Of a stretch of 36,885 nucleotides of DNA, positions 1 to 36,885 are shown in pieces. The notes under the pieces were generated by a model, which was not told the origin of the DNA, did no database searches, and saw only the letters and a program-made list of their open reading frames with translations. The first letter of the stretch is position 1, and every line of letters begins with the position of its first letter. The DNA comes from Candidatus Fermentibacterota bacterium. GTDB taxonomy: Bacteria; JAFGKV01. The stretch lies in NCBI GenBank assembly GCA_030620115.1, contig JAUXFG010000020.1:1-36885 (forward strand), read 5' to 3'. Made by a program: the position numbers and the translations under genes.

Positions 1-121
1 TATTCTATTGGTTCAGTCATATCTGGCGGATTCTCTTGGCCTTTCCCGGATATCTCAAAAGACTCAGTTCGTGGCCCGCGCAATCAGAGAATCTGGGAAA
101 ATCCGTATTCTGGCTGATTTG

Positions 122-427
122 TCAATCCGTGCGTGCCGCAGAACTCTCTTGACCGGATTCCAATTTACGTCTGTGTTCGTCTATGATGTGATTCGGAATC
201 ATCTTCAAGGCAATGATGACCAGAGCAGGAACAATAATGAGGTCATCCAAGTGGCCGATAATAGGAATGAAATCAGGAATGATATCTATCGGTGAGAGAG
301 CATACATGACCGCTGCACCAAGAAATACTCTTGCAGGCCACGGCGTCCGACTGTCCCCGAGCACCATTCGATAGAGTAGGATATCCCGCTGGAATTTTCT
401 CGCCGTTGACGTCAATCGTTCTCTCAT
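122..427 (-). CDS. DUF1232 (YkvA-like) small membrane protein
   Basis: The 101-residue product has the DUF1232 signature in its centre: an Ala/Tyr-rich hydrophobic stretch followed by Leu-Ser-Pro-Ile-Asp-Ile-Ile-Pro-Asp-Phe-Ile-Pro and then a Gly-x-Leu-Asp-Asp-Leu segment leading into a second hydrophobic helix (roughly residues 33-80). The family is widespread, probably membrane-associated, and has no firmly established function. The start is supported by a GAGG Shine-Dalgarno motif seven bases upstream of the ATG. The N-terminal 30 residues are basic and probably cytoplasmic. The gene stands alone, with nothing recognisable upstream of it to the window edge and a repeat-filled gap on its 5' side. 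Family assignment is firm; role unknown. Confidence 0.85.
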   Translation of the reverse strand: MRERLTSTARKFQRDILLYRMVLGDSRTPWPARVFLGAAVMYALSPIDIIPDFIPIIGHLDDLIIVPALVIIALKMIPNHIIDEHRRKLESGQESSAARTD

Positions 428-479
428 GGTGTGTCCTCAGATCCCGGTATTGATCCTCCGGATTTCCCCGGTGATGTTA

Positions 480-619
480 TAGCGAAGCTGCGCCTCAAAC
501 CGACGAGCGATGGTGCCGTGGCGCAGTGATACCGGTTGCTGGTCTCTGGATACTGGATGAAACCCTGAGGCGTTCCGTTCTCCTTCCAGCATCAAGCATC
601 CTGAAACCAGCATCGGCAT
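480..619 (-). repeat. Dispersed repeat X, copy 1
   Basis: About 140 bases match, in inverted orientation, the segment at 7205-7362. Two blocks of 31 bases are identical between the copies: 481-511 against 7332-7362, and 571-601 against 7220-7250. The region between them has diverged. The copy can fold because CTGCGCC near 488 is complementary to GGCGCAG near 520. It lies between the DUF1232 gene and the next repeat and carries no ORF. Function unknown. Confidence 0.8.
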
Positions 620-746
620 GCGATATGGGCACAAGATAAGCAAATCGAGTTGTGAGAGCTGCTCGGAATATGTAGTTTCGCATGCATTCTATTCGGTGAT
701 TCGTCGAACGATATCAGTGGAGGTCGCAGATGGACGAAAGCGCTTG

Positions 747-947
747 ACCCGGATTTCTCATCCCGCGTCCGCCGCGGGACTGCAGTCCCGCGTCTGACGC
801 GGGACAGAGGATACGCCTCCGGGCTTCGCCACGGCGGAGCCAGGCTACGCCCTGACAGAGCCGGGGTCCTCAGTCGCAAGCCTCGCATCCAGAACCCCGC
901 GTCCGACGCGGGACTTCGCCACGAAAGCCGATGAGAAGTCCGGGCTC
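747..947. repeat. Palindromic element family A (long copy)
   Basis: The element begins ACCCGGATTTCTCATC and ends GATGAGAAGTCCGGGCT, so its termini are inverted repeats of each other. The interior holds several GTCCCGCG/CGCGGGAC palindromes and a GCTTCGCC/GGCGGAGC segment. The same termini recur at 9242, 18098, 19069 and 21719, with truncated copies at 16871, 21990 and 24239. At 201 bases this is the longest copy. No coding capacity. It resembles a MITE or REP/BIME-type element; mobility is inferred, not shown. Confidence 0.75.
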
Positions 948-1020
948 GCCTTGATATTCGGGAATATAGAATGAAATGGGATGGGAAGAAAAGCGAAATG
1001 CTGGAATGCTGGAGTGAAGA

Positions 1021-1122
1021 GAGATTCTTCGCTCCTTGGAGTCGCTCAGAATGACAAAGGCAGCTGGCATTGGACGTGAAGAAGCGTGTCATTCTGAGGG
1101 AGCAGAGCGACCGAAGAATCTC
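1021..1122. repeat. Inverted pair of GTCATTCTGAG repeats
   Basis: Bases 1088-1122 read GTCATTCTGAGGGAGCAGAG followed by CGACCGAAGAATCTC. Bases 1021-1055 carry the reverse complement of a close variant. Together they form an imperfect inverted repeat with a 32-base spacer. A third copy is at 8002-8035, inside the broken hdrB. Similar sequences are common interspersed repeats in many environmental genomes and are often mistranslated as protein. Confidence 0.8.
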
Positions 1123-1214
1123 GGTGGGGAAGGGGATGATGGAACGAGAATCAATGCGAAATGCCGGGATGTGTGATGGTGAATTGATGAATCTGAGAAT
1201 GGGGGAATGCGCGA

Positions 1215-1637
1215 ATGAAGAGTATGCCTGACGCCAAAAACAACCGCACGAAACCCTGGGATGATGACCCTTTGGGTTTGGGGCGGATTGACTCGGATCG
1301 CGCGCTTCTAACTCAGTTCGATGCAACGGCGGAAGAGCTGGGCCAACGGCTCGAGACTTTGTGGCACAAGGCTCGCAAGACCACGGACGAGGAATACGAG
1401 CCTGCGCCGGGTATCACGATTCGCGTTGAGGAGTATGGAGGCCGTATCTCCTGCTCGTTCGGACACTCCGGGTCATACGCCAAAGGGCGCATGATGGTGA
1501 TCACACAAGATTTGCGACTCTCCATCTCTCCTCTTTCCATACATATGATCAAGAGCCATGGCTTCTTTGGCGGCAGAGGGAGCCCCCACCGAATCGAACC
1601 CAACCAGATCGTCCGCCTCCTCCGCTCAATCCCCTAA
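1215..1637 (+). CDS. Hypothetical protein, 140 residues
   Basis: I do not recognise a family. The product is soluble, with an acidic-aromatic N-terminus (Trp-Asp-Asp-Asp-Pro-Leu-Gly-Leu), a helical segment around residues 33-60, then a probable beta-rich part and a Gly-rich stretch (Phe-Phe-Gly-Gly-Arg-Gly) before a C-terminal helix. No signal peptide or membrane segment is visible. The start is uncertain: ATG codons lie at 1215 and 1224 and neither has a strong ribosome binding site. The gene sits directly after a repeat block and 88 bases before the Rrf2 regulator, on the same strand. Base composition looks coding, but it could be a remnant. Confidence 0.5.
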   Translation: MKSMPDAKNNRTKPWDDDPLGLGRIDSDRALLTQFDATAEELGQRLETLWHKARKTTDEEYEPAPGITIRVEEYGGRISCSFGHSGSYAKGRMMVITQDLRLSISPLSIHMIKSHGFFGGRGSPHRIEPNQIVRLLRSIP

Positions 1638-1678
1638 CCCGTATTACACTTGACCGGATGATTTTCCTTCCCATACTG

Positions 1679-1717
1679 TTGCGAGAATAGTCTAGTAAAC
1701 CTATGGATTTAGTGGGG
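1679..1717 (+). promoter_or_regulatory. Putative promoter and operator of the Rrf2 operon
   Basis: TTGCGA (1679-1684) and TATGGA (1702-1707) are separated by 17 bases, a plausible sigma-70 type pair. The -10 lies within an imperfect palindrome, TAAACC-TAT-GGATTTA (1696-1711), the kind of overlap expected if the Rrf2 protein represses its own promoter. A GTGGGG ribosome binding site follows at 1712-1717. A 19-base stretch of this region (1691-1709) recurs with one mismatch at 25043-25061. The reading is by eye. Confidence 0.4.
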
Positions 1718-1725
1718 TATTAACC

Positions 1726-2136
1726 ATGATCACGACAAAAAGCAGATATGGCATGAGAGCCATGGTCCAGATTGCTAAGGAGTACGGCGAAAGTCCGGTG
1801 TCGATAGACGACATCGCGCAGGAGCAAAGCCTCTCCGATTCCTATCTTTTCACGGTGATGAGCATACTCAAGGCTGCAGGGCTCGTGCGAAGCGTGCGCG
1901 GTCGCGATGGCGGCTATGTCCTGCGAAGGCGTCCGTCGAAGATTACGGCCTTGGATATAGTGACCGCCCTGGACGGCCCGCTCTCAGAAGTTCCCTGCAT
2001 TGAGGCTCCAGGCTCGTGCACCCGTGAACAGAGCTGCGAAACCAAGCGCCTGTGGGAGGCAGTCCACGGAACCATGGCCAGCGAGCTCAGACGGTTCACT
2101 TTGGCTGATCTGCTCAAAGAAGGCGAGCGAGACTAG
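1726..2136 (+). CDS. Rrf2 family transcriptional regulator (IscR-like, three Cys)
   Basis: This 136-residue protein has the Rrf2 winged-helix plan: N-terminal Thr-Lys-x-Arg-Tyr-Gly-x-Arg-Ala, a recognition helix region around residues 27-50 (Ile-Ala-x-Glu-Gln-x-Leu-Ser-Asp-Ser-Tyr-Leu) and the wing Gly-Arg-Asp-Gly-Gly-Tyr (59-64). Three cysteines at 91, 98 and 104 match the spacing used by IscR-type members to bind an iron-sulfur cluster, so it probably senses Fe-S or redox status. It is the first gene of a plus-strand run with larE 30 bases downstream. Regulation of larE-mnmA is inferred from position. It lacks the usual iscS/iscU partners nearby, so I do not name it iscR. Full length for the family. 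Confidence 0.9.
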   Translation: MITTKSRYGMRAMVQIAKEYGESPVSIDDIAQEQSLSDSYLFTVMSILKAAGLVRSVRGRDGGYVLRRRPSKITALDIVTALDGPLSEVPCIEAPGSCTREQSCETKRLWEAVHGTMASELRRFTLADLLKEGERD

Positions 2137-2166
2137 CCCGACAAAACGCGGAATAGGCACGACGAA

Positions 2167-3033
2167 ATGACACCGGAACGAGGAACTGTCCCGTTTTCCC
2201 CACCTCCGGAGGCCGTGACCACGAAATATCAGATGCTGGTGGATCGACTCAAGGCTATGAATAAGGTCCTCGTCGCCTACTCTGGCGGAGTTGACAGTAC
2301 CCTCCTGCTTGCTGCCGCTGTTGAGGCACTTGGCCATGACGCTCTTGCAATCACGATTCACTCCCCCCTGCATTCCATGCGCGAGATCAAGAAGGCCGAG
2401 GATAGAGCTCGCAAACTCGGCGCACAGCACATGACTGTACATGTCGATCTTCTCTCGGATCAGGACATTCAGGCGAACGAGCCCGATCGATGCTACTTCT
2501 GCAAGACAACGCTGTTCACTCATCTCAAAGAGCTTGCCGCGAAGGGGAACCTCAATGTCGTGGTAGAAGGAAGCAACGTCAGCGACTTGGATGATTTCAG
2601 ACCAGGCCTGAAGGCAATCAGGGAGCTCGGCATACACAGCCCGCTTCGGGAGGTGGGATTTTCCAAGGATGAGATCCGGACTATGCTCAAAGCCAAGGAG
2701 TTCCCAGGCTGGGATGACCCTTCGAACTCGTGCCTTGCTGCACGCATCCCCTATGGAGAGGAGCTGTCGTACGAGAGCTTGGCCCGAATCGAGGCAGCCG
2801 AGGAGGCGCTGCACGAGCTTGGGTTTCGCCTGGTGCGCGTACGGCATCACGGTCCTGTGGCTCGCATTGAGCTATCCCAAGAGGAGATCAACAGAGCGGC
2901 TATTGACCGAACGCGCCGGAAAATCGTAGGCGCGCTCACCCGCGCGGGCTTCCAATATGTCTGCCTCGATCTCCAAGGATACAGAACAGGCTCCATGAAT
3001 GAGTTGCTCGATCGCGCGTCGAGCCGCGAATGA
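2167..3033 (+). CDS. larE: ATP-dependent sacrificial sulfur transferase LarE
   Basis: LarE adenylates and thiolates the nickel-pincer nucleotide precursor of lactate racemase and related enzymes. The 288-residue product shows the PP-loop Ser-Gly-Gly-Val-Asp-Ser at 39-44 and the family motif Glu-Gly-Ser-Asn-x-Ser-Asp around 134-140. Cysteines at 109, 112 (Cys-Tyr-Phe-Cys) and 189 (Asn-Ser-Cys-Leu) correspond to the three-cysteine LarE type that binds a [4Fe-4S] cluster, rather than the single sacrificial cysteine type. The first 20 residues are Pro-rich and atypical, so ATG 2233 is an alternative start. It overlaps mnmA by four bases (ATGA). No larA, larB or larC is in the window, so its substrate may be different here; that is inference. 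Confidence 0.9.
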   Translation: MTPERGTVPFSPPPEAVTTKYQMLVDRLKAMNKVLVAYSGGVDSTLLLAAAVEALGHDALAITIHSPLHSMREIKKAEDRARKLGAQHMTVHVDLLSDQDIQANEPDRCYFCKTTLFTHLKELAAKGNLNVVVEGSNVSDLDDFRPGLKAIRELGIHSPLREVGFSKDEIRTMLKAKEFPGWDDPSNSCLAARIPYGEELSYESLARIEAAEEALHELGFRLVRVRHHGPVARIELSQEEINRAAIDRTRRKIVGALTRAGFQYVCLDLQGYRTGSMNELLDRASSRE

Positions 3034-4148
3034 CTACCGCGGTGGTGGCCATGAGCGGCGGGGTTGACTCCAGCGTGGCCGCGGCGCTCATGATGGACGC
3101 GGGGTATCGCGTAATCGGCGTGACGCTTGATTTCTCCGGCCTCGGGCAGCCAGGAATCCCCAGTGATCGCGACTCCAATGACCGCAGTTACTCTGTTGGC
3201 TCTGCAGTCTTCGACGCCGCGGCCGTAGCCAAGAGACTAGGTTTCGAGCATCGAGTCCTTCACGCCACAGAACCGTTCTGGGAGCATGTAGTACAACCCT
3301 CCATCGATGCGTATCAGGCAGGACGGACCCCGAATCCGTGTCTACGCTGCAACCAGTCAATCAAGTTCGGATACCTCCTTGAACAGGCATGCCAGTGGGG
3401 CGCAACGGTGATCGCTACGGGGCACTATGCTCGGGTGGATAAGTCAGCGGACGGAGTTCCTCTCCTGCTCAGAGCAGTCGACAAGACCAAGGATCAGAGC
3501 TATGTGCTTTTCATGTTAGTGGCAGACGAGCGGTTGGCGCACATTCACTTGCCCCTCGGTGGTTTGACAAAGCCACAGGTGCGCAAGATTGCCGAAGAGC
3601 GCGGACTCCCCTCCGCCTCAAGGGGAGAAAGCCAGGACCTCTGCTTTCCACTCAAGGAATTTCTTCCCGACGCAGACGGTACGATCGTGGACACCTCTGG
3701 TCTCGTGCTTGGCACGCACCGCGGGATCAATCACTTCACCATCGGGCAACGCCAGGGATTGGGCGTTGCCTCATCACGCAGATTGTACGTCGTCGAGCTC
3801 CGGCCGGAAACCAACGAGGTGGTCATAGGGCCAGATGAAGCCCTTTTCAAACGCTGCGCTTCGATCAGCTCCTTCTTCTGGACACCCACACAGCCACAGC
3901 GACCAACACATGTCATGGCAAAGATCCGATACAATCACGAACCTGCCCCCGCCACCATCGTTCCAGGGAATGGAACTGCCATCATCGAATTCGAGAAGCC
4001 ACAACGGGCCATCACACCCGGGCAGGCAGCCGTGTGCTACATCGGCGAACAGGTCCTCGCCGGAGGCTGGATTGATTGTGCGTTCGATCCGGAACAGAAA
4101 GGAGAAGGTCCGTATTCGGGGATGTTTCAGGACAGGCCCTTCGACTGA
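3030..4148 (+). CDS. mnmA: tRNA-specific 2-thiouridylase MnmA
   Basis: MnmA adds sulfur to C2 of the wobble uridine in tRNA-Lys, -Glu and -Gln. The 372-residue product begins with the PP-loop Met-Ser-Gly-Gly-Val-Asp-Ser-Ser, followed by Asn-Pro-Cys-Leu-Arg-Cys-Asn (first catalytic Cys region), Ala-Thr-Gly-His-Tyr-Ala-Arg, Asp-Gln-Ser-Tyr-Val-Leu-Phe, and Glu-Ser-Gln-Asp-Leu-Cys-Phe (second catalytic Cys). The C-terminal beta-barrel motif Gly-Gln-Arg-x-Gly-Leu-Gly is present. Its length is normal. The start codon overlaps the larE stop, so the two PP-loop sulfurtransferases are almost certainly co-translated. A 200-base gap separates it from fhs. Confidence 0.96.
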   Translation: MTTAVVAMSGGVDSSVAAALMMDAGYRVIGVTLDFSGLGQPGIPSDRDSNDRSYSVGSAVFDAAAVAKRLGFEHRVLHATEPFWEHVVQPSIDAYQAGRTPNPCLRCNQSIKFGYLLEQACQWGATVIATGHYARVDKSADGVPLLLRAVDKTKDQSYVLFMLVADERLAHIHLPLGGLTKPQVRKIAEERGLPSASRGESQDLCFPLKEFLPDADGTIVDTSGLVLGTHRGINHFTIGQRQGLGVASSRRLYVVELRPETNEVVIGPDEALFKRCASISSFFWTPTQPQRPTHVMAKIRYNHEPAPATIVPGNGTAIIEFEKPQRAITPGQAAVCYIGEQVLAGGWIDCAFDPEQKGEGPYSGMFQDRPFD

Positions 4149-4348
4149 GCTCCATTCGGCAGGCCCATGACTGGAAGCAGGACAGGCCGGGAAGTGGCTT
4201 ACACTTTCGGAACCCTCCTCGCAATGACTGCGGGCGGGATCACGGTTCCGGGATCTCTCTCCGAGATGCTGTATTCCTATCTTGAGCCGTAGTGCGAGGC
4301 CGAGACCGTAAAGCGAGAGAATGAAATGACCCCATGAAAGGAGCAAAG

Positions 4349-5992
4349 ATGAGCCAGATCGGAGGCATTCGGCCTATAATGGAGGTGGCAAGGGACCTCG
4401 GTATCGACCAAAACCATGTGACGCTCTATGGCAATGACAAAGCAAAGATCAGTCTCAAGGCGAGGGATTCCGGCAGAGAACCCGGAAAACTGGTTCTCGT
4501 TTCGGCCATTACACCCACACCGGCAGGTGAGGGGAAGACCACCACATCCATTGGCCTTGCGCAAGGCTTGGCCAAGGCTGGACAGAAGGTCTGTCTTGCG
4601 CTTCGGGAGCCCTCTCTCGGTCCCACCTTTGGGGTCAAGGGAGGCGCCACAGGGGGTGGCCGCTCTACCCTCTATCCATCCGATGAGATCAACCTCCACT
4701 TCACCGGTGACATGCACGCAGTAACCACGGCACACAACCTTCTTGCCGCCATCCTGGACAACCATATTCACCAGGGTGATGAGCTCGACATTGATCCCCG
4801 GCGTGTCCTTTGGGGACGTGTCGTTGACTTGAATGATCGTGCGTTACGCCATGTGGTGATCGGTTTGGGCGGCGTGCTTCAAGGGGTACCAAGAGAAACC
4901 GGGTTCGACATCACCCCAGCCTCGGAGATCATGGCAACGCTCTGCCTCGCTGAGGACTATGACGATCTCCGCGCCCGGCTTTCCCGTATCATCATTGCAC
5001 AGACATTCAAGAGGGAGCCCATCACTGCGGCGGATCTCAAGGCGGTGGGCGCCTTGATGGTCATACTCAAGGATGCACTGCAACCCAATCTTGTGCAGAC
5101 ATGCGAGGGAGTTCCCGCGTTCGTGCACGGCGGCCCCTTTGCCAACATTGCCCATGGGTGCAACTCCGTCATTGCGACGAAGATGGCCATGGCATATGCC
5201 GATTGGACAATAACCGAGGCCGGATTCGGCTTCGATCTGGGGGCTGAGAAGTTCTTCGATATCAAATGCCGATACGCGGGTCTCGACACCGCATCCGTGG
5301 TCCTTGTTGCCACCATACGTGCGCTGAAGATGCACGGCGGCGTGAAAAAGAAGGAGCTTACCGAGCCCAATGCACAAGCAGTGGAAGCCGGGCTCGCGAA
5401 TTTGCAGAAACACATCGAGAGCATCCAAACCTTTTGCGAACCACCGGTGGTGGCTCTCAATCGCTTTGAAGCGGATACGGAGGACGAAATCGAAGTGGTC
5501 CGGCGGTTCTGCGCTACCTTGGATGCACCGTTCGCCGTGTCCGACATTTTTGCCCACGGAGGCGATGGTGGTTTGGATTTGGCTGATGCAGTCATGAGCT
5601 ACTCGGAGAAAAAATCGAAACCATTCTGTCCGCTTTACGAATGGTCCGAGCCCATCAAACACAAGATCGAGAAGGTGGCACGCCTCATGTACGGCGCCCG
5701 AGAAGTGGAGTATGACAAGGCAGCGGAACGCGCCATCAGGAAAATCGTCAAACTTGGCTATGGGGATCTTCCCGTCTGTGTGGCCAAGACGCAGAGCTCC
5801 CTGTCAGATGATCCAAAGAAGATTGGGCGCCCCGAGGACTTCGAGATCACGGTTCGTGACGTGATCCTGGCTGCAGGCGCAGGCTATGTGGTACCAATGC
5901 TTGGCGAGATCCTGCGCATGCCCGGCCTCCCCCCGTCCCCTCAGTCCGAAAGGGTCGATCTTGTGGACGGCAAGGTCGTGGGACTGAGGTAG
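4349..5992 (+). CDS. fhs: Formate-tetrahydrofolate ligase
   Basis: The enzyme makes 10-formyl-tetrahydrofolate from formate, THF and ATP, feeding purine synthesis or the methyl branch of the Wood-Ljungdahl pathway. The nucleotide-binding loop Thr-Pro-x-Gly-Glu-Gly-Lys-Thr-Thr is near residues 58-65, followed by Leu-Arg-Glu-Pro-Ser-Leu-Gly-Pro-x-Phe-Gly-x-Lys-Gly-Gly-Ala and His-Phe-Thr-Gly-Asp. The length, 547 residues, is typical. I prefer ATG 4349 over 4334 because AAAGGAG (4337-4343) sits five bases before it. The adenosine deaminase family gene begins 13 bases after the stop, suggesting an operon. No other Wood-Ljungdahl genes are in the window. Confidence 0.95.
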   Translation: MSQIGGIRPIMEVARDLGIDQNHVTLYGNDKAKISLKARDSGREPGKLVLVSAITPTPAGEGKTTTSIGLAQGLAKAGQKVCLALREPSLGPTFGVKGGATGGGRSTLYPSDEINLHFTGDMHAVTTAHNLLAAILDNHIHQGDELDIDPRRVLWGRVVDLNDRALRHVVIGLGGVLQGVPRETGFDITPASEIMATLCLAEDYDDLRARLSRIIIAQTFKREPITAADLKAVGALMVILKDALQPNLVQTCEGVPAFVHGGPFANIAHGCNSVIATKMAMAYADWTITEAGFGFDLGAEKFFDIKCRYAGLDTASVVLVATIRALKMHGGVKKKELTEPNAQAVEAGLANLQKHIESIQTFCEPPVVALNRFEADTEDEIEVVRRFCATLDAPFAVSDIFAHGGDGGLDLADAVMSYSEKKSKPFCPLYEWSEPIKHKIEKVARLMYGAREVEYDKAAERAIRKIVKLGYGDLPVCVAKTQSSLSDDPKKIGRPEDFEITVRDVILAAGAGYVVPMLGEILRMPGLPPSPQSERVDLVDGKVVGLR

Positions 5993-6005
5993 ATCAGGAA
6001 ACCCC

Positions 6006-7097
6006 ATGAGCTCGGATGCCGCGTTCGGGAGACAGATCGCTCGTTTCCCCAAGAGCGAACTCCATGTCCATCTCAGAGGTGCGATGTCCATTGGCATCTT
6101 CACCGAGCTCCTGAATAAGTACGCTTCCCAGGAGCCATGGCGGCATGCGTCGAAAGCCGAACGAAGGCTGTTCGAGAGATTCGAGAATATCCGCCCTTTC
6201 CTTGTCCCGCGGGAATGGTCGGCTGAGGCAGCACGTCCTTTGTTCCACTACGAGAGCTTCGATCAGTTCATTGCCACGTGGTGCTTCACCGGCTACTTCG
6301 TCCGCGAAAAATCCGATCTCCGTATGATCATACGAGGGGTGCTCCAATCGCTCAAAGAGCAGCATATCGTGTATGCGGAAATCACGACCTCTCCCACTGA
6401 GTACCTCCGGCAGGGAATCACGCTGCCGGAGATTATAGAGTGTGTTGAAGAAGCCAAAGGCTTTCCGGGAATTGAGGTCCAATGGATCGTGGATCCGGTC
6501 CGAGATAACGGCGCGGACGCGGCGCGTTGGCTCATTGAGCGGATCATGGAAATCGGCAGCGACTCCGTCGTTGGTTTGACGCTGGGGGGGAGTGAATACC
6601 TGTTTCCCCCTGCGCTCTTTGTTGATGTGTATCATTTCGCCAGAGACCACGGCCTGCGTCTCTCCATTCATGCGGGAGAGGTTTTGGGACCGGAGAGCAT
6701 TTGGGACGCAATAAACATTCTTGGTGCGGAACGCATCGGTCACGGCGTGAGAGCAGTTGAAGATCCTTCGCTAGTCGCGCATCTGGCTGAACACAGAATC
6801 CCTTTGGAGGTGTGCCCCACCAGCAATCTCCGGATCGGAATCTGTGATTCCTACCAGGACCATCCTGCACGCGAGCTCTTCTTGGCCGGCATCCCCATAA
6901 CCATCAATAGCGATGATCCGACGTTCTTCGACACCACGCTCATGGATGAATTCGTCCATCTGCGATCCGCAGGATTCGAGGACCAGGATATCCGATCCAT
7001 CCTCAGGAGCGGATTCATTCATTCATTCCTGCCAAAGGATCGTATCAGTGAATACCTTGACGATCTTGATCGAGAGTGGAAAGAATCTGGAATCTAG
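6006..7097 (+). CDS. Adenosine deaminase family protein
   Basis: A metal-dependent amidohydrolase that removes an amino group from adenosine or a related 6-aminopurine. All expected metal and catalytic positions are present in the 363-residue product: His20 and His22 (Glu-Leu-His-Val-His-Leu), His222 and Glu225 (His-Ala-Gly-Glu), His246 (Arg-Ile-Gly-His-Gly) and Asp303-Asp304 (Ser-Asp-Asp-Pro). No signal peptide, so cytosolic. The start is supported by AGGA seven bases upstream. It follows fhs by 13 bases, which suggests a shared transcript and a role in purine salvage. The family also includes adenine deaminase and aminodeoxyfutalosine deaminase; motifs alone do not decide, although a menA-like gene elsewhere in the window keeps the futalosine option open. 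Confidence 0.88.
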   Translation: MSSDAAFGRQIARFPKSELHVHLRGAMSIGIFTELLNKYASQEPWRHASKAERRLFERFENIRPFLVPREWSAEAARPLFHYESFDQFIATWCFTGYFVREKSDLRMIIRGVLQSLKEQHIVYAEITTSPTEYLRQGITLPEIIECVEEAKGFPGIEVQWIVDPVRDNGADAARWLIERIMEIGSDSVVGLTLGGSEYLFPPALFVDVYHFARDHGLRLSIHAGEVLGPESIWDAINILGAERIGHGVRAVEDPSLVAHLAEHRIPLEVCPTSNLRIGICDSYQDHPARELFLAGIPITINSDDPTFFDTTLMDEFVHLRSAGFEDQDIRSILRSGFIHSFLPKDRISEYLDDLDREWKESGI

Positions 7098-7204
7098 AAT
7101 GTGAAATCTGGAATCTGTTAATCTGGAATCTAGCCGTCTTCAATAGGTTGGAAACTTTACAAACGAGTCAAGTTTTGCGACGACATATGTGGGTTGGCTG
7201 CGAG

Positions 7205-7362
7205 GCGATGCCGGTTTCTGGATGCTTGATGCTGGAAGGAGAACGGAACGATCCGGTCCCATCATCCAGTATCCAGTGACCAGCAACCAGCAACCAGTAT
7301 CGCTGCGCCTCAATCAATGCGCGACGGCATGATCGCTCGTCGGTTTGAGGCGCAGCTTCGCT
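7205..7362 (+). repeat. Dispersed repeat X, copy 2
   Basis: This is the second copy of the repeat at 480-619, in opposite orientation, with identical 31-base blocks at each end. It forms a hairpin of its own: GCTGCGCCTCAA (7303-7314) pairs perfectly with TTGAGGCGCAGC (7346-7357). It ends ten bases before the hdrC remnant, so the repeat seems to mark the breakpoint that removed the upstream part of that gene. The stretch 7098-7204 between the deaminase stop and this repeat holds short ATCTGGAATCT tandem repeats and no gene. Confidence 0.8.
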
Positions 7363-7371
7363 AGAGAGTTC

Positions 7372-7440
7372 ATGAAAGATATTGGTCTTGGAATCAAGAT
7401 GCTTAGGAAAGGCAAGCTAAATCTCCTTCAGGGCTGTTTT
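7372..7440 (+). pseudogene. Possible hdrC C-terminal remnant
   Basis: Starting at ATG 7372, about 20 codons read Lys-Asp-Ile-Gly-Leu-Gly-Ile-Lys-Met-Leu-Arg-Lys-Gly-Lys-Leu-Asn-Leu-Leu before a TAG. This resembles the C-terminal tail of HdrC-type [4Fe-4S] subunits (a Gly-x-x-x-Leu-x-Lys-Gly-Lys-Leu pattern). HdrC normally lies directly upstream of HdrB, which is what follows. The match is short and judged by eye, so it remains tentative. Confidence 0.4.
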
Positions 7441-7453
7441 TAGCTGCCTCGGA

Positions 7454-8059
7454 TTGAAATTGGGAGAGATCAAGGACTGGACATGCTGCGGTACATCCGC
7501 TGTGCATAATGTTTCCCATCTCGCAGCTATCGCTCTTCCAATAGACAATCTGGTGGCCTACCGGGATGAAGGTTTCACCAACGTCGTCATTCCGTGCGTT
7601 TCATGTTTTCAGCGCTTCAAGGTAGCTGACTACGAGATGAAACGTGACCCGGAGATTCGCAAACGTGTTGAGGAGGTGATCGGAACCAGCTACGGAGGAG
7701 AGGTGGAAATCCTCCACCCCCTGAGCGTTCTGTCAAGCGACACCCTCCTGGAGCGAATTCAGGCAGAGACAAGACGGGATCTCTCTGAATTGAGTATCGC
7801 TTGCTATTACGGTTGCCTTCTTGTTCGTTCTCCAAAGACGATGAACCTTGATGAAGCAGAGTATCCCGTCCTAATGGACGAAATCCTCCAGGCAGCCGGG
7901 GTCAATACACTTGATTGGTCCTATAAAACCGATTGCTGCGGTGCCGCATTCTCACTTACCGAAACTGACGTTGTTTTTTGCATAAGCATGTGGTGCTATC
8001 TGTCATTTCTGAGGGAGCAGAGCGACCGAAGAATCCAGGTGGAGGGATTGCTTGAATGA
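7454..8059 (+). pseudogene. Truncated HdrB-like (CCG domain) heterodisulfide reductase subunit
   Basis: HdrB subunits carry two cysteine-rich CCG domains that bind the non-cubane Fe-S clusters of heterodisulfide reductase. Here the first domain keeps Asp-Trp-Thr-Cys-Cys-Gly and Cys-Val-Ser-Cys, and the second keeps Cys-Tyr-Tyr-Gly-Cys and Asp-Cys-Cys-Gly. The usual N-terminal 30-40 residues with the first cysteine are missing. The frame upstream (from about 7445) still reads Cys-Leu-Gly-Leu-Lys-Leu, as an HdrB would. At the 3' end the protein stops matching after about 7975; the last 25 or so residues are translated from a GTCATTCTGAG-type repeat, and the final Cys-x-x-Cys is lost. With repeats at both ends, this is a decayed gene. 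Confidence 0.8.
8002..8035 (+). repeat. GTCATTCTGAG-type repeat, copy 3
   Basis: The sequence matches the repeat at 1088-1122 with one inserted T. It lies inside the open frame of the hdrB remnant and supplies its artificial C-terminus (Phe-Leu-Arg-Glu-Gln-Ser-Asp-Arg-Arg-Ile). It therefore marks the 3' breakpoint of that gene. Confidence 0.8.
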
Positions 8060-8221
8060 TAGAATACTGGGTTGTGAGAATCGGAATCTGGGGGTTTCTT
8101 CTCTCTGAGATCCATCGTTCCAACATTCCATTCACCCCTTCTGCCATAAGGCAGATCGAAGCATGATCCGGCTCAGAAGACACCGCATGCCAAGAGTTGT
8201 GGGATTTCGGAGACGACACAT

Positions 8222-8824
8222 ATGATTACTCTGGCTTCACCTTTTTCGTACCATAGAGAGATTAAGAAAAGCCGTTTCTTCGCCCGTGCCTCGCCAGTCA
8301 CAAGTCCGGATGCCGCCATGGAGTTCCTTGGGACAGTAAGAGATCAGCAGGCCACGCATAACTGCTGGGCCTACAAGATCGGCTCGTCCTACCGCTCCTC
8401 AGATGATGGTGAACCCGGCGGTACGGCGGGCCGGCCGATTTTGGCCGCCATCGAAGGCCAAGGACTCGATCATGTCATGGTGGTGGTCACTCGATTCTTT
8501 GGTGGAATCAAACTGGGCGCAGGCGGTCTCGCCCGGGCATATGGCGGTGTGGCAGCTGAATGTCTTCGCCAGGCCCCCAAGGTGGAGATGCTCCCTACCA
8601 TAACAGCCCGAATCAAGGCTGGATTCGATTTTGTGGGCCCGGTCTATTCTCTCCTTGATCAGTTTGGCGCCGAGAAATTACAGGAGCAATACACCCCGGA
8701 AGGCCTCATCATAGAGCTGCGGTTGGAGGCGTATCTCGTGGCCGAATTTCGTACCATACTGAAGGATCTGAGCCGAGGAAGCACGGATCTCGAGCTTCTG
8801 GATCCGGAGTCTCCGTCTGCATAG
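8222..8824 (+). CDS. yigZ: YigZ/IMPACT family protein
   Basis: The 200-residue product matches the UPF0029/IMPACT family. Visible motifs: Ile-Lys-Lys-Ser-Arg-Phe near residue 14, Ala-Thr-His-Asn-Cys-Trp-Ala-Tyr near 45, Ser-Asp-Asp-Gly-Glu-Pro-Gly-Gly-Thr-Ala-Gly-Arg-Pro-Ile at 60-73 and Val-Thr-Arg-Phe-Phe-Gly-Gly-Ile-Lys-Leu-Gly-x-Gly-Gly-Leu at 89-103. The C-terminal 80 residues form the small DUF1949-like domain. The family is linked to ribosome or translation control in eukaryotes (IMPACT); the bacterial role is poorly defined. The start has a GGAG motif upstream. It stands alone between the hdrB debris and a repeat-rich gap. Length is typical. Confidence 0.93.
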   Translation: MITLASPFSYHREIKKSRFFARASPVTSPDAAMEFLGTVRDQQATHNCWAYKIGSSYRSSDDGEPGGTAGRPILAAIEGQGLDHVMVVVTRFFGGIKLGAGGLARAYGGVAAECLRQAPKVEMLPTITARIKAGFDFVGPVYSLLDQFGAEKLQEQYTPEGLIIELRLEAYLVAEFRTILKDLSRGSTDLELLDPESPSA

Positions 8825-8950
8825 AGCCCACGGAGAGACTTGTTTTTGACACTTCTCAATAAGTCCGTGCATCCAGCCTTTCCCCCTTTTTCGAAGCTGA
8901 CAGCAGAACACACTTAACACCGGGACCATTCTCTCATCCACAGCATCCTC

Positions 8951-9085
8951 GGAATCGGGATCGCTATCGGAATCGAAATCAGCCACAGCGTTGCTCTCAG
9001 CTTCATCAGACATCCAGATTCTCGCGACAGAGGGCCATGTAATCACATCTCAATCGATTCCGATTCCGATAGCGATCCCGATTCC
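8951..9085. repeat. Perfect 25-bp inverted repeat with 85-base loop
   Basis: Bases 8951-8975 are the exact reverse complement of 9061-9085. The arms are built from a GATTCCGAT-like short motif. The loop has no recognisable gene. It may be a dispersed-repeat pair or fold as a long hairpin in RNA. Function unknown. Confidence 0.75.
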
Positions 9086-9241
9086 GACGAAGGATGAGGA
9101 CATTGGCGGTCATAATCATTCTCGCCATTCGGCTCGAGCTCATGGGCAGTACGCGGGACTGCCGCGTCGCTTCCCTCCTCGCAGTGACTATCGTTGGATA
9201 GACGCAACGGTTTCTTCTTCTCTCCCTCGTCATCAAGATTG

Positions 9242-9314
9242 GCCGGGACTTCTCACCGGCTTTCGGAGCGAAGCGGCCCCGCGGCCGACGCGGGATCGGT
9301 GAGAAATCCGGGCT
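9242..9314. repeat. Palindromic element family A
   Basis: The 5' end GCCGGGACTTCTCACC and the 3' end GGTGAGAAATCCGGGCT are imperfect inverted repeats, with a CCCCGCGGCCGACGCGGGA palindrome between them. The layout matches the other copies in this window. Intergenic, no ORF. Confidence 0.75.
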
Positions 9315-9523
9315 AGAAGTTCTGGGGCAAGCCCGGCCTCATGAAATCGGTTACATGACATGACCCGATAACCTATCTTGTGGGTTCTCGATCTGTATCC
9401 CACACCGGGCGCCAAAGAGAATTTCCGCCGCGAATGGGGATGAGTCGCCGCCCGATGCCGATCCCTGCGTGGGATCACGTGTGGAATTTGCCACCTATTC
9501 GTCAAAGAACCGAGGAGCATAGA

Positions 9524-11773
9524 ATGCCGCCATCCCTTCTCAACTCCTTCTGCATCCTCTTGACGCTCCTTGTCCTCGGGACGGCACATGCCAGTGGTCA
9601 CGCCGGCGAGCATATCGCAACGGATCTACCCTGCATTCAATCCAATGGGCTCTTCTCTCGAACCACTTCCCGGGCAGACGCCATGGTGAGCTCCCAGGAT
9701 GACTCCTTCTGGGCGCGTTATGAGATCGACCGCGTGGGCGATGAAGTGCGTGAGCTTTCGGATTTCCGTCTGTTTCGACAGAATGACTTGCAGTGTACGA
9801 TCCAATCCGTGCCTGGTTCCGACGCCTATGTCTCGAATACCGGGCTCATCGCATTCATGGATCATCGAAAGCACTACTTGGGCCAACTGACCATTCACTT
9901 CTACTCCGAGGAAGGAGAACCTCTCTTCTCGAGGACCTTCAAGCGTGCCGCTCTCTTTGGTTTCACGCCCCGTGGAACGAGATTCGGCGTAGGAACTCCT
10001 CAAGAGTTCGAGCTTATCTCTCCTGAGAGCGGAGACATCGAGACCTATCCGACTGCCGTGAGATTCGACGTCTCCCATGACGGCAATCATATTGTTCTCG
10101 CAAACGAAGACGAACTCAGAATCTTCTCGCATGGCGCCCTGAAGTATGAGTTCCTCGCGTGTTCCCCTTTCTGCCGCAAGGTCAGAGTGAGTGCCAAAGA
10201 TGACCTCGTGGCAGTCATCTACAAAAACGCACTCCAAGCCTATTCACTCTCCACGGGAGAACTGCTATTTTCTCGCAAAGCCGATGGCGGGCAGGCATAC
10301 CGTGATTTGATTGTGCAGGATGGGTACGTCGCGGTGGGGATCCAACACCGGATGGAGAGCCGAACGCAAGGATTGGCGAGAATCTATTCCCGGCAAGGTG
10401 AGCTTCTTGAGGCGCGAGCTGGCACCGCCAGGAAGTTGCCGCAGAGGAGAACGCAGGACACCAGTGCCGAAACCTTCTCCAAATATGAGCCGATCCCCTG
10501 GCCATTCGCCCCCTTCGATAGCGTACACACGGTATGGAACTACTATGAGCAGCACATGGGTGGATACGGTTCGGACTGGTCGTACCTCCATCAGGGGCTT
10601 GATATCATCACGCCGGTGGGTGAGCCCACCTATGCGGTGCAGAGAGGCATCGTCAAATGCGTACTCACCCTGGGTGGCGCCATTTACTGGCGTGTTGCCG
10701 TGAGCAAGGAACAGACCGCCGAGCCCTCCGAAGGATGGCTCTATGCTCACCTCATCGAAGAGAGCATTCAGGTGGATGTTGGTGATACCGTAGAAGTACA
10801 CGACTACCTCGGTGACATCATCCATTGGGCGGATGATTGGGGGCATATTCATTTCGTCAAAATCCGTGACTCTGGACTTGAATGGCAGTATCAGGATGAT
10901 GAATGGGGCATCCTGTTTAACCCGCTTTTGTCCCTGACCCCGGATACCGATCTTATCCCGCCGGTCATCGATCCGGTATTCGAAACCTCGAAGTTTGCGT
11001 TCTGCGAAAACGAAACGAGCAACTACCTCGCCCCAGACAGCCTCTACGGCGATATTGATATCATCATCAAGGTGCGAGACTATGTGGGTGACTCACCCTG
11101 GGTACAACCGGCATACCGGATCTACTATTGGGTGAATGAGATGGAGACTGGGGACATCGTCTTTCGAAGAACTCTTGGCCAGATCTTGAACCATTCATAT
11201 GACTTCTACGCCTGCGAGCACTACGAGCCTTTTGCCACGCTGCTCTACAAGCGTGACGACCTCCTCGTGCCTTCAAGTTGGATGAGTATGGACCGGAATT
11301 TCTACCACATCATCACCAACAACAACGGTGACTCCTTGGCTGTTTTGGAGGAGAAAGCGTTGGCATTTGTCACCTCTGACTATTCCGACGGCTGCTATCG
11401 TCTCTTTGTGGAGGTTTTCGACGAATACGGCAACTCGGTCCAGGACAGCATGGACGTACAGTTCAGAAACGGGGTAGGAGGCATCACTGACAAGCCTCGA
11501 CCCAGCACGCTCGCGCTGCAGCTGGAAGGATCCAGCCCGAACCCATTCAGCTCTGAGACGAAGCTTGCCTATTCGATTCCTGCCAAGGATTGGGTAACAG
11601 TGAGATTGTACGACATGCAGGGGAATCGAGTCCTCACGCTGGTGAATGAAATGAAAAGACCGGGGCTTTACTCGACTACCGTCGGCTCCCGTGCCCTTCC
11701 CGCCGGCACCTACATTTGTACCTTGAGACAGCGCGATCTCACCGACTCGCGAAGGCTGGTCATTCTACGATAG
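9524..11773 (+). CDS. Secreted M23 peptidase-like protein with C-terminal sorting domain
   Basis: The 749-residue product starts with a signal peptide (Leu-rich, ending Thr-Ala-His-Ala-Ser-Gly). A longer open frame begins at 9380, but ATG 9524 has GAGGAG upstream and gives the signal sequence. Residues of about 60-310 look like a beta-propeller-type or repetitive beta region. A LytM/M23 domain follows with the full zinc and catalytic set: His356-x-x-x-Asp360, His409 (Tyr-Ala-His) and His441-x-His443. After a beta-sandwich-like region, the last 75 residues (Ser-Pro-Asn-Pro-Phe ... Val-x-Leu-x-Asp-Met-x-Gly ... Leu-Pro-Ala-Gly-Thr-Tyr) form a T9SS type A/FlgD-like sorting domain. Likely exported and cell-surface; substrate could be peptidoglycan or another glycine-rich peptide. 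Confidence 0.85.
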   Translation: MPPSLLNSFCILLTLLVLGTAHASGHAGEHIATDLPCIQSNGLFSRTTSRADAMVSSQDDSFWARYEIDRVGDEVRELSDFRLFRQNDLQCTIQSVPGSDAYVSNTGLIAFMDHRKHYLGQLTIHFYSEEGEPLFSRTFKRAALFGFTPRGTRFGVGTPQEFELISPESGDIETYPTAVRFDVSHDGNHIVLANEDELRIFSHGALKYEFLACSPFCRKVRVSAKDDLVAVIYKNALQAYSLSTGELLFSRKADGGQAYRDLIVQDGYVAVGIQHRMESRTQGLARIYSRQGELLEARAGTARKLPQRRTQDTSAETFSKYEPIPWPFAPFDSVHTVWNYYEQHMGGYGSDWSYLHQGLDIITPVGEPTYAVQRGIVKCVLTLGGAIYWRVAVSKEQTAEPSEGWLYAHLIEESIQVDVGDTVEVHDYLGDIIHWADDWGHIHFVKIRDSGLEWQYQDDEWGILFNPLLSLTPDTDLIPPVIDPVFETSKFAFCENETSNYLAPDSLYGDIDIIIKVRDYVGDSPWVQPAYRIYYWVNEMETGDIVFRRTLGQILNHSYDFYACEHYEPFATLLYKRDDLLVPSSWMSMDRNFYHIITNNNGDSLAVLEEKALAFVTSDYSDGCYRLFVEVFDEYGNSVQDSMDVQFRNGVGGITDKPRPSTLALQLEGSSPNPFSSETKLAYSIPAKDWVTVRLYDMQGNRVLTLVNEMKRPGLYSTTVGSRALPAGTYICTLRQRDLTDSRRLVILR

Positions 11774-11785
11774 GGATGCCTCGCC

Positions 11786-11808
11786 AGAGAATGAGCCAGT
11801 GATTCTCT
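11786..11808 (+). terminator. Weak candidate terminator hairpin
   Basis: Twelve bases after the M23 gene stop, AGAGAAT (11786-11792) pairs with ATTCTCT (11802-11808) across a nine-base loop. Only a mixed T/C tract follows (TCTCTCATTTG), so intrinsic termination is uncertain. Confidence 0.25.
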
Positions 11809-11917
11809 TCTCTCATTTGCGTGAGAACTCTGGCCCCCTTTTCCTTGACAATGGCCAGAATGCCTTGGGGAATCGTATGACTTGGATCAAGAGCACGCCT
11901 TTATCAGGATGGTATAT

Positions 11918-13555
11918 ATGACCGTCGCAGGATTGGAAAGCCAAGAGGATAGCAAACGCCATCTGTTGCGTTCGCTTGCTTCGCCTCACCATTGGGGACT
12001 AATACTGGCGCTGGCCATTACCGTTGTCTCGGGCGTGAAGTCGATTCACCACCCTGTTTTTGGTGACGGGGAAGCCTATATGATTCCGGATGCCGAGCTG
12101 ATGGCGGATAGGCCCTTCTACCCGTTTATAGACGACGAGGTTCATCCCCCCTTCTTCTTCTTCCTTGAGGGCGTAGTCTTCCGTATTGCTGGTGCGAAGG
12201 TGGAGTCCGCGCACGCGCTGATCCTCGTTGCCGCATTATTCTCAGTAGTGACTATCTACTTGTTGGGCTCCAGCCTCGCTGGTCCAGCTGCCGGTTCGGC
12301 TGCAGCGCTTCTACTGGCTTCATGGGCTCCCTTCTTTATTCAGGCACGTCTGATCAGGCTTTCCATCCCCCTTACCGCTTTTTCGCTGGCAACGCTTCTT
12401 TCTGTCCAGAAGGGGTGGGTTGGTGCTTATATCGTGTTGGGTTCCCTGGCGGCTCTCACAAAAGCCCCCGGCGTTCTTGTTACAGGCGCTATAGCCGGTC
12501 TCGCCACTCTGGGGCTCTATCGATCACGAATACCAAGGCTCTTTCTCTGGATCCCTGTGGCAGTCTATGCAGCCTGGCTTGTGGCCTGCAAGATACACTA
12601 CGGCTGGTTCCTTTTTCCCGAGAACGTGGAGGGCTTCAAGTTCTCCTGGATCATGATAGGAGAACGTTGGCTTTTCTGGCTGAAGAGACTGGTCGTGGAT
12701 CAAAGGGCATGGCTTCCTGTTGCTGTGGCACTTCTAGTTTCATCGAGGCGGAAGGTCCACCTTGTCGCTCCGCTGCCTCTTGCCATCCTTGCTTCCTTAC
12801 TGATTCCAGGTTTCTCCCTTCCAAGTGGCGTGGCTCTGGGCCTGTTCCTGTCAGTGGGCCTGGTCTCCTGGTCCCTCGGAGGGATCTGGAGAGTCTTGCC
12901 CACGGTGGCACTTCTGTTCACTGCTCTCTTCACTCCATATCACTACAAGTTTCCGAGATACCTCCTGCCTGCTTGGCCTGGGATCGCGCTTTTTTGCTCG
13001 ATATCTCTATCTGGTTCAAGGAAAGCATTATTCGTGGTCTTCATTTCGTCTGGCCTTATGCTTGCCTCTGCCTTCGAGCGAACCGGTTGGTATGGGCACG
13101 GGGAATGGAGTCTTCACGAGAGCAATATGGCATACGAGGATTGGGTCTCATGCAGGAAAAATGCCGTCGCATACCTGGAAAAGAACGCCGAAGGTCTCGT
13201 GATTGCTGCAGAAAAACCGGCAATAGATCTTACCCATCCATCACATGGCTATGTAAGCAGAGCCCTGAGCGTCCTGACAATAAGGGATCTCCTGAGATCG
13301 GACTGCGGAATTCTGAGAGAAGCCGACTACTACTACAGACTATCCATTGCTTCGGACCAGCCGGATATCAGATTCCGCGCACATGCCAGCAGGTGTGGAG
13401 TCCGTTTGATTCCTGTGTGGGAGACCGCCGGCCGGAAGGAACAGAAACACGGCAGCAAGCCTTGGGCGGTTATCTATAGAATCGAACGGGCAGGTAAACA
13501 ACCCGAGGAAAGGAACCAGGTTTCTTCGCGAGGTGCATCCGAGACTCCCCATTGA
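11918..13555 (+). CDS. GT-C fold membrane glycosyltransferase (GT39/ArnT-like)
   Basis: This is a multi-pass membrane protein of about 545 residues. After a first membrane helix it has an acidic periplasmic loop (Phe-Gly-Asp-Gly-Glu-Ala ... Asp-Asp-Glu-Val-His-Pro-Pro), the layout used by polyprenyl-phosphate-dependent GT-C enzymes for metal or sugar-phosphate binding. About ten more hydrophobic helices follow, then a soluble C-terminal domain of roughly 140 residues. Such enzymes transfer a sugar from a lipid carrier to protein or lipid on the outer face of the inner membrane. ATG 11918 is preferred, with AGGATGG just upstream; a TTG at 11882 in the same frame is possible. Donor and acceptor cannot be read from sequence. 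Confidence 0.75.
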   Translation: MTVAGLESQEDSKRHLLRSLASPHHWGLILALAITVVSGVKSIHHPVFGDGEAYMIPDAELMADRPFYPFIDDEVHPPFFFFLEGVVFRIAGAKVESAHALILVAALFSVVTIYLLGSSLAGPAAGSAAALLLASWAPFFIQARLIRLSIPLTAFSLATLLSVQKGWVGAYIVLGSLAALTKAPGVLVTGAIAGLATLGLYRSRIPRLFLWIPVAVYAAWLVACKIHYGWFLFPENVEGFKFSWIMIGERWLFWLKRLVVDQRAWLPVAVALLVSSRRKVHLVAPLPLAILASLLIPGFSLPSGVALGLFLSVGLVSWSLGGIWRVLPTVALLFTALFTPYHYKFPRYLLPAWPGIALFCSISLSGSRKALFVVFISSGLMLASAFERTGWYGHGEWSLHESNMAYEDWVSCRKNAVAYLEKNAEGLVIAAEKPAIDLTHPSHGYVSRALSVLTIRDLLRSDCGILREADYYYRLSIASDQPDIRFRAHASRCGVRLIPVWETAGRKEQKHGSKPWAVIYRIERAGKQPEERNQVSSRGASETPH

Positions 13556-13743
13556 ATCCGAGCAACGCATGCTCGTAACAGGAACTGATATCTGGATTCC
13601 ACATGCTCGTGCAACTCTACAAGTGCTCTCACAGTTCCGCATCCGACAGACTCTGAATCCGCCGCGCCTGCTCATCTCGGCTACCCCAAAACTTCCTCAC
13701 GCAACAATCCTACGGGAGGCGCAATGTCCATGAGATATGCAGG

Positions 13744-15195
13744 CTACTTGCTTCTCTCTTCGGTAGCAATCGAGCCAATAACGGCCGCCAACGTGGCCAA
13801 GAAGAATGAGATGAAGCGAACCGATATGAAGGCATCAAGCCCAGGGATCAGTTTCCACACGGCGGTTGATACCGCCCCGGTAACCATCGCGGCCACAACT
13901 CCTGCACCATTCATGCGCTTCCAGTGGAGAGAGAGCACGATGGCAGGCCCAAATGAAGATCCCAGGCCCGCCCATGCATAAGAAACCACATCGTAAATAA
14001 GCTCTTCACTCGTCACCGCGAGGCCGAATCCAGCCAAACCGACAAGTACCGTTACTACACGGCTCATGGCGACCAGAGCTTTCTGTGAAATCCGGCGACC
14101 CAGCGCCTTGGAGTAGAAATCCTCCACTATGGTCGATGTCGTAACCAGGAGCTGACTGTCGGCAGTGGACATCATGGCCGCGACAGCGCCAGCGATCAGG
14201 ATTCCCGCGATCCAGGCAGGGAAGAGAAAGTTGGCCATGGTGGGGAGAATACGTTCCTGATCAGCGGCGACGCCGGAAAGGCTCTCGGCTGAGAATATGC
14301 CGTTATGGACCAGCGTGATGCCGACCAGGCCAATCAATGCGGCGCCGGCATAGGCCAAGATCGTCCAGACGATGGCGATCCGGCGACTGGTGCGAATCGC
14401 CTCCGGATCATTGATGGCCATGAACTTGGTCACAAGATGGGGCTGACCCATGAATCCCAATCCCCACGAGAGCCCGCCAATGATGGCGGCAATACCCGCC
14501 CATCCCGCCTTGCCTGCGGTGAGAGAGGCCGTATTCCCTGTCGCTGCCAATGCCTCACTGATATCGAGGCCGTGAGAGGAGATGAAGAGCAGCCCGATAA
14601 TGGGCATAACCACCAGTGTTATGATCATCAGAATCGCTTGGACTACGTCAGTGAAACAGACTGCCGTGAATCCCCCCATCATCGTGTAGACAACCACCAC
14701 AACTGCCGCCAGGGGCATCCCAAGCGAGGTATCAAGGCCAAATGTGACATCGAGAACCTTGCCGGCGCCTTTGAACTGGGCCGCCACGTAGAACGAGAAG
14801 AAAAACGCGATGATCAGCATGCTGATCACGCGGACCGCCTGCCCATACTTTCCACAGAAGCGGAAGAAGTACTCGGGCAGCGTGATGGCTCCATATTCCT
14901 CCGAAAGCTCCCGAAGCCTCTTGGCCACCACCATCCAAGAGAAAATGATGCCGGCCACACAGCCAAGGATGGTCCAGATCTCGACCATGCCCATGGCAAA
15001 AAGCGCGCCTGATAAGCCAAGGATCAACCAAGAGGACTCGGCCGCTGTTCGTTCCGAGAAGGCAATCACCCATGCCCCAAGCCTGCGGCCGCCAAGGATG
15101 AAATCCTCCTTGGTTCGGTTTTTCCCCCATGTCCAGATCCCGACGCCTGCGATGATGAATAGATAGACAATGAGACCGAGAAGAGGTGAGTTCAT
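13744..15195 (-). CDS. Sodium:solute symporter (SSS family, PutP-like)
   Basis: The 483-residue product is hydrophobic throughout, with about 13 predicted membrane helices, the family norm. The N-terminal half carries Asp-Phe-Ile-Leu-Gly-Gly-Arg-Arg-Leu-Gly, then Ala-Glu-Ser-Ser-Trp near helix 2 and Tyr-Thr-Met-Met-Gly-Gly-Phe near helix 6, as in PutP/PanF-type Na+-coupled carriers. ATG 15195 is preceded by AAGGAGGTCC, a near-perfect ribosome binding site, which decides the start against a longer open frame reaching 15507. It is convergent with the GT-C gene and divergent from the radical SAM gene (271-base spacer). Substrate is not determinable; proline or another small organic acid or amino acid is typical. 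Confidence 0.9.
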   Translation of the reverse strand: MNSPLLGLIVYLFIIAGVGIWTWGKNRTKEDFILGGRRLGAWVIAFSERTAAESSWLILGLSGALFAMGMVEIWTILGCVAGIIFSWMVVAKRLRELSEEYGAITLPEYFFRFCGKYGQAVRVISMLIIAFFFSFYVAAQFKGAGKVLDVTFGLDTSLGMPLAAVVVVVYTMMGGFTAVCFTDVVQAILMIITLVVMPIIGLLFISSHGLDISEALAATGNTASLTAGKAGWAGIAAIIGGLSWGLGFMGQPHLVTKFMAINDPEAIRTSRRIAIVWTILAYAGAALIGLVGITLVHNGIFSAESLSGVAADQERILPTMANFLFPAWIAGILIAGAVAAMMSTADSQLLVTTSTIVEDFYSKALGRRISQKALVAMSRVVTVLVGLAGFGLAVTSEELIYDVVSYAWAGLGSSFGPAIVLSLHWKRMNGAGVVAAMVTGAVSTAVWKLIPGLDAFISVRFISFFLATLAAVIGSIATEERSK

Positions 15196-15466
15196 TTGGA
15201 CCTCCTTGTGCCCTTCTGGGTAGGCCGTCCTGGAATGGTCGAGATTCCCGAGAACAGTCGTCCATGGCGCGGCAAGGAAAGCAAGTAACTTTGGGTCAAG
15301 TGTCTCCGCAATCCGTCTAGCCCGATGACATCGCGGCTGACTGCAATAATCACATGATATATCTTCCGCGCTCACTCGCATCAGGACTCGAAGATCGCGA
15401 AAGATCAATCTCAGAGATGCGAATATGATTCTTGCATTCTCGCGCGCACCAACATAGAGAGCACTG

Positions 15467-16837
15467 ATGAAGATACTCCTCATACAGCTCAGATGGCCAC
15501 AGAACACGCCTCCGATCTACCCCATAGCTGTGTCTCGGCTCTGTGCGTCTCTTTCGGGGCAGGCATCGCCCATTGCACTTGATCTCAATTGCGTGCAGCA
15601 CCAAGGAAGTACAGTGCAGCGCATTCTGGAGGCAGAGACTCCTGACATGATCGGGATCTCTTTCAGAAACGTCGACAGTATCGAGTATGAAGATCTCTTC
15701 CTAAGCAACACTCCTCTGGCCTTCGTGTCTCCTTTGGAATCGCTCCGTTCTACGGTAGACGCGGTTCGCCAGTGGTGTTCCGATGTTCCCATCGTGGTAG
15801 GGGGACCGGCCTTCACGCTCTTCCCAGAAACCATCATGTCGAAGATCCCACAGATCGACATAGGCATTACGGGTGAGGGCGAGGAGACGATAGTCGAACT
15901 CGTGTCAACAATCGGCGAACCGGACAAGGTACGAGGGATCTGGCTGAGAAGAGATGGGCAGGTCGCTTTTACCGGTGATCGCCCTCCGATATGTTTGGAA
16001 CAGATGTCTATGCCTGACTTCAATGCCTTCGACACATCCCTGTACTCCGAATCTCGCTTTGCCTTCGGCATTGAATCCAAACGCGGCTGTGTCTTGCATT
16101 GTGCGTACTGCAACTACCCATTCCTGTCCGGCCGAAGCATTCGCATTAGAGATCCAAAAGGCGTAGTCGATGAGATTCAAGAATGGACAAGGCGCTTCGG
16201 CATACGGTCATTTCATTTCACTGATTCGGTCTTTAATATGCCCAAAACCCACGCCGAAGCCATATGCCATGAAATCCTGAGACGTCATCTCGACATTGAG
16301 TGGAAGGCCTTCTTTGCTATCGTGCCATTCGATGAATCCTTCGCCAATCTCGCAGTGAGAGCGGGATGCAGATTGTTTGAGTTCTCGCCTGATTTCATGG
16401 ACAATCACGTCCTGAGCAAGATGCACAAGAAATACACGGACAAGGACATATTCAGAACTCTGACAATAGCCAAACGAATAGCAGGCATGACCGTCATGTA
16501 TAACTTCATGGTTAATGCCCCAGGCGAGTCTCTGGGCTCCTTCGCTCGCACCATAGTTTTCGGCATGAGACTCAAGCGGCAGTTGGGATCGCGGGGCCTC
16601 ATGGGAACCCTCAATCACATCCGTATTTTTCCTTGGACACCGATACGCCGGCTCGCCGTCACCCAGGGCGTACTCACAGATGAGACTGACCTGCTGCCGG
16701 AAACACCGGAATCGGTCAAGGCCATATTCTATGTGCAACCACGGTCATTTCTAGTTGAGGGCTTGTATCGAATCTTCATCTGGCTCAGACGCGCGATCAA
16801 GTCAATTCGAGCTGCATACGGTCGGCATGATCGATAG
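15467..16837 (+). CDS. B12-binding domain radical SAM protein (class B-like)
   Basis: The 456-residue protein starts with a cobalamin-binding Rossmann-like domain (residues 1-150: Ile-Leu-Leu-Ile-Gln, Gly-Ile-Ser-Phe-Arg, Val-Val-Gly-Gly-Pro, Gly-Glu-Gly-Glu). The radical SAM motif follows as Cys208-x3-Cys212-x2-Cys215 inside Lys-Arg-Gly-Cys. The C-terminal 100 residues end in an amphipathic, Arg-rich helix that may sit on the membrane. Members of this class methylate unactivated carbons or remodel rings, for example in BchE-like and HpnJ-like enzymes. It is single and divergent from the symporter. No cobalamin-lower-ligand or obvious biosynthetic partner is near, so the substrate is unknown. 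Confidence 0.88.
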   Translation: MKILLIQLRWPQNTPPIYPIAVSRLCASLSGQASPIALDLNCVQHQGSTVQRILEAETPDMIGISFRNVDSIEYEDLFLSNTPLAFVSPLESLRSTVDAVRQWCSDVPIVVGGPAFTLFPETIMSKIPQIDIGITGEGEETIVELVSTIGEPDKVRGIWLRRDGQVAFTGDRPPICLEQMSMPDFNAFDTSLYSESRFAFGIESKRGCVLHCAYCNYPFLSGRSIRIRDPKGVVDEIQEWTRRFGIRSFHFTDSVFNMPKTHAEAICHEILRRHLDIEWKAFFAIVPFDESFANLAVRAGCRLFEFSPDFMDNHVLSKMHKKYTDKDIFRTLTIAKRIAGMTVMYNFMVNAPGESLGSFARTIVFGMRLKRQLGSRGLMGTLNHIRIFPWTPIRRLAVTQGVLTDETDLLPETPESVKAIFYVQPRSFLVEGLYRIFIWLRRAIKSIRAAYGRHDR

Positions 16838-16870
16838 CGCTCAGCTAGTGCTTTGGTAGATCGGAAAATC

Positions 16871-16960
16871 TAACCCGCATTTCTCACCAACGCTCGTCGT
16901 CTGTCCCTGCCTGTCCTGCCTGCCCTGAGCACGTCGAAGGGAGCGTAGTCGAAGGGAGCC
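16871..16960. repeat. Half copy of element A plus GTCGAAGGGAGC repeats
   Basis: Bases 16871-16888 read TAACCCGCATTTCTCACC, the left end of element A. The matching right end is missing. Next come CTGTCCCTGCCTGTCCTGCC and two copies of GTCGAAGGGAGC (about 16934 and 16948), a common interspersed repeat type. No gene lies between 16838 and 17026. Confidence 0.6.
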
Positions 16961-17026
16961 TACCCGTCTCGAGCAAAGCCGAGGAACCGAAGGGCGAGAT
17001 GGTGGAGATGCTCACGAGGTTTCATC

Positions 17027-17980
17027 ATGCAAGAGGAAGAAGTGACTGTTCTCAACAAATGGCTGGTGGCGATCCGTCCCTTCGCGCTGCCTGCATCCAC
17101 CATGCCCGTTCTATTCGGCACTGCCATGGCAGTGGCGATTGGTGGATTACCGCTGAATGTGTGGCTGTTTCTCGCGGCGATTCTCGCCATAGTAAGCCTC
17201 CATTCAGGGGCCAACATGCTGAACGACGTGAATGACTACCGAAAAGGACTCGACACGGACCCCACACCCGGGAGCGGCGCCATTGTGCGTGGTTATTTCT
17301 CGGACCAGACAATTCTGCGTGCTTCCATCGTCCTCCTCTGCATCGGTTCGCTCCTCGGGCTCTTCTTGGTATGGAAGACGGGGATGGTTCTGCTTGTCAT
17401 CGGCGCCATTGGTGTGTTCATCGGCGTATTCTACACGGCCGGCCCTCTGGCGCTCAAATACCATGCACTGGGTGATGTTGCCGTGTTCTTGAACTTCGGT
17501 ATTCTTGGAGCCCTGGGAGCCTGGGTCGTGCAGACGAAATCGTTCTCATGGCTGCCCGTGATATGGGCTGTGCCAATGGCATTGCTCGTCATTGCAATCC
17601 TTCACGCCAACAACTGGCGTGATACGGAAGGTGACATGAAGTCCGGCATTATCACCGTGGCATCGCTTCTGGGCGACAGAGGTTCACTCTTGTACTATGG
17701 CTTCTTGGTTTTTTCACCATTCGTGATCATCTGCGCCCTCATGGCTGTGCCCCGCATCGTTCCCTTGAGTACGGCGCCCATGCCACTGACGTTTTTTCTC
17801 ACCGGGCTTGCATTCCCCAGCGCGCACAAACTCTGGTGCAAAGCGCGAGCGAAAGAGGCACCACGCCAACCCCTTGATTTCGTCGCGCTCGACGGCGCCA
17901 CCGCCCAGCACAACATGCTCTTCGGTCTCCTCTGCACGGCCGCCCTGGTCGTGCATTATCTCATCGTGGCTGGGCCATAA
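17027..17980 (+). CDS. menA: UbiA family prenyltransferase, MenA-like
   Basis: The 317-residue product has about eight or nine membrane helices and both Asp-rich motifs that bind prenyl diphosphate and magnesium. The first is Asn66-Asp67-Val-Asn-Asp70-Tyr-Arg-Lys-Gly-Leu-Asp76. The second is Asn195-Asn-Trp-Arg-Asp199-Thr-Glu-Gly-Asp203. The Asn-Asn-x-Arg-Asp-x-x-x-Asp form is characteristic of 1,4-dihydroxy-2-naphthoate octaprenyltransferases, which make demethylmenaquinone. No other men genes are in the window. A GAGG motif lies seven bases before the ATG. MenA is the best reading; another quinone-type UbiA enzyme is possible. Confidence 0.82.
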   Translation: MQEEEVTVLNKWLVAIRPFALPASTMPVLFGTAMAVAIGGLPLNVWLFLAAILAIVSLHSGANMLNDVNDYRKGLDTDPTPGSGAIVRGYFSDQTILRASIVLLCIGSLLGLFLVWKTGMVLLVIGAIGVFIGVFYTAGPLALKYHALGDVAVFLNFGILGALGAWVVQTKSFSWLPVIWAVPMALLVIAILHANNWRDTEGDMKSGIITVASLLGDRGSLLYYGFLVFSPFVIICALMAVPRIVPLSTAPMPLTFFLTGLAFPSAHKLWCKARAKEAPRQPLDFVALDGATAQHNMLFGLLCTAALVVHYLIVAGP

Positions 17981-18288
17981 CCTGAAACCTCGTCGATTGA
18001 GGCCGGAGTTCGCAATCTTTGATCGGAGGTCCATATCGCCCCTCAATCCTGCAACCATGTCCATCCCTGGACCGATAGTGGTCATTCTCGGATATGAAGC
18101 CCGGACTTCTCACCGGGCTTTTGTAGTCCCGCTGCAGACACGGAACTATTCCAGCAGGAAGATGGTGAGAAGTTCGGGATAGGTATGTCCATCGCGGCAG
18201 CACACATTTCGTTTCTGTACTCACATGGCCATTGTTTCCCAACCTGAAAGGCATTTCGATTCGCGAGTCCACAGCTTCGGAAACGGCG
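17981..18288. other. Intergenic region
   Basis: No gene is visible in these 308 bases. They contain a family A element (18098-18181) and otherwise unremarkable sequence before the minus-strand gene remnants that follow. Confidence 0.6.
18098..18181. repeat. Palindromic element family A
   Basis: Starts AGCCCGGACTTCTCACC and ends GGTGAGAAGTTCGGGAT. The interior (GTCCCGCTGCAGACACGGAAC) is a degraded form of the GTCCCGCG/CGCGGGAC core seen in other copies. It lies downstream of menA. Confidence 0.75.
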
Positions 18289-18714
18289 CTATGTGAAATC
18301 CTCCCAGCTGCAAATCTTCTTGAACTCGCCATCGAACCACTCGCTGTTGCTAAAATGTGCCGGTGTTGTCATTTCGACATCCGTTCGCTCGAAGTCCGCG
18401 ATAGCCTCAGCTGACCATTTTTCCGGGTTCAACTTGTTGAAGAGACGGAGGAAGGAGGAATCATCATCTTCCTCAAGCGTCTTCCTTGGCTTCTCCAGTA
18501 TGGCTCGCACTGAGGTAGAACAAACCATCTGCTTTCGTGAGAATTCAAACCACCTAATCCTCTTAACGTGGTCATATCCTAGAAGGCTGCTGATGGCAAA
18601 GTCCAGAAGATCACCGGCATCCTAAGGATGCCCGAGGAAATCCTCTGCCGCCGTGCGCATGATTTGGATATGCCTTTCAGTATATTCCTGTTTTGTATAT
18701 CCACGGAATTTCAT
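18289..18714 (-). pseudogene. Remnant of a permuted papain-like (YiiX/C40-type) hydrolase
   Basis: Reading the minus strand from ATG 18714 gives 141 codons to a TAG at 18289, with one in-frame TAG at codon 31 (18622-18624). The frame continues well past it: Tyr-Thr-Lys-Gln-Glu-Tyr near the start, Leu-Leu-Asp-Phe-Ala after the stop, then Lys-Gln-Met-Val-Cys-Ser-Thr-Ser-Val-Arg-Ala and Thr-Thr-Pro-Ala-His-Phe. This resembles the C-terminal half of permuted NlpC/P60 or YiiX-type amidases, where a Cys-Ser segment follows the membrane-like helix and a Thr-Pro-x-x-Leu segment comes near the end. The N-terminal catalytic part is absent. Family call is by eye. Confidence 0.45.
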
Positions 18715-18745
18715 GGTAAACAACTACCCCTAAAGCCCACCAGAT

Positions 18746-18889
18746 CTAAGTGACCAGTCGGCGATCTACCCCTTGAGCAACTAACCGCCGGATGGTCTCG
18801 AAAGAGAGGAATGTCTTGCCTGATCGTCGAACTCCCGCCAAACCGACTATTTTGCCCGTTCCTGTCGGCAGAATTAGTCTCCCCCATGT
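18746..18889 (-). pseudogene. Fragment of an AAA_14/DUF4143-type ATPase
   Basis: On the minus strand a 45-codon open stretch reads Gly-Lys-Ile-Val-Gly-Leu-Ala-Gly-Val-Arg-Arg-Ser-Gly-Lys-Thr, a P-loop, followed by an Ile-Arg-Arg-Leu-Val-Ala-Gln-Gly-Val-Asp helix, then a stop. The Gly-(Val/Pro)-Arg-Arg-(Ser/Ala)-Gly-Lys-Thr loop followed by Leu-x-x-x-x-Gly-Val-(Asp/Pro) is typical of AAA_14 ATPases with a C-terminal DUF4143 domain. The rest of the gene is missing. Just upstream on this strand is a GGTGGGCACGG...CCCCTACATGGGG segment of the GGGCACGG palindromic repeat type, a likely breakpoint. Confidence 0.55.
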
Positions 18890-19068
18890 AGGGGTATCCG
18901 CCAGCTGGCGGACCGTGCCCACCGGAGGCTGGATGAAGATGGGATGTCGAAATGTGGATTATTTCTGCGCGAGCCCTAAGTTCCTGGGTTAGCTGTATCA
19001 TTCAGAAAGGTAATGGTTTTTCTGATTCTTTCTCACGACGCGTGTGCGCGGTCGCATGTCCAATTGCT

Positions 19069-19137
19069 TAACCCGGACTTCTCACTGGCTGTCGAAGCGA
19101 AGTCCCGCGTCGGACGCGGGATGAGAAATCCGGGTTA
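19069..19137. repeat. Palindromic element family A (compact copy)
   Basis: This 69-base copy is the cleanest. It begins TAACCCGGACTTCTCACT, has the core AGTCCCGCGTCGGACGCGGG, and ends ATGAGAAATCCGGGTTA. The outermost eight bases are perfectly complementary. It ends 24 bases before the sulfatase-fold gene. Confidence 0.8.
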
Positions 19138-19161
19138 GTCTGGTGACTCAGGAACATACCT

Positions 19162-21546
19162 ATGGCAAAAAGACATCTTGGCAGTAATCCACGCGTACCA
19201 CTGCTGGGTGAAAGCAGATTCCATGCGCCCCGGGGACAGCGGTATTTCCAGAGCATGCTGAAGACGGTGTTGGCGTGTGCATCGTGTCTGCTCAATGCCT
19301 GTGCCGGCCCACAACCATCCTTCGTCGGTCTTCTTGACCAGATCACCGACGGCGAACCGACCGGAAGCTGGAACGTTGTTGTAGAGGCTGTTGGACAACC
19401 CGCAGTCCGTTCCCTCATAAAGCAGAGCCATGGGATGAAGAACGAGCCCCGGGATAGTGGGCAATCTGTCAGGTCCTTGATCCCCATTTCCGCTTCAATT
19501 GAGGCCGGTGGAAAGATTTTCGTTAGGTTGACATCCCAAAAACCGTGGAAGGACGAAGGTAGTCTTGTCATCCGGCTAAGAGGCACGACCGGGAAAACAG
19601 TGAGCAAAACGATAGTACTAAAAGGGCGAAATGTGGAGTGTCTCCTTCCAGTACCGCTCACCGGTGCTGACGGTTTTGAGGTTGAGCATCTCGCCGAATC
19701 GAACACCGGGCTCAACTTGAACTCTCTTGTGGGCATTTCGGTTGGCGCCGAGGCCGATTCCATTCAACTTGCCAGAGCACGGATTTTTCTTGGATGGCTC
19801 GCAGAAGATAGATCAGGCAACGCCAGTTCAGGCTGTCGTTACAGGAAGTTTCCGGTCTCTTCGGACGGATGTACACGGTCTGGTGTTGCCTTGGTTACGG
19901 GCGATACATTGACGTTTGACATGCCTACCAAACTGAGTGAATCATGTTTTCGATTCTGGGCACTCGGGCTTAAGCACGGTACGGCATGTCAGACCGCCAC
20001 CCTGACATTGGAGGCAAGAACTCGACGAAGCTGGCGGAAGGTTGATTCATGGGAGATCACCAATAAGGACATTTCTCATTGGCGTGAGTTATCCGTTAAC
20101 ATCTCGGCATTCCCGAGAAATGCCAGTGCCGTTCGTTTTGTTCTTTTGGGAGACAGCTCACTCCTGGCGGTGTGCGAGCCTATGTTTTTTCGTGGATCAT
20201 CAGCGACATCCAAGAAGTTGAACCTGATTCTCATCATCCTCGATACCCTGAGAGCAGGCAGATTGGGTTGCTATGAGTATACTGAACGCCCCACTTCAGG
20301 AAGACTAGATTCACTGCTCGAGGCAAAAGGTTTTTTTCTGTTCAAGAAGGCATATTCTCCGGCACCGTGGACTCTTCCCGCGATATCCAGATTCCTAACT
20401 TCGAGATATCTCAATGCTTGTGGAGCCGCGGATGTTCCCCTTGAGAGCGAGACGCTTGCCGAGATCCTCAGGGCCAATGGGTACTATTGCGCAGGATTCA
20501 CCGGTGGCGGGATACTGCGTTTCGCCGGGTTCGAACAAGGCTTTCACGAATACCACTGGCCCGACGTTGCGTATGGAAAGATTGAGCATTCTTTTCCCGA
20601 AGCAAAGGCATGGATGTCGGGGGAACATCCTACGCCATTCTTTCTTTTCCTACATACGTATGAGACCCACATGCCATACACAAGAGACGTTTTCTGTGAA
20701 GGACTTCCTCACGGCCGGCTGGGTGATCTCTCAGTGGGAGAGCCCCTCGTGCCGAAAGGTTTCTCGATCTGCACAAACTTGAGCAAAGAAGAAAGCACAT
20801 ACGTCCAAGCAGCTTATGACGGAGGAGTCAGGACGGCTTGTGATGCGGCAGCGGAGTTTCTCCTCAATCTGAGCCGGTCGGGGTTTTGGGAAAATACGGT
20901 GGTTGTCATCTTGAGCGATCATGGGGAGGAGTTCTGGGACCATTCCACTGTTTTCGCCGAGCATTCCTCGACTTCTTTGTACGATGAACTCCTTCATGTG
21001 CCGTTCATGCTCTATACTCCTAATCTATCGAACAAGGGCATCAGGGAAGTGGAGTCGGAAGTGAGCATCGTCGACTTCCTACCGACTGCTGTGGAACTGC
21101 TGGGTCTCCCCTTCCGACATGCCGGCGATGGTATGAACCTTCAGCCACTGCTGAACAGCGAAACCTTGGAGAGGCGGATCCCAATTCTGGCACTTGATTT
21201 GCCTGAAGGAGAGCGATGGCCGTCAAAGGCGTGCGTCTTGTCTCAAGAAATCAAATATGTGGAACCGATTCATAGCAAATACTGGGCATCAAAAGAGATA
21301 AAGAAGCCGTGTTGGTATTATCCGGCAACTACTGAACTGTTCTTGCTGGACGAAGATCCCGCCGAGAGACACAACCGAGTGAGCGAAGCTCCTGAACTGG
21401 TGGCTCAGATGGCGTCTCTTTTGAGGGAAGGGCTCAGTTTGTCGCAAAAACCGAACCTGGGTGATACGGATCGTACTGAACCTCGGGCTATCTCTGCATC
21501 CCTGAGCAAACAACTGCGCGCGTTGGGTTACATAGGGGCACCGTGA
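19162..21546 (+). CDS. Sulfatase-fold hydrolase/phosphotransferase, probable lipoprotein
   Basis: The C-terminal 450 residues of this 794-residue product form an alkaline phosphatase superfamily sulfatase domain. Metal ligands are visible as Asp361 (Leu-Asp-Thr-Leu-Arg) and Asp586-His587 (Ser-Asp-His-Gly-Glu-Glu). At the nucleophile position the sequence is Trp-Thr404-Leu-Pro-Ala, so the residue is Thr, not the Cys/Ser of the formylglycine motif Cys-x-Pro-x-Arg. That favours phosphoglycerol-transferase-like or other non-sulfatase chemistry. The N-terminal 330 residues are beta-rich with no family I recognise. An in-frame ATG at 19255 gives a short lipoprotein signal (Leu-Leu-Asn-Ala-Cys), so the true protein may start there (763 residues) and be anchored to a membrane. 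No strong ribosome binding site separates the two starts. Confidence 0.82.
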   Translation: MAKRHLGSNPRVPLLGESRFHAPRGQRYFQSMLKTVLACASCLLNACAGPQPSFVGLLDQITDGEPTGSWNVVVEAVGQPAVRSLIKQSHGMKNEPRDSGQSVRSLIPISASIEAGGKIFVRLTSQKPWKDEGSLVIRLRGTTGKTVSKTIVLKGRNVECLLPVPLTGADGFEVEHLAESNTGLNLNSLVGISVGAEADSIQLARARIFLGWLAEDRSGNASSGCRYRKFPVSSDGCTRSGVALVTGDTLTFDMPTKLSESCFRFWALGLKHGTACQTATLTLEARTRRSWRKVDSWEITNKDISHWRELSVNISAFPRNASAVRFVLLGDSSLLAVCEPMFFRGSSATSKKLNLILIILDTLRAGRLGCYEYTERPTSGRLDSLLEAKGFFLFKKAYSPAPWTLPAISRFLTSRYLNACGAADVPLESETLAEILRANGYYCAGFTGGGILRFAGFEQGFHEYHWPDVAYGKIEHSFPEAKAWMSGEHPTPFFLFLHTYETHMPYTRDVFCEGLPHGRLGDLSVGEPLVPKGFSICTNLSKEESTYVQAAYDGGVRTACDAAAEFLLNLSRSGFWENTVVVILSDHGEEFWDHSTVFAEHSSTSLYDELLHVPFMLYTPNLSNKGIREVESEVSIVDFLPTAVELLGLPFRHAGDGMNLQPLLNSETLERRIPILALDLPEGERWPSKACVLSQEIKYVEPIHSKYWASKEIKKPCWYYPATTELFLLDEDPAERHNRVSEAPELVAQMASLLREGLSLSQKPNLGDTDRTEPRAISASLSKQLRALGYIGAP

Positions 21547-21718
21547 GATCTTTGCCCATTGATCGATTCTTGCGTTCACGATTCGCGGTCGACCCAACGA
21601 ACAGCGAAGACACATATGTATCACGCTGTAACTGACAGGGTCTCCTACCATTCTGCATGGGACGCCGGCACCGACTGTCAGGGAGTCAGTCTCCGATTCT
21701 TCGGAGACAACAAGCACC

Positions 21719-21866
21719 TAACCCGGACTTCTCACCGGCCTTCGTCATGAAATGGTTGAGATGGCATTGCCCGCAAGGCTTGCGACCGAGGCCGGCCGCA
21801 GGCGTATCCTCTGTCCCGCGTCTGACGCGGGACTGCAGCCGGAAGCTGGTGAGAAGTTCGGGCTAA
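21719..21866. repeat. Palindromic element family A (148-base copy)
   Basis: Begins TAACCCGGACTTCTCACC and ends GGTGAGAAGTTCGGGCTAA. The interior includes GTCCCGCGTCTGACGCGGGAC and a GAGGCCGGCCGCAGGCGTATCC stretch partly shared with the long copy at 747-947. It lies between the sulfatase-fold and GH97 genes. Confidence 0.75.
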
Positions 21867-21989
21867 GCTATTTCGAGGATTCTGCGAGTGAGGATCGATC
21901 AAAGGTGACCTAAAGATGAGATGTCAGAGTGTTAAGGTTATTCCTGGACATGCCCTAATAATGCGGACATTGTCATATCGGCTGCTGCA

Positions 21990-22018
21990 GCCGAAGGTTG
22001 GGGAGAGATCCGGGTTAG
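21990..22018. repeat. Right-end fragment of element A
   Basis: GGGGAGAGATCCGGGTTA matches the right terminus of family A with a few changes. No matching left end is seen. It ends 30 bases before the GH97 start. Confidence 0.5.
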
Positions 22019-22047
22019 CCGCGAACTGAACAATAGGGAGTGAATCC

Positions 22048-24081
22048 ATGAGAATCATATCGCTTATGCTTCTGTGCGGAATCTTTGTTCAAATCTCTCC
22101 AGGCCAGGAGTATGCCGTGACATCCCCCCTTGGCATCGTAACGGTGTCATTCATGTTGCAGGACGGCGCACCGTACTATCAGGTCACCCGGTTCGGAAGA
22201 GAGGTTATCAACCCATCGCGGCTCGGTTTCATTCTGGAAGATGCGCCGCTGCTGGCCGACGGGTTTCACGTGGCATCCTGTGATACGAGCCATTTCGATG
22301 AGATCTGGACACAACCCTGGGGCGAGAAGAAAGTGATTCGCAATAGCTACAACGAACTACGCATCAATCTAGTCGAGATTTCCGCGCCCAAGCGAACCAT
22401 GGCTATCGTGTTTCGTGTCTTCGACGATGGCATCGGGTTTCGCTACGAGATTCCGGAACAGCCTTCGCTCAACGACATCGAGATTCTGGATGAATTGACC
22501 GAATTCGCTTTGGCTGGAAACCACCAGGCTTGGTGGATTGGGGCGTATTGGTGGAACCGGTACGAGTACCTCTATCAACAATCGCCCATCAGCAAGATCG
22601 ATATGGTTCATACGCCGCTTACCATAGAGACGGAAGATGGTCTCTACCTGAGCATTCACGAAGCAGCTCTCACCGATTTTGCCAGCATGACCCTGATGCG
22701 GAAGGATGGCAATGTCCTGAAGGCGGATCTCGTTCCGTGGTCAGACGGCATCAAGGTGAAAACCTCGACTCCGATGCATTCACCCTGGCGAACGGTCCAG
22801 ATAGCCGACACCCCGGGTGGTCTGATCACCTCATATCTCATTCTCAACTTGAACGAACCAAACAAGCTCGGCGATGTTTCCTGGGTGAAACCAGGCAAGT
22901 ATATCGGCATCTGGTGGGAGATGCACTTAGACAAGTCTACGTGGGGATCCGGGCCTCGACACGGCGCGACAACCGCCAACGCAAAGCGCTATGTCGATTT
23001 CGCGGCGGTTCATGGCTTCGATGGCGTTTTGGTTGAGGGCTGGAACGTCGGCTGGGATGGCGACTGGATCAAAAACAGCGACAAATTCCAGTTCACCACG
23101 CCCCATCCTGACTTTGATATCGTGGAGGTGACCAGCTATTCGGCAGATAAGGGTGTCCGTCTGATCGGTCATCATGAGACCTCCGGTGGGATCTCCAACT
23201 ACGAGCGTCAAATGGCCGATGCATTCGCTTACTACGAGCGTTTGGGAGTTCGAGCGGTTAAGACAGGGTACGTCAATCACGGTCAAGGCATCAAGCGACT
23301 CGATGAGAATGGAAAGGCTCAAGGTGAATGGCATCACGGCCAGTTCATGGTTCGGCACTACCGAAAGGCGGTAGAAGAAGCCGCCAAACACCATCTCATG
23401 CTTGACGTGCACGAGCCGATCAAGGACACGGGCATCAGGCGTACCTATCCGAATATGATGACACGAGAAGGCGCTCGCGGTCAGGAGTTCAACGCGTGGG
23501 GGCCCAAAGGGGGAAACCCACCCGAGCATACGACAATCCTTCCGTTTACTCGACTCCTCTCCGGACCCATGGATTTCACGCCCGGCATCTTCGACCTGCT
23601 CTTGGAAGACCATCGGCCCGACAACCGTGTCAACACCACGCTTGCGAAGCAGTTGGCCCTCTATGTTGTGCTCTACAGCCCACTGCATATGGCCGCTGAC
23701 CTGTCGGAGAACTACGAGGCACGACCGGAGCCATTCCAATTCATTGTCGACGTGCCGACCGATTGGGAAGACACCCGTGTTCTCAATGGTCGTATTGGCG
23801 ATTATGTGATCATTGCACGGAAAGACAGGAACAGTGATGACTGGTATCTGGGAAGCATCACTGACGAGGAGGGACGTGTGCTGGAGGCACCGCTGCGCTT
23901 TCTCGAATCGGGCACGCAGTATATGGCCGAGATCTATCGTGATGGGCCGGCTGCGGACTGGGAGAGCAGTCCGTACGATATTGAAATAGAGCATATCCCG
24001 GTTGACAATGCGACGACCCTCCAGCTTCGGTTGGCGCCTGGCGGCGGGCAGGCGATTCGGTTCGTAGCCGCTGGCGACTAG
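22048..24081 (+). CDS. Glycoside hydrolase family 97 (alpha-glucosidase/galactosidase-like)
   Basis: GH97 enzymes cleave alpha-linked glucose or galactose from oligosaccharides, normally in the periplasm. The 677-residue product has a signal peptide (to about residue 20), an N-terminal beta-sandwich, a TIM barrel and a small C-terminal beta domain. Diagnostic motifs are Gly-Ile-Trp-Trp-Glu-Met-His-Leu, Gly-Trp-Asn-x-Gly-Trp, His-Glu-Pro-Ile-Lys-Asp-Thr-Gly-Ile-Arg-Arg-Thr-Tyr-Pro-Asn-Met-Met, and Arg-Glu-Gly-Ala-Arg-Gly-Gln-Glu. The Glu in His-Glu-Pro is the pattern of the inverting SusB-type branch rather than the retaining branch. GGGAG precedes the ATG. No SusC/SusD pair is nearby, so it is not in an obvious utilisation locus. 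Full length. Confidence 0.93.
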   Translation: MRIISLMLLCGIFVQISPGQEYAVTSPLGIVTVSFMLQDGAPYYQVTRFGREVINPSRLGFILEDAPLLADGFHVASCDTSHFDEIWTQPWGEKKVIRNSYNELRINLVEISAPKRTMAIVFRVFDDGIGFRYEIPEQPSLNDIEILDELTEFALAGNHQAWWIGAYWWNRYEYLYQQSPISKIDMVHTPLTIETEDGLYLSIHEAALTDFASMTLMRKDGNVLKADLVPWSDGIKVKTSTPMHSPWRTVQIADTPGGLITSYLILNLNEPNKLGDVSWVKPGKYIGIWWEMHLDKSTWGSGPRHGATTANAKRYVDFAAVHGFDGVLVEGWNVGWDGDWIKNSDKFQFTTPHPDFDIVEVTSYSADKGVRLIGHHETSGGISNYERQMADAFAYYERLGVRAVKTGYVNHGQGIKRLDENGKAQGEWHHGQFMVRHYRKAVEEAAKHHLMLDVHEPIKDTGIRRTYPNMMTREGARGQEFNAWGPKGGNPPEHTTILPFTRLLSGPMDFTPGIFDLLLEDHRPDNRVNTTLAKQLALYVVLYSPLHMAADLSENYEARPEPFQFIVDVPTDWEDTRVLNGRIGDYVIIARKDRNSDDWYLGSITDEEGRVLEAPLRFLESGTQYMAEIYRDGPAADWESSPYDIEIEHIPVDNATTLQLRLAPGGGQAIRFVAAGD

Positions 24082-24238
24082 ATTGGTCATGCGAAGGCGA
24101 TTCTGACAGTGTGCAAGAAGGGTAGAGAGTCATGGTATGAACCCTCGAGAGAGTCTCTCTACGACGGTCGTGAGATGAAAACGCTGAACTCAAGGAAGTT
24201 GATCTCATTCATCGAAGTATCTGGAAGCCGATAGAGCG

Positions 24239-24282
24239 TAACCAAGTCCCGCGGCTGACGCGGGATGAGAAGTTCGGGTTAA
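24239..24282. repeat. Truncated palindromic element family A
   Basis: TAACC is joined directly to AAGTCCCGCGGCTGACGCGG and then GATGAGAAGTTCGGGTTAA, so the left TTCTCA segment has been deleted. It abuts the AAGGAG ribosome binding site of the next gene (24281-24286). Confidence 0.7.
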
Positions 24283-24294
24283 GGAGATAAGAAC

Positions 24295-24498
24295 GTGATG
24301 ATACTGCTTTGGCCATTCGTGGCGCTCTGGCGCCTACTTTCCTTCATACTTCGTCTGACCAGTCGGCTCGTGGCTGCCGTTCTTGGGCTTGTGCTGATGG
24401 TCATCGGCATTTTGCTCACCGTGATAGTCGTCGCGGCCCCTTTCGGTATCCCGCTCATAATCATTGGTTTCTTGCTGATGATCAGGAGCATATTCTAG
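24295..24498 (+). CDS. Small hydrophobic membrane protein, 67 residues
   Basis: The product is almost entirely hydrophobic: a Trp/Leu-rich first helix with internal Arg (Leu-Trp-Arg-Leu-Leu ... Arg-Leu-Thr-Ser-Arg), then two helices broken by Ala-Ala-Pro-Phe-Gly-Ile-Pro (about residues 46-52). It ends with a short Met-Ile-Arg-Ser-Ile-Phe tail. The family is not known to me. Coding status is supported by AAGGAG eight bases before the GTG start (GTG at 24295, with ATG immediately after). It follows a family A repeat and has no clear operon partner. Bases 24499-24718 downstream hold nothing I recognise apart from the next gene's leader. Confidence 0.65.
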   Translation: MMILLWPFVALWRLLSFILRLTSRLVAAVLGLVLMVIGILLTVIVVAAPFGIPLIIIGFLLMIRSIF

Positions 24499-24718
24499 CA
24501 TTAGCTTTGGAGTGCGCAAGCCATGCTCTCGCGACTAGAACTGGTTGAATCGACCGGGATTTATCATGGTATGTGTATAGGTGCGGTGAGAACGGCTGGA
24601 GTATTTTAGTCATCTGAGCATTTGGGTTTTGGATTTGTATCGGTTTTCCCTGCGAAGAGGAACTCTGCCCTCCAACGGGGGCTCACGTCCGATATGAGGT
24701 TCGTGATAGGAGGGCATA

Positions 24719-24907
24719 GTGATCCGCTTGAGTTCTGTTCTTTTTCTCATCCTGAGCCTCACAATGATTACCGCATGTAACGCCATTCGAGGTTCTGGGA
24801 ACATCATTTCCGAACCAAGAGAGGTTAGGGTATTTGGGGGACGTTGGTGCAGAAAGTGCTTGGCAGATCTGAGATGGAATTCCTTGCGGCTGAGTTGCAC
24901 AATCTGA
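24719..24907 (+). pseudogene. Truncated head-GIN (DUF2807) lipoprotein
   Basis: A GTG start with AGGAGG at 24709-24714 opens a lipoprotein signal: Met-Ile-Arg-Leu-Ser-Ser, a Leu/Ile-rich core and a lipobox ending in Cys20 (Met-Ile-Thr-Ala-Cys). Next comes Gly-Ser-Gly-Asn-Ile-Ile-Ser-Glu-Pro-Arg-Glu-Val, the typical opening of head-GIN/DUF2807 beta-helix proteins (Gly-Ser-Gly-Asn ... Arg-x-Val). After residue 38 the match stops where a TTTGGGGGAC-type repeat begins (24834), and the frame closes after 62 residues. The family protein is normally over 200 residues, so the gene is broken. Confidence 0.7.
24830..24874 (+). repeat. TTTGGGGGAC repeat, partial copy
   Basis: TTTGGGGGACGTTGGTGCAG and the following AAAGTGCTTGGCA match the left part of the element at 25761-25872 with few changes. 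It interrupts the DUF2807 gene. Only the left end is present. Confidence 0.6.
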
Positions 24908-25042
24908 TCCGAGGGAATCACGAGAAGCAGTGAAGCTTCTCTTACGAGCGACATCCGATCACGGCATGAAGGAATTGGCTCGAGTCCGACCAGATCGTGG
25001 GCCCGATAGGGCGCCATTTTCATTTCGGGATCGGAATAAATC

Positions 25043-25061
25043 TCTAGTAAATCTATGGATT
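25043..25061 (+). promoter_or_regulatory. Copy of the Rrf2 promoter-like 19-mer
   Basis: TCTAGTAAATCTATGGATT differs by one base from 1691-1709 upstream of the Rrf2 gene. A TTGN-type -35 is not obvious upstream. It immediately precedes the 19-bp hairpin and a broken HEAT-repeat gene. It may be the relic of an Rrf2-controlled promoter or a chance match. Confidence 0.25.
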
Positions 25062-25110
25062 GAGCCACTTGCAAAACCACCCTCGCGGAGGGGTTTTGCA
25101 AGTGGCTCAA
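25060..25110. repeat. Perfect 19-bp hairpin
   Basis: TTGAGCCACTTGCAAAACC (25060-25078) pairs perfectly with 25092-25110. Inside the loop CCTC (25081-25084) can pair with GAGG (25088-25091), giving a nearly continuous 23-bp stem with a GCG loop and a two-base bulge. No T-tract follows, so it is not an ordinary intrinsic terminator. It stands where the N-terminus of a HEAT-repeat gene should be and may be the scar or footprint of a small palindromic element. Confidence 0.8.
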
Positions 25111-25704
25111 CATTCTGACGGATAAGTATCCGAAGGTCCGCCGGGAATCAGCCAGGGCGTTGGGCAGGATAGGAGATGATCGAGCGATAGAGGCGCTGTT
25201 GACAGCCCTCGATGATGCGGACGAATCCGTCCGCCATGAGGCTGTGAAATCATTAGGTATGATCGGCGATGCAAGAGCTGTATCGAGGCTTGTCGCCTTC
25301 CTTGGTCAGAGCGATATGCAGTTCCACATTTGATAGGAAACCTAGGAGCAAAGCACTCTCGGGTGATTAGCTCAGCAGCGTACGCCCTAGGGGAGCTTGC
25401 TGACAGTACCGCCGTCCAACCGCTTCTCGCGAGCATGAAGTCGACGAATCCCCTTGTGAGAAGGGCCTCTGTGTGGGCTCTGGGTCGATTCCAAGATGCA
25501 AAGAGTTTTGATGCGCTGGTGGCATCCCTGGATGATGAGGACGAAATGGTCAGGTCATCCGCCATTTTCTCCTTGAAGCAAAGGGGCGACCACAGAGCCA
25601 TTGAGCCGCTATTGAAGCGCCTTTCCGATGACGAGGACTACGTCATAGAGGATGCGAGGCGGACATTGAGGGATCTCGGCTGGAAAGACGACGGTTGCCC
25701 GTAG
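25100..25704 (+). pseudogene. Broken PBS-lyase HEAT-like repeat protein
   Basis: Two adjacent frames encode HEAT-like repeats of about 31 residues (Ala-Val-xx-Leu-Gly-x-Ile-Gly-Asp-x-Arg-Ala-Val-xx-Leu). The first frame runs from the hairpin (25100) to TGA 25331 and has no start codon. The second opens at TTG 25330 and runs to 25704 (124 residues, ending Leu-Gly-Trp-Lys-Asp-Asp-Gly-Cys-Pro). At the junction about 20 residues of one repeat are missing and the frame shifts by one base, so a small deletion has occurred. HEAT-like proteins are protein-interaction scaffolds or, in the PBS-lyase branch, cofactor-related. The intact 3' half might still be expressed from the TTG, but it lacks a ribosome binding site. 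Confidence 0.75.
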
Positions 25705-25760
25705 GCCGCTCTTGGCATGCGTGTCCCCTCCTGTGGGAGGCCTGAGTATTTGGGCTGAGG

Positions 25761-25872
25761 GGGCTTTGGGGGACATTGGTGCAGAGGGTGCTGGGCACAG
25801 ATGCCTCAGAATAATATGAACTATTCCTGGTTGCCACGACACTTTCCAACATCCCCCAAAGCCCAATCAGTT
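25761..25872. repeat. TTTGGGGGA terminal-inverted-repeat element
   Basis: GGGCTTTGGGGGACATTGG (25761-25779) is the approximate inverse of CAACATCCCCCAAAGCCC at 25851-25868. The 112-base interval has no ORF. A partial copy interrupts the DUF2807 gene at 24830. This resembles a small non-autonomous element. Confidence 0.6.
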
Positions 25873-25905
25873 CGCCCCAAGACTACCTGAAGAAACTTGG
25901 TTCGG

Positions 25906-26020
25906 ACTCGACGAAGCTCCCGATCCCGCGCAGTACGCGGGACTACCGACCCGCCTTCGCCAGAAGGCTACGGCGTGGTAAGCGAAGTTTGGGAATGGGA
26001 TGGGCCTGCTCCACTGATCG
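25906..26020. repeat. CGACGAAGCTCCCGATC repeat (family Q), copy 1
   Basis: The block CGACGAAGCTCCCGATCCCG then CGCAGTACGCGGGACT...ACCCGCCTTCGCCAGAAGGCT...GGTAAGCGAAG closely matches 30232-30330. It is followed by a shortened GGGATGGGCCTGCTCCACTGAT tail. It abuts the 3' end of the GGDEF gene. Confidence 0.75.
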
Positions 26021-26043
26021 GGGCTTTAGGCCAGATGGCGGAG

Positions 26044-26964
26044 TCATTCGGTCTTTGTCGTGGTGTGGCTACGGCTGGACGGGGCGGCGGAGTCGCCGAT
26101 GACCTGGTTGCGGCCGGCCTGTTTGGCCATGTAGAGATGCTCGTCAGCGGCCCCGATGAAGTCGTCGAGGCCAAACGCTTGCCGCATGGATACAACACCC
26201 AGGCTGATGGTGACTCGGATCTCCTTTTCGTCGAATTCGAATACTTGTTTCTCCACGAGTCGGCGGATCCTCTCACAGAACAGCTCGGCTTGAGTGCTGT
26301 CTGTTTCCGGGAGCACGAATACGAACTCTTCGCCTCCATAGCGGGCGAGGAGCTCATCCCTTCGCATATCGGCGGAGATGAGCCGCGCCAGGCTCTGGAG
26401 GATGTGATCGCCAGTCACGTGGCCATAGGTATCGTTTACCTGCTTGAAGTGATCGATGTCCACCATGGCCAGTGAGAGCGGTCGACCGTGCCGTGTGGAG
26501 CGGGTCATCTCTCGCTCAAGGAATTCGAGGAAATAGCGCTTGTTGTGGACCCCGGTCAGACCATCGAGGATGGTCAGGCGGTAGATCTCCTCGTGATAGA
26601 GGGCCTCGATGTTGCCGCCTTCGATGAATTTGAAGACAGCGCCACCGAGCTTCAGCAGATCGCCGTTCGAAAGGCGTGTCTCATCCTGCGTTTCTTCGCC
26701 GTTCACATAGGTTCCGTTGGTGCTCTCCATGTCGACCACGTGCCAAAGGCCGTCCTTCTCGAATAGCCGCGCGTGACGGCGAGAGACGGTCGTAAGGTCC
26801 ACTATCACGGCATTGGACTCGTCACGTCCGATGGTGATCTCCTCGGTCAGGCGATAGCGCCGTCCCAGGTCGCCGCCATAGATCTGAACGATACTGGCAA
26901 CAACCGGGGCATGAATCGGTGGAGACCGCCGCTGGTTCCCTAAACTGGTCGTATCTTTACGCAT
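26044..26964 (-). CDS. FHA-GGDEF diguanylate cyclase
   Basis: The 306-residue cytoplasmic protein has an N-terminal FHA domain (about 25-115) with Gly46-Arg-Asp-Glu-Ser-Asn, Ser61-Arg-Arg-His and Ser81-Thr-Asn-Gly-Thr-Tyr-Val-Asn-Gly, the phosphothreonine-binding set. A GGDEF domain follows (125-290) with Asp-Gly-Leu-Thr-Gly-Val-x-Asn-Lys-Arg, Asp169-Ile-Asp171-His-Phe-Lys and an active-site Gly210-Gly-Glu-Glu-Phe. It should make cyclic di-GMP under control of a Thr-phosphorylated partner. The inhibitory-site position reads Arg201-Arg-Asp-Glu204 rather than Arg-x-x-Asp, so product inhibition may be weak. A TTG at 27036 extends the frame, but ATG 26964 fits the domain better. It lies four genes' width from the TA cluster and is probably unrelated to it. 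Confidence 0.92.
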   Translation of the reverse strand: MRKDTTSLGNQRRSPPIHAPVVASIVQIYGGDLGRRYRLTEEITIGRDESNAVIVDLTTVSRRHARLFEKDGLWHVVDMESTNGTYVNGEETQDETRLSNGDLLKLGGAVFKFIEGGNIEALYHEEIYRLTILDGLTGVHNKRYFLEFLEREMTRSTRHGRPLSLAMVDIDHFKQVNDTYGHVTGDHILQSLARLISADMRRDELLARYGGEEFVFVLPETDSTQAELFCERIRRLVEKQVFEFDEKEIRVTISLGVVSMRQAFGLDDFIGAADEHLYMAKQAGRNQVIGDSAAPSSRSHTTTKTE

Positions 26965-27032
26965 CAGAGAATAGAGGGAGGGTTGGGTCTTGATGCTGAT
27001 ATGTCCTGGGAGGATCTGATCCCCGCACTGCT

Positions 27033-27410
27033 TCAAGCATCAAGCACAGGGATATCATAGCGCTTCATTCTTGGGTCCCGAGTGACCAGTGTCAGGCCCT
27101 CCACTTGGCACTGTGCCACCAGCATGCGGTCGAAGGGATCGCGATGATGCAGGGGTAGATCCCCGACCTGAAAGGCATGATCCGCCGTCACATCCAGGCG
27201 TCTGAATGGCTCTTTGGCAAGAATGCCCCTGAACTCGTCAGGAAGGTCGAGTTTTCCCAGCGCCCTCTTGATGGTGATCTCCCAGATGGTGGCAGCACTT
27301 ACGAAGACCGGATTGCGACCATCTGCCATAGCCTCTCTGGCTGGCGCCGCAAGAGTAGGATTATCATCCAGCCACCACAGTAGAACATGCGTGTCGAGAA
27401 GCAGATTCAT
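27033..27410 (-). CDS. vapC: VapC-type PIN domain toxin (TA pair 1)
   Basis: The 125-residue product is a PIN-domain ribonuclease. The acidic active-site residues are visible: Asp6 (Leu-Leu-Leu-Asp-Thr-His), Glu in Ile-Trp-Glu-Ile-Thr and the Asp pair in His-Arg-Asp-Pro-Phe-Asp-Arg-Met-Leu. VapC toxins cut tRNA or rRNA. Its ATG overlaps the antitoxin TGA by four bases. Upstream order on the minus strand is antitoxin then toxin, driven by the promoter at 27693-27721. Length and motifs are complete, so it is probably active. Confidence 0.92.
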   Translation of the reverse strand: MNLLLDTHVLLWWLDDNPTLAAPAREAMADGRNPVFVSAATIWEITIKRALGKLDLPDEFRGILAKEPFRRLDVTADHAFQVGDLPLHHRDPFDRMLVAQCQVEGLTLVTRDPRMKRYDIPVLDA

Positions 27411-27646
27411 GATCCCAGGGCGCCGAAAGCATCGGCGATATCCTCTGGGAGATCATCGAAGTCAGCAGCGATCCGGATCTTGCCCCGAAGTACGCCAGGC
27501 TTACGCTTCTTGGGATAATCCTGGTATGCCACCAACACCGCCACAGGCTTGCCTGCCTTGCTGAGGATGACTTCCTCGCCAGCTCGTACTCTCTCAATGA
27601 GCGCGGATAGTTGGGCTTTTGCTTCAGATACGGTATTCACGATCAT
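27407..27646 (-). CDS. Phd/YefM-type antitoxin (TA pair 1)
   Basis: The 79-residue product starts Met-Ile-Val-Asn-Thr-Val-Ser-Glu-Ala-Lys-Ala-Gln-Leu and continues with Gly-Glu-Glu-Val-Ile-Leu-Ser-Lys-x-Gly-Lys-Pro-Val-Ala-Val-Leu-Val, the Phd/YefM DNA-binding fold. The C-terminal part (about 50-79) is the toxin-binding tail. I chose ATG 27646 because GGAG lies eight bases upstream; a longer in-frame start at 27721 would add a non-homologous N-terminus and overlap the promoter. It normally represses its own operon and neutralises the PIN toxin encoded just downstream. Confidence 0.88.
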   Translation of the reverse strand: MIVNTVSEAKAQLSALIERVRAGEEVILSKAGKPVAVLVAYQDYPKKRKPGVLRGKIRIAADFDDLPEDIADAFGALGS

Positions 27647-27692
27647 CAGTGTTTCTCCATTCTGCCTGGTCTGGTCTAGGCTGGTCCTTATT

Positions 27693-27721
27693 ACAATAGT
27701 AGATTTATGATCAGGTGTCAA
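27693..27721 (-). promoter_or_regulatory. Promoter of TA pair 1
   Basis: On the minus strand a consensus TTGACA (27716-27721) and TATTGT (27693-27698) are 17 bases apart. Downstream, bases 27667-27686 carry TGGTC three times (TGGTCTGGTCTAGGCTGGTC on the plus strand), a possible antitoxin binding region. Confidence 0.6.
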
Positions 27722-27751
27722 GTAGTTCCGATGACGGGGATCAGAGCAAGG

Positions 27752-28129
27752 GTTCGCGCGGGAATGACTTCACATTTCCATCCCGCGCAGAACGCGGGAC
27801 TACGCCGTGACAAGCCAGTGGGCACGGCATGCCGTGCCCCTACATGAGGGAGACCAATTCTACAGCAAATCTGTGCGCCAAGGCTACGGACCCTTGGGAT
27901 CGACGAAGCTCCCGATGAAGCTTGGGGATGGGATGGGAGGCAGGGGAAAATCGCAGGCAGGGACGCCTGCGCCACTGACCTGCCCCACTAAGGCTGGAAT
28001 GTGGGTCAGGATGAGGGGAACATTCAGGGAAGAGACTTCGGCATGAATTGAGGAAGTTCGAGACAAAGTTCGAGACGAAGTTTGGGGATGGAGTGGGAGG
28101 TAGGGGCCTGCCCCACTTAGGCTGGAACC
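27752..28129. repeat. Composite repeat block, families Q and GGGCACGG
   Basis: The block contains GGTTCGCGC...ACTTCACATTTC (27752, again near 29698), CCCGCGCAGAACGCGGGACT, a perfect 20-bp palindrome GGGCACGGCATGCCGTGCCC (27820-27839), and a full family Q copy (about 27896-28010) with GGCAGGGGAAAATCGCAGGC, GGGACGCCTGCGCCACTGAC and CTGCCCCACTAAGGCTGGAA segments. A shortened Q copy ends it (28073-28129). No gene here. It separates TA pair 1 from TA pair 2. Confidence 0.75.
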
Positions 28130-28144
28130 ATGCGGGATGGCTCA

Positions 28145-28501
28145 TCAACGAAGATCAAATACTGTGCGCAATGCTTCACCAACATCATTCATAGTGGAAG
28201 GCTCTAGCGCGCCCCTCACTCTGACGAATTGGCAGCGCCAATCGATGGGACGAGTTTGGAGACAATCGGCAATAGATTTTTCGCTCAGTCCGTTCTCGCT
28301 GGAAGGGAGCAATTCAATGTTGGTCATGATCCGCGCTTTCTTCGAACTCCACGCCGTGATAGGCACTACTTGGATAACCGGGACGCGTTCGTTGTAGATA
28401 TCATTGGTGACAACAATACAGGGGCACACTTTCCCGGTCTCCGAACCGAGAGTTGGGTCAAGATTCACATCTATCACCATTCCGCGCTTCAATTCCATCA
28501 T
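28145..28501 (-). CDS. mazF: MazF/PemK-type toxin with altered catalytic site (TA pair 2)
   Basis: The 118-residue product is an SH3-like MazF endoribonuclease by its motifs: Lys-Arg-Gly-Met-Val-Ile-Asp-Val-Asn-Leu-Asp-Pro-Thr-Leu-Gly-Ser-Glu, Val-Val-Thr-Asn-Asp, and Pro-Ile-Thr-Ala-Trp-Ser-Ser-Lys-Lys-Ala. In active MazF the segment after Gly-Ser-Glu reads Lys-x-Arg-Pro-x, with the Arg (Arg25 in B. subtilis) needed for cleavage. Here it reads Gly-Lys-Val-Cys-Pro-Cys-Ile-Val-Val, so Arg is Cys. TGC is one transition from CGC. The catalytic Thr (Ile-Thr-Ala) is kept. The ATG overlaps the antitoxin stop by four bases. It may be an inactivated toxin. Confidence 0.88.
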   Translation of the reverse strand: MMELKRGMVIDVNLDPTLGSETGKVCPCIVVTNDIYNERVPVIQVVPITAWSSKKARIMTNIELLPSSENGLSEKSIADCLQTRPIDWRCQFVRVRGALEPSTMNDVGEALRTVFDLR

Positions 28502-28749
28502 TGAGGCCACTCCAACGTGCCGGTTCTTGCCAGATCCTGAAGCTCGGCGCTCTCTTCGTAAATCTCAGCGTACAGATCTGCCGACTCCTTCAATTGTTGA
28601 GCGTCAAGTTTTTCCTTCAAATGGGCAAGCGCCGATCGAACCATGGAGCTCTTATCCTTGAAGCCGTACATCGCATGCTCATCCAAGAAGGAGACCTGAG
28701 CCTCATGGACACTGAACTTCGCTTGCTTCACAGAATACCTCTCATTCAT
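28498..28749 (-). CDS. RHH/MazE-type antitoxin (TA pair 2)
   Basis: This 83-residue protein precedes mazF and overlaps it by ATGA. The N-terminal half has a ribbon-helix-helix look: Ala-Lys-Phe-Ser-Val as the strand, Phe-Leu-Asp-Glu-His as helix one, and Phe-Lys-Asp-Lys-Ser-Ser-Met-Val-Arg-Ser-Ala-Leu as helix two. The C-terminal half (Glu-Ser-Ala-Asp-Leu-Tyr-Ala-Glu-Ile-Tyr-Glu-Glu-Ser-Ala-Glu-Leu) is acidic and should contact the toxin. The end, Thr-Leu-Glu-Trp-Pro-Gln, resembles the Gly-x-Glu-x-Trp-Pro tails seen in this antitoxin group. A palindromic operator (28783-28799) lies just upstream. No strong ribosome binding site. Confidence 0.8.
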   Translation of the reverse strand: MNERYSVKQAKFSVHEAQVSFLDEHAMYGFKDKSSMVRSALAHLKEKLDAQQLKESADLYAEIYEESAELQDLARTGTLEWPQ

Positions 28750-28782
28750 TTATTGGGGCCACATGATGGGGACCGAATATAC

Positions 28783-28816
28783 GATCCTAAGATAGGATCC
28801 TGATTCAGGGTGTCAA
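28783..28816 (-). promoter_or_regulatory. Promoter and operator of TA pair 2
   Basis: On the minus strand TTGACA (28811-28816) and TATCTT (28789-28794) are 16 bases apart. The -10 lies inside GATCCTA-AGA-TAGGATC (28783-28799), a perfect seven-base inverted repeat. This is a convincing autoregulatory operator for the antitoxin downstream. Confidence 0.65.
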
Positions 28817-28939
28817 GAGGGATGCATGTTTTGGATAGTGTGGCGGGAGGTGATGGAACAAGAAGCGATTCTGGTTCGAAGTACATTTAGATGCCTCTTT
28901 TGATGTTGCGTGAATGGCTTGATTGGTAAGCTGCTTCAC

Positions 28940-28989
28940 TTGACAATGTAGCCAGTTCTATGCATAATGCACATAGTTCTGTACAGAAC
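28940..28989 (+). promoter_or_regulatory. Promoter and 14-bp palindromic operator of TA pair 3
   Basis: TTGACA (28940-28945), a 17-base spacer and CATAAT (28963-28968) form a strong promoter. Just downstream is the perfect palindrome GTTCTGTACAGAAC (28976-28989), placed where transcription should begin. The ribosome binding site GGAGGGAG follows at 28991-28998. A bound antitoxin would block this promoter. Confidence 0.7.
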
Positions 28990-29001
28990 AGGAGGGAGCG
29001 C

Positions 29002-29277
29002 ATGATGAGGCAGTACTCGATAACGGAAGCACGCAACAATTTTCCCCAGATAGTCCGGAGTGTCGAAAAAGATGGCTTCGCAGAATTGACTCGTAGGGGT
29101 CGCCCAGTGGCGTTCCTTCTTTCTGTGGATGAATTCAAGCGAATCATCGGGGATCGGCGAGACCTCTGGGAAGGGATTATGGAGTTCCGAAAAAGCACTG
29201 AGCTGGCTGATTTTGACATAGATACGGTATACGCCAACGTGCGTGACCAATCATCTGGGCGCGAGTTTGCACTGTGA
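29002..29277 (+). CDS. Phd/YefM-type antitoxin (TA pair 3)
   Basis: The 91-residue product reads Tyr-Ser-Ile-Thr-Glu-Ala-Arg-Asn-Asn-Phe-Pro-Gln-Ile-Val near its start and Leu-Thr-Arg-Arg-Gly-Arg-Pro-Val-Ala-Phe-Leu-Leu-Ser-Val-Asp-Glu-Phe in the middle, the Phd/YefM fold. The C-terminal part (Glu-Phe-Arg-Lys-Ser-Thr-Glu-Leu-Ala-Asp-Phe-Asp) is the likely toxin-neutralising tail. ATG 29002 has GGAGGGAG three bases before it; an upstream ATG at 28960 would fall inside the promoter. The stop overlaps the toxin GTG. Confidence 0.92.
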   Translation: MMRQYSITEARNNFPQIVRSVEKDGFAELTRRGRPVAFLLSVDEFKRIIGDRRDLWEGIMEFRKSTELADFDIDTVYANVRDQSSGREFAL

Positions 29278-29696
29278 CCCGACGTTATCTGTTGGACACG
29301 AATGTGCTCTCGGAACCACTCAGGCCGTGCCCCAATGAGGGTGTCATGCGGAGATTGGAGCGGTATCGGGATGAAGTTGCTACGTCTGCAGTGGTCTGGA
29401 ATGAGCTGCTCTACGGATGTTACCGTCTCCTCCCGTCCGCTCGCCGTCGCAAGATCGAGCGTTACATGCATCAAGTTCTTGCGCTCTCGCTGCCGATTCT
29501 CCCGTACGATGAACAGGCAGCTGAATGGCATGCAGCGGAGCGTGCCCGGCTTGAGCAAGTAGGTCGGATGTTGCCATTCGCTGACGGGCAGATAGCGGCC
29601 GTGGCAAAGGTCCAAGGTTTGATTATAGTGACGCGGAACGTTTCGGACTATGCCGATTTTCAAGGCCTTCACATAGAGAATTGGTTCAATCCTTAG
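29274..29696 (+). CDS. vapC: VapC-type PIN domain toxin (TA pair 3)
   Basis: The 140-residue PIN protein starts at GTG 29274, which overlaps the antitoxin TGA by four bases. Active-site acids are visible: Asp8 (Leu-Leu-Asp-Thr-Asn-Val-Leu-Ser-Glu), Glu44 (Val-Val-Trp-Asn-Glu-Leu-Leu-Tyr-Gly) and Asp in Pro-Phe-Ala-Asp-Gly-Gln-Ile-Ala. It ends with Asn-Val-Ser-Asp-Tyr-Ala-Asp-Phe-x-Gly-Leu-x-Ile-Glu-Asn-Trp, a pattern common in the VapC/FitB group. It is an RNase toxin, complete in all motifs, and differs clearly from the PIN toxin of pair 1, so the two are not a recent duplication. Confidence 0.93.
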   Translation: MTRRYLLDTNVLSEPLRPCPNEGVMRRLERYRDEVATSAVVWNELLYGCYRLLPSARRRKIERYMHQVLALSLPILPYDEQAAEWHAAERARLEQVGRMLPFADGQIAAVAKVQGLIIVTRNVSDYADFQGLHIENWFNP

Positions 29697-29901
29697 GGTT
29701 CGCGCAGAAACAACTTCACATTTCGACATCACATCCTTGCCACTTCTATTGGCCTCGCCCCGATCGCGAATTCCACACAGTACGCGGGGCTACGGCTGCA
29801 ATCCGCTAACCAGCGGACCAGAGAGAACAGAGGACGCAAGGATCAGCCGACTATGACATCCTCATGGGTGGGGTCTGTCGAAGTCGGCGATACTCGATGC
29901 C

Positions 29902-29925
29902 CCGGCCATATCCATATATGGCCGG
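29902..29925. repeat. 10-bp hairpin
   Basis: CCGGCCATAT and ATATGGCCGG are perfect inverted repeats across a CCAT loop. There is no T-tract. Location is about 200 bases downstream of the pair 3 toxin. Confidence 0.6.
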
Positions 29926-30094
29926 ATTGGTGCAGATTACCAAAAAGTCAAGACTGAATGGTAATAAAGTACCAGATGGCCGCACATGTATCTCGTATGA
30001 TCAGCACCTCTTCTCTTTCATGTTTGTCCCTCGATGATTCCGTCTTGTCGCGGATCCGAAATGGGTCGGAACACATGCTGAGAGCTGGGAATTT

Positions 30095-30386
30095 GGGCAT
30101 GGCATGCCATGCCCCTACGGGGGATGATCCATCAGTCGTAGGATGCACACAGGATGGCAGGCAGGGGAAGTTCGCAGGCAGGGATGCCTGCGCCACTGAC
30201 CTGCCCCACTGATGCTGGAATGTGGGATAGGATCGACAAAGCTCCCGATCCCGCGCAGTACGCGGGACTCCCGACCCGCCTTCGCCAGAAGGCTATGGCG
30301 TGGCAAGCGAAGCTTGGGGATGGGATGGCAGGCAGAGGAAGATCGCAGGCAGGGACGCCTGCGCCACTGACCTGCCCCACTGATGC
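30095..30386. repeat. Family Q tandem copies with 20-bp palindrome
   Basis: GGGCATGGCATGCCATGCCC (30095-30114) is a perfect palindrome that parallels the one at 27820. Then GGCAGGCAGGGGAAGTTCGC, AGGCAGGGATGCCTGCGCCA and CTGACCTGCCCCACTGATGC (30156-30215) repeat with small changes at 30326-30386. Between them is CGACAAAGCTCCCGATCCCG with a CGCAGTACGCGGGACT core (30234-30330), almost identical to 25906-26000. Confidence 0.78.
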
Positions 30387-30451
30387 GAAGCTTCAGATCA
30401 GCTGTCTTCAGGCAATCCAGCAATCCCGCAATTCAGCATTTTGGCAATTCC

Positions 30452-32182
30452 TCACTCGTTTCCTTTTCTTCTCTCCAAGGTAAAATAGACCACCGGGATG
30501 ACGATGAGCGTCAAGAGAGTGGCAAATCCGAGACCGAAGATGAAGGCGTAGCCCAGGGGTCGCCACCCTTCCTGTGCCATTGTCAATGGCAAGAGCCCGC
30601 CCATAGTGGTCACGGCCGTAAGGATAATGGGGCGCAGTCTGGTTTGGGCCGCCTCGATCAACGCGGTCTTGGTATCAGTTCCAGACCTGATTCTGGCATT
30701 CACATTATCAACCAGCAGGATGGCTGCGTTGACCACCACGCCTGAAAGCCCCACGATGGCGATGAGAGCAACCAGGGCAAAGGTTTGGCCTCCAAACGCC
30801 AAGCCGATTATCGATCCAACTATGGCCAGAGGAATCGTCGCCAGAATGACGAACGGTTGTTTGAATGATCCAAACTGTGCCACCATCAAGATATAGATGA
30901 GAATGATTGCGATGATGAAAGCCTGGCCCATGGCCTGGAAGGATTCTTCCGTCTGTTCCCAATCACCGCTGTAATCGAACCTGTATCCCGAGGGCAGGGG
31001 CATTCTGCTCAGCTTGGATCTGAGTTTCTGAGTAATGGTGACCGCCGAAACCCCCGGCTGATTATTGGCTTTGACCCGTATCACCCGGTCCTTGTTGATG
31101 TGGTTGATCTCGGAGCCTCCCTCCGACACGGTCAGGTCGGCAACGCGCTGCAGTGGCATCGCTCCTCCCGTCATGGTGGGGATCTTGAGGGCGGCAATCG
31201 CTCCTCTTGTTGTTCTGAACTTCTCGGCCATCTCCACAGTGACATCAATATCGTCATCCACGGTTCGAACTACCGTGGCCGTGGCCCCATAGAGGGCGGT
31301 TCTCACTGTGCCCGCGACCATGGCCGGGGCAACGCCATAGAGCGCCGCGCGATCCCGGTCCACATGGATCGTGATTCGAGGTGAGCCGGAGACATAATCG
31401 TCCCGCACATCCACGGTGCCGGGAATAGAGGAGAGAATCGCCTTGACCTGTGCGCTGATCTCGAGGAGCTGATCCATCTCCTTGCCGACTATCTTCAGCT
31501 CAACGGGCGCTCCTGTGGGTGGACCAGACTCAATGGGTTGAAACTCGACTTCCGCACCGGGGATTGTGGCCAGAAGTGGCCGCATGGCTCCTTCGATTTC
31601 ATATGCCTTGAGATCACGATCTTCCTTGTCCTTGAGATCCAACATGATCTGTGCGAAATGCTCGGCGCTTCCGGATGCGAAATCCACCGTACTGGCGCCG
31701 GAGTAGCCGACGTTTGCCACGACATTCTCCGAGTACCTGGCCCATTCCGGGCGGCTCACCAGCTCCTCCACCGTCCTGACGAATCGGTCCGTGTGCTCGA
31801 CGCGGGTTCCAATGGGTGCTTCCACGTTTATGTACAACTGGCCTATATCATCTGCGGGGAAGAGCTCAATCGGCACTATGCCGGAAGCAAAGAGGAGGAT
31901 TGCAATGGCGGCATAAGGAATGATGAGAAGAAGGACCAGTTTTCGGTGCTCAAGTGCCCATGTGAGAGTTGGGACATATACGTGCTTGAGCGACTCCATG
32001 ATGCGTTCGCCCCGACCGAGCGTTCTGCCTTCGTTTCCTGCTCTGCATCTCAGGATCTTAGACGAGACCACCGGGTTCACCAGCATGGCCACCAAGAATG
32101 AGGCCGCCAGAGTCAGCGAAACGGTCTTGGGGATGTAGCCCAGGAAGTCTCCCATGACGCCGCCCATGATGAGCATGGGCAT
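30452..32182 (-). CDS. RND efflux permease, C-terminal part (frameshifted gene)
   Basis: This open frame of 576 residues is the C-terminal half of an AcrB/HAE1-type inner-membrane pump. It begins within helices of the first membrane bundle (Met-Pro-Met-Leu-Ile-Met-Gly-Gly), then holds the second periplasmic porter domain (about 100-390) and the second helix bundle with Gly-Leu-Ser-Gly-Val-Val-Val-Asn-Ala-Ala-Ile-Leu-Leu-Val-Asp. It ends Phe-Thr-Leu-Glu-Arg-Arg-Lys. It is in frame +1 to the upstream half; one extra base near 32194-32199 (ACCACCGGTCTGC on the coding strand where ACCACGGTCTGC is expected) separates them. Joined, the two give about 1064 residues, the usual RND length. Confidence 0.88.
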   Translation of the reverse strand: MPMLIMGGVMGDFLGYIPKTVSLTLAASFLVAMLVNPVVSSKILRCRAGNEGRTLGRGERIMESLKHVYVPTLTWALEHRKLVLLLIIPYAAIAILLFASGIVPIELFPADDIGQLYINVEAPIGTRVEHTDRFVRTVEELVSRPEWARYSENVVANVGYSGASTVDFASGSAEHFAQIMLDLKDKEDRDLKAYEIEGAMRPLLATIPGAEVEFQPIESGPPTGAPVELKIVGKEMDQLLEISAQVKAILSSIPGTVDVRDDYVSGSPRITIHVDRDRAALYGVAPAMVAGTVRTALYGATATVVRTVDDDIDVTVEMAEKFRTTRGAIAALKIPTMTGGAMPLQRVADLTVSEGGSEINHINKDRVIRVKANNQPGVSAVTITQKLRSKLSRMPLPSGYRFDYSGDWEQTEESFQAMGQAFIIAIILIYILMVAQFGSFKQPFVILATIPLAIVGSIIGLAFGGQTFALVALIAIVGLSGVVVNAAILLVDNVNARIRSGTDTKTALIEAAQTRLRPIILTAVTTMGGLLPLTMAQEGWRPLGYAFIFGLGFATLLTLIVIPVVYFTLERRKGNE

Positions 32183-33647
32183 GAAGGCGCAGACCGGTGG
32201 TCATCGTTGCGGTGAGGATGGGGAAGGTTACCTCTCTGGCGCCTACGGCCGCAGCATGCATTCTGATACTCTTGAGGGGAAGCCGATCCGCGTGCTCGAA
32301 AGGGAGCTCTTCCCGTGGGACGGCGTCGAGCCGTGCCTTCTCGCGACTGATTACCTCTGGATTCAGCGGGAGGTCGAGCTTGAGAGCGGCCAAATATCGC
32401 CGTTTCTCCAACTGGAGATGCCGGAATATATTTTCTACCACTACAATTGCATTATCAACAATCATACCGATGACGAGAACGATACTGAAGAGAGTGATGG
32501 TGTTCAGGGACACGCCAAAAGCCCATAGGAATGAAAAAGCAATGAAAATGGAGAGCGGAATGACTAGCGCGGTTATCGTTGCATTCCGCAAGCCCAAGAA
32601 CAAGACTAATGTGACCATGACGACAAAGAAGCCATTGAGCGCCGACCCCTTCATCTGATCAAGTGTGTCATTGATATAGACAACCTGTTCACCTGTGATG
32701 ATGAGCTCGAACCCAGGGGGGAGCCATGCCTTTGCTTCTTCCAATGTCGCCTTGATGTTCTTTGTCACCCCAATGGTATTGGATCCCTGGCGTTTCTTGA
32801 TAGCCAGAGACACCGCGGGGCGCCCGTTCACACGGGAATAGCTGTCGATTTCTTCGTAACCGTCGACAACCGTCGCCACGTCACGTACATAGAGCAGCCC
32901 ATCCGGTCCACTCCCTGCGACCACCTTCCCCAAATCCTCCGCAGTCTCGATTTTGCCTTCCACGCGAACCAGGAAATTCGTGTTGTTGATCCCCAAGGCA
33001 CCGCCTGGAACCTCCACGTTGGACATGGCGATGGAGCCCATCAAGCCATCCAAAGTCACGCCGGCGGCGGCCAAACGATCCGGGTCCACCTCGACGCGAA
33101 ATTCCCGCTCCACGCCACCAATGATTCTGGCCTCGAGCACATCCGGCAAGGATTCGATCTCCTCACGGAGATCGTCTGCCGCACTTGTCAGAGCAACGTA
33201 GTCATCAGATCCGGTCAACGACACCACCACAATAGGGAAATCATTGAAGTTCAGTTCGAGAACCTCAGGATCGAGCGCATCGGATGGAAGCTCGCTTATG
33301 GCATCTGATACTGCTTCCTTTGTTTCCCGTATTGCCTCATCGATGTCTGTTCCCGTGAGAAAGGTTACCACCACAGAGCCTACGCCTTCTGAGGAAGTGC
33401 TGGTGATATTGTCCACGTTTTTCAAACCCTGGAGCTCAGCTTCCAGAGGGTCAATGATCAGACTCTCTACCTCTTCCGGCGCCGCGCCCGGGTAAGGAAC
33501 GATCACCAATGCCAACGGCAGCGCTATGTCGGGGTTCAACTCCTTGGGCATGACAGAGAAGGCGAGGAACCCGCTGAGCGTGGGGAGGAGAACCAGAAGC
33601 AGGAACACGACCCTCCAATTGCGAATGAGGAACTCGAAAAATCTCAT
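32058..33647 (-). CDS. RND efflux permease, N-terminal part (frameshifted gene)
   Basis: The frame opens with a first membrane helix, then Pro-Lys-Glu-Leu-Asn-Pro-Asp and Tyr-Pro-Gly-Ala-Ala-Pro-Glu-Glu-Val-Glu, which are standard RND N-terminal motifs, followed by the porter domain and helices 2-4. The proton-relay segment reads Gly-Met-Ile-Val-Asp-Asn-Ala-Ile-Val-Val-Val-Glu-Asn, so the AcrB Asp-Asp pair is Asp-Asn, as in many related pumps. There is a hydrophilic insertion of about 40 residues after this helix. From about 32197 the reading goes out of frame (His- and Gly-rich nonsense to 32058). The start overlaps the adaptor stop by four bases. It may be a true mutation or a sequencing or assembly error. 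Confidence 0.9.
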   Translation of the reverse strand: MRFFEFLIRNWRVVFLLLVLLPTLSGFLAFSVMPKELNPDIALPLALVIVPYPGAAPEEVESLIIDPLEAELQGLKNVDNITSTSSEGVGSVVVTFLTGTDIDEAIRETKEAVSDAISELPSDALDPEVLELNFNDFPIVVVSLTGSDDYVALTSAADDLREEIESLPDVLEARIIGGVEREFRVEVDPDRLAAAGVTLDGLMGSIAMSNVEVPGGALGINNTNFLVRVEGKIETAEDLGKVVAGSGPDGLLYVRDVATVVDGYEEIDSYSRVNGRPAVSLAIKKRQGSNTIGVTKNIKATLEEAKAWLPPGFELIITGEQVVYINDTLDQMKGSALNGFFVVMVTLVLFLGLRNATITALVIPLSIFIAFSFLWAFGVSLNTITLFSIVLVIGMIVDNAIVVVENIFRHLQLEKRRYLAALKLDLPLNPEVISREKARLDAVPREELPFEHADRLPLKSIRMHAAAVGAREVTFPILTATMTTGLRLHAHAHHGRRHGRLPGLHPQDRFADSGGLILGGHAGEPGGLV

Positions 33648-34765
33648 CCTTGTTCCTCCATGTGCTGCTTGCTACCCGAGACTCGAACCGGCTGCGCGGG
33701 CCGCAGGTAAGTCTGGCCCTCCACCACAAGTACATCGCCTGCTTCCAGGCCGCTCTCGACGATCATACCACACTCTGCTTCTGGTCCGGGAACTACCGGG
33801 CGCTCCTGTGCGAGACTATCCTCGACAACATATGCCGTCCAGGCGCCTCCTCGTTGGAGTAGCACATCAGCAGGAACCACGATGGCGTGCGCTCTTCGCT
33901 CCAAGGGGAGGGTGGCACGTGCGGACATGCCCTGAAGCAATGTTCGCTTATCGTTGGGGATACTCAGCATAACCCTGAATACGGCGCTCTGTAGAGAGGT
34001 CCCCGGCGGCACTGATGAGACAAACGCATCAAATGAACGATCGCCGAATGCGTTGACTCGAACGATGGCGGGAGTTCCAGGCTTGATCTTGATGATGTCT
34101 TGCTCGCCCAAGGGGAACTGGAATCTCAGGGTATCTGTTGCAATCACAGTAAACAGCGGCATGCCCTGTCCCACTGTGGATCCTGTATCCACAAGTCGTT
34201 CCAGGACATAGCCATCAAAGGGGGCGCGTATTGTGGTGTCGTCCAACCGGCGCGTAGCCAAGGCCTTTGCCGCTTTTGCTTGTGCCAGCTGCGCCCTGGC
34301 CACGTCATGAGCGGCCACCGCACCTTCTATGGCTGCATCTGAACTCAAGCCCTCGGCAAAGAGCGAATTCATCCGTTTCTCGTTTGATTCGGCAGTGGCC
34401 AGCCCTGCTTCCGCCATGGCGACTGCGGCATCAGCCTGCTCGAGCCCAAGGACATAGTCATCGCGCTCAATCACTGCCAGGGGCTGATCTCTCTGTACTC
34501 GATCCCCCTCATCTACCTGTATGTGTTCCAACATGCCGTTCACCTTGGCCACCACGTCGACCTGTGCAGAAGCCTCAAGGGTGCCGCCGGCCTCCAGGGT
34601 CACCACCGCCTCTCTCAACGCCAGCGTATCCACCGCCACGATCTGTTCGAATTCACTGGTCGTTCCATGGGCCATGGCCTTTCGGTTCTCCTGACATCTC
34701 CACGCCATAAAGAGAACCACGATGACGGCCAGACCGATACCAAGAAATCTTCGTTTGATCTTCAT
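33644..34765 (-). CDS. RND efflux periplasmic adaptor (membrane fusion protein)
   Basis: The 373-residue product has an N-terminal membrane anchor or signal (about residues 8-24), a biotinyl-lipoyl-like hairpin half (Gly-Met-Leu-Glu-His-Ile-Gln-Val-Asp-Glu-Gly-Asp-Arg-Val-Gln-Arg-Asp-Gln-Pro-Leu), an Ala-rich coiled coil (about 105-165), the second lipoyl half (Thr-Ile-Arg-Ala-Pro-Phe-Asp-Gly-Tyr-Val) and beta-barrel and membrane-proximal domains. It joins the RND pump to the TolC channel. It overlaps the pump gene by four bases, and its start lies two bases past the tolC-like stop, so all belong to one transcript. Length is typical. Confidence 0.93.
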   Translation of the reverse strand: MKIKRRFLGIGLAVIVVLFMAWRCQENRKAMAHGTTSEFEQIVAVDTLALREAVVTLEAGGTLEASAQVDVVAKVNGMLEHIQVDEGDRVQRDQPLAVIERDDYVLGLEQADAAVAMAEAGLATAESNEKRMNSLFAEGLSSDAAIEGAVAAHDVARAQLAQAKAAKALATRRLDDTTIRAPFDGYVLERLVDTGSTVGQGMPLFTVIATDTLRFQFPLGEQDIIKIKPGTPAIVRVNAFGDRSFDAFVSSVPPGTSLQSAVFRVMLSIPNDKRTLLQGMSARATLPLERRAHAIVVPADVLLQRGGAWTAYVVEDSLAQERPVVPGPEAECGMIVESGLEAGDVLVVEGQTYLRPAQPVRVSGSKQHMEEQG

Positions 34766-34767
34766 TT

Positions 34768-36102
34768 CTATTCCTCCGGCGATAGGCCCATGGCAAACTT
34801 GAGCCGAGCCATGGCGAGTCTCAAGTCGAGACTGGTATTCAGTTGATTGGTTATGGCATCGCCACGTTGTTGATGCGCATCCAGCAGCTCTAGATTGGTG
34901 GCATCTCCCTCGCGGTAGCGTGTCGAGATGGCCCGGTGATTCTCAGAAGCAGCCCGCCTGCGCCGGTTGGCAACTTCGATGGCCTTCTGTGCCGTTTCCA
35001 CTGCCAGGTGCGCCGCCTTTGCTTCGAGGGAGACTCCCTTCTCAAAGGCCCGGATTTCATGAGCGGCCTGGCGCGCGTAAGCCTTTGCCTCCTGGACCTT
35101 TGCCACATTGCCGAATCCGAGGGGCAACTCCCAGCCCACCGAACCAATGATTCTCCATGAATCCTGTGAGGGGCTGAAGGCGCTCTCTTCTTGATTCCGG
35201 GTATACTGATAGGTCACTGCAGCAGAAGGCAGGAGAGAACCGGCGGCGGCCTTGACCCCGCGCCTTGCGATTTTCACACCCCGCCGCGCCGCCGCGAGAT
35301 CAGGACGCACCCGGAGCGCCACGGCGATACAGGAGTCAACGGGCATCAGCCGGTGAAGTGGATCACCTATCGGGGGCTCCACCGGCTCCACGGGTGTTTC
35401 TATGTCGCGGTCGATGACCATGTTCAGTGATGCCAGCGCCAAGCGCTCCCCGGCTTCGGCTTGCTGCAAACCCTGCTCCGCTCCGGCCTCAGCAACCTCA
35501 ACGCCCAACACATCGGTTATCGGAATCATGCCCAACTCTTGCATGCGCCGGACCATTCGGAGATCCTCGCGGAGCATGGTTCTGGTTTCCGCAGCAAGGC
35601 GGGCGAGCCCTCTGGCTTTGATGAGGCCGTAGTATGCCTCGCGTGTCTCCACTACCACTTGATTCCTGGTTGCCTGAAGCTCGAGCTCTGCAATGCTTTT
35701 CGAGTCGCGCGAGATCTGGAAGGATTGATAGAGCGCGCCACCGGTGAAAAGGGGTTGACTCACCTCCAGGGTATAGGATCCTGTGGTGAGCGGTTGTACC
35801 ACGGCCTCGATTGTGGGCGGCGCCATGCTGTCATATGCCGCACCAGGGTTGGGAAATTCCATGGTAATCTCTTCGTTATTGCGCATCTTGGTGTACCCGG
35901 CATTGGCGCTGGGCAACATGGCGCTGACGGCTTGCCATACGCCGGCTGACGATGCATTCACTCCTTGCTTTGCCGCAAGAACAGAAGGGTTCCTGGCAAG
36001 CGCGAGACGGACGGCGTCTTCCTCGGTCAGAACCTCGCCCGTGGCAATCGGGGAGCTCACCACCATGCAGAGGAGGGCCAAGAGGAATGTTGTTCTATAC
36101 AT
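34768..36102 (-). CDS. TolC family outer membrane efflux protein
   Basis: The 444-residue product has a signal peptide (to about residue 22), then Leu-Thr-Glu-Glu-Asp-Ala-Val-Arg-Leu-Ala-Leu-Ala-Arg-Asn-Pro-Ser, the usual first helix of outer membrane efflux proteins. Two similar halves follow, each with long helices rich in Ala, Arg and Glu and beta segments such as Tyr-Thr-Leu-Glu-Val-Ser-Gln-Pro-Leu-Phe-Thr-Gly-Gly. It forms the outer-membrane channel of the tripartite pump. The start overlaps the tetR stop by eight bases. Complete length. Confidence 0.93.
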   Translation of the reverse strand: MYRTTFLLALLCMVVSSPIATGEVLTEEDAVRLALARNPSVLAAKQGVNASSAGVWQAVSAMLPSANAGYTKMRNNEEITMEFPNPGAAYDSMAPPTIEAVVQPLTTGSYTLEVSQPLFTGGALYQSFQISRDSKSIAELELQATRNQVVVETREAYYGLIKARGLARLAAETRTMLREDLRMVRRMQELGMIPITDVLGVEVAEAGAEQGLQQAEAGERLALASLNMVIDRDIETPVEPVEPPIGDPLHRLMPVDSCIAVALRVRPDLAAARRGVKIARRGVKAAAGSLLPSAAVTYQYTRNQEESAFSPSQDSWRIIGSVGWELPLGFGNVAKVQEAKAYARQAAHEIRAFEKGVSLEAKAAHLAVETAQKAIEVANRRRRAASENHRAISTRYREGDATNLELLDAHQQRGDAITNQLNTSLDLRLAMARLKFAMGLSPEE

Positions 36103-36772
36103 CGTGCTTTCCTTTGCGATATTCCTCGGTCGCCGCGCCTTCCAAGAACTGCCGACATATCATATCGGTCAGCTCCTCTAAGGGGGGTTTCCTCCCCATG
36201 GAAAGCCAGGCCCAGAAGTTGCCATGAATGATGGAGAAAAGGGTCACTGCAAGAAACCCGGGTGAAAGATCGTGACGGATGATTTTCTGCGCGGCGCCCT
36301 GAGCCATGACTTCGGACATGACACCGGAATTACGCAGCATCAAGTACTTGAACCTGGTGACCAAGCCTTCGGAGGGCGGCTCACGGCATTCGGCTTTTTC
36401 CCCATTCGGGCACGCCTTGCTGATAGGGAAGATCTCCTGACTCCTGGCGTGATGGCGCAGATCAGCCAGCACGGATTGGCGCAGAACCTCAGCGGTATTC
36501 TCGCCTTGCTCCATGGCTTGCCGGAGACGCCGTCCTGACGATTCGATCTCGTCTTCGATCACGGCCCAATAGAGCTCCTCCTTGCTCTTGAAATACCAGT
36601 ATATGGCTCCCTTGCTCAGGTCGGCTTCCTCAGCGATATCGTCCAGCGTGGCCTGAGCAAAGCCCCGCTGCATGAAGATTTTGTCGGCGGCTTGGAGGAT
36701 CTCTTGTCGCCTGGCGAGCCGCTCCCGCTCTCGTCGAGAGAGGGTTTCCTTGTTTGTGTCGGCAGATTCCAC
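36095..36772 (-). CDS. TetR/AcrR family repressor of the efflux operon
   Basis: The 225-residue product has the TetR N-terminal helix-turn-helix: Arg-Gln-Glu-Ile-Leu-Gln-Ala-Ala-Asp-Lys-Ile-Phe ... Gly-Phe-Ala-Gln-Ala-Thr-Leu-Asp-Asp-Ile-Ala-Glu-Glu-Ala-Asp-Leu-Ser-Lys-Gly-Ala-Ile-Tyr-Trp-Tyr-Phe (about 23-65). The C-terminal 150 residues form the ligand-binding dimer domain, whose inducer is unknown. GTG 36772 is the start, with GGAG seven bases upstream. It is the promoter-proximal gene of tetR-tolC-adaptor-RND. Placing the repressor first in its own operon implies negative autoregulation through the palindromes at 36821-36852. Confidence 0.93.
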   Translation of the reverse strand: MESADTNKETLSRRERERLARRQEILQAADKIFMQRGFAQATLDDIAEEADLSKGAIYWYFKSKEELYWAVIEDEIESSGRRLRQAMEQGENTAEVLRQSVLADLRHHARSQEIFPISKACPNGEKAECREPPSEGLVTRFKYLMLRNSGVMSEVMAQGAAQKIIRHDLSPGFLAVTLFSIIHGNFWAWLSMGRKPPLEELTDMICRQFLEGAATEEYRKGKHDV

Positions 36773-36809
36773 AGTCTTTCTCCGTTCTGAATCGATGAAT
36801 TGACCAACG

Positions 36810-36852
36810 AGCCGAATACCGACTGGTTAGTCAAATACTGACTGGCTGGTCA
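36810..36852 (-). promoter_or_regulatory. Tandem palindromic operator upstream of the efflux operon
   Basis: Two similar sites lie side by side: GACTGGTTAGTC (36821-36832) with four-base inverted ends, and TGACTGGCTGGTCA (36839-36852), also with inverted TGAC/GTCA ends. Read as direct repeats they are GACTGGTTAGTCAAATA and GACTGGCTGGTCAATA. A related TTGACCAA half-site begins at 36810. The arrangement is typical of a TetR-type repressor binding as paired dimers. The promoter elements themselves are not clear. Confidence 0.6.
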
Positions 36853-36885
36853 ATATAGGAAGATTTTGGAAATGGGCAAGGGGGA

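Follow-up and report, generated by a model that had tools for sequence, protein, structure and literature searches.

A miniature transposon with IS1380-type ends and a conserved, probably RNA-level folded core, in Candidatus Fermentibacterota and other bacteria

The small palindromic sequences scattered over a 36,885-nucleotide contig of a Candidatus Fermentibacterota bacterium (JAUXFG010000020.1; "the window" denotes this whole stretch) are supported, on sequence grounds, as copies of a non-autonomous transposon, or MITE, and as its decayed derivatives. The usual picture of a MITE is that of a deletion product of a single local insertion sequence (IS), and a short-lived one. The present element, about 177 bp at full length, has an interior that can be recognised without its ends in Gammaproteobacteria, Acidobacteria, Eisenbacteria, Planctomycetota, Myxococcales and others. 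We read the element as an IS1380-type MITE with a conserved core that probably acts at the RNA level. We hold with good confidence the overall explanation, in which a non-autonomous transposon mobilised by IS1380 would carry a strand-specific folded core under selection at the RNA level.

In the window, the terminal pattern CCCGGACTTCTCA has 14 matches at up to two mismatches, against a mean of 1.09 and a maximum of 5 in 100 shuffles; the scattered shared termini described in a first-pass annotation are thus truly enriched. Matches at 45 and 11652, unpaired and with two mismatches each, are probably due to chance. That annotation listed about eight elements of 44 bases upwards. Of the eight sites, five are paired copies and the other three are one-ended remnants (Table 1), the 44-base sequence being one of the latter. 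The copies do vary in size through internal palindrome modules (GTCCCGCG..CGCGGGAC). The right end of site 7 is too degenerate for the two-mismatch pattern search and was seen separately.

Table 1. Element sites in the window (scores are those of the full model, ends included).
Site	Position	Strand	Type	Recognisable ends	Bits	Features
1	744..948	-	paired copy, 4-bp flanks	748-944	33.1 (- strand)	CCCGCG palindrome modules have largely supplanted or enlarged the core; fold z -6.3
2	9239..9316	+	paired short derivative, 70 bp from outer end to outer end	9243-9312	47.4	core deleted
3	16870..16889	+	one-ended remnant	16874-16886		left end CTAA + CCCGCATTTCTCACC; right end searched for, not found
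4	18096..18182	+	paired short derivative, 79 bp	18100-18178	35.8	
5	19068..19138	+	paired short derivative, 63 bp	19072-19134		flanks TTAA/TTAG; assigned on termini and full model
6	21718..21866	+	paired copy, 149 bp, best of the window	21722-21862	83.6	flanks CTAA/CTAA; retains part of the conserved core; fold z -5.8; ends-free model 28.8 bits at 21742-21842
7	21988..22018	+	one-ended	about 22002-22018		degenerate right end GGGGAGAGATCCGGGTTAG
8	24239..24282	+	one-ended remnant	24266-24278		palindrome module and right end TGAGAAGTTCGGGTTAA

The element has inverted ends of about 20 bp (RCCCGGAYTTCTCACCGGCTTTC) and a YTAR target, mostly CTAG, duplicated over 4 bp. The genome-wide search proposed by the first-pass annotation showed the termini to be dispersed: with at most one mismatch they occur 737 times in the 4.1-Mb genome, against 40 for the reversed pattern, and exact termini 443 times against 0 (slightly narrower pattern). 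At least 145 full-model matches of any length were obtained when 150 of the 2159 candidates were scored. Copy length in this genome extends from 45 to about 420 bp. Target-site duplications and empty sites, also proposed as checks, are both present. Flanking 4-mers are identical in 24 of 44 pairs of other genomes (four of them IS), against 10.5 ± 2.2 after shuffling; the signal is weaker in the Fermentibacterota genome, with 10/52 against 4.0 ± 1.8, where the duplications are mostly decayed. Of the 74 paired copies of this genome, six have a paralogous empty site that aligns without a gap when 4 bp are left out (of twelve candidates, five matched the copy's own flank and one was doubtful, at 77% identity). 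For instance, the copy at L026:16899-17075, flanked by GTAG on both sides, has an empty site matching positions 809-883 of the window at 97% over 75 bases. The copies of this genome look old and orphaned. Inverted ends, high copy number, dispersal and lack of a transposase gene, which characterise a MITE, were all found; ends shared with an autonomous element were found in other genomes, not in this one.

It may be imagined that the repeats are rather host regulatory hairpins, terminators or structured leaders, conserved in place. In favour of this idea, 57 of 62 placeable copies of the Fermentibacterota genome lie outside called genes, in sequence that is 72% coding (the count covers 62 of 80 copies, the other 18 being located at the ends of stretches). 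Moreover, the first-pass annotation remarked that some copies end less than 35 bases before a gene and may affect expression. Such a distance is found for three window sites: site 5, separated by 23 bases from the start codon (ATG, 19162) of a sulfatase gene, site 7, 29 bases before that of a GH97 gene (22048), and site 8, 12 bases before the GTG of a 67-aa ORF (24295). Such a role is highly unlikely to account for hundreds of dispersed sites with target duplications and empty sites. In addition, terminator-like sites were not found at copies in window positions 18900-24500, numbers there matching those of shuffles, and copies show no clear preference in their orientation relative to neighbouring genes (120 in the same sense and 103 in the opposite one, p 0.28); location and orientation counts used simple purpose-made gene callers. 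In other genomes, 17/70 copies lie inside stop-to-stop frames of at least 150 codons, defined by length alone, and 13 of these have the opposite element sense.

Which enzyme would move the element is indicated by its ends. Insertion sequences of 1.75 kb in Nannocystis, Richelia and other genomes have these ends and this target, and code for a transposase of the IS1380 family, a DDE enzyme (PF13701, E about 1e-149 for two Nannocystis proteins and 4e-42 for a Richelia fragment). Around 25 IS1380 transposase loci, element ends are found on both sides in nine cases, two of which are IS already found in another end search, on one side in six and on neither in ten. PF13701 exceeds the cut-off in 25/50 end-bearing genomes against 1/14 controls, a co-occurrence that is partly circular because an end may belong to an IS. 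Among genomes with model matches, the transposase is over the cut-off in 9/24 other genomes and not in the Fermentibacterota genome, so that most of them either lack the mobiliser or do not reveal it. The earlier statement that the window holds no transposase stands for what was searched: PF13701, PF01797 and IS1380 gave no match on the contig, and none was found among ten window ORFs scanned against Pfam. Variant ends in two genomes, G256 (L248) and G400 (L249), have a matching end beside an IS1380 remnant at a locus without a full-model match, which is suggestive only. A matching end beside the transposase remnant of G309 was rejected, as it belongs to the element copy L253.

The first-pass annotation hesitated between a MITE and a REP-type element. 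Its MITE alternative agrees with dispersal, inverted ends, the 4-bp duplication, paralogous empty sites and a cognate IS elsewhere. REP/BIME-type repeats moved by a Y1 (RAYT) transposase are very improbable. The genome does contain four Y1 genes, the palindrome modules are REP-like and isolated element ends are found close to the Y1 genes at L010 and L011. However, none of the four 3.3-kb Y1 loci is bracketed by element ends (three show one end only), so that the search for a REP-associated Y1 transposase led to rejection; two Y1 genes bear ends of their own (GGGGTCAG..), and the 4-bp duplication and the DDE transposase between the ends also argue against this mechanism. An IS630/Tc1-mariner-type MITE duplicating TA, like RUP or CREE, might be evoked as TA is the most constant part of YTAR. 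This reading was rejected and is extremely improbable: flanks match in excess over 4 bases and not over 2, IS1380 is the cognate IS, and the genome has no match to DDE_3 (PF13358).

The conserved core was not found in the IS copies that were searched. It is absent from L071, L084, L108 and L148-L160, and the ends-free model did not find it in L060, L071, L084, L108, L148, L150 or L153. In some genomes, it stands behind different ends. As full-model scores include the ends, and core-less copies of the Fermentibacterota genome (56-58 bases with flanks) reach 55-57 bits, an ends-free profile and an ends-free model were made as a check. A profile of 26 interiors from this genome matched 21/58 elements of other genomes (four of 62, with interiors of 20 bases or less, were dropped) and 0/580 shuffles. 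A profile of 32 interiors of the model set recovered 23/45 test copies, in 11/21 genomes, with 0/540 shuffles and 0/22 core-less MITEs; this sequence-only profile missed the other 22, and 8/9 of the named copies from Planctomycetota, Myxococcales and others. The latter rest on sequence and structure together (E 1e-12 to 0.003), and the L057 copy among them was missed even so. The ends-free covariance model detected the core in 22/23 test genomes, 20 of them at E<=1e-4; it gave 0/19 control loci and 0/7 IS1380 loci. The 45 extracted test copies were found with the structure model, partial matches L210, L213, L216 and L217 were excluded, and G037 is both a test genome and the source of a model sequence. 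In model searches, 28 genomes have 2 to 86 matches each, of any length and with at most 95 candidates scored per genome. Young copies are numerous in the Sedimenticola bin of L049 and in the Gammaproteobacteria bin M17 of L058. In G307, one of 25 genomes with full-model matches, the sole match is a 64-base copy that fails the ends-free model. Conservation of the interior between phyla goes beyond what an earlier reading of the window alone could show.

The length of the element is also kept: 40 of the 45 test copies measure 181-187 nt including the 4-bp flanks (the model set was selected at 170-184 bp, so its own lengths are no evidence for a fixed length). A search of plasmids and phages with one Gammaproteobacterial copy gave no match; in viral contigs, an end pattern was hit 10 times, and one of these hits has a weak model match (20 bits). 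Searches against Rfam 15 found nothing in the window, nothing in six loci that contain copies and, up to E 10, nothing in one copy. In these searches no Rfam family corresponds to the core, and no description of it was found in the open-access literature searched.

The interior folds as one long imperfect hairpin, in which 93.8% of cells are paired, against 43.5% at most for slid control structures. Double changes amount to 161, compared with 56 ± 6 after shuffling. The better fold is on the same strand in 35/35 copies and, in the test set, in 45/45. A profile of sequence alone, ends included, detects 43 of the 45 test copies and orients all 43 in the same way. The fold-derived count of G-U to A-C pairs (146:22) is biased because the fold permits G-U, and the antisense structure also has more G-U than A-C; a strand-neutral pair set was therefore relied on. 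It gives G-U 90 against A-C 31 in the model set and 115 against 65 in the test set; by genome, G-U exceeds A-C in 22/28, is below in three and equal in three. Copies being related by descent, these strand and G-U counts are not independent. A coding role was set aside: length differences between copies are not multiples of three, and the one antisense frame open in 40/77 copies was counted on an alignment with insertions dropped. Covarying pairs and strand preference, by which a structured noncoding RNA is recognised, are both found in the predicted structure.

Alternatively, this could be an ordinary IS1380 MITE with an interior that amounts to a fold-back palindrome and no more, covariation arising from template-switch correction of imperfect palindromes during replication, with nothing acting on a transcript. 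The entire element is indeed an imperfect palindrome, core-less elements with the same ends are also strong hairpins, the gene-orientation bias is not clear and the central helices drift, helices 4-7 being poorly kept in the test set. Thirty same-ended elements unmatched by the Fermentibacterota interior profile, some of which do match the ends-free model, show some strand difference as well (5.5 vs 9.2 kcal/mol per 100 nt). We nevertheless find this account rather unlikely, though deserving of weight, in view of the ends-free homology of interiors between phyla, the narrow length range of the test copies and the retention of the core behind different ends. Furthermore, template switching would not be expected to yield a consistent strand preference or a strand-neutral G-U excess.

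In the preferred explanation of an IS1380-mobilised transposon with an RNA-level core, an IS1380-type DDE transposase acting in trans would have cut and inserted the element, and would since have been lost from the Fermentibacterota genome or be missing from the assembly. Hairpin pairs are kept by compensatory changes, and the hairpin forms best on the same strand in the copies examined. The selected form may then be single-stranded, most likely RNA, either an element transcript or read-through RNA. A core-less 48-bp derivative is identical at L030:17447 and L185:560, and the core is therefore probably dispensable in cis for movement. Identical independent deletions would be another way to obtain the two sequences.

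The recurrence of the fold in very different bacteria suggests that the core does something and is not junk. It resembles a passenger that has been retained and that favours persistence of the element. As a first guess by analogy, it might be a double-stranded RNase III-type substrate making insertions tolerable, as proposed for NEMIS elements (PMC2229807). More tentatively, and with less than even confidence, the selected unit may be the core of about 140 nt itself, a mobile noncoding RNA, homologous in several phyla, which would reside in miniature transposons and be carried by any IS1380-type ends that transposases of the host recognise, the ends being exchangeable. Near-fixed interior length, strand-specific covariation in several phyla and retention behind differing ends together point to a function for a MITE interior, which thereby becomes testable. 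IS1380 elements also gain a large non-autonomous family, of which no description was found in the open-access literature searched.

With the IS1380 insertion sequences (PF13701, NF033539), the element shares terminal repeats and 4-bp YTAR/CTAG flanks, there placed around a transposase gene; it differs in being small and without a gene, and the searched IS copies are without the core. According to PMC2229807, ERIC, CREE/NEMIS and RUP are similarly below 200 bp, with inverted ends, target duplication, hairpin RNA and high copy number. Most MITEs treated there end in TA, and the sole mobiliser named is IS630, for RUP; compared by description, the present element differs by its 4-bp target, its IS1380 partner and its multi-phylum core. 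The CIR repeats of Caulobacter and Brucella, as described in the same source, likewise have an RNA secondary structure conserved between genera, but by that description are two-armed with a GANTC motif. The piggyBac superfamily, for which IS1380 served as outgroup in PMC10813416, shares a 4-bp TTAA-type target and ends often starting with CCC; it is eukaryotic, whereas the element's own target is mostly CTAG. Finally, REP sequences with RAYT transposases (PMC2817692) are also palindromic, intergenic and of high copy number. In contrast, the element is free of Y1 association and has inverted ends and a target duplication.

Termini of the palindromic element are enriched in the window. The first-pass annotation had described about eight intergenic sites there as sharing termini; these termini are real, but only five of the sites carry both ends, the other three being one-ended. 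Its supposition that the element is dispersed holds well beyond the window, since the genome of this bacterium (hereafter the own genome) contains 737 termini with at most one mismatch, against 40 for a reversed control pattern. In 343 kb sampled from it, a tolerance of two mismatches yields 122 termini, together with 37 inward-facing pairs less than 450 bp apart, most commonly 177 bp long (8/37). Copies in the window are mainly short derivatives and largely eroded, and the unusual features lie mostly elsewhere. The 12 full-length own copies used for modelling show a mean identity of 78%, which fits an old burst. Among placeable own copies, 57 of 62 are located outside called genes (coding fraction 72%). 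Orientation relative to neighbouring genes shows no overall bias (120 same, 103 opposite, p 0.28); for downstream genes it is 44:24 in the own genome (p 0.02 before correction) and 19:24 in other genomes.

The interior of the element recurs in distant bacteria. A profile of 26 own interiors, deprived of 20 bp per end and of the 4-bp flank, matches 21 of 58 elements from other genomes and none of 580 mononucleotide shuffles. The best matches are in an Acidobacteria bin (3.1e-19) and an Eisenbacteria bin (2.5e-14), followed by Sedimenticola, other Gammaproteobacteria and genome G037. A full covariance model, ends included, was built on 32 copies, some of them from the own genome and from G037. 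In the own genome it has 145 matches, with 150 of 2159 candidates scored, and at E<=1e-4 it matches 25 of 386 domain-wide genomes. Because the ends alone reach up to 57 bits in this model, the search was repeated without them. A sequence-only interior profile then matches 23 of the 45 test copies, spread over 11 of 21 genomes, and 0/22 core-less MITEs and 0/540 shuffles. The ends-free covariance model finds the core in 22 of 23 test genomes (one locus each), 20 of them at E<=1e-4 and every time on the expected strand. The same model also finds it in named Planctomycetota (L123, L142, L136, L092; 2.5e-6 to 7.8e-5), Myxococcales (L061, 1.1e-8; L145, 0.003), Gammaproteobacteria (L045, 3.9e-12), a Deltaproteobacteria bin (L073, 7e-7) and a Gemmatimonadetes bin (L131, 5.5e-4). 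Neither the 7 IS1380 loci nor the 19 loci carrying core-less MITEs gave a match. In 28 genomes searched more deeply, 2 to 86 full-model matches of any length occur per genome. Mean identity of the copies compared is mostly 0.83-1.00 within other genomes (exceptions G090, 0.67, and G246, 0.72) and 0.51 between genomes, as expected from separate bursts of a shared element.

The core also has a conserved fold with a strand preference. The sense-strand consensus of the 32 copies reaches -65.0 kcal/mol with 47 pairs, 23 showing compensatory changes, versus -25.6 kcal/mol and 25 pairs for the opposite strand; ribosum scoring narrows this gap (-122.7 versus -104.7). In the sense structure 93.8% of cells are paired, versus at most 43.5% once the structure is slid, and double-change cells number 161 versus 56 +/- 6 in 500 shuffles. 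In 45 further copies, aligned on sequence alone, the inner 24 pairs are retained in 77% of the scorable cells (782 of 1017), versus 31-41% for slid structures; the basal and apical helices show new double changes, but helices 4-7 are poorly retained. The sense strand folds better in 35/35 and 45/45 copies (44/45 on a trimmed alignment), and G-U exceeds A-C on it by 90:31 and 115:65, with pairs picked so that G-U was disallowed on both strands, and in 22 of 28 genomes (below in 3, equal in 3), counts of limited weight because copies share descent. No Rfam family matches the element and no description of it was found in the open-access literature searched, where one of six end strings looked for in full text turned up in a single, clearly unrelated paper (goat sperm). 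It is inferred that the core probably functions at the RNA level.

Ends and core appear separable. In some genomes the core stands behind other ends, e.g. GAGCCAATTGCAAAATTATG in G309 and TGGCCTGTATTGG in G405, and the main end occurs in modified versions in G246 and G101. Conversely, two own loci that differ in their flanks hold a core-less 48-bp copy of identical sequence, and similar 94-bp derivatives occupy three. Such copies at several loci suggest that the ends alone are sufficient for movement, and the core looks like a retained passenger.

Other repeats accompany the element (Table). A second family, likewise dispersed, is bounded by other ends (AGGGYTCGCGCAGGAATAACTTCACA) and measures 183-218 bp in four copies. 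Its apical hairpin CCTCGACGTAGCYTGGRCTACGCC (L027, L214) resembles the first family's core; the first family's sequence-only profile gives no match to this second family, but the ends-free model recognises its apical portion in copy L214 with 37 bits. GTCCCGCG..CGCGGGAC palindrome modules, standing alone at some window positions and also present inside many elements, look as if a separate tiny repeat had been inserted into these elements. Two Y1 transposases have a DnaA-like C-terminal helix-turn-helix, the domain match of L010 being below cut-off.

Coordinates of the features discussed (L-numbers, loci examined)
Feature	Location	Details
Best window copy	window 21718-21866	83.6 bits, full model
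Copy with clearest empty site	L026:16899-17075	GTAG both sides
Corresponding empty site	window 809-883	
Second family	window 27749, 29695; L027:4814-5027; L031:11327-11543; L214:806-988	
Modules found alone	window 25923, 27780, 30248	
Families D1, D4	window 25908-30404	82- and 96-base repeats
Inverted repeat arms	window 480-615, 7206-7363	51, 45, 27 nt; 92-96% complementary; ~6.7 kb apart
36-base repeat TTCTGAGGGAGCAGAGCGACCGAAGAATC..	window 1092-1127, 8007-8042	two copies, 94% alike
Y1 transposases	L010:907-1872; L011:1471-2445	321-324 aa; own ends (GGGGTCAG..)
DDE transposase	L009:12-1751	579 aa, contig end; weakly IS1380-like, 35.8 bits (cut-off 180); no ends of the family in its locus

The target-site duplications and empty sites that the first-pass annotation had proposed to look for were both recovered. 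The motif YTAR adjoins the outer ends. Since the pairs from other genomes, which include four complete IS, were retrieved by a pattern demanding YTAR on one side, flank matches were controlled by shuffling: the 4-mers on the two sides are the same in 24 of 44 non-redundant pairs versus 10.5 +/- 2.2 with shuffled pairings, and lengths 2, 3, 5, 6 and 8 give no comparable excess. The signal is weaker in the own genome (10/52 versus 4.0 +/- 1.8), where length 5 also shows a slight excess (p 0.04). For 6 of 74 own copies, joined flanks identify an unoccupied paralogous site, which in four cases lies within another copy of the family; apart from the clearest case, flanking 4-mers have decayed.

A search of public genomes with the end plus YTAR returned at least 111 stretches. 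Among the 80 of these that were listed, end pairs about 1.75 kb apart were found in three species of Nannocystis and in Richelia intracellularis. Two of the Nannocystis proteins, both intact, belong to the IS1380 transposase family (PF13701, E about 1e-149; NF033539, 4.7e-113 for one of them), and the Richelia copy is a transposase fragment (PF13701, 4e-42). PF13701 exceeds its cut-off in 25 of 50 end-bearing genomes versus 1 of 14 controls, an association that is partly circular because an end may itself belong to an IS; at 25 transposase loci, the family end lies on both sides in 9, on one side in 6 and on neither in 10. The own genome has no closer IS1380 match than one distant DDE protein (contig C122), which falls far below cut-off and whose 2.2-kb locus lacks ends of the family, and therefore we infer the mobiliser of the own copies. 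With target duplication, empty sites and ends around IS1380 transposases elsewhere, the MITE reading, put forward initially as MITE or REP-type, is well supported in the form of an IS1380-type MITE.
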